From positions 62,001 through 126,000 of the forward strand of contig NZ_CP017641.1 in the NCBI RefSeq assembly GCF_001983935.1: 64,000 nt of DNA. The letters are read 5' to 3'. Under the pieces are notes generated by a model. The model searched no databases and had not been told where the DNA came from. It saw only the letters and a list, made by a program, of their open reading frames with translations. Below, in pieces: positions 1 to 64,000 of the stretch (position 1 is the first letter of the stretch; every line of letters begins with the position of its first letter). A program made the position numbers and the translations under genes. Source of the stretch: Fuerstiella marisgermanici (GTDB lineage Bacteria; Planctomycetota; Planctomycetia; Planctomycetales; Planctomycetaceae).

Positions 1-772
1 AATGAGCTCGGTCGGTATGCAGTGGAACAGCGCCACCAAAAGCGTCGCTCGCCGCCGCACCAGTAAACTGTCCGCCAGCGTTTACCAGATTGGAAAATGA
101 GTCTGATGTGCCGAAGCCGAAAACGTGTCCCAGTTCGTGCAACGCAACGGAGAATAAGTCGTTCTGGCCCGGAGTCGGCGCATTCAAATCGGAGTGCCAG
201 TTCACATTGCTGCTGAATGTAATGGTGCCGCCCCATGTGCCGAAGTCGGTGTCGTCGGTACCGTTGGGCTTCATCCCGGTTTGTCCACGAGTCAGGACAT
301 CATCGACGAAGGCGGGCACGCCTGAGGCTGACGATCCGCCGGGCCCGCCAATGGCCAATGAAGAAAGAGGGCGACTTCCGACAAAGACGATGATCTGATC
401 TGCCGCGACTTCAAGGTTGCTGAGCCGTACTTCACTGCCCGTCCCGGGGTTGCCGAAAATTGCCGTCCAGTTATTGCTGCTGGCGGAAGGATCAATCGCT
501 GTAAGGCGATCGTCGATACGCTGCTCATAAATCCGAGCGGCCTCTTCAAGCACGTCCTGCCGCTGCGAATTGAAGAATCCGTTGGTGTCGTAGCGGTAGT
601 CGAATGCGATGTCGATGGTTAGCAGCAGCCGGTCCTCAAGCCGTTCACCTGTCGCATGAGCGATATCGGCCGGGCCAGAAGCCAGCCGGAAACTGCGGCG
701 GGAAGGGGGGCGTCTGCCGACCGGGCCGAACCGAGCAGCCACCTTCTGCCACCATGATCGAACGTTCTGCAT
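1..772 (-). CDS. Secreted metzincin-like metalloprotease, C-terminus beyond the window
   Basis: This is the first 257 codons of a minus-strand gene that runs off the left edge. The start is the ATG at 772-770. Around residues 28-55 an Arg-rich stretch leads into GERLEDRLLLT, the LE-x-R-LLL motif common at the N-terminus of large exported planctomycete proteins. Near residue 212 lies HELGHVFGFGTSD, a zinc-protease HExxH helix of metzincin type (HExxHxxGxxH/D); position 11 is Thr here instead of the usual third ligand. Between the two lies a mixed domain with Gly-rich loops. I infer an exported zinc endopeptidase or an adhesin-like protein with a degenerate protease fold. The missing C-terminus may carry sorting or binding domains. 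No obvious Shine-Dalgarno precedes the start. Confidence 0.72.
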   Translation of the reverse strand, partial: MQNVRSWWQKVAARFGPVGRRPPSRRSFRLASGPADIAHATGERLEDRLLLTIDIAFDYRYDTNGFFNSQRQDVLEEAARIYEQRIDDRLTAIDPSASSNNWTAIFGNPGTGSEVRLSNLEVAADQIIVFVGSRPLSSLAIGGPGGSSASGVPAFVDDVLTRGQTGMKPNGTDDTDFGTWGGTITFSSNVNWHSDLNAPTPGQNDLFSVALHELGHVFGFGTSDSFSNLVNAGGQFTGAAASDAFGGAVPLHTDRAH

Positions 773-1220
773 CAGCGTTTTTACAGTGTGAAGGGCAAAT
801 CGAGACGGGAGGATCGAAGGTAAGAGCGGGCTAAGCGGCCAAAACTAACAAAACGGTTGCCCTCTGGAACCGCCGGAAGGCCTTTCAGTGGCTCTGGCGG
901 GCGCATGCTATCGAAATTTGTGGGCGGTTGACATGCGACACTGCGCTGCCCTGCTCTTCTGTAGCTGCGCGCTCACGCTCAATTTAAGAGGTTCTGACAC
1001 AGTGGGATACGGCAGTTTCTGCCGAGGGCCGCGTGCTGGTTATTCGGGCGCGGCAAAGTTGGGCGGTTCTGAGGCTTATTCCAAAAAAAACGAAAAGTTG
1101 CTGCGTTATGTTTATAGCTGTCCTGTCGATCGTGTCGAAAGATCCTGCTAGGAATAAGTCCGCATTTCAGCGGCCCGATGTGGATTGCTGCTGTCTCTGA
1201 TAAGGAAAAGGAAGCCAACG
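773..1220. other. Intergenic region, no gene recognised
   Basis: About 450 bases between two divergent genes. Short open frames exist on both strands but none has a recognisable product or a convincing ribosome site. Promoters of both flanking genes should lie here; I could not fix boxes with confidence. Confidence 0.5.
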
Positions 1221-1811
1221 ATGCGAACGCACACACTCTTCACAAGAGCAACCAGTTTAGCGGTGTGCCTTGGAATTCTCATGTCCGGCCCAGTCTCAAT
1301 GGCGGGCGACGCGGGAATCATTAAGGACGTGGAACTCTCAAAAGACGGCGTACTGTACGGCCAGGTCTACACGCCCGCCGGACAGGCAGTCCCGGACGCT
1401 GTGGTTCAGTTGCGGTACCAGGGAACGGCAGTCGCCGCCGCGCGCTGCAACGAAAAAGGCCAGTTTGCGATCAACGGTGTACGCGGGGGAGCTCACGAAG
1501 TTGTTGTCGGTCCACTGCGAAATCCAGTTCGACTGTGGTCCGCCGGTTCGGCACCTAAAGTAGCTACTCAAGGCATTGTTGTTGCCGTCGATGAAGCCAT
1601 CGTCCGTGGTCAGGATATGTACTGCGAGCCTGGCTACGAAACCGGCCCTCCCACATCCGGTTTCGGAATGCTGGACGTGATCACACTGGCAACCGTCGGT
1701 GCTGCTGTTGGAGCATTGGTTGTCAGCATTGACAACAAGAACACACTGGAAGACAACGAAGACACACTCAAGCGACTGGAAGCCGGTCTGCTTGGACCAG
1801 CCAGCCCGTAA
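1221..1811 (+). CDS. Small secreted protein with carboxypeptidase-regulatory-like (beta-sandwich) domain
   Basis: A 196-residue exported protein. The ATG at 1221 is chosen over one at 1185 because it has an AAGGAAAAGGAAG purine tract just upstream and directly starts a signal peptide (basic MRTHTLFTR, hydrophobic core, then MAGDAG). Residues about 30-100 read like a CarboxypepD_reg/CNA-B type beta-sandwich: GVLYGQVYTPAGQAVPDA followed by the ...GQFAINGVRGG... turn typical of these folds. A hydrophobic Gly/Ala/Val segment near residues 152-170 could be a membrane segment, and the C-terminus is acidic and helical. Such domains usually serve in surface structure or ligand binding; the exact role is unknown. 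A strong terminator follows. Confidence 0.7.
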   Translation: MRTHTLFTRATSLAVCLGILMSGPVSMAGDAGIIKDVELSKDGVLYGQVYTPAGQAVPDAVVQLRYQGTAVAAARCNEKGQFAINGVRGGAHEVVVGPLRNPVRLWSAGSAPKVATQGIVVAVDEAIVRGQDMYCEPGYETGPPTSGFGMLDVITLATVGAAVGALVVSIDNKNTLEDNEDTLKRLEAGLLGPASP

Positions 1812-1876
1812 TACGGCACGCGAAAGAAGTTGCCACGATGTGAGTTAGACAGCAGCATCAGCAACTGGTTGAAGTT

Positions 1877-1915
1877 AAAAAGCCCGCGAATGTCATCACA
1901 TTCGCGGGCTTTTTT
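1877..1915. terminator. Strong bidirectional intrinsic terminator
   Basis: A perfect 12-bp stem (GCCCGCGAATGT at 1882-1893 with its complement at 1898-1909) closes a 4-nt loop CATC. It is flanked by A5 on the left and a T6 run on the right, so it works as a rho-independent terminator in both directions. It sits between the convergent genes ending at 1811 and 1952. Confidence 0.93.
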
Positions 1916-1951
1916 ATGCGCAGTGAGTTGTGTTCGTGGACGGCTGAATTC

Positions 1952-2809
1952 TTACAGAGCACCTTCGCCGGTGATGACGACGCGAACCGTGCGGAACAGA
2001 ATTTTTAAGTCGTTCAGCAGGCAGCAGTTCTGCAGGTACAGCAGGTCGTAGCCGACCTTGCGACGAAAACCTTCCAGTTCATTATCGTAGCCATTAACAA
2101 CCTGAGCCATCCCTGTGATGCCGGGTTTCAGCCCCAGGCGAGCGACGTAGTTCGGGATGTTGCTGGAAAGCGTTTCCATAAAGTGCGGGCGTTCCGGGCG
2201 TGGACCGACCATGGACATGTCGCCCTTCAGTACGTTCCACAGTTGCGGAAGTTCGTCGATGCGAGTCCTTCGCAGGAACCGGCCGATCGCCGTCACTCGC
2301 GGATCAGACTTCTGAGCGAACTGAGCGCCCTTGCTTTCGGCGTCGTTTCGCATGGTGCGAAACTTGTACATTGTAAACGGTTGCCCGTAGTTGCTTTCTT
2401 CACGTCGGTCACGGCCTTTGCCACGTCGGTCTTCCACACCTTGCGGCGCCGAGGCATCGGATTGACGCCGATCTTTGTTGGACTTCAGTCGCAGGTTCAG
2501 GCCAACTCGCGTTTGGGAATAAATGATCGGCCCAGGCGACGTCAGCTTCACCAAAACGGCGGCGACAATCATGACTGGACTCAGGCACACCAACATCGTT
2601 CCGGCCCCGACGATGTCGACAATGCGTTTAAAAAAACGCGTCGACAGTGGCAGACAGGTCAGATTTTCGCGAGGTTGCTCCAGATCGAGTTTCGTCAACC
2701 AGCCCGTGCGCGGCAACTCCTCAGCGTAGCTGCTGACAATGTCGGACAGATCGATGGCCGGCGTCTGTTGTCGGACCGGTTGCTCTTCCAGCAGTACGTT
2801 GGCGCTCAT
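1952..2809 (-). CDS. Sugar transferase (undecaprenyl-phosphate sugar-1-phosphate transferase family)
   Basis: A bacterial sugar transferase (PF02397) of about 285 residues. It would load a sugar-1-phosphate onto the lipid carrier to start exopolysaccharide or O-antigen synthesis. From the ATG at 2809: a short N-terminal region, a hydrophobic hairpin ([20 protein letters not shown]...), [13 protein letters not shown], then FTMYKFRTM, the [24 protein letters not shown] catalytic block and [11 protein letters not shown] near the end. It lacks the four-TM/CoA-binding N-terminal part of WcaJ-size enzymes, so it is the short form. A charged insert of about 35 residues rich in DRR repeats separates RVG from KFRTM. 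An upstream in-frame start at 2938 is possible but gives a tail with no family resemblance. Confidence 0.9.
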
Positions 2810-3253
2810 GTTGTTATGGGGGTGCAAATAGCACTCAAAAGGGGCATCTTGATGTCGTGACCACGCTGTCCGCAAGCATAGTTTTGCAACGGGCGCACCG
2901 AGACAAGGTGTCCTCGATAATCGCGCGTTCGTGCCCAAATGGACTCATCCGTTGCGGATGAATCGGCGACGATGCCTTTTGGCAACATCATGCGTCGTTG
3001 AAAACGCTACAACGCGTCCAACCAATGTGACCCGTCTAGGTGGAAGAACCGAACCCAGAGAGCGCGGTTTACCACGTGGGTCAGTCTTTCCAAGACTGAC
3101 ACCACGACAAAGTCGCCGCTTTTCGAGTCTCGGAGAGACTCGTCTACATGAAAATTGCCCAAGCCGGCTGCCGATGGCGGCGAGGTACCGGTTGGATCAG
3201 CTAAGCCCCGCGCAGCAGGTAAGGGCTCAAGCTGGTCGCATCGCATCTGCGAT
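2810..3253. repeat. Intergenic region with three short perfect or near-perfect hairpins
   Basis: No gene is recognised between sugar transferase and hemL. Three hairpins with 3-nt loops lie here: 2942-2964 (loop TTG, one mismatch), 3080-3100 (GTCAGTCTT arms, loop TCC) and 3124-3142 (CGAGTCTC arms, loop GGA). The last two are 23 bases apart and may form one element. None has a T-run, so they do not look like rho-independent terminators. Confidence 0.6.
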
Positions 3254-4549
3254 CTACAGCGTTGCCAACGTCGCGGAGGCAGCTTCGAGCGTTTCGTCGA
3301 TCAGCTCAGGCGTATGGGTCGCCGAAACAAACAGAGCTTCGTACTGGCTGCATGGCAGATAAACGCCTCGATCCAGCATTCCATGAAACCACTTCGCAAA
3401 GCGGTCCGTATCAGACGCCGTCGCGGTTGCAAAATCAGTCACGGGCTGTTCGTTAAAGAACATCGTCAGCATGCTGCCGACTCGATTGATCTGCACGGGC
3501 ACATTCGCGTTCTTCGCGGCTGCCAGCAGACCGTCTTCCAGCTGAGCGGCCAGCGATTCCAATTTGTTGTAGGGATCGTCTTTGACAAGCTGCTGCAACG
3601 TCGCCAGGCCGCTGGCCATTGCGACCGGGTTGCCGGAAAGAGTTCCTGCCTGATAGACGCTGCCGACTGGGGAGACAGCGTCCATAATGTCGGCTCGACC
3701 ACCATACGCGCCGACCGGCATGCCACCGCCGAGAATTTTCCCGAGCGTCGTCAGATCCGGCGTGACACCCAGGCGGCTTTGAGCGCAGTTCAGGGCCACT
3801 CGAAAGCCGCTCATCACTTCGTCAAAAATCAGAACCGTGCCATTATTGGTACAAGTTTGTCGCAGCGCCTGCAGGAATTCTTCGGTCGGCACAACGCAGC
3901 CCATGTTGCCGCAGACCGGCTCCAGAATTACGGCCGCAAGCTCGGCCCCTTTTCCTTCGAAAGCCGTTCCCAGCGCCGCCACGTCATTGTACGGCAGCAC
4001 CAAAGTATCGGCTGTGCAGCCGGAAGGCACGCCGGGGCTGGACGGAGTGCCCAGCGTTAGAGCTCCGCTGCCCGCCTGAACCAGCAGGCTGTCGACGTGA
4101 CCGTGATAGCAGCCTGCGAATTTGATAATAACGTCACGTCCGGTGAAGCCGCGAGCCAGGCGAATGGCCGACATGGTGGCTTCCGTGCCGGAATTGACCA
4201 TGCGAACTTTTTCGACCGACGGAACCAGTTTCACAACCAGCTCTGCCAATTCGGATTCCGCCACCGTCGGCGCGCCAAAGCTGGTGCCGGTTTCTAAAGC
4301 CAGTTGAATGGCTCGAATGACAGCCGGATGACGATGCCCCAAAATGTGCGGCCCCCACGACCCGATAAAATCGATGTACTGATTGCCATCGATATCAAAC
4401 AGGTAAGGACCGTCGCCTCGCTGAATGTACGGAGGCGTTCCGCCGACCGCACCAAATGCGCGAGCCGGGCTGTTGACGCCGCCGGGAATGGACTTGCATG
4501 CGCGAGCGAACTCGGTTTCGCTATTCGGGCGGTTTGCGGTGTCGTTCAT
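3254..4549 (-). CDS. hemL: Glutamate-1-semialdehyde 2,1-aminomutase
   Basis: 431 residues, the usual length for HemL. It converts glutamate-1-semialdehyde to 5-aminolevulinate in the C5 route to haem, using PLP. Seen: the N-terminal PGGVNSPARAFGAVGG block, the substrate region YIDFIGSWGPHILGHRHP, the middle block IKFAGCYHGHVDSLLVQAG, FDEVMSGFR with the cofactor-binding Asp, and TLGKILGGGMPVGAYGG with the Schiff-base lysine. It starts 11 bases downstream of the LRR lipoprotein stop and is probably co-transcribed with it, although I see no functional link. No Shine-Dalgarno is visible before its ATG. Confidence 0.96.
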   Translation of the reverse strand: MNDTANRPNSETEFARACKSIPGGVNSPARAFGAVGGTPPYIQRGDGPYLFDIDGNQYIDFIGSWGPHILGHRHPAVIRAIQLALETGTSFGAPTVAESELAELVVKLVPSVEKVRMVNSGTEATMSAIRLARGFTGRDVIIKFAGCYHGHVDSLLVQAGSGALTLGTPSSPGVPSGCTADTLVLPYNDVAALGTAFEGKGAELAAVILEPVCGNMGCVVPTEEFLQALRQTCTNNGTVLIFDEVMSGFRVALNCAQSRLGVTPDLTTLGKILGGGMPVGAYGGRADIMDAVSPVGSVYQAGTLSGNPVAMASGLATLQQLVKDDPYNKLESLAAQLEDGLLAAAKNANVPVQINRVGSMLTMFFNEQPVTDFATATASDTDRFAKWFHGMLDRGVYLPCSQYEALFVSATHTPELIDETLEAASATLATL

Positions 4550-4560
4550 AAGATTTAGTG

Positions 4561-5859
4561 CTAGTCCACAATCAGTTCAAGGTTTGGGCGAGCTTCGCGC
4601 AGAGCGGCGAGCGTTTCGTCGGCGGGTAGACAGTTCTTCAGGTTCAGCGATTTTAGCTCTGGCAGCTGTCCCAACTGAACCATGCCTTCATCGTCAATTT
4701 GGCTGCCAGCGATGCTCAGCTTCTTCAGCTTTGTCATCGTCAGAATGACGGGCACGGATTCGGTTGTGATCCGAGTTGATTCGACATTCAGGTCTTCCAT
4801 GTTGGTCAACGTTGCGAAATTGGCGAACGCTTTGTCCTTTAATTTCGTCACTTCACGCAGATCAAGAAACGTCAGCCCGGGCAGTGCGCCGAGTTTCGCC
4901 AGACCATCGCCTGTGACCAGCCTGCATTCTGCCAGACTTAGATGCTTTAAGTTCGGCATTCGAGCAATAACTTCCAGCCCTTCGTCGTCGACGGAGGTTT
5001 CTCGCAGTTCCAGACGAGTCATGTCCTTCAGGCCTTCCAGATGCCGAATTCCTGCGCCGCTGACATCTGCCTGCCGACAACTGAATCGTTTCAATTTCGT
5101 GAGTCCGGCCAGTTCGGCCATCCCAACATCGGTGACTCGCGACGCATTAAGCTGCAGTTGCTCAAGTGTCTTAATCTGCCCGACAGGTTTCATGGCCTCG
5201 TCTGTCACTCCGGTGTAGCTTAGGTTGAGCGACTTGAGCGGCAGACCGGTCAGGAACGCGACACCCGCGTCGGTGATTTTTGCATATTCCAGTTGCACGT
5301 CGATCAGCGATGTGATGCTGGAAATGTGTTTCACACCGGCGTCCGTCGTGTAAGTATTTCGCAGGTCGAGAGCTCGCAGTTTGGGCAGTTCGGAAATGTA
5401 CTGCAGCCCCTCATCGGTGAAGCCGGCGCGTCGCAGGGTGAGCACATCCAGCGTGTTGAGTTCTCCAATAACCTTTAGAGATTCGTTGGACATTTTGGAG
5501 CAGTCCGTCAGGTCCAGTCGCTTGAGGGATTTTAGATGGGCCAGGTGTTTCAGACCTGCATCATTCATGCCCGGCCCGCCGAAGCGAGCGACCGTGACAT
5601 TCGGGACGCCTGCGAGATGCTGCAGAACTTCTGAAAAGTCGCTGTCGGCCGAAACTGCGATTTCTGTGACGTTTCCGGCAGCGTCTTTCGTCAGTTGGCA
5701 GCCGGCCTCTTCCAGCGCCGCCACTGCTGCTGAATCATCTGGTGTGGCAGGTGCGGCTGACGAAGCTGACTGCGAGTCGGAAGTGGCGGATTTCTGCTCG
5801 CAACCCACAAACGAACTGGTGACTGCCGTTGTCAGCAGAAAAACAATGACTCGATTCAT
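4561..5859 (-). CDS. Leucine-rich-repeat lipoprotein
   Basis: A 432-residue exported protein. The ATG at 5859 has GGAG eight bases upstream, better than the ATG at 5877. The N-terminus is a lipoprotein signal peptide ending in SFVGC, followed by a Ser/Ala/Asp linker. From about residue 85 to the end there are roughly 13-14 LRRs of 23-25 residues with consensus xLxxLxxLxxLDLxxTxITDxGLxxL, the cysteine-containing/GALA-like class typical of planctomycetes. No catalytic domain is present. The role is probably protein binding at the outer face of a membrane; the ligand is unknown. Confidence 0.9.
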   Translation of the reverse strand: MNRVIVFLLTTAVTSSFVGCEQKSATSDSQSASSAAPATPDDSAAVAALEEAGCQLTKDAAGNVTEIAVSADSDFSEVLQHLAGVPNVTVARFGGPGMNDAGLKHLAHLKSLKRLDLTDCSKMSNESLKVIGELNTLDVLTLRRAGFTDEGLQYISELPKLRALDLRNTYTTDAGVKHISSITSLIDVQLEYAKITDAGVAFLTGLPLKSLNLSYTGVTDEAMKPVGQIKTLEQLQLNASRVTDVGMAELAGLTKLKRFSCRQADVSGAGIRHLEGLKDMTRLELRETSVDDEGLEVIARMPNLKHLSLAECRLVTGDGLAKLGALPGLTFLDLREVTKLKDKAFANFATLTNMEDLNVESTRITTESVPVILTMTKLKKLSIAGSQIDDEGMVQLGQLPELKSLNLKNCLPADETLAALREARPNLELIVD

Positions 5860-6241
5860 GACAAACACTCCGGCCATTTGCCGACGGGCAAACGCAATTT
5901 CTAATTTTGGTTCAGGAATTGTGGGCCAGAATATCCCGTCAGCCGGCCTTCTTCAATCGCTTCAATCAGCATTATCATGGACGGGGCCTGACGAATAACC
6001 CCGCGTTTCGTCAATTCAAACAGTCGATGACCCGATCATCGGATTGACGATGGTCGATTGCCGTTTCTGCGTGTAATGCTATCGTATTCAACTGGAAGCG
6101 GCCGTTTTTTCGCTTCTGTTAATCGCCCTGATTCACCAGGCTTCCATGGATGTCGCACCAGCCTTCGCTGAATAGCGCTGAGAGCGTGCTGGTGGCTTCG
6201 GGATTAACCTTCGAATCTAAACCATCAAGCGAGGTAGACTC
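5860..6241. other. Divergent intergenic region, no gene recognised
   Basis: About 380 bases between the divergent LRR lipoprotein and Tat oxidoreductase genes. It must hold two promoters. A TTGACG at 6044 is the best -35 candidate for the rightward gene, but no -10 box stands at the right spacing. Just before the rightward start, GCGAGGT at about 6228-6234 is a plausible ribosome site. Confidence 0.45.
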
Positions 6242-7642
6242 ATGACAAACAAATCAACTCGTCGGTCGTTTCTCGGAACATCCGCCGCCCTGGGGACAGC
6301 ATTTTGGGTGGCTCCGAAATCGTTCTGCCGCCCAACTCGATCAGCCCTGCAGGGCTTGACGGCGGCGTGTATCGGCGTCGGCGGAAAAGGCGATAGCGAC
6401 AGCAGCCACATCGCGAATCAGGACGTGGAAATCGTCGGCATCTGTGATGTCGATCGTCGCACACTGGAAAAGAAGGGCAAGGAATTCAAAAACGCTAAGC
6501 AGTTCACGGACTTTCGAGAACTGTTCGACAGCCTCGGCGACAAATTCGACATTGTCAGCGTCAGTACGCCCGACCACACTCACGCTGCCGCCGCTGTCAA
6601 AGCGATGCGGATGAAAAAGCACGTTTATGTGCAAAAGCCGATGACGTGGTCAATTTCAGAAGCTCGCCTCATGCGAGAAACCGCCGCCGAAACCGGCGTC
6701 GTGACTCAAATGGGTAACCAGGGAACTGCTGAAAACGGTCTTCGTGAAGCTGTTGAAGTGGTCCGCAGCGGAGCAATCGGCGATGTCACCGAATTGCACG
6801 TCTGGACCAACCGTCCCGTCTGGCCTCAGGGAATCGGTCGTCCGGAAGGTTCCGACCCAATCCCGGAACATCTGGACTGGGAATCATGGCTTGGACCGGC
6901 TCCGATGCGTCCATACAAAGAAGGCATCTACCACACCTTCAAATGGCGCGGCTGGGTCGATTTCGGCACCGGAGCATTGGGCGATATGGCCTGCCACACC
7001 ACCAACATGCCAGTTAAAGCACTGGAACTGTGGGATCCAGTTGCTGTTACGGCTGTGAAGAATCCAGGCATTGTCGAAGGCGAAACGTTCCCTGGTTCGT
7101 CAACGCTGATGTTCGAGTTCCCGGAACGCAACGGCCTGAAGCCCTGCAAGTTCTACTGGTACGATGGCGGCAACCTGCCTTCTGACGACTTGTTGGCCAA
7201 ACTGCCAGCCGGGTTCCGTGAGAAGATCGATGCTCACAAAGCAGGCGGCAGAAAAACGAGTGCGGCCGTGTTGGTGGGCTCAAAAGGTCTGCTGCTTTCG
7301 GAAAACGATTACGGAGCAGAATACACCCTGCTGCCGGAAGAAGACTACAAGGGCTACAAGAAGCCGGAAGCGACGTTGCCACGAATTCCGTTCCGCGGCA
7401 GCAACGACGAACGCCACAAGTGGGAGTTTGTCGAATCATGCCGCGGCGATTACGAGCCCGGTACGATGTCCAACTTCGACTACGCTGGTCGTCTGACCGA
7501 AACGATCCTGGTCGGCAACCTGGCAGTTCGCGCAGGCGAAGGTCAGCGCATCGAGTGGGATGCTAAGAACATGAAGAGCACCAATCGGCCGGAACTAAAC
7601 AAGTTCGTCGGTCGCGAGTACCGCGACGGTTGGCAGATCTGA
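6242..7642 (+). CDS. Tat-exported Gfo/Idh/MocA-family oxidoreductase
   Basis: A 466-residue NAD(P)-dependent oxidoreductase of the Gfo/Idh/MocA superfamily. A twin-arginine signal (TRRSFLGTSAALG) occupies the N-terminus. The Rossmann nucleotide site follows (ACIGVGGKGDS), then VGICDVDRRTLEKKG and DFDIVSVSTPDH-type elements, and VYVQKPMTWS, where the EKP catalytic motif is replaced by QKP. The C-terminal beta-sheet domain contains DFGTGALGDMACHTTNM. Family members in planctomycetes act on sugars or sugar derivatives; no substrate can be deduced. The gene is monocistronic and is followed by a GC-rich hairpin. Confidence 0.9.
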   Translation: MTNKSTRRSFLGTSAALGTAFWVAPKSFCRPTRSALQGLTAACIGVGGKGDSDSSHIANQDVEIVGICDVDRRTLEKKGKEFKNAKQFTDFRELFDSLGDKFDIVSVSTPDHTHAAAAVKAMRMKKHVYVQKPMTWSISEARLMRETAAETGVVTQMGNQGTAENGLREAVEVVRSGAIGDVTELHVWTNRPVWPQGIGRPEGSDPIPEHLDWESWLGPAPMRPYKEGIYHTFKWRGWVDFGTGALGDMACHTTNMPVKALELWDPVAVTAVKNPGIVEGETFPGSSTLMFEFPERNGLKPCKFYWYDGGNLPSDDLLAKLPAGFREKIDAHKAGGRKTSAAVLVGSKGLLLSENDYGAEYTLLPEEDYKGYKKPEATLPRIPFRGSNDERHKWEFVESCRGDYEPGTMSNFDYAGRLTETILVGNLAVRAGEGQRIEWDAKNMKSTNRPELNKFVGREYRDGWQI

Positions 7643-7657
7643 TATGGCTAAGCGGCG

Positions 7658-7681
7658 GACCGGGGACGCAAGTCCCCGGTC
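7658..7681. repeat. Perfect 10-bp hairpin with GCAA tetraloop
   Basis: GACCGGGGAC (7658-7667), loop GCAA, and the exact complement at 7672-7681, sixteen bases after the oxidoreductase stop. A GNRA loop on a 10-bp GC stem is very stable. There is no T-run, so it is a processing or stability element or a REP-like unit more than a classical terminator. About 160 further bases up to 7850 hold no gene; a small palindrome (CTCCGCG-A-CGCGGAG) lies at 7814-7828. Confidence 0.7.
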
Positions 7682-7850
7682 ATCGCCTTCCTGACGCGCA
7701 TTAGCTGAAATGTCCCATGAAAAATGAGTCTTGACGGCAATGCAGGCAAGAGAACTCAACGTCTGTTTCGCGACGCCATAAAGTGTTATTCCGGCGAACA
7801 GATTGTTGAGAAGCTCCGCGACGCGGAGACAATTTCGATTGCGACAAACG

Positions 7851-9977
7851 CTAATTCGCTCGCGCGATTTCATTGGCACGCCATGCGGTGACGTAGGCCA
7901 TAAAGCCTCGTTTAGTGGCGGCCGATGCCTTGGATAACAGTTCCCGGTCCAGCAGCTCAATCGGAGCCGTGCCGGCGTTATGGAGCAGCAGAGCCGTTTG
8001 AATCGCCACGGCATCGTCAAATGGTTTGAGGGCAGCAACGATCGCAGCCAGCTGCGTACCGGACTCTTCGATGATGCGTTTTGCGTACTCATGAGCGCTA
8101 CGCCATTCTCTGTCTCCGTCCGCGTCAACAAAAACCGCGCCGCTGCAGCCTAAAGTCCGTGACTTCCAAACTGGCGAATCCGGTTGATAGGACTTGGCCG
8201 TCTTCCAATGGAGGCCATCTATGCCTGGCCCGGTGGCAACTGCGACCAAATGGACGTCGTGACTTGGTCGTGGCAACTCGATCGTCGTTTTAAAGATTTC
8301 GCCTGTGGGCCATTCGCTTCGTTGACTGGAATCAATCGGCAGTTCTTTCGCAAGGACGCCGTTTGCATAGATCTCTAACTTGTCAGCGCTCACCCATTGC
8401 GGGCCACGCACCGTGATATCGATCTTCATCGTGTCTGTCGTGGCTGTGATTTGATCGCCTGACTGTGCCGTGCCGTTGACTTGCATCTCGGCGATCAGGC
8501 CATAGCTGACCATGACCTTGCCACCAAGAAATGCATCGACTGCAGCCTTAACGTCGATGTGGTCGGGGCGTGAGTCGTCGCAGCGAATGTATGTTCGACC
8601 CTGGCCAACGATGTAGCGAGACACGTCGTGCGAATCACTGCTACCTACCGGAGTTATCCGTCGTCCGCGATTCAGCAACGTCATCCAATCTCGGGTAAGT
8701 TGCATAGGATCGGTCTTCGTCGCACCTGAATTCACAATTTCCATCGCGTTGAATCCGACGTGCCATCCGTCCAACATCTCACCAGCGGCTTCATTAAAAT
8801 GCCTGGGGCCAAACGGTCTCGTCCCACTATGAATGTCTCGTGCGTGGTTCAAAATTGCGACCCGAACGCCAGGTGTGGCAAAAATGCCGTCGAATGTCTG
8901 CTTCCAACTCGTCCCTTCATGGGATGGCACGGGAGAACCGCTGACGACGGGGAAAATGTTAAAGTGGCCGGTTTTCGTGGTGACTTCATTTCCGATGACA
9001 GGCGTGAAATATTTTCGCACTTCTGCTTCGCGTGAGGGTGCTTCGAAATCAATGTGGCGGTTGTGGTCCGTTGCGATGGGGAGTTCGATGCCTTCGCCGG
9101 CTAGAGTCACCATCCTTTCTTCCACAGTGGCATCGCCATGGCCCGAATGCGTCAGCGTATGAATATGTGTGTCGCACGCGACCCAGCCGGCTGTGTCAAC
9201 TTCGCGGCGAATCGAAAGTGTGACTTCCTTCCGCTCGCCTTCGGCTACTGCGATCTTTGATCGGGCAATCGAGTATTCGAAACCACGACCAGCGATCAGT
9301 TCATATTCTCCTGCGGGCAGGTCGACGGCTGCTTCGCCATTCGATGTGTATACGGTTCCGGGACGAACCGCGAGATGAGCATTGGATGTCGTACCCATAC
9401 TGACCATTGCACCGTCGCGATTCAGGATGGTGATTCGGCCTGGCGACGGATTTCCATCGGCGAGCAGATGAATATGAATACTTGACTGCGCCAGCACTTT
9501 GGATCGCGACTGATTGAGCAGTGTGATCTCACCTACCCGGATATCATCAGACGCTCTGTGTTTGCCGACCGGCTGAACAGTAATCGAATTCTTCTCCTTC
9601 AGGATGTCTGGCGGCACGTCGAAGTAAACGACCATGTCGTTTTCGTCTCGGGTTAGTCGCCCTACCCTTTCGTCGTTGACGACGACCTCCCAGGCTTCCT
9701 TCACATCCTGTTGCCGCAATCGAATCGACTGAACACCGCCATTGGGTGAAGCGGCAAGCTCCTCGGTATGCGTGAGTTGAGCAGCCTCCATCGGAAACTG
9801 ATCCCACTCCCGCTCCGCACCGCTACGCAGATGTTTGAGCTCAAACGCGGACACCTGTGAGGCCATCGTGACGACCACGAACACCGTCAACATTGCGGCG
9901 AGCCTGAAGACATCGATTGTCGGCGCACTAAGCAGTTGTCCCAAATGAAGCGGTGTAACGGGTGAGCAACGATGCAT
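7851..9977 (-). CDS. CehA/McbA-type PHP-domain metallohydrolase, secreted
   Basis: A 708-residue exported protein. The N-terminus carries a signal peptide (FRLAAMLTVFVVVTMASQVSA). Residues about 30-230 form beta-rich, carboxypeptidase-regulatory-like regions. A polymerase-and-histidinol-phosphatase (PHP) metal domain follows: WVACDTHIHTLTHSGHGDA (HxH), then ATDHNRHIDFEA, VIGNEVTTKTGHFNIFP and GSSDSHDVSRY, the four ligand blocks of the CehA/McbA carbamate and phosphoesterase branch. A C-terminal domain resembles those attached to this family. Likely a periplasmic phosphoesterase or amidohydrolase-like hydrolase with unknown substrate. The ATG at 9977 is kept because Arg25 would supply the positive n-region; an internal start at 9893 is possible. 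Confidence 0.85.
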   Translation of the reverse strand: MHRCSPVTPLHLGQLLSAPTIDVFRLAAMLTVFVVVTMASQVSAFELKHLRSGAEREWDQFPMEAAQLTHTEELAASPNGGVQSIRLRQQDVKEAWEVVVNDERVGRLTRDENDMVVYFDVPPDILKEKNSITVQPVGKHRASDDIRVGEITLLNQSRSKVLAQSSIHIHLLADGNPSPGRITILNRDGAMVSMGTTSNAHLAVRPGTVYTSNGEAAVDLPAGEYELIAGRGFEYSIARSKIAVAEGERKEVTLSIRREVDTAGWVACDTHIHTLTHSGHGDATVEERMVTLAGEGIELPIATDHNRHIDFEAPSREAEVRKYFTPVIGNEVTTKTGHFNIFPVVSGSPVPSHEGTSWKQTFDGIFATPGVRVAILNHARDIHSGTRPFGPRHFNEAAGEMLDGWHVGFNAMEIVNSGATKTDPMQLTRDWMTLLNRGRRITPVGSSDSHDVSRYIVGQGRTYIRCDDSRPDHIDVKAAVDAFLGGKVMVSYGLIAEMQVNGTAQSGDQITATTDTMKIDITVRGPQWVSADKLEIYANGVLAKELPIDSSQRSEWPTGEIFKTTIELPRPSHDVHLVAVATGPGIDGLHWKTAKSYQPDSPVWKSRTLGCSGAVFVDADGDREWRSAHEYAKRIIEESGTQLAAIVAALKPFDDAVAIQTALLLHNAGTAPIELLDRELLSKASAATKRGFMAYVTAWRANEIARAN

Positions 9978-10664
9978 TGACCTGAATCCTCTGTGAGTTG
10001 ATGAGCGTTAAGGCGATCCGCAGATACGAAACTACCAAATTCGCGCCGCCACGTCTCACGTGGTGTCCAGACGCCAGTATCGGCCGGCAACACTGACTAT
10101 GAAGGCTACCCGATCGGGATTAGTTGTGCCTGCCAGCGTCAGGTCCTGATCGTCAGACCGCTCCAAAGTTTGAACCTTGATCGAAGCTCTCCGTACCCGT
10201 GGCCGAAGCAAACTTGGACCGCTCGGCGTCACCACCTCACTGCGTCCTCAAAGAACCCGGCGAACGCTTTCGTATTCAGACCGCCAAATGACGAAACGAA
10301 CGTCACGTTTAAACGCGACGGCACAAATCAGAGAGCCGAGAAGGCCTCAACAACCGTTGCGATGAGGTCCGTCCCAGAGAAATGTTCTACGACCTACGAC
10401 GACGCACCTTCGAGCTGCCAATCGCTACACGGTCCCGCCGCCTTCTATGTGCTCGCCGTCGGGGGATGTGCGAGTTTGGCAGGCACACCTCGTGCAGAAC
10501 GCGAACCGTTTTCTTCGCCGCTCAAATCTACCGCAGTAAGTAGTGTCCCGAGGTGGTCACTGACTGAATTGAACGCAGAAAAAGGACGGGCATTCGTCTC
10601 TCAAAGCTCCATTCCTGACGAGCAGGCTGTCCGAACACAAAGCAAGCCGGTACCCTAAAACGCA
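9978..10664. other. Intergenic region, nothing recognised
   Basis: About 690 bases without a convincing gene. The longest open frame (10170-10658, plus) has unusual composition, no ribosome site and no recognisable motif. It could be a decayed gene, but I cannot name it. Confidence 0.45.
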
Positions 10665-10735
10665 AGCGGCTGAAGGGAATCGAACCCTCATTTGAAGCTT
10701 GGGAAGCTTCCGTGTTGCCACTACACCACAGCCGC
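10665..10735 (-). tRNA. tRNA-Gly (anticodon CCC)
   Basis: Cloverleaf read on the minus strand: a perfect 7-bp acceptor stem (GCGGCTG/CAGCCGC), D arm GTGT...ACAC, anticodon stem GAAGC/GCTTC around loop TTCCCAA (anticodon CCC), T loop TTCGATT on a GAGGG/CCCTT stem, and discriminator U as expected for glycine tRNAs. The CCA end is not encoded. It decodes GGG. Confidence 0.95.
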
Positions 10736-11130
10736 AGGGGAGTGAGTCGCCCTTGTGGTTTCAGCATATAATGAGTCTTCCGGCAATGGAAGCCTTTCTG
10801 GATTCTGGCCGCTACGTTTTTGCAGCGAATCTCGCTGATTTGTGGCCGTGGAACAGGCGTTTTGGACGATGAAAGCTGTTTCCCACGAGCCCAAACCGTC
10901 CACAACAAAAGAGGAACTGCGTTAGAGTTTTTGGCTTCATCGGTGACCGGAACACGCAAAATGGCGAAGCGTTCGGTCTTTGTCTTGCCGGAGTTTTGAG
11001 ATGCTTCGGATATCTGACAGCGGACAATAACAGATATGATCGTGTTTCATGTTGCCTGCGTTCTAAACGAAGGGTTCAGGTCCGCATGAAAAAATGTGTG
11101 CTCTGTCCCATTTCCAGTGCCGTTGGTGGC
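10736..11130. other. Intergenic region containing one dispersed repeat copy
   Basis: No gene is recognised. It holds copy A of the 88-bp dispersed repeat (10823-10910). The rest, between the repeat and the end of the aldolase gene, shows no clear signal. Confidence 0.5.
10823..10910 (-). repeat. Dispersed 88-bp repeat, copy A
   Basis: 88 bases that align without gaps to 53619-53706 (same strand; about 60 of 88 positions identical by hand count), and over 84 bases to 61577-61660 on the opposite strand (about 62 of 84). The best-conserved parts are the ends: CCGTCCACAACAAAA and the TGGCCG block. All three copies are intergenic. Confidence 0.75.
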
Positions 11131-11898
11131 TCAGCCTTTTCGGAAGGCCTTGAACGCTTCTGCCATGGCGTTGCGCATGATCAGGGATTCGTTTGCATAC
11201 ACGATCAGGCGAGCTCCCTGGCGTTGTGTTCGCAGAGTTTGTTCTGGTGTGCCAAACCAACAACCCGCAGCTACGTGTTGACGATTAGCTTCGTCGATAA
11301 TCTTCTGCAGAATGGCGATCAGATCGGGGTGGTCGTACTTATTGGGAATTCCCATATTCACTGTCAAGTCGTTCGGCCCGACAAACACCGCGTGGACGCC
11401 CGGTATCGAACAGATCTGGTTAAGATTGTTAACACCCTCAACAGATTCGATCATCGGAATGAACACTGTGTCGGCACATTTTGTCTGGACATATTTTTCA
11501 GTGGCGTCACTCGGCCATGCACCTCCGGACAGAACCTGTTCGAGTGCTTTGCCTTTGAGGGGGCGGTAGACGGCAGCGGCTGCCAGACGTTTTGCGTGTT
11601 CATAGTCTTCTACATAAGGAACCACGGCACCGTCGAAGCTATCGCAGACTTTGGCCACGTCGTCCGGCTCTCGACTGTGAGTGCGTGCAAGACAGGCAAT
11701 GCCTTTTGCGTTTAACGCATAACGCAGCGGCAGAAAGTCCGCCAGTTCAAGCGCGTTGTGTTCTGCTGTCACGATCACGAAGTCGAGGGCTCCGTCCGGA
11801 AAGAAGTCGACGATGGACGGCGTGACAGCGTGCTGAATCAGTGTTCCGTAAACCGTGTCGCCCTTGATCAGCTTGTCTTTGAGTATTTTCGCGCTCAT
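11131..11898 (-). CDS. HpcH/HpaI aldolase/citrate lyase family protein
   Basis: About 255 residues from the ATG at 11898, preceded by GAGGAAG at good spacing; an upstream in-frame start at 11955 is less likely. It is a class II, metal-dependent aldolase of the HpcH/HpaI family, which cleaves 2-keto-3-deoxy sugar acids or 4-hydroxy-2-keto acids to pyruvate plus an aldehyde. Seen: VYGTLIQHAVTPSIVDFF, the CLARTH arginine block, PMIESVEGVNN with the metal-binding Glu, and VFVGPNDLTVNMG with the metal-binding Asp. Two oxidoreductase genes lie immediately upstream on the same strand, suggesting a shared sugar-acid pathway. Confidence 0.88.
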   Translation of the reverse strand: MSAKILKDKLIKGDTVYGTLIQHAVTPSIVDFFPDGALDFVIVTAEHNALELADFLPLRYALNAKGIACLARTHSREPDDVAKVCDSFDGAVVPYVEDYEHAKRLAAAAVYRPLKGKALEQVLSGGAWPSDATEKYVQTKCADTVFIPMIESVEGVNNLNQICSIPGVHAVFVGPNDLTVNMGIPNKYDHPDLIAILQKIIDEANRQHVAAGCWFGTPEQTLRTQRQGARLIVYANESLIMRNAMAEAFKAFRKG

Positions 11899-12003
11899 GA
11901 CTTCCTCATTAACGTTTAGTTTGACTCGAACGCTGAGAACGCTACCTGGTTGCAAATGAACGGTGTTGGAAAACTGACGTTACGCAAACAGGAACAGCCG
12001 TAG

Positions 12004-13113
12004 TCAGGTTAGCAGGGACAATGGGTTACCTCGCGTCTTAAGTGGCAGTTCCACTTCGGCGCCAATGCGGTGTGATTCGAAGACCGCTGCGATCATTTCC
12101 ACGATGGCTCTGCTGTCCTCGGCCGAACATCGAGTGTCTCGTTGCCCTTCCACACTGTCGGTCAGATCTCGAATGGCTGCGATATGACCTCCCTCGTACG
12201 TTCCGTCTGTGCGGGGTTCTGCTTTATCAATCCCGGCAGAAGTAATCGTCTTCCATGTTTTTCCGGTGCGTCCCGGAGACCAGCTACTGTCCTGCAAAAT
12301 GAACGCGGGCTTTAGGTAGCCGCTTTGCAGTTCAATAATGCCTCGCGAACCCATCACCTGCAGTCCAAAACGAGTCGGGCTGCCTCCGGCACCACGTTTG
12401 GAGGCGAAGTATCCAGAGACACCGTTTGGAAAAGAGTATTGTGCCCGCAGATGATCTCCCGCCAGCAGGCCGATGCCCTCGGCCCCTTCAACCACGTTTG
12501 CTTTGGTCACAGGCGCCTGCTTGTTGAACACGGTTGCTATGCAGGACGAAGCATTTCCGCCTGCGATACTTCTCATCATGCCCATTACGTGAGATCCCAG
12601 CACCCACAGGTCTTCTCCGCCGCCGCGCCGATCTTCTTTGCCACGACCACGCAGTTCGAGCACTTCGCCGATCTCACCGTGTTTGATAATCGACAATACG
12701 GTGTCAAGAACGGGCGAATACTGAGTGACGTGGGCGATGCCGAGTTTCAAGTGCCTCATTTCGAGAGCACGGACCGCTTCGTCGCATTCTTTCAGCGTCG
12801 GGCAGAACGGCTTCTCCATGTAGATGTGGCACCCCGCCTCAGCCGCTGCCATGATCATGTCATGATGCTGGTCCATCCATCGCGGGCAGATTGCAACGAT
12901 GTCCAGCTGCTTTGTGGCAAGCATCTTTCTGTAGTCTGAATATGCATTGGCTGCGCCGACTCGTTTTTGAGCCTGGACGCGACCGGCATCGTCGTGGTCG
13001 GCAACGGCGACAATCGTCACGTCCGGGATTTTTGTGAAAGCAACATCGACGCCATGGCCGTAATTACCGCGCGCTGTGCTGCCAATGATTCCGACTCGCC
13101 ATGTCTTCGCCAT
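12004..13113 (-). CDS. Gfo/Idh/MocA-family oxidoreductase, cytoplasmic
   Basis: 369 residues with no export signal. The N-terminal Rossmann fold reads WRVGIIGSTARGNYGHGVD, with DVTIVAVADHD closing the nucleotide site. HIYMEKPFCPT carries the catalytic EKP motif. The C-terminal domain is of GFO_IDH_MocA type, containing LWVLGSHVMGMMRSIAGG. It would oxidise or reduce a sugar or sugar derivative with NAD(P). It lies 40 bases downstream of the Tat-exported homologue and about 105 bases upstream of the aldolase, on the same strand, so the three probably form one operon. Confidence 0.9.
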   Translation of the reverse strand: MAKTWRVGIIGSTARGNYGHGVDVAFTKIPDVTIVAVADHDDAGRVQAQKRVGAANAYSDYRKMLATKQLDIVAICPRWMDQHHDMIMAAAEAGCHIYMEKPFCPTLKECDEAVRALEMRHLKLGIAHVTQYSPVLDTVLSIIKHGEIGEVLELRGRGKEDRRGGGEDLWVLGSHVMGMMRSIAGGNASSCIATVFNKQAPVTKANVVEGAEGIGLLAGDHLRAQYSFPNGVSGYFASKRGAGGSPTRFGLQVMGSRGIIELQSGYLKPAFILQDSSWSPGRTGKTWKTITSAGIDKAEPRTDGTYEGGHIAAIRDLTDSVEGQRDTRCSAEDSRAIVEMIAAVFESHRIGAEVELPLKTRGNPLSLLT

Positions 13114-13153
13114 TTAAATTCCAGTGCAGTTCTCAGTTTCAGTTTCTCGTCAA

Positions 13154-14476
13154 CTAAACCTCCGGCAATACCCACGGCTTCCGATATTCCGGACGCGTTC
13201 GCAAAGCGTTGGCTTCATCGTCACCGGGGAAGGATTCAGTTTTCGCGTCGAATGCCAATGTTCGGCCGACTCGCGCCGCGATATTGCCGGCATGACATAA
13301 CACGGACGCCGGATGGCCGACAGTTTCCAAATCGCAGAGGGGCTTTGATCGCGTCTTGATGCATTCCACGAAGTCCTGGACGTGCGGCGCTTCGTGACTG
13401 CCGCCTTTGCCCTCAGCCAGTACTTCGTCCCGGCGTCCGTAGGCCTTCCAGTTTGAGTTACCAATCACGATGTAGCCCTGGTCTCCGAAAACTGCGGCGC
13501 CTTCGGACATTTCGAGATAGTGATAGGGTGCCCAGATGCGCATTTCATAGGTCAGGAGCTTTGTGGCCAAGTCACTGCCGAATTCGTAGTTAGCCTGCAA
13601 GGTGTCGGGGAATTCCTGAGCATCGTCGAAGTACCATTTCCCACCATGAGCGGAAATTCGGTTCGGCATGCCAAGCGGTTGATCTCCCTGAGCTTCGCAA
13701 GCTGCGTTGAAAACGGCGACCGCCATGTCGAGGCGATGCACACCGTCATTGCCCAGGTCGCCCGTTCCGTAATCGTAGAACCATCGCCAGCGCCCGTGGA
13801 AGCGGTTTGAGTTAAACGGACGCATCGGCGCAGCACCAGTCCACATGTCGTAATCCACACCTGTCGGCGGTTGACTGTCGGCGACAGCGGGCACTGGCCC
13901 CTGCTTTGTGCTCTCCCAAGCCTTCGCAACTGTGCACCGACCCAGACGGCCGCTCTTAGCGTATGCAATTGCCGACTGCAGTCGTTCTGTCGATCGATGC
14001 TGTGATCCCATTTGCACGATCCGTTTGTTCTTCCGCATCGCCTCAACCATGCGCATGCCTTCGACGATGTTGTGTCCATCAGGCTTCTCGACATAAACAT
14101 CCTTGCCCGCCTGGCACGCCAGAATTGTGGGAATTGCGTGCCAGTGATCGGGTGTTCCAATAACGATCGCATCAATCGACGAGTCGTCGATGAGTTTTCG
14201 GAAGTCGCTTTCACCGCGAGGAGTTGTTCCCTGATTCTTCGCCGCCTGAGCGAGGCCGCGGGGTAGTCGAGTTGGGTCGATGTCAGCGATCGCCACAACT
14301 TCGACCGATTTGTTCGACGAAAACGAATTGATCAGCGACAAAGCGCGGCCTCCAGCGCCCATGATGCCAACTCGAACACGCTCGCTTGGCGGAGCAGTTG
14401 AGCCCGCCGATGCTGTGCTGGCTGCGATTGCCAAAGAAGTCGTCTGCAGAAATGTTCGGCGAGAAGAATCTGTCAT
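13154..14476 (-). CDS. Tat-exported Gfo/Idh/MocA-family oxidoreductase
   Basis: 440 residues. A strong GGAGGAAACG precedes the ATG. The Tat signal is SSRRTFLQTTSLAIAASTASA. The Rossmann site is VRVGIMGAGGRALSLI, then VVAIADID; the catalytic block is VYVEKPDGHNI, and the C-terminal domain includes WFYDYGTGDLGNDGVHRLDM, the metal or substrate-contact region of the exported planctomycete subgroup. First gene of a probable operon with the next oxidoreductase and the aldolase, pointing to degradation of an exogenous sugar. Confidence 0.92.
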   Translation of the reverse strand: MTDSSRRTFLQTTSLAIAASTASAGSTAPPSERVRVGIMGAGGRALSLINSFSSNKSVEVVAIADIDPTRLPRGLAQAAKNQGTTPRGESDFRKLIDDSSIDAIVIGTPDHWHAIPTILACQAGKDVYVEKPDGHNIVEGMRMVEAMRKNKRIVQMGSQHRSTERLQSAIAYAKSGRLGRCTVAKAWESTKQGPVPAVADSQPPTGVDYDMWTGAAPMRPFNSNRFHGRWRWFYDYGTGDLGNDGVHRLDMAVAVFNAACEAQGDQPLGMPNRISAHGGKWYFDDAQEFPDTLQANYEFGSDLATKLLTYEMRIWAPYHYLEMSEGAAVFGDQGYIVIGNSNWKAYGRRDEVLAEGKGGSHEAPHVQDFVECIKTRSKPLCDLETVGHPASVLCHAGNIAARVGRTLAFDAKTESFPGDDEANALRTRPEYRKPWVLPEV

Positions 14477-14837
14477 CGTTTCCTCCGAGCAGTATTGCTG
14501 TTTTCGTTATGAGCAAACATTTCACTTTTGCTAAGGAAAACTAGCGCCACTAAACCATGTTTTAGAACCCCTAACAAAAGCTGTGTGGCCGCGTTGTGAC
14601 GACAGCGGTCGAGATGCAAGGAAAAGTGACGAGGCGACGGATGTCGTCGAGGAGCGCTGACGCCGCAGATCGGCTGCTGTCGTCGCAACCCTCCGGGCCG
14701 CTTGTGTTTCCGCCTCAGGCGGCGTCGTTCGTCGTCGACGACATTTGTCGCCTCCTCCTCACTTCTTGCCTCAAACGAAACTACAAACGTCGCGGCTCAC
14801 ACAGGTTTGGTTAGGGGGTCTTAGTCAATCAACGTGC
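14477..14837. other. Intergenic region filled by a foldback element
   Basis: No gene. Most of the span is the imperfect inverted repeat annotated at 14566-14819. Confidence 0.7.
14566..14819. repeat. Long imperfect inverted repeat (foldback or MITE-like element)
   Basis: The left arm begins ACCCCTAACAAAAGCTGTGTG near 14567 and the right arm ends in the imperfect complement (CACACAGGTTTGGTTAGGGGGT, to 14819). The arms match with scattered differences over about 90 bases each and include CGAGGCGAC...GATGTCGTCGA blocks; a CCGCC-TCA-GGCGG hairpin sits in the middle (14710-14722). There is no coding potential. It could be a small non-autonomous transposable element or a structured RNA. Confidence 0.7.
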
Positions 14838-15869
14838 CTATCGTTCTGGCCGATAGGTCGGCTTGCCTGGAATTTCAGTTGGGATGCGAAGCAGTAATGT
14901 TCCGCAGGTCACATACAGCGACTTCAGGTCCGGGCCGCCAAATGTACAGTTCGTGATCGTATCTTCCGGTGTCTGGCGAAATGCAAGTAACTTTCCGTCT
15001 GGTGAGATCACGTGGATCCCGGGCTTGGTGTCCAGCGTCTCACTGGTGTTCCGTGTCTTGTGCAGCCCTGCAGCAACGTACAGATTGCCGTTTGCATCAA
15101 TGCACATTCCATCGCCACTGCGGCCCGGATAAAAATCGATTAACACTCGCCCGTTCGACACACTTCCGTCCTGGTTCAGATCGTAAACGCGAATGTCGCG
15201 GTGGTGATTAGCATCAGGGTGAGCTTCAATTACGTAGAGCTTTTTGTTGTCAGGAGAAGTCACGATGCCGTTGGGCATGTGCACTTCAGGGAAGGCCAGG
15301 ATTTGAGTGACTGCGCCGTCCGGGGCGATGCGATAAACAGCCTTCACGTTTTCGCCTGCAGGATCCTGCGTGTCAGAACGTGAAGTGAAGTAGATGCGGC
15401 CTCGGCCATCCATGCAAAGATCGTTAGGTTTTGCGAAGGGTTTGCCGTTGAACCCGTCGGCCAGCACCTCAATCTTCCCGGACCTCGCGTCAGTTCGTGT
15501 AACCCGAGCAGCTCCGCCTTCGCACGCCAGCAGGCTGCCGTTGGGAGCAAAGTACAGCCCGTTGGTTTCGTTGGTGTTATCACGGTAGACGGAAAGTTTT
15601 CTTGCGCGAGGATCCCACTTGAGGATCTCGCTGGCTGGCACGTTCGTGAACAGCACATTCCCGGCCGCATCCACGGCGGGGCCTTCCGTGAACACCTTTT
15701 CGGCCTGCACCCTGGCCAGCACTTCTACAGAACCAAGGTATCGATCTGTTTCCAGCCCGGAGTAGTCGGGTGGCTTCGCGATTGCGAAACCGCAATGCCC
15801 ACTCAGCATGACCGCAGCGCCCGTACCGTATAAAAACTGACGCCGCGAGTAGTGTTGGTTACGTGGCAT
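14838..15869 (-). CDS. SMP-30/gluconolactonase-family protein, Tat-exported
   Basis: 343 residues with a twin-arginine signal (SRRQFLYGTGAAVML). The rest is a six-bladed beta-propeller of the SMP-30/gluconolactonase/LRE family: FTEGPAVDAAGNVLFTN (first metal ligand Glu), NDTNETNGLYFAPNG-type blade, KPNDLCMDGRGRIYFTS (Asn-Asp pair), HMPNGIVTSPDNKKLYV and GDGMCIDANGNLYVA (Asp ligand). Family members hydrolyse sugar lactones with a divalent metal. Next to the oxidoreductase/aldolase set it would fit lactone opening in sugar-acid catabolism, although a foldback element separates them. Confidence 0.88.
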   Translation of the reverse strand: MPRNQHYSRRQFLYGTGAAVMLSGHCGFAIAKPPDYSGLETDRYLGSVEVLARVQAEKVFTEGPAVDAAGNVLFTNVPASEILKWDPRARKLSVYRDNTNETNGLYFAPNGSLLACEGGAARVTRTDARSGKIEVLADGFNGKPFAKPNDLCMDGRGRIYFTSRSDTQDPAGENVKAVYRIAPDGAVTQILAFPEVHMPNGIVTSPDNKKLYVIEAHPDANHHRDIRVYDLNQDGSVSNGRVLIDFYPGRSGDGMCIDANGNLYVAAGLHKTRNTSETLDTKPGIHVISPDGKLLAFRQTPEDTITNCTFGGPDLKSLYVTCGTLLLRIPTEIPGKPTYRPER

Positions 15870-16270
15870 ATCGTTCTCTCGCTGACGTTTCAGTTGAGCG
15901 CCGATGCGTTTGTCGGTGAACAGTCGAAGGCAACGCCTTGATCGGTGGGCCGTGTGCGACTTCCATCCACGAAGCTGACGTTGCTCATGTGGAGCGAATC
16001 GTCACGCAGCGATTGTCTGCCGAGTCACGCTGGATGTCAAATCGATCGCGCTTGTGGCGTTCGGTTTTCAGACGCCAGGTAGTCATCGCCATATGATCGA
16101 ATGAATAATGTGTGCGCCAAGAGATCGGTGCCGTGCGCCGTTGAGGCAGTCTGCGCGTCCATGCGATGTAGCAAGATGGAGAGATGGTCTCGTGGTCGAA
16201 AAGGCCAGGTCGTTTTGATACAAGCACCTGACTGAAACTAACAACATGTCGACACGAAGGGTATCTGACG
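15870..16270. other. Divergent intergenic region, nothing recognised
   Basis: About 400 bases between divergent SMP-30 and aminotransferase genes. No repeat, RNA gene or clear promoter was recognised. Short minus-strand frames here have no family resemblance. Confidence 0.45.
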
Positions 16271-17191
16271 ATGACAGAGGGAAGTCAGTCACGGATGGTG
16301 TATCTGTCCGGCGAAATGGTGCCGGAGGCGGAGGCCAGGATATCGATCTTTGATAGCTCCGTGCTGCTGGGACACTGTGTCACGGAATCCAGCCGCACCT
16401 TTCAACATCGGCCCTTCCTTTTAGAACAGCACATTGATCGGCTGTACCGTTCTCTGAAGGTTGCTCGCATTCATCTGCAACACACGCCGGCGGAACTGCT
16501 GCAAATCACGCTCAACGTGTTGGACGCCAATCGGCCTATGATGGCTACAGGTGATGACTGCTGGATCGTGCACAACATTTCTGCCGGTTCACTCAAACTT
16601 GGCCCGGGTTCGAACCAGGTGAATCCGGCGACTGTGATGATTTTCACGAACCATCTGGCTTTACGAGGCTGGGCTCGCTTTTATACTGATGGCTGCCACG
16701 CTGTGACGTCTATGAGTCGCGCCGTGCCGTCTCAGACGCTTGACGCGCGGATCAAGAATCGCAGCCGCATGGCGTATACGATTGCTGATGCTGAAGCTCG
16801 TCTGGTGGATCCCGACGCGCAATGCGTCATTCTGGATATCGACGGTAATGTTTCCGAAAACAAGGGCGGCAATCTGTTTGTCGTCAGCGATGGTGAACTG
16901 CGCACGCCGTCGACCGATAATTGTCTGGCGGGGCTGAGTCGGCAAACCGTGATTGAGCTGGCACAAGAACAGGGGCTGGTTGTACGTGAGATGAAGCTGC
17001 AGATGTATGACCTGTACACAGCGGATGAAGTCTTCTTCACCAGCACTCCGTATTGCATGATGCCCGCGACCAAATTTAACGGTCTGCCCATTGGCGACGG
17101 CTGCGTGGGTGGCATTACTCAACAACTTCTGGCGGCGTGGAGTGAACGCGTGGGCATGGACATCGTCGCTCAGGCACAGCGCCAAATTTGA
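16271..17191 (+). CDS. Class IV PLP aminotransferase (branched-chain / D-amino-acid / ADC lyase type)
   Basis: 306 residues of fold-type IV aminotransferase. Seen: VYLSGEMVPEAEARISIFDSS (N-terminal strand and turn), LDARIKNRSRMAY with the Schiff-base lysine, LDIDGNVSENKGGNLFVV with the cofactor Glu and Asn, and TADEVFFTSTPYCMMP near the C-terminus. This is the BCAT/D-amino-acid transaminase layout. The specificity cannot be told; the sequence diverges from canonical IlvE. AAGGG stands about 10 bases before the ATG. No operon partner. Confidence 0.88.
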   Translation: MTEGSQSRMVYLSGEMVPEAEARISIFDSSVLLGHCVTESSRTFQHRPFLLEQHIDRLYRSLKVARIHLQHTPAELLQITLNVLDANRPMMATGDDCWIVHNISAGSLKLGPGSNQVNPATVMIFTNHLALRGWARFYTDGCHAVTSMSRAVPSQTLDARIKNRSRMAYTIADAEARLVDPDAQCVILDIDGNVSENKGGNLFVVSDGELRTPSTDNCLAGLSRQTVIELAQEQGLVVREMKLQMYDLYTADEVFFTSTPYCMMPATKFNGLPIGDGCVGGITQQLLAAWSERVGMDIVAQAQRQI

Positions 17192-17273
17192 TAGCGTCGA
17201 CGGAAACGAATTCTGACGATTTGTGGTATTCCAATCGGTGAACGGCGAGCTCGCGGTTTCACGTATTAGAGTG

Positions 17274-18323
17274 CTACTGGCCCCAATCTCTTGGCAAGTG
17301 CAACGACCAGACTTCATTGCTTAGCGGCCTCGCATGGCCACCCGCGACCCAAATACGATCCTGAAACACGAACGCGGAATGTTCATGCCGTGCTTTCCAG
17401 GTCACTTCACTTTTCAGCTCTTTCCAATCACGGCCGTTCTTTGAGTACCAGACGTCACCGTGGTTGACCGACGGATTGTTTGACCAGCCGCCGATCACCC
17501 ACATGTGATCACGGTAGACAACTGATGAGAACCATAGCCGCTCGTGCCAGGGAGCCGCGTCGGTTTCCTTTCGCCATTTCACGCCGTCGGCAGAACTCCA
17601 GACGTCGTTCAGACCTCTATAGTTGGGAACATAGTTTCCACCGCCGAACACGTAGATACGATCGTTTAGTACGACGGCCTGATGATAAGCACGCGGAGCC
17701 CATTCGGCATTGTCCGTGGCAAGCTCCCAGGTAACTCCGTCCTTTGACGACCACACGTCATTCTTCAGGCTCTTGTCGTCTCCGAAGTAGTAATTTTCTA
17801 TGCCACCGATGATCCACATGCGGTCTTTGAATTCAACGACTGCGGCCGCAACTCGAGGCGACCAGTTGGCTGCCTTCGTTTCCTGCTTCCACTGGTTGCC
17901 ATCGGAGCTTGACCACACTGCATTGCTGGCCGAATACCCGGGCAACCGTCCGTTGTACCAACCGCCCATGAACCACATGCGATCCTTAAATGTGACTGAC
18001 ATCGACAAATCGCTGTGGATCCACGGCGCTTCACTGGTCACCTGTTTCCATGTGCGGCCATCGCCGGAACTCCAGACATCTCGCGGCGGTGCGGCGTGTG
18101 AACTGAACCAGCCGCCGAAAATCCAGAGTTGATCATCAAAGACGACTTCCCCCTGGGAATCGCGTGCCTGCCATCCAGCGTCTTTGGTCACGAGAGTCCA
18201 GTTGTGAGGTTCGTCGGCCGCGGCAGAAACCATTAGCAGGCTACAGAGAAATATCGTCAAACGTCTCAAGTTTTCACTCCGACTCAGAATGTATTGTGTT
18301 CGCTTTTTGTTCGTGTTCTGCAT
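17274..18323 (-). CDS. Secreted Kelch-repeat beta-propeller protein
   Basis: About 349 residues from the ATG at 18323 (an in-frame ATG at 18401 gives a longer N-terminus without signal features). The signal peptide is RRLTIFLCSLLMVSAAADEP. After it come six Kelch-type repeats, each with a DRMWxxGG strand and NDVWSSxDGxxWxxxT loop, about 50 residues apart, enough for a complete propeller. No enzyme motif is seen. Likely an exported binding protein with a carbohydrate or protein ligand. Divergent from the subtilase/FG-GAP gene. Confidence 0.85.
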   Translation of the reverse strand: MQNTNKKRTQYILSRSENLRRLTIFLCSLLMVSAAADEPHNWTLVTKDAGWQARDSQGEVVFDDQLWIFGGWFSSHAAPPRDVWSSGDGRTWKQVTSEAPWIHSDLSMSVTFKDRMWFMGGWYNGRLPGYSASNAVWSSSDGNQWKQETKAANWSPRVAAAVVEFKDRMWIIGGIENYYFGDDKSLKNDVWSSKDGVTWELATDNAEWAPRAYHQAVVLNDRIYVFGGGNYVPNYRGLNDVWSSADGVKWRKETDAAPWHERLWFSSVVYRDHMWVIGGWSNNPSVNHGDVWYSKNGRDWKELKSEVTWKARHEHSAFVFQDRIWVAGGHARPLSNEVWSLHLPRDWGQ

Positions 18324-18467
18324 GCTGGATCGTGGCCCAATCTCTCTGACGCGGTGCCATTTTGGCGAAGGATACTGTAACGTCAGAGTATCTGATTGCA
18401 CCGCTGATGCATTCAGCAGCCACCAACAACTATATCAACATCGTATCTGACGTTCAGGGAAACATCC

Positions 18468-20606
18468 ATGCGACGTGAACAACGCACACCAGCTCGATTG
18501 CAGATTATTGTTTGCCTGTGTCTGGCATTCATCACACCAACTGCAATCCGTGCCAGCGAACCTGCTCAGCCCGCTTCATTCGAGCATGCAGGGATCATTG
18601 AAGCCTGGAATACGTACAGGCACAAGCTGACGTTTGGCAAAGGTCAGACACTTGCTCTGGTCGATGACGGCTGCAAGTTGTCGATGCCCGAATGGTCCAT
18701 GTCGGATGGCGACCAGCCGAAGGTACTCATCGCGTACGACGCCGTTGATGGCGATGACAACCCAATGCACGAAGGCCGTGGTTATCACGGTTCAACAATC
18801 GGTATGCCTTCGTCCGTTAACTACAAAGGAAAACGCGGAGTGGCGTTCAACGACCAGCTCGCCGTGATTCGAGCGTTAGAATGCTGTCACTGTAACATTA
18901 GTGATGGTCAGACTGTTGCTGCCGCCCTGCAATGGATCATTGACAACCATCAGGAATACCGGATCACAACGGTGAATCTCGCTCCGGTGGACGATCAAGC
19001 CCACGACAAACCGGTTGCCACAGCCATTGACGATAAGCTGCTCAAACTTCGGGAGCTGGGAATCTGGGTCAGCGCGCCGACGGGGAATCACAATTTCACC
19101 AACGGAATTTCCTGGCCCGCCTGCCAACCTGGTTGTTTCGCCGTTGGAGCCGTACGTCCGGGGAAGGATGAAGTTTATCTCGATCGGCACTCGAAAACGG
19201 ACCTTGTCGTCCCCGCCGCTGCAACGTCTTCTTCGAATGCCATTGCCTGCGGTGCGGCAATCGTGATTCGCGAGGCCATCGAAGAAACTGGTTACGATTG
19301 GAAACAGGACGGAGTCAACATTCCCGAAGCCATTCTGACTTTGATGCAGAAAACCGGCGTCACCGTTCATGACGAGGCCACCGATCAAGATTACCAAAGG
19401 CTGAATCTGGCGGCGGCTCTCGATTACATTTTCGCCGCCGAAAAACCTTCTGCAGCGGTTCGCTTTAGCGAGCACCTGATCGCGGACAAGTACGCCTATG
19501 CCTACGGAATTGCGGCGGCCGACATCGATGAAGATGGGGACCTCGATCTCACAAGTGCTGACTATACGCCACACAACATGCTGTATCTGTTCGAAAACGA
19601 TAGTCAGGGAAAATTCCAACGGCACATCATTCAAAAAGACGACCCGGAACGCCTTGAGCGTCATGCGGTGGGCGATGTCGATGGCGATGGCGACCTGGAT
19701 GTTGTGATTGTCAAGAATCTGCGAGGCGATTTGCTGTGGTTCGAAAACAGTGGCACACCTGTTGACGGAAAACTCTGGCAACGCCACGTGATCACCACCA
19801 ATTTGCCGGGGGCCTACGACGTGGTGCTTGCTGATTTCGACGGCGACGGCGATCCCGACGTGGCGGCTTCCAGCTGGCTGCTGGGGAATCAGTTTGCGTG
19901 GTTTGAAAACGACGGTTCGCCCGCCACCGACGGCTGGAAGAAGCACATGATTGAAGAAGACATCAAGGAAACACGAACGATCGAGGCAGCAGATTTCGAT
20001 GGCGATGGGGACGTGGACCTACTCGGCACGGCTCGCAGGGATGATCAAGTCATCTGGTTCGAGAACCAGCGTACGGGCCGTTCGGTCGTGTGGAAAAAGC
20101 ATCTTGTGGATGACAAGTCGCGTTGCCCGGCGCACGGTCACCCGGTGGACATGGATGGCGACGGTGATCTCGATATCGTGATGGCGCTGGGATTCTATTA
20201 CAGGCCGGGATCCGGACTGCCAGACGCATCGCTCGCATCCGAAGACAATCAGGTCGTCTGGTATGAAAACAACAGTCAGCCTGCATCGGGGCTGTGGAAG
20301 AAGCACATTGTCGGTCCCCGATTCGACGACGCTTTTGAGGCTGTTGCCGGAGACCTTGACGGTGATGGGGATATCGACATTGTCGCAACATCCTGGCGCA
20401 ATCCGGGCCGAGTTGCGTGGTTCGAAAACCATGGCAACCCACAAGGCAAATGGACGCGGCACATGCTGAAGAACAACTGGCGCAGCGCGAACCAGGTCAT
20501 TATCGCCGACCTCAACGGCGACGGCCGACCAGATATAGCGGCCTGCGCCGAACACGGAAGCTACGAACTGCGCTGGTGGCGAAACGAAGGGCGTGCAGCG
20601 GAGTAG
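18468..20606 (+). CDS. Secreted subtilisin-like (S8) domain with FG-GAP/VCBS repeats
   Basis: 712 residues. Signal peptide ends near AIRASEP. Residues about 35-325 are subtilase-like: LALVDDGC (catalytic Asp), GRGYHGSTIGM (catalytic His), VSAPTGNHNF (oxyanion Asn region) and AATSSSNAIACGAA (catalytic Ser candidate; GTS is replaced by ATSSS). From about 340 to the end there are 6-7 FG-GAP/VCBS-type repeats, each with a DxDGDGDxD calcium loop (for example DVDGDGDLD, DFDGDGDPD) followed by VVWFEN. This is a protease domain joined to an integrin-like calcium-binding propeller. The altered serine motif leaves activity uncertain. AGGGAAAC precedes the ATG. Confidence 0.87.
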   Translation: MRREQRTPARLQIIVCLCLAFITPTAIRASEPAQPASFEHAGIIEAWNTYRHKLTFGKGQTLALVDDGCKLSMPEWSMSDGDQPKVLIAYDAVDGDDNPMHEGRGYHGSTIGMPSSVNYKGKRGVAFNDQLAVIRALECCHCNISDGQTVAAALQWIIDNHQEYRITTVNLAPVDDQAHDKPVATAIDDKLLKLRELGIWVSAPTGNHNFTNGISWPACQPGCFAVGAVRPGKDEVYLDRHSKTDLVVPAAATSSSNAIACGAAIVIREAIEETGYDWKQDGVNIPEAILTLMQKTGVTVHDEATDQDYQRLNLAAALDYIFAAEKPSAAVRFSEHLIADKYAYAYGIAAADIDEDGDLDLTSADYTPHNMLYLFENDSQGKFQRHIIQKDDPERLERHAVGDVDGDGDLDVVIVKNLRGDLLWFENSGTPVDGKLWQRHVITTNLPGAYDVVLADFDGDGDPDVAASSWLLGNQFAWFENDGSPATDGWKKHMIEEDIKETRTIEAADFDGDGDVDLLGTARRDDQVIWFENQRTGRSVVWKKHLVDDKSRCPAHGHPVDMDGDGDLDIVMALGFYYRPGSGLPDASLASEDNQVVWYENNSQPASGLWKKHIVGPRFDDAFEAVAGDLDGDGDIDIVATSWRNPGRVAWFENHGNPQGKWTRHMLKNNWRSANQVIIADLNGDGRPDIAACAEHGSYELRWWRNEGRAAE

Positions 20607-20808
20607 ATCTTCGAATTTCTTCAGGCAGTATGTCGCCAGATCTGATCTCAGATTCGAATCTCAATTCGTCCCGCTGACTGGCCTGTGGCAATCTGAACCA
20701 AGACGTTGGCAGGTAAAAACAACCCGCACGGCAGTCGTGCGGCAACGTTAATGTTCAAATTAAAGTCGCTTTACACAATCCAACAATGGCTGGTGCGAGG
20801 TTCGTGGT
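20607..20808. other. Short intergenic region with a hairpin
   Basis: CCGCACG-GCAGT-CGTGCGG at 20725-20743 makes a perfect 7-bp hairpin between two plus-strand genes. It lacks a T-run. GAGG about eight bases before 20809 serves the next gene. Confidence 0.55.
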
Positions 20809-21582
20809 ATGGCTGTTCCCTTCGATCTTGTCCCCACCGCCCGACTGTCTGGCATTCACATGACGGGGACTGTCGTTCGTCGTTTTCTGATCAGCTACCC
20901 GGTGTCGCCTGACGTCCTGTTGGACCACCTGCCTCCGGGAGCAGAATGCGCAACCCACGCCGGTTTTGCGTGGGTATCAGCTTGCTTTGTCCGGATGGAT
21001 AACATGCGGCCCAATATTCTTCCGAAGGCCGTTGGTATGGGCTTCAACTATCTGATTCACAGAACACGCGCTAGGCTGCCCTTTCCGGATGGAACGCTGC
21101 GAGAGGCCGTGCTCGTCCTGCAGCCGAACATCAATCGTCGCTTACTAAGTACGTTCGGTTCCGTGCTGACTGGTGTCAGGTTTCAGTGCCGTGAAATTGA
21201 CCTCGCGGAAGATGATGAAAGCTGGCGTATTCAAATGATTTCTGAAGGTGAAGTCCTGTACGACGCGACGATTCTTAAAGCGAGTTGTTCCGAAACCATT
21301 GCCGATGGCTGCCGTTTTGCTACGGCTCAGGAAGCGGAGGACTTCCTTCTTGGCGTGTCGTTTGGTGGGCAATGGGTAAAGGGCGAACCGAACCTTAAGC
21401 TACTCCCCGAAACACACGCCCCATGCGCAACGGTGGCGTGCACCTGCATAACGCACAAGAATCGATTTCTCGAATCGCTTGGAGCCCACGCCGTCGACGC
21501 GGATCACGCAATCACTATGACAAACGTCCCGCATTATTTTGGGATAACGCCAATCAAGACAGCATTGAATTCCGCAACCTAG
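20809..21582 (+). CDS. DUF2071 (YqjF-like) family protein
   Basis: 257 residues. Layout matches DUF2071/YqjF: FLISYPVSPDVLLDHLPPGAE at the start, AWVSACFVRMDNMRPN, then a beta-sheet domain with FNYLIHRTRARLP. No catalytic motif or signal peptide is recognised, so it is probably cytoplasmic. Function of the family is not established. No operon partner. Confidence 0.72.
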   Translation: MAVPFDLVPTARLSGIHMTGTVVRRFLISYPVSPDVLLDHLPPGAECATHAGFAWVSACFVRMDNMRPNILPKAVGMGFNYLIHRTRARLPFPDGTLREAVLVLQPNINRRLLSTFGSVLTGVRFQCREIDLAEDDESWRIQMISEGEVLYDATILKASCSETIADGCRFATAQEAEDFLLGVSFGGQWVKGEPNLKLLPETHAPCATVACTCITHKNRFLESLGAHAVDADHAITMTNVPHYFGITPIKTALNSAT

Positions 21583-22173
21583 TCCCACGCTGAAGCACGA
21601 TAGAACAACGGCGGAGTATTAGTAATACGCCTGAAAATGCTTTGCCAAACCTCGCCAACAGCTGTCAGCCCTGCTCTGCCCGGATGTGTTTGAAGCCAGA
21701 TCGCTACGCTGTTCGTCTGCCGTCTATACCTAAGAGCAACGCAAGTGGCTTCACCTTTTAGGGGATATCTCTTGGCGGTCGCCTGGCTAACTTGTGGCGC
21801 ACCACTACCGCTTGCGAGCGACGTTCATCCGAAGTGATCGTTCAGCGGCCAGCGTTCCATCGTGGACGACTGGGCAGCGATCGACCGTAGTCGACGCTTT
21901 CTATAGTGAGCTAATTTTCATTCGTGGATTCACCGCTCTATCTGTCAACAGTTTCGGCTTTCTCCGACACGGCGTGATTCAGCGAGCCGTCAGTCTCGCC
22001 ATCTTTTGCTGGACTCGCGTTCAAATGCGAAGAGTTGGCACGTTGTTCGCAGAAGCTGTTGATTCAATCTGAAAGTCCTCTGCCCGCGTGTGGCAGCACG
22101 ACATATTCCGTTTCGTGTGGAAGCGGAAAGCGTGACCCGGACATCCAGCAACTAGTTTCACAGGAGAGAATCA
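21583..22173. other. Intergenic region with a possible sigma-54 promoter
   Basis: About 590 bases with no recognisable gene. The only strong signal is the sigma-54-like site at 22036-22051 upstream of the PDZ protein. Confidence 0.5.
22036..22051 (+). promoter_or_regulatory. Candidate sigma-54 (-24/-12) promoter
   Basis: TGGCACG-TTGT-TCGCA. The -24 element is a perfect match and the invariant GG and GC are exactly 10 bases apart; the -12 element has one mismatch (TCGC for TTGC). Transcription would begin near 22063, about 110 bases before the PDZ-protein start. Confidence 0.4.
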
Positions 22174-23199
22174 ATGATACGGTTAAGAAGACTAGCACCA
22201 GCGGCAGCTCTGACCCTGGGCCTGCTTAGCGTCGCTTCGGCACAGGAAATTAACACCGATGCGACTGGCACGGCGGGCACAGCGGCGAAGGCGGCACAGT
22301 CCGGCGCGTCGGCGGCGACAAACACTCAGACGAATGGTCAGCTTGGGCAAGGGGCTAACAACGTCAATGCTAACCAGCAGACGGATGCGAACGTCGACCT
22401 AAACACACCGGACACACCTCAAACAGACGCCGAGGCCATTGCGGACGGTGTACGGAATGATGTTGGCAGTGCGACTGAACAAGTTCGCGAGTCAGCTCGC
22501 CAGCAGACGGACGCACTCGATCGAGACAGAAGTCAAATCGATCCGGAAGGGGACCTCGAAAGCTCGCTCAACACGGACACTACTGATAACTCGTCACGTT
22601 TGAGGAACCAGACCGACGCGGCCGCCAATGCACAGACCGACGGGCTTCAGAACAGTTCGGCTGGCATGACGTTCCGTAGTAATACGGACAGCATCATTGT
22701 CGACAATGTGGCTGATGGCAGTGCGGCGAGTCGACTTGGGCTAAGGCCGGGCGACGAAATCGTGCGGTTCAATGGTCAGTGGGTTCGCAATACTCAGGAC
22801 TTGCAGCGGATGATGAATAACGTCGAAGGCTCACGTCCAGTCGACATTTCCTTCCGTCGTGACGGGCGGCAAATGGGTCGGCAGCTCCAGCTTGGTGCTG
22901 GCGTCCAGTCTTCGTCCGCGATGCGACCAAACTACGATCAGTCTGAAGCCGGTGTGTCGGGGGCTGCTGGCGTAGATGGCAATAATTTGGTCGATGGACA
23001 GGCGAGTGGCCAGGCAATGCACCATGGCGGGCACCTAAATTACTCCGGTAATGGCCACAATCAGTTTGGAAACTCATTTTCCGGCTACCAACCGAACCTG
23101 AATTACGGCCAATCGTACGGATATGCCCCATTCTATGATCTCCGCCGCGACAACTGCTGTCGCAGGGTGCACCGTCGACACCGACGCTGTTGCAGGTAG
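22174..23199 (+). CDS. Secreted PDZ-domain protein with Gln/Asn/Ala-rich linker
   Basis: 341 residues. AGGAGAG stands before the ATG. Signal peptide MIRLRRLAPAAALTLGLLSVASA. Residues 25-160 are low-complexity, rich in Gln, Asn, Ala, Thr and Asp. A PDZ domain occupies about 165-245 (DNVADGSAASRLGLRPGDEI, then the VDISFRRDG strand). The tail is Gly/Asn/Tyr-rich and ends in a basic Cys cluster (CCRRVHRRHRRCCR). There is no protease domain, so it is probably an adaptor or envelope protein. A terminator follows and a possible sigma-54 promoter precedes it. Confidence 0.82.
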   Translation: MIRLRRLAPAAALTLGLLSVASAQEINTDATGTAGTAAKAAQSGASAATNTQTNGQLGQGANNVNANQQTDANVDLNTPDTPQTDAEAIADGVRNDVGSATEQVRESARQQTDALDRDRSQIDPEGDLESSLNTDTTDNSSRLRNQTDAAANAQTDGLQNSSAGMTFRSNTDSIIVDNVADGSAASRLGLRPGDEIVRFNGQWVRNTQDLQRMMNNVEGSRPVDISFRRDGRQMGRQLQLGAGVQSSSAMRPNYDQSEAGVSGAAGVDGNNLVDGQASGQAMHHGGHLNYSGNGHNQFGNSFSGYQPNLNYGQSYGYAPFYDLRRDNCCRRVHRRHRRCCR

Positions 23200-23254
23200 T
23201 CAGGGTTGTTTCTCGTGATCCCTGTTCTTGAGGGATCGCCTGAACACTCTCAAC

Positions 23255-23290
23255 AGCCACCGCCTCCCCCAAAGGAGACGGTGGCTTTTT
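23255..23290 (+). terminator. Intrinsic terminator after the PDZ protein
   Basis: AGCCACCG...CGGTGGCT stem with an inner CTCC/GGAG pairing, loop around CCCAAA, then T5 at 23286-23290. A second hairpin (GATCCCT...AGGGATC, 23217-23237) lies just upstream. Confidence 0.88.
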
Positions 23291-23498
23291 CTGCGCCGAC
23301 AGTTTGTGGCCTTCGGCCGGATTCCGTGCGTGCAATCTCTAACGGCATGGTAAATGCATAGGTCCAATGGGCGGTTCACTCTTATCTAAGAAGCATGTGT
23401 GCTTCACAGAACACACCGCACGAAACGCCATTGGGAAACGGGTGCGGCATGCTGCCGAGCATCTGCAGAAATTGGTTACGAAACGTCGAAGGAAAAAC

Positions 23499-24272
23499 AT
23501 GGAAACGGTACTCATCACTGGAGCGTCATCCGGAATCGGTTTGGAGTTCGCGAAGCTTTTTGCGAAAGCCGGCAGCGGTCTGATTTTGACCGCTCGCAGA
23601 GAGGAGAAACTACGCAAGCTAGCAGATGAGCTTCACAGCGAGCATGGCGTGCCAGTGAGCGTCGTTCCGGCCGATCTGGCGAAGCCGGACGGTACGAAAA
23701 CTCTGCACTACGAGCTAAACCAACGCAGTCTGGAGGTTGACGTGCTGGTCAACAATGCCGGGTTCGGTGCGCTGGGAAAGTTTGCCGACCTACCGCTTGA
23801 GAGGCAGGTCGATATGCTGCACGTCAATATTCTGGCACTTACTGAACTGACCAGACGCTTACTTCCTGAGATGGTCGAACGCAAACGGGGAGGCGTGCTG
23901 AATGTTGGATCGACGGCCGCTTTTCAGCCGGGCCCGAATATGGCTGTCTACTATGCGACAAAAGCGTACGTGTTGTCATTTTCTGAAGCGCTGCGTGAGG
24001 AACTGCTGGATACTGGAGTGCATGTCACGTGCCTGGCGCCGGGCCCGACTGAAACGGAGTTCGGCGAAGATTCCGGAATGAACGACACAAAGATTTTTCG
24101 GATGGGGACCATGCCGGCCGCAACTGTGGCCAAGGCTGGATACGAAGCCTTTCGGGCCAATGATTCACTGGTCGTTCCCGGAGCCATGAATAAGGTGGCG
24201 TCCAGCATGCACCGCTTTCTCCCACGCATGGTGACTCGTAAGTTTGTGAAAAACATTCAGCCGGTTCAGTAG
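23499..24272 (+). CDS. Short-chain dehydrogenase/reductase (classical SDR)
   Basis: 257 residues from the ATG at 23499, preceded by GAAGGAAAAAC; the open frame extends upstream to 23367 but only this start opens directly on the Rossmann strand. Seen: TVLITGASSGIGLEFA (TGxxxGxG cofactor site), VLVNNAGFGALG (NNAG), NVGSTAAFQ with the catalytic Ser, YYATKAYV (YxxxK) and LAPGPTETEF. A cytoplasmic NAD(P)(H)-dependent oxidoreductase; substrate unknown. Confidence 0.92.
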   Translation: METVLITGASSGIGLEFAKLFAKAGSGLILTARREEKLRKLADELHSEHGVPVSVVPADLAKPDGTKTLHYELNQRSLEVDVLVNNAGFGALGKFADLPLERQVDMLHVNILALTELTRRLLPEMVERKRGGVLNVGSTAAFQPGPNMAVYYATKAYVLSFSEALREELLDTGVHVTCLAPGPTETEFGEDSGMNDTKIFRMGTMPAATVAKAGYEAFRANDSLVVPGAMNKVASSMHRFLPRMVTRKFVKNIQPVQ

Positions 24273-24455
24273 GTAGCTCTCCACCAAAGTGAAAGTACCA
24301 TCGCGTCGAATGTGGCCGCATTCGGACTGAGCGAAGCGAAGGCCCCGCCCGGAGTCGCACGCGTGCCTCGCGAACTCCCGCCACACACCACCACACCCAC
24401 ACGTGGCCATTTAGAAGCTCACAAGAATTCACACGTCAAACGTGATGCCAGAATG

Positions 24456-25640
24456 CTATGGGCGAAGCGGCCTTACTGTTTCGACACCATCGGAGTTTGC
24501 TGCGGTTTCGATCACCATGTCGGGATGTGTCTGCTGGTGTAGAATTTTTAGCAGAGCGTAGAAAAATGCAGCGACGATGGGGCCCAGAAAAATTCCCCAG
24601 ATACCGACGACGCGAATGGCTCCAACGACGCTGACGAACGCAACAAATGGGTGCATGCCTACAGTGCCCCGAATTAGATACGCTCGAATCAGATTGTCTG
24701 ACGTGGAAACGACGAGTGCCCCATACGTTGCCAGCGCGATCGCAGTGCCGAAATCTCCGTTAATGAGCAGCGAAATACAGACGCCAGCCCACACCAACGC
24801 GGCTCCCAGTAGTGGTACGAAGGAAACGCAAATCGTCAGGCCTGCCAGAAGCAAGGCCCCATCAATCCTCAGCACCGCGAATCCAATAAATGCAAGGAAT
24901 CCCTGAGCCACAGCGCACGCTCCGCTGGCCACGATGACACCTCGGCACACTCGATCAAACTCCTCGAACATGATCAGTTCGTCGCGATCGTCCAGGGGCG
25001 AAACCCGTTGCAGGGCTTTCAACAACGCGGGGCCTTCCGCCAGAAAGTAGAACAGCCCCAACGCCACAATGACCAGTCCAATCAGAAACTCAATCACGTT
25101 GGCAAGCAATGCACGGGACCGATCATATGTTTCGGTGACGAGTATTCTTAGCCCGTCAACAATGGAAGATTCCCACTGTTGCCGATCCGGAATCGGGACG
25201 TAGTCATCGACCCACGTTAGAATTCGTTCGACACCGACATGGGATCGCCAGTCTGTTTCAAGCAACGTCCGAGCCGCGACGAACAGTTCTTCTGCCGCGT
25301 GAGCCACTCCGAACACGACTGGTAGCAGCACCAGCAATAGCACCGTCGCTGTCACAATTCCCGCAGACAGATGACGACGCTGGCCGAACCACTTTGTGCA
25401 GCGTAAATGGACGGGGCGAAAAATTACTGCCAGCATACCGGCGATGAAAATCGGAAGCAGGAATGGCTGAGCGACTCGGTAGAACAGCAGTCCCACCGCG
25501 ATCACCGTGGCGACAAGTGCGTAGAACGAAAACTTCCGCCGTCCTCCAAACGCAGTGGCCGAGGTCTCCGCAGATTGCGGCGTCGCGATTGTTGAGTTCT
25601 CCATGAGGCTCTGATCCTGCCGGCAAGCGTCAACGATCAT
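24456..25640 (-). CDS. AI-2E family transporter (PerM/YdiK type)
   Basis: 394 residues, integral membrane protein with about 7-8 hydrophobic segments. The arrangement matches the AI-2E_transport family (PF01594): N-terminal hydrophobic pair (YALVATVIAVGLLFY..., FLLPIFIAGMLAVIF), a long soluble loop of about residues 130-200, then closely spaced helices containing SFVPLLGAALVWAGV and GIWGIFLGPIVAAFFYALL. Family members export autoinducer-2 or small ions; no specific substrate follows from sequence. Start may also be the ATG at 25604. It is about 80 bases from csrA on the same strand. Confidence 0.9.
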   Translation of the reverse strand: MIVDACRQDQSLMENSTIATPQSAETSATAFGGRRKFSFYALVATVIAVGLLFYRVAQPFLLPIFIAGMLAVIFRPVHLRCTKWFGQRRHLSAGIVTATVLLLVLLPVVFGVAHAAEELFVAARTLLETDWRSHVGVERILTWVDDYVPIPDRQQWESSIVDGLRILVTETYDRSRALLANVIEFLIGLVIVALGLFYFLAEGPALLKALQRVSPLDDRDELIMFEEFDRVCRGVIVASGACAVAQGFLAFIGFAVLRIDGALLLAGLTICVSFVPLLGAALVWAGVCISLLINGDFGTAIALATYGALVVSTSDNLIRAYLIRGTVGMHPFVAFVSVVGAIRVVGIWGIFLGPIVAAFFYALLKILHQQTHPDMVIETAANSDGVETVRPLRP

Positions 25641-25722
25641 GAAAAATTGTCGGTCAGCCAGCAGACGGTGTGGTCAGTGAGCGACCAATGAATGAGCGTC
25701 GAGCGACCATCGACGGCTTAAT

Positions 25723-25911
25723 TCAGGGATCGTCTCGGCGGCCGCTAGCTGTAGGCGGGCCGTCAAGAACTATTTCGCCACGCGCGATCTGCACATGAGT
25801 CGGAGCATCAATTCCCAGCCGGACGCGGCCATTTTCACATTGAGTTACTCGGATCGTGATCGATGACCCGATGACGATCTCTTCGCCGCACTTACGAGAC
25901 AAAACTAACAT
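25723..25911 (-). CDS. csrA: Carbon storage regulator CsrA
   Basis: 62 residues. A homodimeric RNA-binding protein that blocks or activates translation by binding GGA motifs in mRNA leaders. Seen: MLVLSRKCGEEIVIGSSITI, the canonical N-terminus with the RNA-contact residues Leu4 and Arg6, then VRLGIDAP and the conserved Val/Arg near positions 42-44. The ATG is preceded by AAGGAGGAGCCACC, one of the strongest ribosome sites in the window. Confidence 0.97.
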   Translation of the reverse strand: MLVLSRKCGEEIVIGSSITIRVTQCENGRVRLGIDAPTHVQIARGEIVLDGPPTASGRRDDP

Positions 25912-26242
25912 GGTGGCTCCTCCTTGAACTCAGAGATGTAGTCGATCCATAACAGATCGCTCAGGCATAAACCGTGCCGGTACCTGCGGATCGCAGAAAA
26001 AACGTACCCGCTTCAGCGTTGACACTTCGATTGCGGCAGCGTCGTACTGTGGTTTTTTGAGATCGACCGACAGCGGAGCAAGGTTGTGACGAAGCAGCCA
26101 CAAAACTCATGGGCTGGTAGTTCGGGGACACGGTCCGGCCTTGCGTCATTTCTGAGGACCTCGGCATTGAGTTTGCATTCCGTCATTCAGTAACACGCTG
26201 ACCATAGCCCGCCATCATCCGGTTTTGGAATAACCTACCTTC
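25912..26242. other. Divergent intergenic region, nothing recognised
   Basis: About 330 bases between csrA and coxB. Must contain promoters for both. A minus-strand frame (25961-26167) has no ribosome site or family resemblance. Confidence 0.45.
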
Positions 26243-27241
26243 ATGAAATTCCCGCGTACAAACCGCATATTGATCATATGCGCCGGAGGAATCGCGGGGT
26301 GTGATCGACCGCAGTCGACTCTGAATCCAGCCGGGAAGGAAGCGGCGCAGATTTTGGAGTTGTTCTGGTGGATGACGGGCGGAGCAGTCGTCATCTGGTT
26401 GATCATGATTGCTCTGGCATTATATGCGATTTGGTTGCAGCCGGGTGCTCACGATGTAAAGCAGACTCGACGATGGATCATCGGTGGGGGTGTTGTGTTC
26501 CCCACCGTCGTGCTGTCGGTACTACTGGTATTCGGATTACGCATGCTGCCGCCGCTGGTGGCAAAGGCTCCGGAAGGGAGCATGCAGGTGGAAGTCAAGG
26601 GCCTGCAATGGTGGTGGCGAGTTCGATATCCGCCAGCCGCTGATTCCAATGAACGCGCGGTTGAGTTGGCGAACGAGATTCGACTGCCGGTGAATGAACC
26701 CGTGCAGTTCCTGCTGGACAGTGAGGATGTCCTGCACTCGTTTTGGATTCCAGCACTCGGCGGCAAAGTCGACATGTTCCCCGGGCGACGAACTCGGCTT
26801 GCGCTCACTCCCACGCGTACTGGAACGTTTCGAGGCGTCTGCGCGGAATACTGCGGTGATGCTCACGCTCAGATGAACTTCGATGTGACCGTGATGGAGC
26901 GAGCTGACTTCGATGCCTGGCTGCGGGAACAGAGTCAACCTGCAACCTCACCGATCGACGAAGCCGCTAACCGTGGCAGTGAGTTGTTTGTGTCTCGCGG
27001 CTGCGGAGCATGTCACACCGTTCGGGGCACTGAGGCGCGCGGCACAGTTGGCCCTGACCTGACTCATGTCGGCAGTCGATCCTCCATCGGTGCGGGCATC
27101 CTGAAAAACCAACCGGATATGTTTCATCGCTGGTTAGAAGAAACGGACGCGGTGAAACCCGGAGTACTGATGCCGTCGTTTCACATGTTGCCGGAGGAGG
27201 AACGAATGGCGCTGGCGGCGTACCTGGAGCAACTGGAATGA
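26243..27241 (+). CDS. coxB: Cytochrome c oxidase subunit II with fused cytochrome c (caa3 type)
   Basis: 332 residues. Receives electrons and passes them through a binuclear CuA centre to subunit I. Lipoprotein signal with Cys20 (GGIAGC). Two transmembrane helices at about 41-65 and 79-100. CuA ligands: His165, Cys200, Glu202, Cys204, His208 and Met211 (CAEYCGDAHAQM). A C-terminal cytochrome c domain binds haem at CGACH (254-258), with Met310 (MPSF) as the distal ligand. This is the caa3 architecture, in which the oxidase carries its own electron-donor domain. First gene of the oxidase cluster. Confidence 0.96.
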   Translation: MKFPRTNRILIICAGGIAGCDRPQSTLNPAGKEAAQILELFWWMTGGAVVIWLIMIALALYAIWLQPGAHDVKQTRRWIIGGGVVFPTVVLSVLLVFGLRMLPPLVAKAPEGSMQVEVKGLQWWWRVRYPPAADSNERAVELANEIRLPVNEPVQFLLDSEDVLHSFWIPALGGKVDMFPGRRTRLALTPTRTGTFRGVCAEYCGDAHAQMNFDVTVMERADFDAWLREQSQPATSPIDEAANRGSELFVSRGCGACHTVRGTEARGTVGPDLTHVGSRSSIGAGILKNQPDMFHRWLEETDAVKPGVLMPSFHMLPEEERMALAAYLEQLE

Positions 27242-27326
27242 CGCGTAACAGCCTGTGGCCAGAGATGAACAGCCAACGTGTTCGCCTCTCACCTATTTCT
27301 CTTTCAACTAACTAAGCGCATTCATC

Positions 27327-29858
27327 GTGACTGACACCAACCCAACTCACCACGCCATCGCCCGCCGAGGCGTCTCGGCTGCGCAGGAGGAGCGGTTGCT
27401 GGAAGCGTGGAAAACTCCGACAGGTTGGCGTTACTGGTCGGCGGTCAACAACTCGGAAGTGGGGCTGTGGTACTGTATCGCGTCGTTTGGCTTCTTTCTG
27501 TTTGGAGGAATTTTGGCGCTGCTGATCCGTATCCAACTGGCGGTGCCTGGCAACACCTTTCTGACGGCCGATCAATACAACCAGGTGTTCACTCTGCACG
27601 GTTCCGTGATGATGTTTTTGTTTGCGGTGCCGATCTTTGAAGCCATCTCAATTCTGTTGCTGCCGCAAATGCTGGGAGCCCGCGATCTTCCGTTTCCTCG
27701 ACTATCGGCCTTCGGCTTCTGGTGTTTTCTGATCGGCGGCATCTTTGTGTGCGGTTCGATCTTCTTTAATGCCGGCCCCAAAGGCGGCTGGTTCATGTAC
27801 CCGCCGCTGTCGTCGTCGTACCAACCGGGTATCGGGGCGGACATCTGGTTACTGGGGTTGTCGTTTATTGAAATCGCCTCGATCGCGGCGGCGGTCGAAT
27901 TGATCGTTGGCGTGCTGAAGTGTCGACCGCCGGGTATGCGGATCAATCTGATCCCGCTGTATTCGTGGTACATTCTGGTTGTCGCGGGCATGATTCTGTT
28001 CGCGTTTCCTCCGCTGATTGCCGGCGACATTCTTCTGGAAATGGAACGAACGCTGGACTGGCCCTTCTTCGATGCAGCGCGTGGTGGCGATCCGTTGCTG
28101 TGGCAACATCTGTTCTGGATCTTTGGGCACCCGGAAGTTTATATCGTGTTTCTGCCGTCGGTCGCTCTGATCGCGATGATCGTGCCCACGTTCACGCGCA
28201 CCCCAATGGTCGGCTACACGTGGGTTGTGCTGGCAGCGGTGGGGACGGGGTTTCTGAGTTTCGGCTTGTGGGTCCATCACATGTTCACAACCGGGTTGCC
28301 AGGGATTTCCATTGGCATTTTTTCGGCAGCGTCTCAGGCTGTTGCGATTCCCACTGGAGTGCAGCTGTTCGCCTTTCTGGCCACGTTGTTGGTCGGTCGC
28401 GTGGTGAAATCGGTCAGCATGATGTTTGTGTTTGCCGGACTGGCGACATTCATCATCGGTGGCTTGACCGGAGTGATGGTGGCGGTGGCGCCGTTCGACT
28501 TTCAGGCTCACGACACCTATTTCATTGTTGGGCATCTGCACTATGTCCTGATCGGCGGAACGATTTTTCCCATCGTCGCCGGCTTCTACTATTTCATTCC
28601 GCTGATCACCGGAAAGACGCTGTCGGATCGCGTCGGGAAGGTTGTGTTCTGGTTGATGGTGATTGGCTTCAACGTGACCTTCCTGCCGATGCACTGGACA
28701 GGGCTGCTCGGAATGCCTCGCCGAGTATACACGTACCCTGCCGACATGGGGTTCGAGACTCTGAACATGATTTCCAGCGTTGGGGCCTTCGTGCTGGGAA
28801 TTGGCTTTGCCGTGTTTTTGTGGGATGTCGTGAGGCCCCGCAAATCGCAGCCTCTATGCAAACGCAATCCATGGAACGCGGGAACGCTTGAATGGCTGGC
28901 CGAGGTGCCGGACAAACCGTGGGGCGTTCGTTCCATTCCGCAAATTGACAGCCGCTATCCCTTATGGGACCAGCCCGATTTCGTGCGCGACGTGGATGAA
29001 GGGCGCTTCTATCTTCCGGATGCGGAAGAAGGATTAAGAGAAACTTTGGTCACGTCTGAAATCGACGCGGTGCCTCAGCAGGTGCTGCGAGTTCCCGGCC
29101 CGACATTCATCACGATGTGGGCCGCGATCTTCACCGGGGGAATCTTCATCTTCGGCACCTTCCATTGGTGGTGGTCGACAATCATCAGCGGTGTCCTGGC
29201 GCTGGCCACAATTCTGATCTGGCTCTGGACCGGGACGGCCATCATTCCTGAGAAGCCGCAGAAAGACATCGGCCTGGGAGAAACTGTGCCGACCTATGTT
29301 TCCGGACCGAAGGCGGTCGGCTGGTGGGCCATGTTCATCACGATGCTGGGTGACATGACTGCGTTCATCGCGCTGGTGTTCGGGTACTTTTTTTACTGGA
29401 CTGTTCATGACGATTTTCCTCCTGATCCATTGCCCGGGCCGGGAGTATTCTGGCCGTTGTTATCGGCGTGTCTGCTGGTCGCCGCATGGTGGCTGACCGT
29501 TGTAGCTCGCCGCTGGAACTCCGCCGATCGTCCCCACGCCTTCTACGGCGCGCTGATTGCAGGATCGTTGCTGACAATCGCAGGAATGTCGGCACTCATG
29601 GCCGGGCCGTGGTTCAGTGAACTGGATCCCACGACTCACGTGTACCCGGCAATCGTTTGGGTGCTGGTGCTTTGGACGGTCACGCACCTGGCTGTGGGGA
29701 CGATTATGCAGTGGTACTGTCTGGCTCGGCGAGCGGCAGGGAGAATGACATCGGTATACAACGCAGACATGATGAACGTGACGCTGTACTGGCATTTTTT
29801 GGTACTGACCGTCGTCATTACCGTGGCGACGATTGGAGGGTTTCCACTGCTGGCATGA
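27327..29858 (+). CDS. coxA: Cytochrome c oxidase subunit I-III fusion
   Basis: 843 residues; starts with GTG at 27327. The N-terminal ~560 residues are haem-copper oxidase subunit I: His91 and His405 (low-spin haem), His403 (haem a3), His268, His317 and His318 (CuB), and the Tyr272 cross-link in HPEVY, where Glu270 marks the A1 type. About residues 590-843 are subunit III (helices including WAAIFTGGIFIFGTFHWWW, GWWAMFITMLGDMTAFIAL and a final TM). Subunits I and III fused are seen in some caa3 oxidases. It reduces oxygen to water and pumps protons. It lies 85 bases after coxB. Confidence 0.95.
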   Translation: MTDTNPTHHAIARRGVSAAQEERLLEAWKTPTGWRYWSAVNNSEVGLWYCIASFGFFLFGGILALLIRIQLAVPGNTFLTADQYNQVFTLHGSVMMFLFAVPIFEAISILLLPQMLGARDLPFPRLSAFGFWCFLIGGIFVCGSIFFNAGPKGGWFMYPPLSSSYQPGIGADIWLLGLSFIEIASIAAAVELIVGVLKCRPPGMRINLIPLYSWYILVVAGMILFAFPPLIAGDILLEMERTLDWPFFDAARGGDPLLWQHLFWIFGHPEVYIVFLPSVALIAMIVPTFTRTPMVGYTWVVLAAVGTGFLSFGLWVHHMFTTGLPGISIGIFSAASQAVAIPTGVQLFAFLATLLVGRVVKSVSMMFVFAGLATFIIGGLTGVMVAVAPFDFQAHDTYFIVGHLHYVLIGGTIFPIVAGFYYFIPLITGKTLSDRVGKVVFWLMVIGFNVTFLPMHWTGLLGMPRRVYTYPADMGFETLNMISSVGAFVLGIGFAVFLWDVVRPRKSQPLCKRNPWNAGTLEWLAEVPDKPWGVRSIPQIDSRYPLWDQPDFVRDVDEGRFYLPDAEEGLRETLVTSEIDAVPQQVLRVPGPTFITMWAAIFTGGIFIFGTFHWWWSTIISGVLALATILIWLWTGTAIIPEKPQKDIGLGETVPTYVSGPKAVGWWAMFITMLGDMTAFIALVFGYFFYWTVHDDFPPDPLPGPGVFWPLLSACLLVAAWWLTVVARRWNSADRPHAFYGALIAGSLLTIAGMSALMAGPWFSELDPTTHVYPAIVWVLVLWTVTHLAVGTIMQWYCLARRAAGRMTSVYNADMMNVTLYWHFLVLTVVITVATIGGFPLLA

Positions 29859-30232
29859 TTTCCAAACCTGAACATCAAGAAAGTCTGTGGAGTCTGATCG
29901 CATCACCCGCGATTTGGGCCGTCCATTTCTTACTGACATACGTAACGGCCGCCGTCTGGTGCGAGAAACTCGCGGAATCGTCGCGTTCGTTTAACGAAGT
30001 GCGAGTCGCGATTGGTGCCTTCACCGTTGTGGCGCTGTTGCTGATTTCATGGAACGGCTGGATCGGCAATCGGCATCATCGGTTCGGCGCAGCATCTGCG
30101 CCGCACGATGAAGATACGCCGGAAGATCGGCACCGGTTTCTTGGATTCGCAACGTTGCTGCTGGCCGGACTAAGTGCTGTGGCGACGTTGTTCGTGGCGG
30201 CCGTGGCAATGATCGTCGACAGTTGTGATTAG
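29855..30232 (+). CDS. Small three-helix membrane protein of the oxidase cluster
   Basis: 125 residues; its ATG overlaps the subunit I-III stop (ATGA). Three predicted transmembrane segments: SPAIWAVHFLLTYVTAAVWC, VAIGAFTVVALLLISW and FLGFATLLLAGLSAVATLFV. The middle loop is charged. It is not recognised as a named subunit; the position and translational coupling suggest a subunit IV-like or assembly role in this oxidase. Confidence 0.75.
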   Translation: MISKPEHQESLWSLIASPAIWAVHFLLTYVTAAVWCEKLAESSRSFNEVRVAIGAFTVVALLLISWNGWIGNRHHRFGAASAPHDEDTPEDRHRFLGFATLLLAGLSAVATLFVAAVAMIVDSCD

Positions 30233-30244
30233 GCATTAACGATC

Positions 30245-30880
30245 ATGCACTCCAGGATTTTCTTTATTGCTGGTATCGTCGCTCTTGCATTCGCCTGGGG
30301 TTGGCCAGTGCCGCAGTTGGCTCAACAAGCCTTCTTCGGTCACATGATCATGCACATGCTAAACGTGGCCGTGGCGGCCCCGCTGCTGTCGTTTGCCATT
30401 GCGGGCAAACGATTCGATCCAGTGGATCGGTGGCCGTGGCTATTCGCCGCGATTCCCGCATCGGTCGTGGAACTGGTGATCGTCTGGGGCTGGCATGCTC
30501 CGGTGCCGCATCACCTGGCCAGAATGACAACGTTCGGTTTGGTCGCCGAGCAATCTATGTTTCTGTTGTCGGGGATTTGGGTGTGGCTGTCAGCGTTTGG
30601 AGGTTCTGCTTACGACGACAAGGCTCGTCGTGGCACCGGCATCATTGGCTTATTGCTGACATCAATGCACATGACATTTCTTGGAGCGCTGCTGGGACTG
30701 TCGCCTCGGCCGCTGTATCCCCACCACCACGGCTTCGGTGCGCTGACGTCTCTGGCCGATCAGCACCTCGGCGGAGCCATCATGCTGGTGGTTGGCGGAA
30801 TCGTTTACCTGTCTGGCGGACTGTGGCTGACGGTCGAAGTGCTCAGAGAACGAAAACTGTTTCAGGAACCTGCACAATGA
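30245..30880 (+). CDS. ctaG: Cytochrome c oxidase assembly factor CtaG (caa3 type)
   Basis: 211 residues, about 6 transmembrane helices. Belongs to the caa3_CtaG family (PF09678), not to the Cox11-type CtaG. Seen: GHMIMHMLNV, VIVWGWHAPVPHH, EQSMFLLSGIWVW, TSMHMTFLGALLGLSPRPLY and DQHLGGAIMLVVGGIVY, all with the conserved His residues thought to handle copper. It lies 12 bases after the small membrane protein. Confidence 0.9.
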   Translation: MHSRIFFIAGIVALAFAWGWPVPQLAQQAFFGHMIMHMLNVAVAAPLLSFAIAGKRFDPVDRWPWLFAAIPASVVELVIVWGWHAPVPHHLARMTTFGLVAEQSMFLLSGIWVWLSAFGGSAYDDKARRGTGIIGLLLTSMHMTFLGALLGLSPRPLYPHHHGFGALTSLADQHLGGAIMLVVGGIVYLSGGLWLTVEVLRERKLFQEPAQ

Positions 30881-31968
30881 AACTGTGGATCAAACACATC
30901 GCCATTCTTGCTGTGATTGTGGTGGCCGGTGGAGTCATCACAGTCGTCTCTGGCATCGTGCCCATTGCGGCTAGTTCTCCACACTGGCCTATCACGAAGT
31001 GGTTTCTGGAATTTTCCATGGAACGCTCCGTGGCGACTCACAGCATAGAAATCGCAACGCCAGATCTTGACGACGCTGCTCTGGTCATCAAAGGAGCCGG
31101 ACATTTTGCGACCGGCTGCGTGCAGTGCCACGGTAGCCCGGCTCGCGGTCCCAGTCCGATCGCGGAATCGCTGATGCCTCAACCGCCGAAACTCTCTGAC
31201 ACTGTTTCCGAATGGAAGCCTCGCGAACTGTTCTACATTGTTAAGCACGGAGTGAAACTCACCGGCATGCCAGGCTGGCCCGCTCAAAATCGTGACGACG
31301 AAGTGTCGGCAGTGGTCGCTTTTCTAAAGACTCTGCCCAACATGCCGAGAGCCGAATACCATGATCTAGTCTTTGGCGACGTTGCAGCGGCATCCGACAG
31401 TGTTCCCAGCGGACTGCAGCATCTGGTAACAAACAGTTGTGGAAGGTGTCATGGTGTGGACGGGGTGGGCCGCGATGGAGTATTTCCAATTCTGGCCGGT
31501 CAGCGAAAAGACTATTTGGCGTCGTCGCTGCGAGCGTACTCAACCGGCGAACGGCACAGTGGATTCATGCAGCCGGTTGCCGTACCACTCAAAGAACAGC
31601 AGATCGATGCTCTCGCCGAATTCTATAGCGAGCTGCCGTCTCCGCTGGGCGACGCCATTGCGTCTGAACCAGACGGCGTGGCGGCCGGAAATCCCAATCA
31701 TGACAGCGACCTCACAGGCCAACAGATTGCTCAATCAGGCATCCCCGCGCGGCGAGTTCCGGCGTGCGTCGGCTGCCATGCTCCCAGCATCGCTGGCAAC
31801 TATCCCTTGTTGAACGGTCAGCCTCAGGACTACCTTGCCCAACAGTTGAACCTCTTCAAACAGCGAGTTCGCGGCGGTACGAAGAACGCTCACCTGATGC
31901 ACCCGGCGACAGAAAGAATCACTGAGCAGCAGGAGCAGGCTGTTGCTGAATTCTTCGCAGCCGAATAA
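30877..31968 (+). CDS. Membrane-anchored triheme cytochrome c
   Basis: 363 residues; its ATG overlaps the ctaG stop. An N-terminal signal anchor (IAILAVIVVAGGVITVVSG) places the rest in the periplasm. Three haem sites: CVQCH (81-85), CGRCH (188-192) and CVGCH (297-301), in three cytochrome-c domains each followed by a MPGWP- or MQPVA-type Met region. Likely carries electrons to the oxidase encoded just before it, or passes them from an alcohol or sugar dehydrogenase. The true start is 30877; the reading frame extends upstream only as a shadow of ctaG. Confidence 0.92.
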   Translation: MKLWIKHIAILAVIVVAGGVITVVSGIVPIAASSPHWPITKWFLEFSMERSVATHSIEIATPDLDDAALVIKGAGHFATGCVQCHGSPARGPSPIAESLMPQPPKLSDTVSEWKPRELFYIVKHGVKLTGMPGWPAQNRDDEVSAVVAFLKTLPNMPRAEYHDLVFGDVAAASDSVPSGLQHLVTNSCGRCHGVDGVGRDGVFPILAGQRKDYLASSLRAYSTGERHSGFMQPVAVPLKEQQIDALAEFYSELPSPLGDAIASEPDGVAAGNPNHDSDLTGQQIAQSGIPARRVPACVGCHAPSIAGNYPLLNGQPQDYLAQQLNLFKQRVRGGTKNAHLMHPATERITEQQEQAVAEFFAAE

Positions 31969-32088
31969 GCGGTGGCTGCAAGCACGCAAAACCGCACGAC
32001 GGACTGGCCACTTGCCGACTGAACCACATAGGATGCCTGCGTTCTTTTGACTGCTACTCTTGACCGTCGGGGTTTTGGTCCTGGTTAC

Positions 32089-34137
32089 CCCAACTTCCCC
32101 AACTCGAGTCACGAAGGCAGTGTTTTGTGGGGTGAGCGGCCAGAAGTTTCCACTACATTTGCTTTTGGATTATTTTTGAGGGCAGTTTGAGGCTCAGCTT
32201 TTCCAGAAGAATCTGCTGATGGTCGGACGGCTTTGAGACGCAGCGAGTACGGATCTCCGGGCCGGTGCGAGTGGGCAGGACGACGTCCATCGAACGGATC
32301 TCCGACAGCTCCGCAAGCACACGGCGCGGTTCGTCGCCCAGCCCTGCTTTGCTGCACAACTGACCAAGCGTCTTCCACAGGACGTATGCCAGAAAACACA
32401 CGAAGATGTGTGCCAGAACACGTTCCTCCTTCTGATGCCAGATCGGGCGGATCGAAAGATCGCTTTTGTGGATTCGGAACGCGGCTTCCGCTTCGGTCAG
32501 TTGGATGTACGCCTTCCAAAGTTCTTCGTCGGACCAGTCGCTGACATTCGTTCGCAGCAGATAGCATCCGGAACTCAGAGTCGCCCAGTCACGCGTAGCT
32601 TCGATCTTTGACCATTCGATGCGTGCGGCCCCGTCATCTGTCTTCGTGACTTTCACGTCGAAGAGCTTTGCCGCTCGAGTGTTCTTTCCGAGCAGCCGGC
32701 CGATCTCACGTTCGACCTTCATCGGGTCGCGTTTCTGTTTATCGCACCGCGCCGTCATGCGGATGAGCGACTCTTCGATCTTCTTTTCGAAGCGCTGTGT
32801 GATCGCTTCTTCCTTCATTGATCGATCGCGACTGCGACACAGGATGAATGTCTCCGGCGATGTGTTGCAGTCTTCCGATTCATCCGGATCGTCGCTGCCG
32901 GGCCACGGCACGACCTTGACTTCCAGGCCATCGCGAATGCTGGTCCAGTCTTCCTTCAGCAGCTCGTGTTCAAACTTCTTCAGCATCGATTTGGGAGTGC
33001 CGACGATGTAGCGTCGACCGCCTTCGCGCAGGAATTCGATGTTGTCTTCCGACACCATGCCGCGATCCATGACCCAGATGCGATCGCTTTTCCCGTAGCG
33101 TGCTTCCATCGTTTCGACGATGTGTTCCACGGTAGTAACGTCGGCCGTATTGCCGGCAAACACCTTGTATCCCAGCGGCATTCCGCATCGAGACACCACC
33201 AGCCCGATGCAGACCTGCTTGCAGTCGCTGCGGTTATCGCGCGAATAGCCACGCTGAGCCAGCGGATTGTGTTCGGCCTGACCTTCGAAGTAGGTACTTG
33301 TGATGTCATACATCAGCAGGTCGTATTCGAGATCGAACAGATGGCCAAGGCGATTCTTCAGATGCGTTTCCAATGCGTCCTTGTGCGGCAGCAGCTGATC
33401 GAGTGTGCGGTACAGCCGATTATCGTTCACACGTTCTTCGCTCACGCCGAGCAGATCCCGCAGTGCCGTTTTCGGATACCATTGTTCGGCGGTGAAGAGT
33501 TCGCTGGCAGGTTCGAGCAGCCGCGCAATGATCAGAATCAGCGAACTCACATCCCAGCCGACCAGTTCACGACCTTCAGGGATCGCGTTGCTCAGGAACG
33601 TATCCAGTTGCAGCGTGCGAATCAGGTGCAGAGCCATCCACGGCCCGCCGAACTGTCGCAGGTTTTCCACACGAACTCCGGCGGCGTTGACTTCGACCCA
33701 TCGCGGAGTCACGGCAGACGCATCATCATCGAACTCGAATCGCATCTGTCGACTGAGCGGTTGTGACTGATCAGCGGTGACACCGGGTGCAACCTCATCG
33801 CTACCGGCCAAAACTTCCGCCGCCTGATGCACGCCCAGTCGACCGGCTTCGTCAAGCTTCCCCAGCCACGCGACCACCCGCTGCCGCGGCCCACTGGCCG
33901 AGCGATACGATTCGACCAGCGCCCAGTAGGCGTGGCGACGACCGTTTTTGATCCGATGGCATTGGCGAATGAACATGATCGCAAATGCTACCGATCGATC
34001 TCTGACCGGCCAGATCAGAGGTCGTCACTACATCGTGTTTCAGATTTCAAACGCTGGACTTTTGAAACTTCGATAACAAAAACACGCCGAATAAATTCTC
34101 TGCAACCACATTTTGTGCCGCTGCTGGGGAAGTTGGG
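32089..34137. mobile_element. IS1634-family insertion sequence
   Basis: About 2.05 kb bounded by 13-bp perfect terminal inverted repeats: CCCAACTTCCCCA at 32089-32101 and its complement at 34125-34137. It contains one transposase gene. The immediate flanks are TTAC and TTAG; they do not match over more than three bases, so a target duplication is not certain. It sits between the cytochrome cluster and the ceramidase gene. Confidence 0.85.
32153..33976 (-). CDS. IS1634-family transposase (IS4-like DDE)
   Basis: 607 residues, uninterrupted. DDE residues: [10 protein letters not shown] (first Asp), [11 protein letters not shown] (second Asp) and [15 protein letters not shown] (Glu within the Y-(2)-R-(3)-E-(6)-K-like block). 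N-terminal SYR...[13 protein letters not shown] is typical for the family. The gene is intact, so the element may still be mobile. Confidence 0.95.
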
Positions 34138-34370
34138 TTAGCTGCGTTTCTCGTGACGTCGGAATGCAATTTTCAGCGTTCTGCCGCCCTTGTCCAATGT
34201 CAGATCATTCGGCTGATCGATGATTGGGGCCTTCGTTCGCACCGCGGATCCTGTTCAAGGTAGCCAATGATTTTTCGGGGCGAGTGGACGGTGGGCAAAA
34301 AGGTGGCCGGGATGTGCGATGGCCGACGCGATCAGTCGTGCGATGAGCAACTACGTAATCGTCGCGAGTT

Positions 34371-35762
34371 TCATTGTTGTGATCCCACCTGTCGAACAAG
34401 TTGGTCGAGCGTTTCGAAGATGCGTTCCTCAACCGTTTCCGTAAACGGCCCCGGAAATTTCGTGTAGACCATGTGGCCACCGCCCTCATAGCCACCTTCC
34501 TTCAGGACCCGCAGCGTCGGCAGGTAGCCAAATACGTCGTTCGAATAGCCTGCGACCCAGATCTCCGGACCATCGTCGCGATGGAATTCGCGTTTGGTTC
34601 GTAGTGAATAATCGACAACACACTCACCACCAATGGCGAGAAGCAAAAGATCGTTACCGAACTGGATGGCTTGAACGGGCAATTCGTACTTCCGTGGCAC
34701 GGTCCGCTCAGCTTTAAGTTCGCCCAAAATGTAGTTGGCTTTCCAGCGTTCGTATTGGTTCGTCGACTCTGTCTGCTTTTTCAGCGTTTCGCGATCGGCG
34801 TGTGGCTGGAATTCCAGCGGAGCACTTGCGAGTGCGGCACGTAGCGAACCAGTGACTTCGCGCTGGCTATCGGCCAGTGTTGTTTCGACGGCATCAGCCA
34901 GAGTTCGGCCATACTTGCTCAGGTATTCGACTTTGCGGCGAGGCTCAGGATTCTGGTCTCCGCCGGCGCCCATCACGAACATCGCCACCGCGCCAGGATG
35001 TTTTTCTTCGATATATTGCTGAGCGAAACCGGCGTAGTCTCCTGATGTTTTGTGAAACGACATCACCGTATTGTGACAGGCATAGCCAAACAGGACCGCT
35101 CGCAGGCTGCCGTCTCTGTCTGTTACCTTCAGCACGGGCACGGAATGGTCGACGGGACCAATCAGGTTACCGGCACTCCGCAGTGCTGGCACGTCGGCGG
35201 CCCGATTGTTGCGCCGGTTCACAGCGAATGAAGCGTTCCCTTCAGCGAAGCTCATGCTGGCAGGGGCCTGATTGGCGATTGCTTGTCCCACAAGATCCAC
35301 CAGCTGGGTTTCGAGTCGCCTGACATAGTTATGCATCTTGCGAGCAGACTCAGGCGGAATGTTGTGCAACGATTCGCGATACAACCGGATCTCAGGTCCA
35401 CAATGTGTATGTGAACAATTCAGCAGGAGATGTGATGCAGGCAATTTGTAAGTCTCGAGGACTCGCCGTTTGACGGCATCGCCGAGTTCGCGCGTGATCA
35501 CAAGCAGATCTGTTGTGACGATTACCACTCGCGAGCCCGTCTCATCGTCAATCGCGATCGCCTTGGCATACAGGTCCTGAAGCGTTCCTTCCGACGGACG
35601 TTTCCGGCTTGCATAACCGCCCATCCAATAGGGACCGTCCGGAGTAATCTTTGTTCGGGCCACACCGGCGCGCCAGGCTGGTTCTGCGGCTGTCACCGCC
35701 GATGCGACGGCGATCAGCAAACAAACGACAGGCACGAAGGATTGAGTTGCTAGACGGTTCAT
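34371..35762 (-). CDS. Neutral/alkaline ceramidase-like secreted hydrolase
   Basis: About 463 residues. The signal peptide ends near AVTAAEP. WRAGVARTKITPDGPYWMGGYASR and LLLNCSHTHCGPE match the neutral/alkaline non-lysosomal ceramidase N-terminal family (PF04734), in which the HTH residues bind zinc; GYACHNTVMSFHKTSGDYAG and FVMGAGGDQNP carry further conserved His and Asp residues. Shorter than true ceramidases (about 650-700), lacking the C-terminal domain. Planctomycetes have many such short proteins of unknown substrate. It lies 16-22 bases downstream of the sulfatase on the same strand, so an operon is likely. Confidence 0.87.
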   Translation of the reverse strand: MNRLATQSFVPVVCLLIAVASAVTAAEPAWRAGVARTKITPDGPYWMGGYASRKRPSEGTLQDLYAKAIAIDDETGSRVVIVTTDLLVITRELGDAVKRRVLETYKLPASHLLLNCSHTHCGPEIRLYRESLHNIPPESARKMHNYVRRLETQLVDLVGQAIANQAPASMSFAEGNASFAVNRRNNRAADVPALRSAGNLIGPVDHSVPVLKVTDRDGSLRAVLFGYACHNTVMSFHKTSGDYAGFAQQYIEEKHPGAVAMFVMGAGGDQNPEPRRKVEYLSKYGRTLADAVETTLADSQREVTGSLRAALASAPLEFQPHADRETLKKQTESTNQYERWKANYILGELKAERTVPRKYELPVQAIQFGNDLLLLAIGGECVVDYSLRTKREFHRDDGPEIWVAGYSNDVFGYLPTLRVLKEGGYEGGGHMVYTKFPGPFTETVEERIFETLDQLVRQVGSQQ

Positions 35763-35784
35763 CAGCATTTGTCGGTTCCTGGCT

Positions 35785-37461
35785 TCAATGGTCCTGGTGT
35801 TCGACTCTCGCTCGCCACGCTTCCCAATCGCGGATCATTGCGGTCACGCGTTCGGGGAAGTTTGATGCGATGTCATTGGTTTCGCTGCGGTCATTCTTCA
35901 GGTTATACAGCTCCCACTGCTTCTCACTCGCTCCCCATACAAGCTTCCAGTCGCCCTGTCGGATTGCACGGTTGCCGAACAGTTCCCAGCTTAAGGATCG
36001 AGGTGCGTCTTGTTCTTGACCCTGTAGTATCGGCAGAAGACTTCTGCCTTCGACTGGCAGTATTCTGTTCCCATTGAACTCAAGCGGATATTCACTTTCT
36101 GCCAGTTCGAGCAGTGTGGGCATGAGGTCGATAACGTGTCCGACCTCGTGTGTGATCGAGCCGCGTGCGACTTTTCCTGGCCAACGGACAATCATCGGCG
36201 TGGCGATGCCGCCTTCGTAACACCACCCTTTGAACTTACGGAATGGCGCATTCTGAGCCCAGCCCCATCCTTTGCCGACAAATTCGTAGCCGTGACCGTC
36301 TCCCACCGGGATATCTTTGTTGTATGTGATAAAGCCTTCTTCCTGTCCGGGTTTGGCATTTGGCCACGAGGCACAGCCGCCATTGTCGGACAGGAACATC
36401 ACTACGGTGTTTTCCGCGACGCCAGCCTCGTCCAATGCTGTCAGAACGCGCCCGATGCCTTGATCCATTCGGTCGACCATCGCGGCGTACGTCTCCATGC
36501 GGGCTTCCTCGCGTTTCCGTTCAGAAGCGGGGAGCTTTTCCCAGTCGGGAACGTCGTAGTCGTAGCGGAAGTCCCCCTTCTTGTCCTCTTCGGCCGAAAG
36601 TTGGGGCAATGAAGTGAACAGACCCAATTCGGCCTGCCGTTCATGTCGTCGCTCACGCATCGGAATGTAGCCGTCCGAATAGTTACCGCGATAACGTTCG
36701 ATATCTTCGGCGAACGCGTGCAGCGGAAAGTGCGGAGCGGTGTAACACAGATGCACGAAGAACGGCTTATTGCCTTTGGCGAAGCGTTTGATCGTCGTTG
36801 CGGCATGATCTGAGAAAGCGTCGGTTGTGTAGTAATCTTTCGGGAACTGCGTGAGCCGCTTGTCGTAGTGTGCAAACGGACGGGCTCGCCCGCCGTTGTA
36901 GAATTCAGGGTCCAGCTGCGCAGGATTGAAGAAATTGCAGCAACCGTCGAGCACCCCATAGAATTCTTCAAAGCCGCGGTCGATCGGCCTTAGCGGCGGC
37001 TCGCTTCCCAGATGCCACTTTCCCGTGAGCGATGTGGCGTAGCCCGCCCGCCCCAGCGCCTCACCGAGCGTGACCATATTTGTGCGCAGGTAAGGCCGCT
37101 TTGCCTGGCGTGGATACAACCCCGTCAGCAGTGCCGATCGAGTCGTCACGCAGACGGCGCAGTTGTAGAACTGCGAAAACCGCAATCCGTCTTCCGCGAG
37201 CCGATCAAGATGCGGCGTCTGAATCTCGCCGCCGTAACAGCCCAGGTCCGAGTACCCCAGATCGTCACACATGATGAGCAAAACGTTCGGCCGCGTGGCT
37301 TCAGCGTGGACCCGCTCCGCAGAATAGACCATCAACACGACAGCAAAGAAAAGCAGCTGTCTCCAGTCGACCAACGACGTCACGTTGGAAGCAATCGCGT
37401 CTTTATCCTCTACTGTGATGTTCCTGCTCGACGTTTCCATTGTTATTATGGTTCTTCTCAA
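35785..37461 (-). CDS. Secreted sulfatase with an atypical active-site motif
   Basis: 558 residues; start 37461 or the ATG at 37440. Signal/TM segment LLFFAVVLMVYSAERVHA. Alkaline-phosphatase-superfamily sulfatase: NVLLIMCDDLGYSDLGCYGG (Asp66/Asp67 metal ligands), the active-site loop CVTTRSALLTG (Cys104, Arg108) and GKWHLG. The usual maturation motif is C-x-P/A-x-R; position 3 here is Thr, so formylglycine formation is uncertain. C-terminal VMFLSDNGGC and KGWCYEGGIATPMIVRWPG complete the site. It would cleave sulfate esters from polysaccharides. Probable operon with the ceramidase-like gene downstream. Confidence 0.9.
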   Translation of the reverse strand: MRRTIITMETSSRNITVEDKDAIASNVTSLVDWRQLLFFAVVLMVYSAERVHAEATRPNVLLIMCDDLGYSDLGCYGGEIQTPHLDRLAEDGLRFSQFYNCAVCVTTRSALLTGLYPRQAKRPYLRTNMVTLGEALGRAGYATSLTGKWHLGSEPPLRPIDRGFEEFYGVLDGCCNFFNPAQLDPEFYNGGRARPFAHYDKRLTQFPKDYYTTDAFSDHAATTIKRFAKGNKPFFVHLCYTAPHFPLHAFAEDIERYRGNYSDGYIPMRERRHERQAELGLFTSLPQLSAEEDKKGDFRYDYDVPDWEKLPASERKREEARMETYAAMVDRMDQGIGRVLTALDEAGVAENTVVMFLSDNGGCASWPNAKPGQEEGFITYNKDIPVGDGHGYEFVGKGWGWAQNAPFRKFKGWCYEGGIATPMIVRWPGKVARGSITHEVGHVIDLMPTLLELAESEYPLEFNGNRILPVEGRSLLPILQGQEQDAPRSLSWELFGNRAIRQGDWKLVWGASEKQWELYNLKNDRSETNDIASNFPERVTAMIRDWEAWRARVEHQDH

Positions 37462-38449
37462 TTACGAACTCATTCATGATGGTTGTGCACGACGCAACAT
37501 GTGGCCCTCGCGCCGCCCAGGGCACCGAACTGCAGTTCTGCCGTCAAGCTTCTTCTCGGCCCCGTAAATTGGCAACCTGACCCTCATCAAGTCGCGTCGT
37601 TGCATTGTAGCGTGGAATACGGTGTTCGCACTCATGCGGACAACTATGATAGAAGACATGAAAAGTCTGCAAACTCGTGCGTGCCACACGAGTGCTCAAA
37701 CTCAGCGAACAGTTTGTCGGCGCGGTGTCGCACCAAGTCCGGTTGAATAATTAGCAAACTGTCGTATGCCATTTGAACTAAGGAACTTGGGTTCAACGCA
37801 CGTCAAACTCGCCGCCCCCAAAGAACAACAGCTCCCCCCAAATTTATGCGACGAGCCACCTTGCATCTCAGGTTGGGCCGACGGGACGCCGTTAGAACTT
37901 GTTGCTCGCGGGGTTAGGTGCTTGGCATTGAAGCTGACTCTGGCCGCCTTCACATTCGCGACTTCAGATGTCAGAGCAGCCTTGCACGAAACTGAAACGA
38001 ATTTCCAGCCACCTTTACTCGGCCCTACCCTCGCCCCGTCCGCAAATTCTGCTGGGGGTGTCGGGGGGGCTGCTGCGACGTCTCCAATAGCCGCCGATCG
38101 TTTGGTCCTTGTTTCCCAAGACGCCGAGGAGGTGACACAGGAAGTTTTGGTTGTCTTTCTCGCGATCGGACGTGATGCTGAGGCCAACGATCTGGAACAG
38201 GCGCCTACGCGTGAGCTCAGCAATCACGATAAGAACCTGGAAAGCCTTACGAGGTCGCGCTAAACCGTGAACGATGTTCCTCGAACTAACGTGATCTTTG
38301 AACAGACGCGACACCAACATTTCCTCGCCTGTTTCAGTGCAGACAAAATTATTAAAAAGGTGTCGATTCGGAATGACGTCAATCGACTAATCCGAAAGCC
38401 GTCGATTGGTCCGTGTCATTACCAACAACAAAAACAGGGGAATTGCGAA
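37462..38449. other. Intergenic region of nearly 1 kb; possible unknown gene
   Basis: No recognisable family. Two open frames of about 500 bases overlap on opposite strands: 37766-38263 plus (165 codons) and 37702-38223 minus (173 codons). Neither has a ribosome site or signal peptide; composition of the minus frame (Ser-rich) looks like a shadow. If either is real I would favour the plus frame, at low confidence. Confidence 0.3.
37766..38263 (+). CDS. Hypothetical protein, doubtful
   Basis: 165 codons from ATG to TAA. No signal peptide, membrane segment or known motif. The last third (ADRLVLVSQDAEEVTQEVL...) is acidic and helical. A 173-codon frame on the other strand overlaps it completely, so coding potential is not proven. 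Listed so that it can be tested. Confidence 0.2.
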   Translation: MPFELRNLGSTHVKLAAPKEQQLPPNLCDEPPCISGWADGTPLELVARGVRCLALKLTLAAFTFATSDVRAALHETETNFQPPLLGPTLAPSANSAGGVGGAAATSPIAADRLVLVSQDAEEVTQEVLVVFLAIGRDAEANDLEQAPTRELSNHDKNLESLTRSR

Positions 38450-38920
38450 ATGTTTGCCAAACCACAGCAGGAACACCAGTGGCTGGACCAACTGATTGGT
38501 CAATGGAAGTTCGAGCATAACTGCGAGATGCCTGATGGCACCAAGTCAAACACCAGCGGCACCATGAATTGTCGGTCGCTCGGTGGCATGTGGCTGATTT
38601 GCGAAAGCAGCGGCGAGTCACCGGACGGCGAGTGGTCGTCGGTGATGACACTGGGGTTTGATCCGGCTCAAAACCAGTTTGTCGGAACTTTTGTTGGTTC
38701 GATGATGGCAAACATCTGGCCATACCACGGCGTTCTCGACGCCAATGGCAAACGATTGCCGCTCAACTCGGAAGGGCCCAAATTCGATGGAAGTGGGATG
38801 GGAAAGTATCGAGACATCATCGAAATCGTCGACACAAACACCTGGCTGTTAACCAGCGAACTTCAATCGGACGAAGGCGATTGGCAGCAATTCATGGTCG
38901 CGAAACACACGCGTGTTTAG
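38450..38920 (+). CDS. DUF1579 family protein
   Basis: 156 residues from the ATG at 38450, preceded by AGGGG at good spacing; upstream in-frame codons carry no family signal. EHQWLDQLIGQWKFEHNCEMP and LGGMWLICESSG match the DUF1579 pattern, a small lipocalin-like beta-barrel protein of unknown function. TLGFDPAQNQFVGTFVGSMM and YRDIIEI follow. DUF1579 genes often stand next to ECF sigma factor/YCII/DUF899 genes, as here. Probably the first gene of the cassette that runs to the sigma factor at 43098. Confidence 0.85.
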   Translation: MFAKPQQEHQWLDQLIGQWKFEHNCEMPDGTKSNTSGTMNCRSLGGMWLICESSGESPDGEWSSVMTLGFDPAQNQFVGTFVGSMMANIWPYHGVLDANGKRLPLNSEGPKFDGSGMGKYRDIIEIVDTNTWLLTSELQSDEGDWQQFMVAKHTRV

Positions 38921-39046
38921 GGGCCACGAGTTGTTTTCAGGATTTCCACAAGTCGCTGTCGATTCCGGCGATGGCCATTCGACTAACTCGAAAAGCCAAA
39001 ACCGGCGCCTGCAATTCAGCCAATGAATACAGAAGGAGAACCGACG

Positions 39047-40168
39047 ATGAAGTTTATCTGTATGGGGTTTATCTCGGAATCGAATCAGCAATCGCTGTGT
39101 GAAGAAGACGGCCAGCGAATGATGCAAGAATGTTTCGCCTACGACGATGAACTGCGGCGCGGCGGTCATTTTCTCGGCGGCGAAGCCCTGCAATCAGCCA
39201 GAAATGCAGTGACGTTGCGAATGAAAAACGGATCGGTCGACGTAACCGACGGACCTTACGTTGAGACCAAAGAGATGCTTGGCGGGATACTTTTGCTGGA
39301 AGCTCGTGATCTGAATCATGCGATCGCTCTGATGTCGAATCATCCCGGCGTGAAAGTGGGCCCGTTTGAGATTCGTCCCGCCGACGAACAAGTCAACGAG
39401 ATGATCGCTGCTCGCGACTTGAAATTCGCCCGGGATGCCGAAGCAGAGCAACAGTTGGAACCTCCGACCGAAGGACGTCCGCGAATCGTATCACGCACCC
39501 AGTGGCAACAGACACTCGACAGATTTCAGGCAAAAGAAAAGAAGGCAACTCGAGAACGCGATGCGTTGGCTGCCGAGCGTCGGCGTCTGCCGATGGTCAA
39601 AATTGAGACCGACTACACGTTTGATGGTCCATCTGGAAAAGTGCGATTCATTGATCTGTTTGAAGGTCGACGACAGTTGGCCGTCTATCACTTTATGTTT
39701 GCCGAAAGCGTCGGTGGTTGGCCAGACGCAGGCTGTCCGGGCTGCTCGTGTTTCGTGGACAACGTCGGCCATCCGGCTCACTTTCAGGCGCGAGACCTGT
39801 CGCTGGCACTTGTATCCCGCGGGCCGCTTGAGAATCTGGAAGCCTACAAGCAGCGGATGGGCTGGAGCCTGCCGTGGTACTCGTCGGCGGAGACGTCTTT
39901 CAACGAAGACTTCGGCGTGACGACTCCGCAGGGAGAAACTCACGGGTTGAGCATGTTTCTTCGAGAGGGTGACGACATTTATCAGACTTACTTCACCGGA
40001 CGACGCGGCGTCGAAGTGCTGCTTAGTAACTTCACTTTGCTCGACATGGCTCCGCTTGGTCGGCAGGAAAACTGGGAAAATTTGCCGCCCGGTTGGCCTC
40101 AGTCCGAGCCCTACGTTTGGTGGCGCCGGCACGATGAATACGGTCCGCCGGAGGTTGTGCAACTATGA
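39047..40168 (+). CDS. YCII (DGPF) domain fused to DUF899 thioredoxin-like domain
   Basis: 373 residues from the ATG at 39047, with AAGGAG nine bases upstream. Residues 1-115 form a YCII/DGPF domain (MKFICMGF..., [18 protein letters not shown]). Residues about 140-373 form a DUF899 domain: [12 protein letters not shown], then [26 protein letters not shown] (clustered Cys), [37 protein letters not shown] and a WWRRHDEYG end. DUF899 has a thioredoxin-like fold; YCII proteins are small ferredoxin-like enzymes of unclear role. The two are normally separate proteins; here they are in one frame without a stop. Confidence 0.9.
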
Positions 40169-40476
40169 TGCCTTGCTGTCGATCACAAATCGAAACTGAC
40201 TCGCCGAAGCGGCCATTGATTCGATCGCTGGCCGGCGGCTTGATTCCGGGCGTTCTGCTTTGCGTGATGCCCAAATGCCCGTTCTGCCTGGCGGCTTGGG
40301 TCAGCATCGCAACAGGATTGGCTTTGCCTTTTCCGCTGGCGAACGGTCTTCACAAAACTTTCATCGCGATGTGCGTCGCATCGGTATTGTTGAGCGTGAT
40401 CTTTTTCGCGCGATCCTTCGTCGTCCTTCGCCCAATGAGAACAGGAAAAACCCATGTCAAAAATGATCTTTATTAA
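40165..40476 (+). CDS. Small Cys-rich membrane protein (CC...PKCPxC type)
   Basis: 103 residues; its ATG overlaps the preceding stop. Starts MMPCCRSQ, then two or three hydrophobic segments ([52 protein letters not shown]). The motif [18 protein letters not shown] recurs almost exactly in the protein at 55819 (VPKCPGCVAAYVALWTG), which likewise stands next to DUF899. The paired Cys residues on the N-terminal tail and in the loop suggest metal or disulfide chemistry. MerT-like transport is a distant possibility. No established function. Confidence 0.8.
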
Positions 40477-40864
40477 TTTGCCCGTCGCTGACCTCAAGGC
40501 ATCCATGGCTTTCTATGAGGCCCTTGGTTTCACGAAGAATCCGCAGTTCAGTGACGAAACCGCCGTCTGCATGGTGTGGAGCGAAACCATCCACGCCATG
40601 TTGCTGACTCACAAAAAATGGCGAACGTTCACCACCAGGCCCATTCCGGCGACAGATTCAAGCGAAGTCATGCTGGCCCTGTCCTGCGACAGTCAAGAAG
40701 AAGTGGATAAACTGAACGAGGCTGCGGCCAAACACGGTGGTACTGCCGACATCAACCCGAAACAGGATTTGGGTTTCATGTATAGCCGTTCGATTGCAGA
40801 CCTCGATGGTCACGTGTGGGAAATGGGTTGGATGGACCCCAGCGTGATACAGCAACAGCAGTAG
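40454..40864 (+). CDS. Glyoxalase/bleomycin-resistance (VOC) family protein
   Basis: 136 residues, overlapping the previous gene by 23 bases, with ACAGGAAAAACCC before the [24 protein letters not shown] is the VOC domain opening; SRSIADLDGHVWEMGWMDP near the end carries the conserved Asp-x-Asp-Gly-His and Glu ligands. Close in type to the lactoylglutathione-lyase-like family found beside YCII and DUF1579 genes. A single-domain enzyme that would dimerise; substrate unknown. Confidence 0.9.
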   Translation: MSKMIFINLPVADLKASMAFYEALGFTKNPQFSDETAVCMVWSETIHAMLLTHKKWRTFTTRPIPATDSSEVMLALSCDSQEEVDKLNEAAAKHGGTADINPKQDLGFMYSRSIADLDGHVWEMGWMDPSVIQQQQ

Positions 40865-40947
40865 TGGTGAATTTATACTGGTAGCAAACAACACTCGAGA
40901 ACGGTTGATGCGAGTCACGATCGTTCCACGAGAGGCGGCTTAATCGA

Positions 40948-41352
40948 ATGAGTGGATCGAAGAAAATGAAAATGACTGGATGGGTGCTAAGCGTTCTGAT
41001 CGCGCTGTTTCTGGGCGTTGCCAGTGCGATGGGAAAGTTCACGCAGTGGGAAGGCAAGGCCGAGATGTTTGACAACCTGGGTTGGGGGGAAGACGTGATG
41101 TTTAAGATCGGGATCGTCGAAGTGGCGATCGCGATTCTGTTTCTGATTCCGCGCACCGCACTCGTTGGAGCGATCCTGCTGGCGGCTTATCTGGGTGGAG
41201 CCACGGCGACTCATGTTCGCGTCGGTGATCCATTCTATTTCCCGATCATCATCGGAGTCGTCGCCTGGATCGCAATTGGCCTGCGCAAGCCCGAAGTCTT
41301 TCGCCTCGCATTGGGAAATGACAAACCCGTTTCACAGGAAAACCAACCATGA
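40948..41352 (+). CDS. DoxX-like membrane protein
   Basis: 134 residues, four transmembrane helices. TGWVLSVLIALFLGVASAMGKFTQW, EDVMFKIGIVEVAIAILFLIPRTALVGAILLAAYLGGATATHVR and YFPIIIGVVAWIAIGLRKPE fit the DoxX/DoxX-like family. Family role is not settled; it is linked to thiosulfate or quinone metabolism and redox stress. It overlaps the next gene by four bases (ATGA). Confidence 0.87.
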   Translation: MSGSKKMKMTGWVLSVLIALFLGVASAMGKFTQWEGKAEMFDNLGWGEDVMFKIGIVEVAIAILFLIPRTALVGAILLAAYLGGATATHVRVGDPFYFPIIIGVVAWIAIGLRKPEVFRLALGNDKPVSQENQP

Positions 41353-41708
41353 AATACATGCTTTTGATTTATGGTGCCGAGAGTGGCTGGACCGAAGAAG
41401 AGCGCGAGGCCTGCATGATCGAGTCGATGGAAATCAGCGAAGAACTCGAAAAGCAGGGCAAGTGGATTTCGGCGTCGCCGCTTCATTCCGTCACGACGGC
41501 GACCAGCGTGCGAGTTCGCGAAGGCAAACAGCAAATCACCGATGGCCCTTTCGCGGAAACGACAGAACAACTCGGCGGTTACTACATCATCGACGTCGAC
41601 GACCTGGATGAAGCAATCAAAGTCGCCGCGAGGTTGCCGCCTGCGAAGAAAGGCACGGTCGAAATTCGCCCGCTGCTGCCGCTGCCTGAATTACCTGCAT
41701 CGACTTAA
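41349..41708 (+). CDS. YCII (DGPF) family protein
   Basis: 119 residues, translationally coupled to DoxX. KYMLLIYGAESGWTEEER, VREGKQQITDGPFAETTEQLGGYYIIDVDDLDEAIKVA and GTVEIRPLLPL are hallmark YCII blocks; the TDGPF motif names the DGPF group. Genes of this family are the constant partners of ECF42 sigma factors, and one follows here. Confidence 0.92.
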   Translation: MKYMLLIYGAESGWTEEEREACMIESMEISEELEKQGKWISASPLHSVTTATSVRVREGKQQITDGPFAETTEQLGGYYIIDVDDLDEAIKVAARLPPAKKGTVEIRPLLPLPELPAST

Positions 41709-41715
41709 GTTCGGC

Positions 41716-41862
41716 ATGTGTTGGCAGATCGCGGGATACTTTTTAATCGACGTCGCCAACCTCGACGAAGCCATCGCGGTCGCAGAGAAAATTCCCGGTA
41801 CTACGCGTGGCACCATGGAGATTCGCCCAATTGTCGAACTGCCAGATTGCCGTAGGTCACCA
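41716..41862 (+). pseudogene. Remnant of a second YCII gene (C-terminal third)
   Basis: In frame with the sigma factor and directly before it lies GYFLIDVANLDEAIAVAEKIP followed by GTMEIRPIVELPD, a clear match to the last third of the YCII gene just upstream. The N-terminal two thirds are absent. It looks like the product of an internal deletion between tandem YCII genes. It could still be translated as a 49-residue extension of the sigma factor from the ATG at 41716. Confidence 0.75.
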
Positions 41863-43098
41863 ATGCATTCCGCCGAAATCGAAGAACTTTACCGCAACGA
41901 ATCTCGCAAAGTGTTTGCGACATTGATTCGTTTGCTGGGCGATTTCGACCTCGCGGAAGAAGCAACTCACGAAGCTTTCGCTGCTGCCATGCAACAGTGG
42001 CCGGAGCACGGTCTGCCGGACAACCCAGCATCGTGGTTGGTCTCAACGGGACGATTCAAGGCGGTGGACACATTGCGTCGACGAGCCAAACTGAATGATC
42101 TGCAACCGGAACTGAGTCGTCGACTTGCGGAAATTGAAGCGGCCAATCACTCAGTGGCTCAGCAGGACATCGAAGACGATCGCCTGCGTTTGATCTTCAC
42201 GTGTTGCCACCCGGCGATTGACCCGAAAGTCCAGGTTCCGCTGACGCTGCGGGAAGTCTGCGGGCTGACGACGGAAGAAATTGCACGAGCATTTCTGATC
42301 GCACCCTCGACGATGGCTCAGCGCATTGTTCGCGGCAAGGCAAAGATCCGCGACGCCCGAATTCCCTACACCATCCCTTTGCTGAATGATCTGCCGTCGC
42401 GGCTTGAACCAGTTCTGTCGGTGATCTATCTGGTTTTTAATGAAGGCTATTCCTCTTCGAGCGGCGAAAGCCTGACGCGCGCCGATCTTTCCGACGAAGC
42501 CATTCGTTTGGCTCGGCTGTTGGTCGAGCTGCTTCCTGACCCGGAAGCGATGGGCCTGCTGGCGTTGATGCTGCTTCATGAATCACGCCGCGAGGCACGT
42601 ATGAATGTCGACGGCGACATTGTCTTGCTTGACGAACAGGATCGCACGCTTTGGAATCAGGATTTCATTGCCGAAGGTAGCCGTCTGGTCGAACAGGCCC
42701 TTCGTTCGCGCCGTTTTGGAGTCTACTCGATCCAGGCCGCGATCTCCGCCGTGCACGCCGAAGCAACCGAGGCGAGTGAAACCGACTGGGCACAGATCGT
42801 TGCGCTGTACGATGTCCTGTTTCGAGCAGACGCATCTCCCGTCGTCGAACTCAACCGAGCCGTCGCGATCGCGATGCGAGACGACATTGCTTCCGGCCTG
42901 GCCATCATCGACTCGATTTTGTATCGCGGCGACTTACACGACTATTATCTGGCCCATTCCGCTCGAGGTGAATTTCTACGGCGACTCGGCAACAAGGATC
43001 AAGCCAAACTCGCGTTCAAGCAGGCACTGGCACTTGCCAGGCTGGAACCAGAACGTCGCTTTCTCCGAAACAAAATCGCCTCGACCGAATCGGATTGA
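41863..43098 (+). CDS. ECF42-type RNA polymerase sigma factor
   Basis: 411 residues from the ATG at 41863. Sigma-2 region ELYRNESRKVFATLIRLLGDFDLAEEATHEAFAAAM, then NPASWLVSTGRFKAVDTLRR; sigma-4 region LTLREVCGLTTEEIARAFLIAPSTMAQRIVRGKAKI. The long C-terminal extension (about residues 180-411), with YLVFNEGYSSSSGE and helical repeats, is the DUF6596/TPR-like part that defines ECF42. No anti-sigma factor is present; in this group the extension itself regulates activity and target genes are often YCII genes. It probably controls the cassette from 38450 onward. Confidence 0.92.
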   Translation: MHSAEIEELYRNESRKVFATLIRLLGDFDLAEEATHEAFAAAMQQWPEHGLPDNPASWLVSTGRFKAVDTLRRRAKLNDLQPELSRRLAEIEAANHSVAQQDIEDDRLRLIFTCCHPAIDPKVQVPLTLREVCGLTTEEIARAFLIAPSTMAQRIVRGKAKIRDARIPYTIPLLNDLPSRLEPVLSVIYLVFNEGYSSSSGESLTRADLSDEAIRLARLLVELLPDPEAMGLLALMLLHESRREARMNVDGDIVLLDEQDRTLWNQDFIAEGSRLVEQALRSRRFGVYSIQAAISAVHAEATEASETDWAQIVALYDVLFRADASPVVELNRAVAIAMRDDIASGLAIIDSILYRGDLHDYYLAHSARGEFLRRLGNKDQAKLAFKQALALARLEPERRFLRNKIASTESD

Positions 43099-43172
43099 GT
43101 CAACTGACGAATCGCTTTTTGCAATTATTGACTTGCCAACAAACTGGACCAGGGAATGATGACCCGGAGCGG

Positions 43173-44119
43173 CTACGGCGACCAGGTTAGCGACGTCTTC
43201 TGTTCGGAAAGCGTCCAGAGTTTTGCGGCCGCTTCTTCATCCAGGGCGCAGTCATCCAATGGACATTCGCCGATGGGCCGACTGTTTGGGCTCTTTTGGT
43301 AGGACCATAAAGCTTTTCAGTTTCCACGGTTTCCTCCGTTGCACACATGACTTCGGGCCAGGAACCCTTCTCGGCGGATTGTGCGATCACTCGTGAGAGT
43401 ATGGACCAGACGATTTTGTTGAAGGTGCTTGCCGTGTCCTTTAGCAAGTTGGTTCGTGACGCGCCGGGGTGGCAGACCTGGACGGTGACGTTCTTTTCGG
43501 CAGCTTCAACGCGGCGCTGCAATTCATAGGCGAACATCATCTGCGCCAGTTTGCTTTGGGCGTAGGAATTCCAGGCGGTGTAGTTGTTGTCAAAGTTGAG
43601 GTCTTCAAACTGAATTCTCTTCAGCCCCATCTTGTAGGCGTTGCTGCCGACAACGACGATCCGCCCCGCGGACTCTTCGACGCGATCGAACAACAGTCCA
43701 CAAAGCAGGAAATGACCGAAGTGGTTCACGCCAAGCTGGCTTTCAAAGCCGTCAACAGTGATCTCTTGTTGGGCAACCTGCGCGATGGCGGCGTTGCAGA
43801 TCAGAGCGTCGATGCGGGGAACCGACTTCAAAACGTCCGCCGCGGCTTCTCGCACGGAATCCAATACCGCCAGGTCCATCCGCACGAATGTCACGTCAGC
43901 ATCGCTACCGAATTCCTGCTTCAGCTTCGCGATGGCGACAGCTGACTTGTCGCCGCTGCGGTTCAACATCACAACGCTTGCGCCTTTGGACAGGAACACT
44001 CGCGTTGCTTCAAAACCCGCGCCGTTGTTGGCGCCGGTGATGAGATACGTTTTGCCGGCCAGGGAGCCGAGTCGTTCCGGCGTCCAGCCCTTGGGGCCGA
44101 ACTTTGTTTTGGTACTCAC
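43173..44119 (-). pseudogene. Short-chain dehydrogenase, frameshifted near its C-terminus
   Basis: Starts with GTG at 44119, overlapping the RND stop. Up to about residue 275 the frame reads as an intact SDR: KTYLITGANNGAGFEATRV, DALICNAAIAQ, VVVGSNAYKMG, YAQSKLAQMM (catalytic Tyr/Lys) and VCHPGASRTNLL. After VGP the frame changes: the current one ends at 43187, while the +1 frame continues IGECPLDDCALDEEAAAKLW and TLSEQKT to a TAG at 43173, as SDRs of the retinol-dehydrogenase type end. One missing base in the G-run at 43275-43277 explains it. All active-site residues lie upstream, so a protein with a short odd tail might still work. Confidence 0.85.
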
Positions 44120-47100
44120 TACGCGGACTCCTGAATTTGCGGAGTATAGTCGTCGGCAGCGCTAAGGCGCGACGTGGGCGACATGAAGGAATAGAGGACC
44201 GGGATGACGAACAACGTCAGCAGAGTGGCGAAGGTCAGGCCGAAGATCAGCAACCACGCCAGACCTTGCCAAAGCGGTCCACCGCCAAGTGCAAGAGGAA
44301 CGAGTCCGCCAACGGTCGTCGCGGTTGTCAGAAAGATCGGCATCAGTCGTTGCCGTGCAGCGTCGACGATGGCAGCGTGATAAGCCTCGCGCGAAAGGGG
44401 CTGACCGGTTCCGGATGTTCGTTCCTTCATGACAATGTCAGCGAATTCAACAAACAGAATGGCTGAATTCAAAACGATTCCGAACAGCGCCAGCACGCCG
44501 AGTTGCGGCATGAATCCGAACGCGTTGCCGGTCACCCACAGTCCGAACAGTGCGCCCACGAGCGCGAGCGGCAGCGTCACCATGATGATCGAAGTTCGGG
44601 CGAGACTGTTGAACTGAAAAATCAACAACAGAATGATTGCGATGAACGACATGCCGAATGACCGGAACATTTTCCATTGAGCTTTCATCGACTCTTCAAG
44701 AGCTCCCCCGATCTCGATGCGAAATCCGGCAGGCAATTCGGCTTTCAGCTCTTGCATTGGCTCGGAATTGAAGACGCGCGTCGTGATGTCGTTGCCTGAC
44801 GCCCCGTAGTTGATCCGTGATCGGACTTCGATCGTTTGATTCCCGTCGCGCCGATCAATGGTCTCCAAACGCCATTGTGGTTTGACGCTGGCGATGGCTG
44901 CGAGCGAAACTTTGCCAACACGGCTTTCGATGTGAGAGTTCTCGACCGCACCGAGTGACCGACGGCTTTCGGGATTCAACCGAAAATAGACCGGGATTTG
45001 GCGGTCACTCTCGCGATATGTCGTCAGCAGTTTTCCGGAATAGTAAGCGGCAAGCGTTGAGGCAACTTCCGCGTTGCGAATTCCTGAAAGGCTCGCCCGA
45101 TCTGAATCTACATCGACGAACAACTGTTGGCCGGACACGCCCCACGAATCGTTGACGTCCCAGGTGTCAGGCTCGGCGTCTACAATCGACTTGACGCGAT
45201 TCGCGATGCTCCTAAGTCCGTCCGCGTCGGCGAGCCCGTTACCCATGACGCGCAGAACGACCGGATCAGCGGGCGGGCCGAGCGCCAGTTCAACGGGAAC
45301 GACTCGTGCGCCGGCGATCGGCGACAGCCCCAGCGATTCGTCACCTTGCCTCGCCACAACGCGAAGTTGTTCGGCGAAGTCGTGAGTGAACTCTCCCTTG
45401 GTCGTGTGAATCAGAATTTCAGCGTAGTTCGGTTTCAGGGTTTCCGGTTCCCATGCGAGATACCAGCGCGACCCGCCTCCGCCGACGAGGGTTCGCATGT
45501 TGAGCAAACGTTGGTGCGGGTTTCCTTCGTCATCGACATGCGGGCTCAGCGCGCGGATCATCTCTTCGACCTTGCGAGCAACCTTGTTGGTTTGTTCGAT
45601 CGAAGCGGATTCGGGTAAATAGATTTGAACGGCAAATTGGTCGCGCTGCGTGAGTGGAAAGAACTCGCTTGAAACCGGCAATTGAGTCGCCAGCAGCAAC
45701 GTGCCGATGGATGCGGAAATCGTGACAAAACGATGACGCAGAGCCCATCCGACAGCGATGGCGTAGAGTCGGTAGAAGCCACCTTGTGGCTCAGTTGCCT
45801 CAACTGAGTGGTCGTGAACAGTTGGGGACAACTGTTCTACATTCTTTGGCTTGTTTTTCTTTCGGCGAAGCCTGCGCCACACAGTTCCCAGTTTGCTCAT
45901 CAACCACGGCAGCGGCGCGGTGGGGCGACTTAAGTCTTGGGGCGGTCGAATGAACCAGGCGGCGAGGATGACGCAGAAAGTCATTGCCAGAACCCAGCTG
46001 ACGGCCAGCATGACCGACAGCGTGATCGGCAGGCTGTAAATGAACTCGCGATTGGCACCGTCCATCGTGATCAACATTGGAATGAAAGCGGCAACCGTCG
46101 TCGCGGTTCCGCTCAACATCGAAACACCAAGCATCTTTGCACCCGCAACGGACGCTTCGCGTGGGTTCATGCCGGCAATCTGGTTCGTACGACTTTGGTC
46201 GCAGACCTGAACCGCATTGTCGACCAGCAGTCCCAGCGAGATGATCATCGACGCCAGCGACATTTGTTCCAGTTGCACATCAAAGAGCGTGATGATCGCG
46301 AGCGACGAAACAACAACAAACGGGATGTTGGCCGCCATGACGGCAGCCGTGCGAAAGCCAACGACCAGATACACCAGAACGACCACGACCAGAATCGCCT
46401 GGACGATGTTCACGCCAACTTCGCGAATGCGCTGCTTCACGCTATCCGACTGATCGGAAATGATGGACACGGCCAGATCGGGCGGCAACACGCCCGTGCT
46501 TTGCAACTGGGCGACACTTTCTTTGGAACGGTCGCAAATGTCGATGATGTTTGCACCTGATTTCATCGACACCGCAAGGGTGATGGCGGGCGTCTCGAAC
46601 TCGGGCGTTCCGTAGAGACAAATGAGCTGAGCAGGGTCGACGTAGCCACGACGAACGTTCAAGCCCATGTTCTTGAGTTGAACTTGATTGAAGCCAGCGT
46701 CCCCGTCTTCGTTCGCTGTTGCCACGACACCAACGACCAACGAATCAAAAGCCTCCACCGCGCCGACATCACCGCTGGGCTTCACAAAAAAGCGACCATC
46801 TTCGCCGTCGATCCGTCCGCCTTGAGCGACAATATTTTGCGATTTGGCAAGGGATTCGATTTGAGCCGTCGTCCGCTCCAGCGTTGACCAGTTCCCCTCA
46901 TTGGTCTCGATGTAGATGGCTTCTTCCTGAACTCCAAACCGACCGACCTGCGAAACGCCAGCAGCAGCCGCAGCGAATCACGAATTCGTTCTGAGTACAA
47001 ATCGAGCTGTCGCGGCGAGTAGGCGTGCTTCGGACCAACTGTCGAGTCCCCATCGAGCGGCTGTTGGTGGACGGCATAGAGCAGGACGCTGGTGTCAGCG

Positions 47101-47501
47101 AATTCGTCGAACAGAAACGGCGAAATGCTTTCGTCCGGCATCGGCACATTGCGAATCCGGGCGCGCACGCGATCCCAGGCGTCGTCGACTCGAGCGCCCG
47201 GCACGTTGTCTTCGAGCTCGACGAAGATGACCGACTGTTCGCTGCTGGACGTCGATCGAATCAAGCGAACTTCTTCCAGTCCGTCGATCGCATCTTCCAG
47301 AGGATCGGTGACCAGATTTTCGATCTGCTCCGCCGACGCACCTTGCCACCGAGTGGTCACGAGGGCGATCTTGAGCGTGAATTCAGGGTCTTCGCGACGC
47401 GGCATGGTGAAGAAACTGACGCTGCCCCAGGCGACCAGTAACAGCACCAGAGTGATCGTGATTGTCGGCCGACGCACTGCGAAATCGGGAAGGCTTCTCA
47501 T
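44119..47501 (-). pseudogene. RND-type efflux transporter, split by a frameshift
   Basis: Full gene would be about 1127 residues. The first frame (47501 to 46782) gives the N-terminus (VRRPTITITLVLLLVAWGS, RREDPEF...) up to RIRDSLRLL; the second (to 44119) continues VSQVGRFGVQEEAIYIETNE through the rest of the pump, 12 TM helices in all, with LGLLVDNAVQVCDQ in TM4 and VLNSAILFVEFAD in TM10. One base is missing near 46970-46971 (one C of a CC pair in GCCTGG on the coding strand). It forms a tripartite pump with the adaptor; outward export of drugs, metals or lipids is likely. The start overlaps the adaptor stop (ATGA). Confidence 0.9.
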
Positions 47502-49257
47502 GGCTGGCCTCCGACAAGCGTCGAAACGACAACGCGGTCGCCGTCGTTCAGGTAGTGCGTGCCTTCGACAATGACCCGCATTCCCTCACGCAATTCCTCT
47601 GGCGAAGTCGACGTGATCCGCAGCAAGACCGTTTCACCGAGGACCGATTCGCCTTCGGCAACGTCGACGAAGACTCGCCGTGCGGTGGCTTGGCCCGCAG
47701 CGTCATCAATGACGTGGATGAAGGTATTACCTTGTTCTTCGCGAACGGCCTTCATCGGAACGAAGAACCCACCGGCCGGTTCGTCGGCAGTCAGCGAAAT
47801 CTTCGCAACGTCGCCGGACCGCAACAGCCAGCGTTGTTCTTCAAGCACGACCTGGCAGCCGGACCAGTTTTCCAGATCCAGGCGCTGACTTGCTGGTTCG
47901 CCGGCCGGTGTTGAACCTTCCGGCTTGAAGTGCAGTTTGCCCGTAATCAAATCATGTTCGAGATCCATCGTTACGTTCGGATCGGTGAACTCGATCGCGA
48001 CAAATTTCCATCGCCCGAGATAGGGGATCACGTCACTGGTGATTTGTACGGGGACTTTGGTCACCAAAAGCAAACGGTCGCCCGGCGGTGATGGAGTGCC
48101 CCAGCGACGATTGGTCACTTTCCAAACAAACGTCTCGCCAGCGATCGTATGAACCGCTTCGCGCACGACAAGTTGTCGCCGGTCACCCGTAATCATCGGG
48201 CCAATATTTAGCGGTGTGATCTGATCTGTCCATGCGATCGGTTTGTCAGTGTCTGGCGAGTCGTACGCGGATTCGTCGATTTCGTTTCGCACGTGCATCG
48301 TCACCGTGAACGTTCGCGCCGCCGGGTCGGCCACCGCGTCAACTCGGTAGACCATGCCGCCAAGTTGTCGCGACATTCCGCTGCCATCGGTGACCTGAAC
48401 CGGCAACATGTCACCGCGACGGTAGCGGCGAGAATCGCGGGCCGTGACTTCAAATTCGATGGTCATCGGATCCATCATCTGCACGGTCGCCACCGGATCG
48501 CCTTCTTTCACATAAGTGCCGGGAACCGCGTGGATCTATGAGACCTGACCGGGAACGGCCTAAACAGCACGGCGTTTCGGAGGCTGCGCTGGGCTTCGGA
48601 AAGCTGCTGCCGGGCCTGCAGGATCTGAGCTTCAAGGGCAAGCTGGCGGGCTTTCGCCTGAGCCAATTCGGCATTGGAACTGGCCAATCGCGATTTCATT
48701 GTTGCGGCGTTGGTTCGAGCGGCGTCGAGTTCTGAACGTGAAATTGCACTCTGTTTGGAAAGCTTCAACGCGCGCGACAGCTCGATGTCAGCAAGTTCAG
48801 CCTCGGCCTTTGCAGATTCGATCTGGGCGGGCAACTGCTGCTCAATTGTCACCAGATTGGCATCGCGGTTCAGTTTCGCAACTTCGACACTGGCTTCAGC
48901 CGACTCCACGGCAATTTTCAATTCTTCGGCGTCAAGGCGAGCCAGCGGGGTCGCACCCGGTGTCCGTTCATCGGCCTCACTACCGATTTGCGGCGTCACA
49001 AATTCGTTGGGCTCGATGACTTCGGCGACGCGGCCGGCGACCTCAAATCCAATCTGCTCGGATTTCCACGGCACAACGGAACCGGTTACGAATTGCGCGT
49101 TTGTTGGAGACGATTGCCGCAACACAGCAATCGCAACCGGCTTAGGAGGTTTCTCGGGCGAGACGGATTCCTCGTTCTCGTTCGTGCACCCCGTGGTTCC
49201 AAGGCCACACAAAAAAGCAGTTGTCAAAACGATGAAGTTGAAATTCTGAATACGCAT
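47498..49257 (-). pseudogene. RND periplasmic adaptor (membrane-fusion protein), frameshift plus nonsense codon
   Basis: The first part (49257 to 48508) is a lipoprotein (FLCGLGTTGC) with a biotinyl-lipoyl and coiled-coil hairpin (VAKLNRDANL...LSEAQRSLRNAVLFRPF). The second part (48511 to 47498) holds the beta-barrel and membrane-proximal domains. Joining them needs one extra base in the G-run at 48551-48553 (PFPG QV S), and then a TAG at 48538-48536 interrupts PFPGQVS-IHAVPGTYVKEGDP where Glu is expected. Two independent lesions therefore lie within 20 bases. Confidence 0.88.
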
Positions 49258-49273
49258 AACTTGCTCAAAGACG

Positions 49274-49441
49274 CAGTACAGGCTGGCACACCAGGGAAGA
49301 TCACTTTTCAGATTGCGGTGTCGTCACTATTGGTAACCCGACGCGTTAGCGAGGCGTTTGCGTTGTCCCTCGCTCACGCGTCGGGTTACCAGGAATGTCC
49401 CGCTTCGGAAAGTGATCTTCCCTGCGCAGCCTGTGCTACTT
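49274..49441. repeat. Nested foldback element between efflux operon and tetR
   Basis: Inner arms: GGTAACCCGACGCG at about 49332-49345 and its complement in CGCGTCGGGTTACC at 49377-49390, extending into GAGG/CCTC blocks. Outer arms: CAGGGAAGATCACTTT (49292-49307) and its complement (49409-49424). The outermost bases carry AGTACAGGCTGGC / GCAGCCTGTGCTACT. Non-coding; overlaps the divergent promoter region. Confidence 0.8.
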
Positions 49442-49445
49442 GAGG

Positions 49446-49469
49446 AAAGTAAACCGAACGGTATACTTT
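49446..49469. promoter_or_regulatory. Probable TetR operator
   Basis: 24 bases starting AAAGTAAACCGAACGG that match their own complement at 20 of 24 positions (AAAGTA...TACTTT ends). It lies 6 bases before the tetR start and upstream of the divergent efflux operon. A second AAAGTAAACCG stands inside the first codons of tetR (from 49488), a partial direct repeat. Confidence 0.65.
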
Positions 49470-49474
49470 ACATT

Positions 49475-50119
49475 ATGTCAGGAAAAAGTAAACCGCAAAG
49501 TGTACCTTCTGAGCCAGAGCCCCATGGGCGCCTGACCGATCGCAAACGAGCGTCGATCGTGCAGGCGGCTGTCGAGGCGTTTCAGCAGTACGGCTATTTT
49601 GCTGCCAGCATGAACGGCATCGCTGAGGCCGCTTCGGTCAGCAAACGAACGCTGTACAACCATTTCGACAGCAAGGAAGCTCTGTTTGTCGAGATCCTTG
49701 AGGAGCTGAAATTTCGCGTTGAGCAGTTGCCGGAATGCGAGTTCGACGAATCGCGTGATCTTGCCGAGCAGTTGACGGAGCTTGCACACTCCGAAATCGA
49801 CTTTTTCACATCGGAACACGTGCAGGCACTTGCCCGAGCCGGCTTGTCACGCGTGCTGGGTGAACCGGATGCCGGCCAGCAAGTCGATCAGCGATTCTTC
49901 ATCCGGCGAGTGACAACCTGGATGAAAAAGGCCCAAGCTTCCGGCTGTCTACTCGAAGCCGACGCAGAGTTCGCAGCGATGCAATTCGTCGGCCTGCTGC
50001 GGACGTTCGCCTTCTGGCCAACCATCGTCCACGGCGAGTCTCCCCCCTCACGCCGCAAACGAAAACAAATCGTCGCTCACACCGTCGAGATGTTTCTTAG
50101 CCGATATGCGGTTGAGTGA
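49475..50119 (+). CDS. TetR-family transcriptional regulator
   Basis: 214 residues from the ATG at 49475. RASIVQAAVEAFQQYGYFAASMNGIAEAASVSKRTLYNHF is the N-terminal HTH with the TLYNHF recognition helix; the C-terminal part (DFFTSEHVQALARAGLSRVL, FIRRVTTWMKKAQASGCL) resembles TetR_C_7-type ligand/dimer domains of AefR/AcrR-like regulators. It is divergent from the RND operon and has a palindromic operator just before its start, so it most likely represses both. It remains intact although its target operon is broken. Confidence 0.92.
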   Translation: MSGKSKPQSVPSEPEPHGRLTDRKRASIVQAAVEAFQQYGYFAASMNGIAEAASVSKRTLYNHFDSKEALFVEILEELKFRVEQLPECEFDESRDLAEQLTELAHSEIDFFTSEHVQALARAGLSRVLGEPDAGQQVDQRFFIRRVTTWMKKAQASGCLLEADAEFAAMQFVGLLRTFAFWPTIVHGESPPSRRKRKQIVAHTVEMFLSRYAVE

Positions 50120-50460
50120 ATCCTGTCGCTTTTCGGCCTGACACAAACGGGGCGATTCAGGAAGCCATGGCTTGATCGCACAACCCGTGGCTACTCGGGC
50201 CGGAGGTCTGGGTTTTTGGGTAGCACCCACATGGCAAGCTTCTTCGGTGTCTCGGCAAGATTCGCCAAACGCAACTTCCGGCATATACGTGGGCAGCCTG
50301 CGGTTTCTCGCCCTCACCGGGGCCGACGGCGAAACCAGCATCTGTCGCCATCCCAGTGCCGTCTGTCACGCCGGTGATTACAACGGTTTGCATTGTTTTC
50401 TCCGTAGATCAGGTTGCCAGCCTGAAGGTTGGTTGTCCGGTTGCAGGCAAGCTGCCTGCA
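50120..50460. repeat. Intergenic region with palindromic repeats
   Basis: No gene. TGCAGGCA-AGC-TGCCTGCA at 50442-50460 is a perfect 8-bp hairpin with a 3-nt loop. GGTTTCTCGCC...GGCGAAACC near 50301-50337 is a second, longer-loop hairpin. Confidence 0.6.
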
Positions 50461-50688
50461 CTACGTTTTAGTCATCAAAGTGTGTGGCAGTACTTCGTCG
50501 GCCAATGGCCTCAATGTTGTATCGATGTCCGCTTGATTGAATCGCAGATTAAGCGCGACGTGATTCACGCCGATCTCTTCCCGCTCCTTGAGGTAGTCAC
50601 GAAGATGATTCGCGCCGAGCTGGAAACCGAGATGACTTGGCTGTGGTGATGCGTCAGCGGCTTCCGTCAGATCCACGTATAGGCGACT
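50461..50688 (-). pseudogene. C-terminal remnant of an LLM-class flavin oxidoreductase
   Basis: About 75 codons. YVDLTEAADASPQPSHLG, then FQLGANHLRDYLKEREEIG and VNHVALNLRFNQADIDTTL match the last part of luciferase-like monooxygenases. A stop just upstream (and no plausible start) shows that the N-terminal three quarters are gone. It ends LPHTLMTKT before a TAG. Confidence 0.72.
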
Positions 50689-50807
50689 GCATCACCGGCT
50701 GATTTGGCTCCCAGCATCTCCCGAACGTAAAGCAGGCAGCTTGCCTGCCCACACGTAAACACGCACACATACAGGAGAAAAACTTGGCAACAGGCTGGCA
50801 GCCTGTG
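50689..50807. repeat. Two short palindromic repeats
   Basis: GCAGGCA-GCT-TGCCTGC at 50733-50749 and ACAGGCT-GGC-AGCCTGT at 50790-50806, both perfect 7-bp stems with 3-nt loops, of the same type as 50442-50460. Confidence 0.7.
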
Positions 50808-50960
50808 CTACGGGTTATCGACAACCCTTTTGCTCATTGCTTGTCCGTTTTCGAGCCGAGTATGCGCCTGTCTGCCTTCATCAAGCGTGAACTGCTTTTC
50901 ATCAAGCATTGGCTTGAGGCCGCTGGATTTGACGATCGTTGCAAACAGCGAAAAGAGGCC
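50808..50960 (-). pseudogene. C-terminal remnant of an MDR (zinc-type alcohol dehydrogenase/quinone reductase)
   Basis: LFSLFATIVKSSGLKPMLDE followed by KQFTLDEGRQAHTRLENGQA and MSKRVVDNP, the characteristic MDR ending (xLKPxIDxxFxLxEaxxAHxxLExGxxxGKxV). The frame opens upstream only into the cupin gene region in a different frame, so this is a severed gene end. It overlaps the tail of the cupin reading frame. Confidence 0.72.
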
Positions 50961-51358
50961 AGGAACCAAATCCGGGCAGCCGCGCTGTTCAGTTTGTCCG
51001 AACGCACTGCCTGTTGCGCATCGATTTCTACGGCAGGAATCGTTAGCCGTTTCACGTTTCTGGGGTGAACCAACGTGAAAATCACACGGCACCTCTGTTT
51101 CGCATCCGGATTGCGGGCCACTTCGTGGCGAATCATTGCAGGCTCGAAAAATGTACCACCTGCTTTCAGCGTTTTCAGAGGTTTGCCGGTGATTTTGAAC
51201 TCCAGCGTCCCTTCGGCAACATAGCCGACGACTTCGCCAGGGTGATAGTGTGGTGCCGATGAATCGCCGGGCGCGAACGTCACTTCGAACAGCGAGGCGA
51301 ACATTGCCTTGCCGTCAACAGTGCCCGCTAGTGGATGCGTGCGAAGGACTTTGACCAT
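50834..51358 (-). CDS. Cupin-domain protein with an aberrant C-terminal tail
   Basis: 174 residues from the ATG at 51358. Residues 1-110 form a complete single cupin: LFEVTFAPGDSSAPHYHPGEVVGYVAEGTLEFKI (first motif, with HxH and Glu) and FEPAMIRHEVARN (second motif, His). Such proteins bind a metal and act as small oxygenases or isomerases. The last 60 residues, after LTIPA, have no family resemblance and run over the MDR remnant in another frame; the normal stop has probably been lost at a deletion junction. Confidence 0.75.
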   Translation of the reverse strand: MVKVLRTHPLAGTVDGKAMFASLFEVTFAPGDSSAPHYHPGEVVGYVAEGTLEFKITGKPLKTLKAGGTFFEPAMIRHEVARNPDAKQRCRVIFTLVHPRNVKRLTIPAVEIDAQQAVRSDKLNSAAARIWFLASFRCLQRSSNPAASSQCLMKSSSRLMKADRRILGSKTDKQ

Positions 51359-51364
51359 CAGCAA

Positions 51365-51526
51365 GTTGAATGTGCCACGTTGGACAGCACTGTCGCATCA
51401 GCAGCACCTGACCTGAGCGGGGCAATCGCTTCCTGTCCGAAGGCCAGAAGCAGAAGTCGAAGAACATCGGTGGGAAAGCATTCGCCATAGAATCGGGCCA
51501 TTTCACTGAAGTCGTGTCTGAGCAGA
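51365..51526. other. Short gap, nothing recognised
   Basis: A 63-codon minus frame (51315-51506) lies here but has no recognised motif. Confidence 0.3.
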
Positions 51527-52003
51527 CTATTGGGCTGTTGTGGCAGGCCTCTTCAACAAAGATTCGATGTACCGGTGGTCGGTTTGAAATGGTACAGCCA
51601 GCCGATTCCAGGTGTTGATCATGGCGACAGCAATGCTTAGCTGGCTGACTCCGGCGTCTCCGAATTCGCGAACGGTCGATTCGTAGAGATCATCGCTGAC
51701 ACCCGCACCGTCCGAAAGCCTGGTCAGGGCCTCTGCCCATCGAAAGGCAGTTCGCTCGCGTTCAGAGTAGCAAGGTGCCTCCTCCCAGACGCCCACCAGA
51801 TCGATGCGTTGATTCGTTTCCTCGAACAGCCGAAGTTGCTGCGTATGCAGACTGACGCAAAAGGCACAGCCGTTAATCTGCGACACGCGTAGCTTGACCA
51901 GTTCCAGTAAATGCTGGCTGATCGTGTACGACAACATTGTTGTCTCGATTGCAGACAGTTGTTTGATCTCGTCAGAGACCAGTTGAAAGTAGTCGGCTCG
52001 CAT
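51527..52003 (-). CDS. AhpD/carboxymuconolactone-decarboxylase-like protein
   Basis: 158 residues from the ATG at 52003; the frame extends further upstream without family signal. HLLELVKLRVSQINGCAFCVSLHTQQLR carries the CxxC motif with the following His of AhpD-like alkylhydroperoxidases; RTAFRWAEALTRLSD follows. Such proteins reduce peroxides with a lipoyl or thioredoxin partner, or act as decarboxylases. Divergent from the MocR regulator gene, which likely controls it. Confidence 0.9.
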   Translation of the reverse strand: MRADYFQLVSDEIKQLSAIETTMLSYTISQHLLELVKLRVSQINGCAFCVSLHTQQLRLFEETNQRIDLVGVWEEAPCYSERERTAFRWAEALTRLSDGAGVSDDLYESTVREFGDAGVSQLSIAVAMINTWNRLAVPFQTDHRYIESLLKRPATTAQ

Positions 52004-52078
52004 ATTTCTTTTCCAAAGCAGTCGATGAAACGGTTGATTCGGGTAGAATTCTAGCGAACAGCTGGCTCCAGCAAAGAT

Positions 52079-52109
52079 CCACTTTCGCACAAACATAAAG
52101 GGCCACTTT
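52079..52109. promoter_or_regulatory. Possible MocR binding region (direct repeat CCACTTT)
   Basis: CCACTTT occurs at 52079-52085 and 52103-52109, 24 bases apart, in the 111-base divergent gap between the AhpD-like and mocR genes. Direct repeats about two helical turns apart are typical of MocR/PdxR sites, so this is a plausible operator; it is inferred only from the repeat. Confidence 0.35.
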
Positions 52110-52114
52110 TGACC

Positions 52115-53599
52115 ATGGTGAAACAACGCAATAAAGAAACGTTTGAATTCGAATCGATTCAGTTCAGTTCGAAGTCAAAGATACCGGTTTATCGCCAGTT
52201 GGAAAACCAGCTGCGTCAGGCGATCTCCAGCCGTACTTTGCTTCCGGAGGACCGTGTGCCTTCCAGTCGCAACCTCGCGGCGGCGATCGGCGTGTCTCGC
52301 AACACAGTGCTGGCCGCCTACGAACAGTTAATCTCGGAAGGCTATCTGGAGGCCGCTCACGGCAGCGGGACTCGTGTTGCCAAAATGCCACCGCAAGCGT
52401 TCGAGTTCGACTCGGCGGCACACCCGGAGTCCTCGCGAGTGGACGCGGATGAATGTCTTGCGAGTTTAGGACGACAATTTCGAGCCGACGCTATGTTGCT
52501 ACCTTCTGCGAGGCAACGTCCGCAGGCGTTCACACCTCACTTACCGTCAGTTGACGATTTTCCGTGGGAATTATGGAATCGGTTCAGCAACGAACAATCG
52601 CGTTGGTCCAACCGCCATCTGATGTTGGGCGACCCACAGGGCTACCTTCCGTTGCGTGAAGCGATTGCTCAGTACATGGCAGTTTCACGAGGTCTTTCCT
52701 GCTGCGCCGACCAGGTGGTCATCACATCGGGGGCTCAACAGGCCGTCACGATGGTTGCACAACTGTTGCTGGAACGAGGCGATGTGGTCTGGGTAGAAGA
52801 ACCAGGCAACGCACCGGCGAATCGATTGCTGGAGGTCGCAGGATCCAGACTGGTTCCAATTCCGTTGGACGCCGAAGGCATCGACCTGAGCCAGGTTCCT
52901 TCCGTACGCCGACAACCGAAACTGATTTGCGTGACGCCGGGCGGGCAATGGCCGATGGGGATGACAATGAGTCTCAATCGCCGATTGGAACTGATCGCAA
53001 TGGCACAGAAAAATAAGAGCTGGATTATCGAAGACGACTACAACGGTGAGTTTCGATACACCGGACGTCCGCATGCTTCGCTCAGCAGCCTCGATTCGTC
53101 AGGGCGAACGATCTATATGGGGACCTTCAGCAAACTACTCTTCCCTTCAATTCGGTTGGGCTTTCTGATCGTTCCAGCGTCGCTGGCGAAAACGTTCGCC
53201 TACGCACGATTCCTGCAGGATCGCGGTTCGCCACCGTTGGTTCAAATGGTATTACACCGTTTCATCGAAACCGGCAGCTTCATCAACCACATTCGCCGCA
53301 TGCGAACGCTGTACGCGGAACGCCAGTCCGTGCTATTTGAATCACTGCAAAAACATCTGGCTGGTTTGATCAAAGTAGAGCAACCTGAATCAGGTATGCA
53401 TCTGGTCGCACAGGGAGTTACGAAAACGGCGGAAGCGAAACTGGTATCGGCCGCCATTCAGACTAAAGTCGATTTTCATCCCGTCAACATATATTCACTC
53501 TCGGGCAACGCTCGCGGAATGATTCTGGGCTTCGCTGCGTTTGATCGAAAGATGATCCAGAGCACCGTTCGACGTTGGGCGAAAGCACTGAAACGTTGA
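52115..53599 (+). CDS. MocR/PdxR-type regulator (GntR-HTH plus aminotransferase domain)
   Basis: 494 residues from the ATG at 52115 (an upstream TTG is possible). IPVYRQLENQLRQAISSRTL and VPSSRNLAAAIGVSRNTVLAAYEQL form the N-terminal GntR winged helix. After a linker, a fold-type I aminotransferase domain follows: VVITSGAQQAVTMVAQLL, YNGEFRYTGRPH, and MGTFSKLLFPSIRLGF with the PLP lysine. Such proteins sense PLP or an amino-acid adduct and regulate a neighbouring gene, here probably the divergent AhpD-like gene. Confidence 0.94.
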   Translation: MVKQRNKETFEFESIQFSSKSKIPVYRQLENQLRQAISSRTLLPEDRVPSSRNLAAAIGVSRNTVLAAYEQLISEGYLEAAHGSGTRVAKMPPQAFEFDSAAHPESSRVDADECLASLGRQFRADAMLLPSARQRPQAFTPHLPSVDDFPWELWNRFSNEQSRWSNRHLMLGDPQGYLPLREAIAQYMAVSRGLSCCADQVVITSGAQQAVTMVAQLLLERGDVVWVEEPGNAPANRLLEVAGSRLVPIPLDAEGIDLSQVPSVRRQPKLICVTPGGQWPMGMTMSLNRRLELIAMAQKNKSWIIEDDYNGEFRYTGRPHASLSSLDSSGRTIYMGTFSKLLFPSIRLGFLIVPASLAKTFAYARFLQDRGSPPLVQMVLHRFIETGSFINHIRRMRTLYAERQSVLFESLQKHLAGLIKVEQPESGMHLVAQGVTKTAEAKLVSAAIQTKVDFHPVNIYSLSGNARGMILGFAAFDRKMIQSTVRRWAKALKR

Positions 53600-53618
53600 C
53601 AGCCGCTAAGCGACACGA

Positions 53619-53706
53619 CAGCGTTGCACGTTGACTTGTGGCCGCGAAAATCGTTTTTTGTCTTAGGTGGGTCGGTTCCCATGAGTCAGAACCGTCCACA
53701 ACAAAA
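53619..53706 (-). repeat. Dispersed 88-bp repeat, copy B
   Basis: Same length and orientation as copy A (10823-10910), ungapped, about 60 of 88 identical by hand count, and identical over the final CCGTCCACAACAAAA stretch. It fills most of the gap between the MocR and DJ-1 genes. Confidence 0.75.
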
Positions 53707-53717
53707 CGTAAATTGCT

Positions 53718-54353
53718 CTAGCGTCCATGCTTTTTCAGTCGTTTAAGATACAGTTGCGATTCCACAAACCTGCGATGTTCGGGACCTGCCAACTCTTCAA
53801 GCAATTCCAGTGCTGAAATATAGCTGGCCAGATTTCCGTTTGATGAAATCATTTTCCCGTCGCGGACAAAGCTGACTTGATTGTCGTCCTGCACGGCAAG
53901 TTGGGGGTAAGTCTTCTGCAACAGGTCACCGCCGCCGATGTAGGTCACGATTTTTCGTCCGTCGGCCACACCGGAGGCTCTAATCAGATGCGCGCCCGCA
54001 CAGTTGCTCATCGTGAAGTCTGACGCATTGCCTTTGGATTTCACAAACGCAACGATCTCCCTGGATGCCACCACCGATTCCATGTCGTAGCAACTGGACA
54101 CGACCAACACGTTCAGTTTCGGGCAGTCATCAAACGAATAATCAGGAAGTACCCTCAGGCCGCTTTCCATGGGCACTGGCTGCAATGCGCGGGCGACAGT
54201 AACCACGTTGAAGGGATTCTTTCCGTCCTTCGCTGGTTTGGAGAATACGTCGATCGGTGCGGTGACTTCCGTCATCAACACATTGTCGAAGAGCAGGACG
54301 CCAATCGTTGGCAGCGACTCGTCGAATTCAGATCGATTCACACTGTCCTTCAC
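53718..54353 (-). CDS. DJ-1/PfpI family protein
   Basis: 211 residues; start is a GTG at 54353. TIGVLLFDNVLMTEVTAPIDVF opens a DJ-1/PfpI class I amidotransferase-like domain of the AraC-linked subgroup; MSNCAGAHLIRASG contains the nucleophilic Cys; SSNGNLASYISALELLEELAG closes it. Family includes isonitrile hydratases, chaperone-like and glyoxalase III enzymes. An ATG with a perfect GGAGGAAAC stands 13 bases upstream but in another frame, so the true start may be affected by an indel. Confidence 0.85.
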   Translation of the reverse strand: MKDSVNRSEFDESLPTIGVLLFDNVLMTEVTAPIDVFSKPAKDGKNPFNVVTVARALQPVPMESGLRVLPDYSFDDCPKLNVLVVSSCYDMESVVASREIVAFVKSKGNASDFTMSNCAGAHLIRASGVADGRKIVTYIGGGDLLQKTYPQLAVQDDNQVSFVRDGKMISSNGNLASYISALELLEELAGPEHRRFVESQLYLKRLKKHGR

Positions 54354-54973
54354 GTTGATCGTACATGTTTCCTCCGTTGCTGTTATCTAATCTTGCGCGT
54401 GAACGTGCCACATATTGCCGAACAGGGTGGATACGATGAACCAGGCTGGCAGAATTCTCATTGTGGTCTTCCTTCAGGGCGTTACGACAGGATATCGATC
54501 CACCGCTGCGGTTCGATACCCGCCATTCTCAGCGGCCAGTGGACCTTTTCCAGATCCACAGTACTAAAAATCGAAGGTACCACTTTGCTGGCCGGAAGGC
54601 ATGGTCCATGCCGATAAAGAGCGACTTGTGTCGTTTGCTGCGAACCACGCCATGCATAAACGAGGCGCCCACAAGGATAGACGCTCCGTCATGACACCCA
54701 AACTATTGTTGGCGCCGACGGGGAGACCATCCATGGAAGAGCTTTTTTGTTTTTTAAGATCGCTTTTCGCCCGGACCGTCAGCGTGGCGTTTCTGGCGCC
54801 GGCTAATCCGATTGGATGCTGAGCGATTCGTCGCCCTTTCCACTGCCTTCTTCGACCGCTGGCACACCATTCGCCGCGTCGCGACCTCGATTGGAAAATT
54901 GACTTTGAATTTTTCATCGTGAGCCGGACGATTTTCCTCTTGATGTATTCCTTAATGGGAATATATTAGATTC
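54354..54973. other. Intergenic region, promoter of the ArsR cassette at its right end
   Basis: About 620 bases. No gene is recognised; open frames at 54564-54917 (minus) and 54601-54822 (plus) have no family resemblance. The right end holds the promoter and operator below. Confidence 0.45.
54940..54967 (+). promoter_or_regulatory. ArsR-cassette promoter with overlapping palindromic operator
   Basis: -35 TTGATG (54940-54945), 16-base spacer, -10 TATATT (54962-54967). TATTCC-TTAATG-GGAATA (54946-54963) is a perfect inverted repeat in the spacer, a likely ArsR-family operator. Transcription would begin about at the ATG (54974), so the message may be leaderless. Confidence 0.65.
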
Positions 54974-55321
54974 ATGCCTCCACGACCGACGACGACAGAT
55001 GTTTTCACTGCGATTGCCGAGCCTCGGCGACGAGAGCTTGTTTCGCTATTGGCAAAAAAGGGGCCGATGCCGGTTGGCGACATGGTTGAGTTGACTGAGC
55101 TTTCGCAGCCATCGGTCTCCAAACATTTGGGGCTATTGCGCGAAGTTGGCGTTGTGTCGGTTGCCAGGCAGGGCCAGCAGCGAATCTACAATCTGGAGGC
55201 TGAAAAGCTGAAAGCCGTCTACGATTGGGCCAAAAGTTTCGAGTCGATGTGGGACGGACAGCTTTCGCGGATTAAAGCGACCGCCGAGAAGCGAGCGGCG
55301 GCCGCTCGCAGGAATAATTGA
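54974..55321 (+). CDS. ArsR/SmtB-family regulator
   Basis: 115 residues. DVFTAIAEPRRRELVSLLAKKG and MVELTELSQPSVSKHLGLLREVGVVSVARQGQQRIYNLEAEKL form the winged-helix of the ArsR family. No CxC metal motif is present; it is of the SdpR-like type that pairs with AHSA1 domain proteins. It probably represses its own operon by binding the palindrome in its promoter. Confidence 0.92.
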   Translation: MPPRPTTTDVFTAIAEPRRRELVSLLAKKGPMPVGDMVELTELSQPSVSKHLGLLREVGVVSVARQGQQRIYNLEAEKLKAVYDWAKSFESMWDGQLSRIKATAEKRAAAARRNN

Positions 55322-55354
55322 TTGACACCGATATCAACACTGACGAGGTATCTC

Positions 55355-55819
55355 ATGATCAAGAGCAATAACACCGACGGGAAACTGGAAACCTTTACAA
55401 TCGACCGCGTTGTCGAGATCGAAGCACCAATTGAGTTCGCGTTTGAAGCGGTGATGGATCAGTTGGGGACGGATTGCGAAATGCCGGGAAGCAAACGCTT
55501 TCCGATGAAATTGGAAGCCTGGCCGGGCGGACGATGGTATCGCGAAATTGGCGAGAACGCCGGGCATTTGTGGGGGCACGTCCAGGTCATGAAACCGCCG
55601 ACTTTGATTGAAATCTGCGGACCGCTGATGATGTCGTACGCGGCCATCAATCACCTTTCGTATCGCCTTAGTGCTGAAGGACTGTCGACCAGGCTGACCT
55701 TTCGACATCAAGCCGCAGGACTGCTCGAAACCGAACACTTTGATGGACTTCCCGCCGGATGGGAATACTGGATCGAACGCATCTGTAAGCTGTCGGTCGA
55801 GAAAGCGGAGCAGGCGTGA
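55355..55819 (+). CDS. SRPBCC/AHSA1-domain protein
   Basis: 154 residues from the ATG at 55355, preceded by GAGGT at good spacing (an upstream TTG exists). FTIDRVVEIEAPIEFAFEAV opens an AHSA1/SRPBCC domain, with LEAWPGGRWYREIGENAGHLWGHVQVMKPPTLIEICGP in the middle. It has the START-like hydrophobic pocket of polyketide cyclases/Aha1. Such genes commonly follow SdpR-type ArsR regulators. It overlaps the next gene by one base. Confidence 0.92.
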   Translation: MIKSNNTDGKLETFTIDRVVEIEAPIEFAFEAVMDQLGTDCEMPGSKRFPMKLEAWPGGRWYREIGENAGHLWGHVQVMKPPTLIEICGPLMMSYAAINHLSYRLSAEGLSTRLTFRHQAAGLLETEHFDGLPAGWEYWIERICKLSVEKAEQA

Positions 55820-56124
55820 TGACTTGCTGTTGTCGTAATCAAACACCACTGCGAAATAAAACGTTGCTCAGCAGAGCAGGTGTTGCGACGCAGTGGATTC
55901 TGCCAGGCGTCGCTCTGGCGTTCGTTCCCAAATGCCCAGGTTGCGTTGCGGCGTACGTCGCGCTGTGGACGGGACTTGGAATCGGGCTCACAACGGCTAC
56001 GTATCTGCGCTGGGTCTTGATCGCAATCTGTGTCACCGCATTGGCGGTCCTTGCGTTGTCACGACTGCGGCATCTGCGAAATCTTAATCGTGTGAATGTT
56101 CAATCTTCTGAACTGGAGAAATAA
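55819..56124 (+). CDS. Small Cys-rich membrane protein, paralogue of 40165
   Basis: 101 residues from ATG at 55819 (GTG at 55816 also possible). MTCCCRNQ start, then WILPGVALAFVPKCPGCVAAYVALWTG and two hydrophobic segments after it. It shares the CC(C)R N-terminus and PKCPxCxAAxVxxxTG motif with the 103-residue protein at 40165. It is between AHSA1 and DUF899, so both copies of this family stand beside DUF899. Confidence 0.82.
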   Translation: MTCCCRNQTPLRNKTLLSRAGVATQWILPGVALAFVPKCPGCVAAYVALWTGLGIGLTTATYLRWVLIAICVTALAVLALSRLRHLRNLNRVNVQSSELEK

Positions 56125-56126
56125 CC

Positions 56127-56948
56127 ATGCAACGTGAAATAGTCAGCCGGGAATCCTGGCTTGAATCGCGAAAGGACCTGGTGGAAGCTGAGAAGGAACT
56201 TACACGTCGTAGTGACGAAGTCGCTGAGCAACGCCGGAAGCTGCCTTGCGTGCGCATCGACAAGGCATACGAATTCGACGCGGAAAGTGGTAAGGCATCC
56301 CTGGCGGAATTGTTCCAGGGCCGAAGTCAGCTTTTAGTCTATCACTTCATGTTTGGCCCCGACTATGAAGCCGGTTGCGTTTCGTGTTCGGCAATCGCCG
56401 ACTCTTTTGACGGGCTGCACGTGCATTTGGCAAATCATGATGTGACTTTATGTGCTGTATCGAGTGCTCCCCAAACCAAGCTTCAAGACTACAGAAAACG
56501 CATGGGCTGGAGCTTTCCGTAAGTCTCGTCGGCAGGCAGTGATTTCAACCGGGATTTCGGTGTTGGTTTTTCGGAGGAACAGCAATTTGAAACCGGGCTG
56601 ATTTATAACTATCGCGACGAACCCGTTTGGCTCAAGCGAACCGACGAAGGCATCGCCAGCCGAATGGACGGTTCACCGGTCGGTATCAACGCGGCAATGA
56701 CGGGAACCGACGTCGCGACCTACACGCGTGAACGTCCCGGAGTGAGCGCGTTCGAACTCGAAGACGGCGTGATCTACCACACCTACTCAACCTTTGCCCG
56801 CGGACTGGATGTTCTTTGGTCCCAGTACCAATGGCTCGACCGAGCACCCAGGGGACGCAACGAATCAGCCTTTTGGTGGCGACGTCATGACGAATACGAC
56901 AACTCTCCATCGAGTGCGGACGGGGCGCAGCACAATTTGTTTGGATGA
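56127..56948 (+). pseudogene. DUF899 thioredoxin-like protein, interrupted by an in-frame TAA
   Basis: The frame runs from the ATG at 56127 to TGA at 56948 with one stop, TAA at 56520-56522, between QDYRKRMGWSFP and VSSAGSDFNRDFGV, where DUF899 proteins have Trp. The first half has YHFMFGPDYEAGCVSCSAIAD, the second GLIYNYRDEPVWLKR, GVIYHTYSTFARGLDVLW and [10 protein letters not shown]. Compared with the intact fusion at 39047, the loss is recent: both halves are otherwise well conserved. A TGG-to-TAA change needs two base changes. Confidence 0.88.
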
Positions 56949-57139
56949 TTATTCAATACCAATGTCAGCCCACGACTCTCATAACAACTGGACCTAACCT
57001 CGGGGGCAACCCAAGTAGGTCCGCATTACGCAAACTGAAGGAAATCCGTGGAAATTCGTCAGTTCAATCTTGCGATTCAGACTGCTTGATCGTAAACCTG
57101 AATGGCTGTTGGAGTTTGATTCAGTCGGCGTTTCGACTT

Positions 57140-57580
57140 ATGACTCAGTTTCACGATAACCATACCCTATGGACGCGGTCGCTTGGCGGGACGCGATTGT
57201 ACGCTTGCGTCCTGGTGATGGGAGCCGTCACATTTTTGGGAAACAGTAACGCACATGCATCGTGTGGTGACTATCTCTTCCGCAACGGCGTTCCTGTCTC
57301 GGGGCATTCAGATGCGAGGCTGAATGAGGTTGACCATCAGGCAGAATCACAACCTCCTTCTCGGCCATGTCACAGCCCAAACTGTTCTAAAGGGCGGTCG
57401 CCGGTGACTCCCGATTCACCCACTATGTCTCGTTCATTCGATCAGGATGCGTTGCTGCTGCAGTTTGTAAGTGCAGGGCAGAGACCGATCAGTAGCGTTG
57501 CTGCAGAATCTGAAGCAGTTGCCGACGTTCGCGCGGTGACCATCTTTCGTCCGCCAAGAGCGTCGACGTCCGTTTGCTGA
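57140..57580 (+). CDS. Small secreted Cys-containing protein of unknown function
   Basis: 146 residues from the ATG at 57140; the longer frame upstream has no signal features. Signal peptide LYACVLVMGAVTFLGNSNAHA is followed by SCGDYLFRNG and PCHSPNCSKGRSP. Proteins of this small planctomycete type stand next to DUF1559 genes, as here. Cysteines (CGDY, PCHSPNC) suggest disulfides. Function unknown. Confidence 0.6.
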   Translation: MTQFHDNHTLWTRSLGGTRLYACVLVMGAVTFLGNSNAHASCGDYLFRNGVPVSGHSDARLNEVDHQAESQPPSRPCHSPNCSKGRSPVTPDSPTMSRSFDQDALLLQFVSAGQRPISSVAAESEAVADVRAVTIFRPPRASTSVC

Positions 57581-57942
57581 GAACCACTGCGCACATGTTG
57601 GATCGCGAAATTGGTTGTGACGAGCGTTACAGCCTTTTTGCGTCGCGCGTGCGTCCTGTGCGGCAGGCTAGAGTGTGGCCTGGTAGGCTGCCTGAATTCT
57701 ATTCCGGCTCAGTTGCTGACTGATGCGTGTTCGGTGTGCATTTCACAATGTGTCCGTCCAGCGACCGATGTCCTGAATTCCGGCACCAGTGAGTATTGCG
57801 CTCAGTGCTGAATCTCTGACACGAACTCACCCGCTGCATTTGCGCCTCTAAGTTCACTGTGCGCCAAGCCATGCGCGCAAATTGAGCTATCAATTCATTC
57901 TATTCGTTCTTCTGTACTCTTCTTGCAGTAGGAAAAATCCCT
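57581..57942. other. Intergenic region before the DUF1559 gene
   Basis: About 360 bases, no gene recognised. TAGGAAAAATCCCT precedes the DUF1559 start. Confidence 0.45.
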
Positions 57943-58917
57943 ATGTCTTATCCAACATCACGACTGCCGCAGTTTATGCGGCCGCGATCTCGTGGTTTTA
58001 CACTAATCGAATTATTGGTGGTCATTGCGATCATCGCGATCTTAATTGCGCTGCTGCTGCCCGCCGTGCAACAGGCTCGTGAAGCGGCTCGGAGAACACA
58101 GTGCAAGAACAATCTGAAGCAACTTGGACTTGCGATACACAACTATCACGATGTTCACTTTTGTTTGCCCTTTGGGCATTCCGGAAATTCCAAGAAGCAT
58201 TCGGCAATCAGTCAGCTGCTACCATTTCTTGAACAGGGAAACATCTACGCAGAGATCGATTTTTCGCTGCCAGCCAATCACCCGGACAACGACGAAGCTC
58301 GGATGCGGGAGTTGCCGATGTTGCGTTGCAACAGCGACTCAGCCAATCCGCTTGGTGCTTCTGGTGGCGCTTTAAATTACATGGCCAATAAAGGGGCAGG
58401 CATTGTCTGGACGGAACCGAAAGGCCCGAACACCGGGCTTCCTGCGGCTTCGGGCGTCATGTACTACGGCAGTTGTATCCGTTTTCGCGACATTACCGAC
58501 GGCTCATCCAACACGGCCGCATTCAGTGAGCGACTTCTGGCGGACGGCAACAACGGCACGGTGTCGCCAGTGTCAGACGTGTTCTTCAGTCCCGCTGCAC
58601 CAGCCGATGCCGATGAAGCCGTTCAGATGTGTGCTGCGGTTGATATCGACGATCTGGCCAATCAGTTTCCACTGTTCATGGGAGCTCCCTGGATTGACGG
58701 TCAACACACATATCTACATACCGATGTTCCCAACGCCCGCTCGTGTGGGTTCTTCACGATTGGACGAGCGAACATGCCGCCGAGTAGTCGCCACTTCGGT
58801 GGTGTCAATGTTGCATTATGTGACGGTTCTGTTCGATTCGTCAGCGAGAACATCGACCGCGTGACGTGGCGGGCCGTAGGGACACGTTCGGAAGGCGAGG
58901 TGATTGGTGAATACTAA
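57943..58917 (+). CDS. DUF1559 protein with prepilin-type N-terminus
   Basis: 324 residues. [20 protein letters not shown] is a type IV prepilin-like cleavage/methylation site with hydrophobic helix, followed by [18 protein letters not shown] and [15 protein letters not shown], the hallmark of the DUF1559 (SBP_bac_10-like) family expanded in planctomycetes. The C-terminal [25 protein letters not shown] is the H-x-G-GG-VxxxDGSVRF motif of the group. Probably a pseudopilin-like surface protein assembled by a type II/IV pilus-like system. Confidence 0.96.
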
Positions 58918-58921
58918 TCGG

Positions 58922-59341
58922 ATGACACAACACCGGGCCTTTTTAACGGCCCGAGGTTATTCCGTTCGACAGCTATTACACGTCACTGTTCTGGCTGTCT
59001 TTTCGGTCGGCTGTTCTGACGGAGCAAACCCGTACCCTGTTCGATCGGACGTGGCTCGGCAAACGCTGGAAACAGCACTCGATGCATGGAAGGCGGGAAC
59101 TGAACCGTCGATGTTGCGAGAACACAACCCGACCATCGTGGTCCAGGATCTTGATTGGTCCGCAGGAACACAGCTGACAGCTTATGAATTAGTGAATGAT
59201 GGAAAATCGGTCGGGGCCAATCTTTCGATCGAAGTTCATCTGGAATTGAAAAACAAGGCTGGCAACGTATCGCAAAAAAACGTGTGGTATCTGGTGGGAA
59301 CCGATCCGGCGCTGACTGTGTTTCGAGACATGTTTCACTGA
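58922..59341 (+). CDS. Small planctomycete lipoprotein
   Basis: 139 residues from the ATG at 58922 (start could be GTG at 58907 overlapping the DUF1559 stop). LLHVTVLAVFSVGC is a lipobox. The mature part (ARQTLETALDAWKAG..., VQDLDWSAG..., VWYLVGTDPALTVFRDMF) resembles a common small family found downstream of DUF1559 genes in planctomycetes. Tightly coupled to the DUF1559 gene; a structural or assembly partner is likely. Confidence 0.75.
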   Translation: MTQHRAFLTARGYSVRQLLHVTVLAVFSVGCSDGANPYPVRSDVARQTLETALDAWKAGTEPSMLREHNPTIVVQDLDWSAGTQLTAYELVNDGKSVGANLSIEVHLELKNKAGNVSQKNVWYLVGTDPALTVFRDMFH

Positions 59342-59432
59342 TCACGCTGATTGTTTTTAGTTGTTCATTCTTACAGCTTTTCTGCAGTGTGCATTTAAAA
59401 ACTCAACTCAAATCGAATATCAGGATCACTCC

Positions 59433-60692
59433 ATGACTTCATTACTCTCTCGATTCATTTGCGGCACCGCGTTGGTACTAGGCTGCTTGAGTAGTTCACT
59501 GTTCGCTCAGACATCTGATTCAAAGACTTCTGCCGTCGATTTTGTAGCGGCCGTCTCTGGTGAATCAGAAGCGTCAACCGTGACAGGAGTACCGACACCA
59601 GGACCGGATCTGTTGAATTACACACCTGAGCAAATCAAGGAAGCTTACAAAGGTCAATCAATGCCGGAAGCCGTGCGGATGTACCTGGTGATTGCTGCGG
59701 GCGGTCGAATGAGTGACAGCAATGGGTGGTTCGGTCCGGCAGACAACCGTTTTACATGGCAATGGTTGGCCGATCTGCACGGTTCGTCCGCGCAGAAGCC
59801 GATTCCAAAGAAAGCTTTCAAGGGACCCAAAGATTGCTTTGCCATTCTTGACCGCGACGGCAACGGTCTCATTTCCGAAGATGACCTCGACTGGGCGTCC
59901 GACAATGCATGGGTTAAACAGTCATACATGATCAACCGCATCTTTAGAAAAATTGAGTCTTCGGGCGACGGCCTGATGACTCAACAGGAATGGAACAGCT
60001 ACTTCACACACATCGCCAACGATGCCGAATCAATTAGAACGGAACAGTTGCGCGATGCATGGCTCGGCAAACCGTCAAGCTCGTTTTCGCCCGGTGATGC
60101 TCCCAGGAAGGACATGCTGATTCGCGGGCTGATGGCTGGTGAAATTGGTTCACTCCAGGAAGGCCCGGATCTGAATGCAGCTGCGCCAGACTTCGAATTG
60201 CAACGTCAGGACGGTACAGGCCGCATTCGCCTATCGTCGCTGATCGGCGACAAACCGATCGTATTAGTGTTTGGGAATTTCACCTGCGGCCCATTTCGTT
60301 CGATGTACCCGACTATTGAGGCGGTGAAACAACGACACGCGGATATGGCAAATTTCCTGATGGTTTATGTTCGCGAGGCACATCCTTCCGACGGCTGGGC
60401 AATGAAATCTAACGTCCGTGTCGGTGTTGAGATCAGTCAGCCAAAGACGTTAGACGAGCGAGTCGCGGTTGCGCAAACCTGTGCCGCCACCCTGAGGACA
60501 TCCATGCCGTTGCTTGTGGACGACATCGACGATTCCGTCGGTAACGCCTACAGCGGTATGCCCGCTCGGCTTTACATTATCGATCAACAGGGGAAAGTGG
60601 CATATAAAAGCGGCCGTGGCCCCTTCGGTTTCAAGCCGGAAGAAATGGAGCAGGCTCTGATGATGCTGCAAATGGGAAGCGAAACGCGATGA
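59433..60692 (+). CDS. Secreted EF-hand and deiodinase-like/thioredoxin-fold protein
   Basis: 419 residues from the ATG at 59433. Signal peptide ends near SSLFAQTS. Two EF-hand-like loops: DRDGNGLISEDDLD and IESSGDGLMTQQEW. Then a thioredoxin-fold domain of deiodinase type: PDFELQRQDGTGRIRLSSL, VLVFGNFTCGPFRSMYP (Cys where animal deiodinases have Sec) and VGNAYSGMPARLYIIDQQGKVAYKSGRGP. Calcium-bound, exported redox protein; substrate unknown. It ends the secreted-protein cluster. Confidence 0.87.
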   Translation: MTSLLSRFICGTALVLGCLSSSLFAQTSDSKTSAVDFVAAVSGESEASTVTGVPTPGPDLLNYTPEQIKEAYKGQSMPEAVRMYLVIAAGGRMSDSNGWFGPADNRFTWQWLADLHGSSAQKPIPKKAFKGPKDCFAILDRDGNGLISEDDLDWASDNAWVKQSYMINRIFRKIESSGDGLMTQQEWNSYFTHIANDAESIRTEQLRDAWLGKPSSSFSPGDAPRKDMLIRGLMAGEIGSLQEGPDLNAAAPDFELQRQDGTGRIRLSSLIGDKPIVLVFGNFTCGPFRSMYPTIEAVKQRHADMANFLMVYVREAHPSDGWAMKSNVRVGVEISQPKTLDERVAVAQTCAATLRTSMPLLVDDIDDSVGNAYSGMPARLYIIDQQGKVAYKSGRGPFGFKPEEMEQALMMLQMGSETR

Positions 60693-61576
60693 CGACAAGG
60701 GACAAAGCCAAGTCTGTCAGTGGCAGTTTTTTTGTTTCAGCGAGACAGACTTGTTCGTGGGCAGCATTGCTGTACGACTACTTCCACTGAGGCGGCTTGC
60801 CTATGTCAGTCGACTATGCGGAATGCGTGAACGGCTTTAACAGCTTCTGTCCAATCGCAAGTCGCATCGGTGAATGGAGACACCAATGGCGCGTGTGAAT
60901 CGCAAATTGCCACCGACTGAGCCTTGAAAGTGACGACGGGAATCGTTTAAACCGCGAGGAAAACGGCGCAAACCGTTGCAATTTAAAAAGAAACAGCTCG
61001 CCGCGAATGAACGCGACGAGCTGTTTTGAATTCAAGTCGGGGCGGCAGGACGGCAATAGAACTTTTTACTCCTGGGCTCCGTACGATGCCGGACGAACTA
61101 ATCAATGCAGCAACAGCACTTACGGCGACTACTGCATGAGTGCCTGTCGCTCGCGGAGCGGCGAACGTGCGACAGACACCAGGGTCGTTTTTCGGGCGTG
61201 AAACTTGAGATGCGCGCAGCTCGTTAGCGGATGCGGACGCACATGACACACCCTCGTTAGGCAGTCTTTGGACGCGGAAATGATCGACAAAACGGCACAC
61301 TTGCCGACGGCATTCTTCGTGGGGGGAGGTCGACGATCGCCCGATTCCACTGCAAACTTTGGTCAGTATTGCGGGAATGCCGATGGCCGATCGAGGAACG
61401 TATCGCAGAGTCCGAGCAGGTAACCGGACTCGACGCACACGAAGATTGAAATTGGCGTGCATGGTATCGACACACCACGTTGGTGATGTTCGCAGACTGC
61501 CGATTCGCATCGTGTGGCCGATCGCCAGAACAAGACCGTGAAGTGAAACTGTGGTATCGGGCAAGCTCAACGGGGC

Positions 61577-61660
61577 TTGTTGGGCGGTTCGGGCTGGTGG
61601 AAAACGGGCTTCGTAGTCCGAAACGCTTGTTCTGCGGCCAAGAGGCAGCGAAATTTGCTG
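61577..61660 (+). repeat. Dispersed repeat, copy C (inverted relative to A and B)
   Basis: 84 bases that align without gaps to the complement of copy A, about 62 of 84 identical. Conserved core: TCCGAAACGC, TGTTCTGCGGCCA-type and AGCGAAATTTGCTG segments. Copies A and B lie on the minus strand, this one on plus. Confidence 0.75.
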
Positions 61661-62035
61661 TGGCGGGGAGCGCGGAATGCTGAGGCAACGGCCCGGCATT
61701 CTGCAAAACTACGCACAAATTTTACGATTTCTTAACGCTTGCTTTGGAGACTTTGAACCAGCATGAGGCGATTGGTGCCGAATTTGGCGCTCTTAAGATA
61801 GCCGATGGAGTGGCAGGTAAACCCTTTCACCAGGATTTCCTCGTATGCCTCACGCCTCTGACTACATCCTAAATGTCACGAACTGGCCTGCAGAATCAAC
61901 GCTGATGACAGATAGAACCACAGTCACGGCTGACTTAATGGGCAGCAATGCAGGGTCTGTTTTGGGCAGAAGAAGCGGAGCGGCCAAAACGGGTTTTCTG
62001 AAGTGCCAGTCATCAAAGTTTGGACTGGTCCATGG

Positions 62036-62043
62036 TTTAATTC
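62036..62043. repeat. Left target-site duplication of the IS66-family element
   Basis: TTTAATTC, repeated exactly at 63615-63622 on the far side of the element. Confidence 0.9.
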
Positions 62044-63614
62044 GTAGCTGTCCATTTCAGCTTGGAGACTGGTCTTTTTCTGTCGGTTAGATTTTGATAC
62101 GACAGGTGGATGGACACGGATGTCAGTCAGATCATCGCTGTGGAAGTGAAGCAGCTTGTGCTTAGCCTGCAGCGTGAGGTTGCGGAGCTGCGGGACGAGA
62201 ACCGGCGGCTGCGTGATCGGATTGAAGAGCTCGAAGGTAAGAACCCCACAGAGCGACTCGACGAGGCGTTTTCGGTGACGGCGGAAGAGAGACGCCGCGC
62301 TGAAACGGGCCGCCGAAAAGGTCGCAAAAAACAATCCTCGGCGCGTCGCGGTCGTCGCACAACCGAGCAGAAAGCGGACAACGCCGAACGACGCGAACTC
62401 ATTCTGCCGGAAGGTTACAACGTCGCAGAGTGCCGTTTCGTTCGGGAACGTTTCGTCTGGAGAGTGATCAACGGCCAAGCCGTGCAGGTCGTCTATGAAA
62501 TCTATCACGGCCCCAACGGCGAGAAATCCGAAATTCCGGGCGTGTGGCCGCGGTCCGAATTCGGCATTGAAGTTCATATCGCGCTGGCTCGCATTGTGAC
62601 CATCACGGGACTGTCGATCGACAAGACGTGTGCATTGATTGAATTCTTCTGGAATCTGCCGCTCGGCAAATCCCAGGCGGACGCTCTGTTGAATCAACTG
62701 GCACGGCGTTGGGAACAGGAATTCGAATCTCTGTGTGACCTGATGGCGTTCAGTGCGATTGTGCATGCAGACGAAACCAGTTGGAGTATCAACAGCGTGT
62801 GGGCTTTTTTGTCGGAGAAGGCGCGCGTGCTGATCTTCGGATGCCGCAAAGACGGCGACACACTGGCTCAGATCCTGTCGAAAGAATTGTTTGGAGGCGT
62901 GCTTGTTTCGGACGATGCGGCCGTGTACCGAGGTTTCAGTCACGCACAGAAATGCTGGGCTCACCTGCTGCGGAAGGCCATCCGTCTGACGCTGCTGAAG
63001 CCGGACAACGAAGAGTACCAGCGACTGCTCGACGGCCTGCTGGAAATTTTCTACGCGGCCAAACGCCACGCCGCCGATGGTCGTCTTGGCGATGCCGGTC
63101 GTGCGGCGAAGGTCGATGAACTTGATAACACGCTGGCGGCTCTGCTGGTGCGTTACTGCGCCGAGGATTCCGATGTTCGGGCGGCCGACTTCGGCAAGGA
63201 TTTTGACAACCTGGTCTCAGAACTGATTCGGCTGATGACGGAAGAGGAGTTGTTTTGTTTTGTGACAAGCCCGGCCGCGCCAGCAACGAACAACGAAGCG
63301 GAACGCAGTCTTCGCGGCGCGGCCATGGACCGTCGCACAGGTCGAACGAGCAAAACATCGAAGGGAGCCCGTCGCCGCAGCATTCTTACAAGCGTCCTGG
63401 AATCGCTGAATCTCCATCTGAAAACACCAACGCTCAGTTCCGTGGTGGCCGAGGTCATGACGTGGCAGCAGGATGGATTCAGTCTGTTTGATCGACTGAA
63501 ACTTGAAGTCGGCCTGACCTCCGCGCCGCCCGGTCAGTCGCGACTGTCCAAACTCGTCCCCGCCAACTGAACACCACACCTCACGCTGCGCACCACGCGG
63601 AAATGGACAGCTAC
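62044..63614. mobile_element. IS66-family element, ISBst12-like (single-gene) type
   Basis: 1571 bases. Imperfect terminal inverted repeats GTAGCTGTCCATTTC (62044) and its complement (63600-63614), extending a few more bases with mismatches. An 8-bp duplication TTTAATTC flanks it, the usual length for IS66. It holds only the TnpC-type transposase, not tnpA/tnpB, as in the ISBst12 subgroup. Intact and perhaps recently inserted. Confidence 0.95.
62110..63570 (+). CDS. IS66-family transposase (TnpC type)
   Basis: 486 residues. N-terminal coiled coil (LVLSLQREVAELRDENRRLRDRIEELEG), then the DDE core: VHADETSWSI (Asp), LVSDDAAVYRG (Asp) and NNEAERSLRGAAMDRR (Glu). Frame is uninterrupted. Together with intact ends and target duplication it suggests an active copy. 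Confidence 0.97.
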   Translation: MDTDVSQIIAVEVKQLVLSLQREVAELRDENRRLRDRIEELEGKNPTERLDEAFSVTAEERRRAETGRRKGRKKQSSARRGRRTTEQKADNAERRELILPEGYNVAECRFVRERFVWRVINGQAVQVVYEIYHGPNGEKSEIPGVWPRSEFGIEVHIALARIVTITGLSIDKTCALIEFFWNLPLGKSQADALLNQLARRWEQEFESLCDLMAFSAIVHADETSWSINSVWAFLSEKARVLIFGCRKDGDTLAQILSKELFGGVLVSDDAAVYRGFSHAQKCWAHLLRKAIRLTLLKPDNEEYQRLLDGLLEIFYAAKRHAADGRLGDAGRAAKVDELDNTLAALLVRYCAEDSDVRAADFGKDFDNLVSELIRLMTEEELFCFVTSPAAPATNNEAERSLRGAAMDRRTGRTSKTSKGARRRSILTSVLESLNLHLKTPTLSSVVAEVMTWQQDGFSLFDRLKLEVGLTSAPPGQSRLSKLVPAN

Positions 63615-63622
63615 TTTAATTC
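63615..63622. repeat. Right target-site duplication of the IS66-family element
   Basis: TTTAATTC, identical to 62036-62043. Confidence 0.9.
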
Positions 63623-63712
63623 TACAATCCACACTCTGCCTTCCCGGCGTCAACAAACGACTGATGTGAAGTCTGCATTTTCGCCACGTAACAGGTCAAA
63701 CACGGAGTCCAT

Positions 63713-64000
63713 ATGATCCCGTCAGCAAGGAAGCTCACTTCAACAACACACGAATCTTCAACGGTCGCGCCGGACGTAGCTGACGAAATCACTTCACCGT
63801 TGGCCCGAAAGTTATTCGTGCTGGACACGAATGTCATCCTGCACGACGCGCAATGTATTTTTAAGTTTCAGGAACACGATATTGCACTGCCCATTACGGT
63901 CCTGGAAGAGCTGGATCGATTCAAAAAGGGCGACAACGATCTTCATTTTCAGGCGAGAAAGTTCCTGCGATCGCTGGACGAACTGGCATGCGACGTGATG
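63713..64000 (+). CDS. PhoH-family protein with N-terminal PIN domain, partial
   Basis: 96 codons from the ATG at 63713 (GGAG six bases upstream) to the window edge, still open. After a 36-residue leader the sequence is a PIN domain: [13 protein letters not shown] with catalytic Asp residues, then [19 protein letters not shown]. This is the start of the YlaK/PhoH2-like family, in which a PIN ribonuclease domain precedes a PhoH ATPase. The ATPase part lies beyond the window. The IS66 element sits about 100 bases upstream and may have altered its promoter. Confidence 0.9.

Follow-up and report, generated by a model that had tools for sequence, protein, structure and literature searches.

Thiol conduits of the CcdA/DsbD type consist of six or more helices and carry one cysteine in each of two homologous halves, MerC is formed by four membrane segments, and the classical peroxiredoxins are recognised by the active-site motif PxxxTxxC. 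For MerE, a passage of PMC5715351 describes two predicted helices with a cysteine pair in the middle of the first, which is needed for transport, and for MerA a passage of PMC10587081 recounts earlier work in which mercury is handed from the C-terminal cysteine pair to the active site. The literature that names DUF899, as far as its passing mentions of the domain go, describes neither a function nor a membrane partner for it, in line with the initial annotation, which knew of no described function for the pairing considered here. In the present study we have analysed a window of 64,000 nucleotides (the whole stretch of DNA) in which DUF899 is encoded twice, each time beside a small membrane protein (family A). 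Many unrelated bacteria keep these two genes adjacent, which suggests that their products form a so far undescribed thiol machine of two parts.

The first locus, on the forward strand, opens with DUF899 gene #1 (39047-40168), whose product is a predicted soluble PrxQ-like dithiol protein matching PF05988 at 267 bits and PF03795 at 57 bits. A Pfam YCII domain at the N-terminus makes it a YCII-DUF899 fusion, an arrangement also present in Rhodopirellula rubra (locus L104), and its CxxC reads GCPGC. Overlapping it by 4 nt (ATGA) is the gene of small membrane protein #1 (40165-40476), a protein of 103 residues with PKCPFC and an N-terminal MMPCCR tail. YCII genes also occur in the context of this locus, which further contains the gene of a sigma factor with C-terminal TPR repeats (41863-43098; matches to Sigma70_r2, Sigma70_r4_2, DUF6596 and TPR), named here as a probable member of the ECF42 group on these domain features. 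The ECF42-like promoter motif TGTCG-N15-18-CGTC was of no use, occurring 9 times in the window against 5.5 expected.

The second locus, also on the forward strand, shows the reversed order, as had been described. It is preceded by an ArsR-family regulator devoid of any cysteine (54974-55321; HTH_5, 43 bits), followed by a putative AHSA1/SRPBCC-like protein (55355-55819; PF08327, 16.1 bits vs a cut-off of 22.1, E 0.013); the regulators first assigned to both loci are retained, the AHSA1 assignment only at a sub-threshold level. The ATG of small membrane protein #2 (55819-56124; PKCPGC, 101 residues from the ATG, N-terminal MTCCCR tail) overlaps the preceding stop codon by 1 nt (TGATG), and an alternative GTG start three bases earlier would make this overlap 4 nt. 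Only 2 nt separate it from the downstream DUF899 gene #2 (56127-56948; CxxC as GCVSC), whose reading frame is interrupted at the conserved GWxFPW stretch by a TAA codon (56520-56522), so that this locus may be decaying; past the TAA the frame is open and still DUF899-like, and the two pieces score 194 and 75 bits to PF05988 (cut-off 27). Both DUF899 proteins of the window exceed the curated cut-off of that family, and the initial description of them needed correction only for the fusion in the first and the break in the second. The two family-A proteins are 38% identical (BLASTP E 2e-13) and have in common a CCR near the N-terminus and PKCPxCxAAxVxxxTG; coordinates and motifs agree with the two pairings originally reported.

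Family A is formed by two hydrophobic segments, the first of which contains the CPxC, and in 60/74 paired members the N-terminus carries a tail with a Cys pair. Its mean hydropathy over 19 residues exceeds 1.6 in 74/74 paired members, and net positive charge is found in the N-tail of 72/74 and the C-tail of 67/74, in comparison with the loop of 13/74, a distribution which suggests that both ends are cytoplasmic. The AlphaFold model of small membrane protein #2 places helices at residues 17-36, 41-52 and 58-100, and is weak (pLDDT 73.5, pTM 0.40); the start codons of the family were assigned by a fixed rule of this analysis. All 14 sequences of the set A2 have P-K-C-P-x-C; nine of them came from a profile search not demanding PKCPxC and three were picked by the motif. 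Neither window copy reaches the cut-off of any Pfam or NCBIfam family, a PDB sequence search with family A gave nothing beyond chance (best E 1.1), and tblastn of copy #2 against plasmids gave no match at E 0.01.

DUF899 is common in bacteria and is also found in one archaeon. The model of the domain, built from DUF899 #1, is confident (pLDDT 92.5) and its predicted fold is PrxQ/BCP-like, with a Z score of 15.3 and an rmsd of 2.3 over 142 residues against the PrxQ structure 3ixr, which places the domain within the peroxiredoxin fold as far as the prediction goes; a PDB sequence search gave only weak peroxiredoxin matches (best E 0.12). A CxxC is present in 45/45 sequences and PxxxTxxC, with T or S allowed, in only three of the same 45. 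A membrane segment is absent from all 74 paired proteins, whose hydropathy, averaged over 17 residues, stays at or below 1.9. A C-terminal Cys-pair tail is found in 59/83 DUF899 proteins with family A beside them vs 2/44 without it, and is absent from both window proteins. These counts omit duplicates, pieces below 180 aa, unpartnered DUF899 lacking a 400 nt flank, L099, and also L094 and L072, whose partner lies more than 300 nt away; of the 28 rows classed as having no partner, five (L059, L067, L073, L096 and L101) belong to family-A loci in which the small gene is over 300 nt away. On 8 independent pairs the link is not significant (3.5 in the same direction, 0.3 in the opposite one and 4.2 without a difference), and the tails of the two proteins show no co-variation among pairs.

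The complete planctomycete source genome of 8.92 Mb contains two DUF899 genes and two family-A genes, which form the two adjacent pairs; A1 also matches two unrelated ORFs (E 0.18 and 0.75). In a scan of species genomes with the small protein, 113 loci were confirmed, and among the best 80 of these, from seven phyla, DUF899 lies on the same strand in 77; the scan required PKCPxC[LV]AA, so that motif invariance in these 80 is by construction. The three loci without DUF899 are L058, L074 and L095, two of them cut by contig ends, leaving L058 as the sole clear exception. Among the 74 usable pairs from the same best 80 of 113, the genes overlap or abut in 43 and lie within 100 nt in 65; omitted are those three loci, L055 (a DUF899 fragment), L102 (a real pair whose ORF is extended upstream) and L099. 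The single 376-aa ORF of L099 is not accepted as evidence of a genuine fusion of DUF899 with family A, because the region linking its domains looks frame-shifted; this locus is kept in the 77. The neighbourhood is thus conserved well beyond the source genome, and a linkage by chance or peculiar to this genome is rejected by the two pairs at home and the 77/80.

Genomes of the source phylum tell the same story: in 246 of them, which we take to be part of the 294 searched for family A, DUF899 at 150 bits or more is present in 9/9 with a clear family A (A1 matches weaker than E 1e-8 not being counted) vs 4/237 without (Fisher 9e-14). At the Pfam cut-off the figures are 9/9 vs 31/237 (3e-8), with matches of 29-79 bits taken for other redoxins. 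Seen from DUF899, family A lies within 1.5 kb at 9/15 places of the phylum (149 bits or more), at 3/4 further places in relatives and at 1/8 in a second phylum. On the DUF899 tree, which is the best of a quick method with many weak branches, partner state changes at least 17 times, and the mirror-tree correlation of the 74 pairs is modest (0.33 vs 0.27 for the best of 2,000 permutations).

Both regulatory contexts recur among the best 80 of 113 loci, with ArsR in 33, ECF42 in 14, neither in 33 and never both, all neighbour counts being lower bounds obtained by phmmer with the window sequences. This lends support to the first suggestion that the two proteins, linked independently under different regulators, work together. 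That the genes merely travel together in mobile stress-gene cassettes, with no functional link, would suit neighbours which are cassette-like (YCII, VOC, DoxX, DinB, AHSA1) and differ between loci; however, the pair persists while the others come and go, adjacency was kept through at least five changes of gene order on the tree, and family A almost never occurs without DUF899, making this reading highly improbable. With DUF899 in 77 of the 80 loci, there is strong support for the view that the two proteins form a unit. The non-DUF899 partners of family A also appear, from domain matches, to be of thioredoxin fold: in L058 a DsbA-like protein (PF01323, 4e-23) with a single Cys at the active-site-like position is encoded directly upstream, and in L016 and L027 SCO1 domains are fused to a PKCPFC membrane domain (profile match 95.5%).

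We propose, with a probability of about 0.4, that the two proteins act together as a dithiol relay at the cytoplasmic membrane. In this mechanism DUF899 would dock on family A and exchange a disulfide (two electrons) with its cytoplasmic Cys tail, and the exchange would continue through this tail to the CPxC in the membrane. The outcome could be either that DUF899 is kept reduced for peroxide or electrophile detoxification, or that reducing power is passed into the membrane, a task which CcdA/DsbD perform with a larger number of helices. Chemical or oxidative stress would turn the pair on through its stress-type regulators (ECF42/YCII, ArsR). Speaking against the relay are the rarity of PxxxTxxC, the many DUF899 genes with no family A nearby, the tail link that is not significant on independent pairs, the tailless DUF899 proteins of the window and the single Cys of the DsbA-like protein in L058.

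In Alphaproteobacteria small membrane proteins of another family (family B) adjoin DUF899 in 11 of the 12 family-B places fetched, of 42 records, and five aligned members have a single conserved Cys; what DUF899 requires may therefore be a small protein in the membrane and not a thiol. This would be in keeping with family A acting as a membrane anchor or assembly factor which positions DUF899, its cysteines holding a structural metal or a lipid-linked group with no passage of electrons. The invariant motif of the A2 set exceeds an anchor's needs, and we regard such a role as improbable.

An alternative is a soft-metal or organometal shuttle, in which family A would be a miniature MerC/MerE/MerT for Hg(II), organomercury, Cu(I) or As(III) acting through the CPxC, and DUF899 would accept the metal at its Cys tail and CxxC, like MerA. 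The family-A profile matches the membrane domains of an HMA-MerC and a second MerC-like fusion at 28.5 and 18.6 bits (13.4 for the best of 1,600 shuffles), and profile-profile comparison by hhalign gives 88.6%, which makes family A a remote relative of MerC-like domains. The SCO1 and MerC/HMA fusions suit metal transfer equally well, one Paraburkholderia DUF899 adjoins the PpoB2 copper chaperone, and the cysteine pairs described for MerE and MerA lend the shuttle a precedent. Against it, direct comparison of family A with the Tn21 proteins MerC (1.6%), MerE (0.7%) and MerT shows no significant kinship, the source genome contains no MerA match above cut-off (best 388.7 vs 454.5 bits), the window DUF899 proteins are tailless, and a metal-site Cys motif is found in none of 34 ArsR-like proteins beside the pair, which counts against metal sensing. 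We therefore consider the shuttle rather unlikely. PF03203 gave no match to either window family-A protein at E 0.1 and is not among the 25/30 families listed for 53 members (E up to 1); planctomycete PF03203 proteins, mostly of another subfamily (CAxHC), were not used as a comparison set, and plasmids searched for the MerC-like domain of L024 gave none. The membrane thiol-redox or metal-handling pair first envisaged fits the cysteines, the modelled peroxiredoxin-like fold and this remote kinship, its metal side being weakened by the regulators.

Returning to the dithiol relay, a more specific form of it is a minimal transmembrane conduit, in which the C-terminal Cys tail of a PrxQ-fold enzyme would hand electrons (or a soft metal) to the Cys tail of a two-helix MerC-related protein and then to the CPxC, and in Alphaproteobacteria family B would serve as the membrane component; we advance it tentatively, as possible rather than probable. 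A near-obligate membrane partner with defined cysteines makes DUF899 a testable system, in which a two-helix protein may do the job known for larger thiol conduits or metal transporters.

DUF899 resembles the PrxQ/BCP peroxiredoxins in its predicted fold, and differs from them in its thioredoxin-like CxxC, in the rarity of PxxxTxxC and in a helix at the N-terminus (residues 7-36), which precedes the matched part (39-207). With MerC (PF03203) and MerE/MerF/MerT family A shares two cysteines in the first hydrophobic segment; unlike MerC it has only two segments, and no mer operon surrounds the window genes. Among the families listed, weak matches to the predicted transporter DUF2162 occur in 16/53 family-A members (best 1.7e-4; for a window protein 13.8 bits vs a cut-off of 34.4) and to DsbD_2 in 1/53 (2.3e-4). 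The CcdA/DsbD architecture differs from that of family A, which has about 100 residues, two hydrophobic segments and both CPxC cysteines in one of them, whereas the manner of working would be alike in CcdA/DsbD and DUF2162, in that a Cys pair inside the membrane accompanies a soluble partner of thioredoxin fold. If true, the minimal conduit would be smaller than any analogue known so far of CcdA/DsbD or of the MerT-MerA relay.

In both loci of the window (positions 62001-126000 of the contig) a gene for a DUF899 protein (PF05988) adjoins one for a small PKCPxC membrane protein (family A), and a search of the whole genome, a single contig of 8,920,478 bases, gave two DUF899 matches and two convincing small-protein matches, which together are these two pairs. 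Locus 1 runs on the forward strand in the order DUF1579, YCII-DUF899 (39047-40168), first membrane protein (40165-40476), glyoxalase/VOC, DoxX_2, YCII and an ECF sigma factor with TPR repeats, the DUF899 and membrane protein genes overlapping by 4 nt. In locus 2 ArsR is followed by an AHSA1-like gene, whose stop has 1 nt in common with the ATG of the second membrane protein (55819-56124), and then by the second DUF899 gene (56127-56948). The two membrane proteins are 38% identical. The initial annotation was right to see a DUF899 domain in locus 1, where it proves to be the second domain of the protein, fused behind a YCII domain; R. rubra (L104) has the same architecture with ECF42 near, and in the DUF899 tree the closest relatives of the window copies come from Rhodopirellula, pointing to a probable member of the Pirellulaceae. 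A second, broken YCII copy is localised at 41710-41862 (23.4 bits, cut-off 24); it shares the reading frame of the ECF sigma factor gene and immediately precedes it. The second DUF899 gene is interrupted in frame by a TAA at 56520-56522, within the conserved GWxFPW stretch; as the piece beyond it is still open and matches DUF899 with 75 bits, it seems that the gene broke recently, or that its product is made as two parts. DUF899 genes of two other genomes (G238, L122; G320, L168) also carry internal TAG stops, that of G238 at a different place.

The pairing extends well beyond this genome. Scanning the species-genome collection with a profile built from 14 small proteins confirmed 113 loci, and among the best 80 of these a DUF899 profile found DUF899 on the same strand in 77. 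In two of the other three (L074, L095) the sequence ends near the small gene; the true exception, L058, has a DsbA-like protein (PF01323, 4e-23) about 100 nt upstream instead. These best 80 loci belong to Planctomycetota (26), Bacteroidota (23), Verrucomicrobiota (17), Acidobacteriota (9), Pseudomonadota (2), Binatota (1), Hydrogenedentota (1) and a record without rank (1). In the 74 usable pairs DUF899 comes first in 65 and the small gene in 9, the genes overlapping or abutting in 43, lying within 100 nt in 65 and more than 250 nt apart in 4. Among 246 genomes of the phylum, DUF899 of at least 150 bits occurs in 9/9 with clear family A versus 4/237 without it (9/9 versus 31/237 at the Pfam cut-off). 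Genomic evidence could hardly make the linkage stronger. In L059, L073, L096, L101 and L108 the pair locus contains DUF899 twice in tandem, and in the first three one of the two resembles a divergent subfamily.

DUF899 is not always accompanied by family A. Within the own phylum family A lies within 1.5 kb of 9 of 15 DUF899 places (at least 149 bits), and a further one is close to a contig end. Relatives contribute four more places, three with family A (L028, L030, L033) and one, of the same genus, without (L029). The figure is 23/30 loci in 22 genomes chosen for having family A, and 1/8 places in the phylum of genome G326. DUF899 genes are frequent on plasmids (300 records), whereas the plasmid search gave no family A match. 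In a tree of 131 DUF899 rows, a quick one with 40 of 128 inner branches below 80% support, partner state changes at least 17 times and gene order at least 5 times.

Five of ten plasmid DUF899 loci adjoin an unannotated protein of 85-98 residues, here named family B, with the motif LAAAPTFAxMA ... GMxxMYLLMSxFH and, by eye, two hydrophobic stretches, which is probably a two-helix membrane protein. A search with it gave 42 plasmid records; DUF899 is adjacent in 11 of the 12 fetched, once split over two ORFs, and absent from L220. Thus DUF899 often has a small membrane protein as its neighbour, and which one differs between loci. The family B loci (L205-L207, L211, L213, L215-L226) are from Alphaproteobacteria and Roseateles, the second segment has an invariant Met and His, and some records carry a divergent helix-turn-helix gene and a beta-propeller gene alongside. 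In one of the ten plasmid loci, from Paraburkholderia caribensis (L208 2244-3098), DUF899 adjoins the copper-chaperone membrane protein PpoB2 (PF09948).

With the window proteins as phmmer queries, the best 80 of 113 loci have ArsR in 33, AHSA1-like in 27, ECF42 in 14 and YCII in 14. ArsR and ECF42 are together in none and both missing from 33, so that each of the window's two regulators recurs, but not alongside the other. By our own pattern a metal-site Cys motif was found in 0/34 ArsR-like ORFs, 22 of them cysteine-free. ECF42 factors are thought to work via the TPR extension; in P. putida, ECF-10 influences sensitivity to oxidative stress and to antibiotics (PMC8999054).

The DUF899 domain model is confident (pLDDT 92.5, pTM 0.88), and its top-ranked structural matches (Foldseek, VIA-align) are PrxQ/BCP-type peroxiredoxins; however, the peroxiredoxin motif PxxxTxxC occurs in just 3 of 45 DUF899 sequences, all 45 having CxxC. 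Since none of 74 paired DUF899 proteins has a membrane-grade hydrophobic stretch, a cytoplasmic location is predicted. A C-terminal CC/CxC tail, found on neither window copy, is carried by 59/83 DUF899 proteins beside family A, 0/16 beside family B and 2/28 with neither within 300 nt (Fisher p 5e-14, a statistic that ignores descent). Across eight independent pairs on supported branches the tail changes the same way in 3.5, the opposite way in 0.3 and shows no difference in 4.2, which is suggestive and not significant; within pairs it does not co-vary with the family A tail (p 1.0). The literature searched, mostly outside subscription papers, gave no described function for DUF899; the passages retrieved mention it among thioredoxin-like clan matches and in a pathway table.

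P-K-C-P-x-C is invariant in the 14 profile sequences of family A, 9 of which came from a profile search without motif requirement. The protein has two hydrophobic segments, the first helix being broken at PKCP in a model of modest confidence, and 60/74 members carry CC or CxC in the N-tail. Because net charge is positive in 72 N-tails and 67 C-tails and in only 13 loops of these 74, both ends would lie inside. That the two proteins work together, proposed initially as a membrane thiol-redox or metal-handling pair, is supported by the linkage; as to mechanism, the cysteines, fold, topology and thioredoxin-fold alternative partners lead us to infer a thiol relay, and a metal shuttle by the same pair is only somewhat less likely.

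Neither window copy of family A matches a Pfam or NCBIfam family above cut-off. Weak Pfam matches among 53 members were to DUF2162, a predicted transporter (16/53, best 1.7e-4), and DsbD_2 (1/53, 2.3e-4). The family A profile scored 36.8 and 28.2 bits against two SCO1/SenC proteins of about 520 aa with a C-terminal PKCPFC membrane domain (L016 1345-2892; L027 328-1908), and 28.5 and 18.6 bits against two fusions from distant planctomycetes, an HMA-MerC protein (L024 1300-2277) and a second one with a MerC-like C-terminal domain (L023 610-1917), the best of 1,600 shuffles reaching 13.4 bits. The membrane part of the latter two matches Pfam MerC with 39.6 and 26.7 bits (just below the cut-off of 27.6), and these fusions bridge family A to Pfam MerC. 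Profile-profile comparisons agree (88.6, 95.5, 96.0%), although direct comparison with Tn21 MerC or MerE did not support kinship; family A is thus best regarded as remotely related to MerC-like domains, in shortened form, and outside PF03203.
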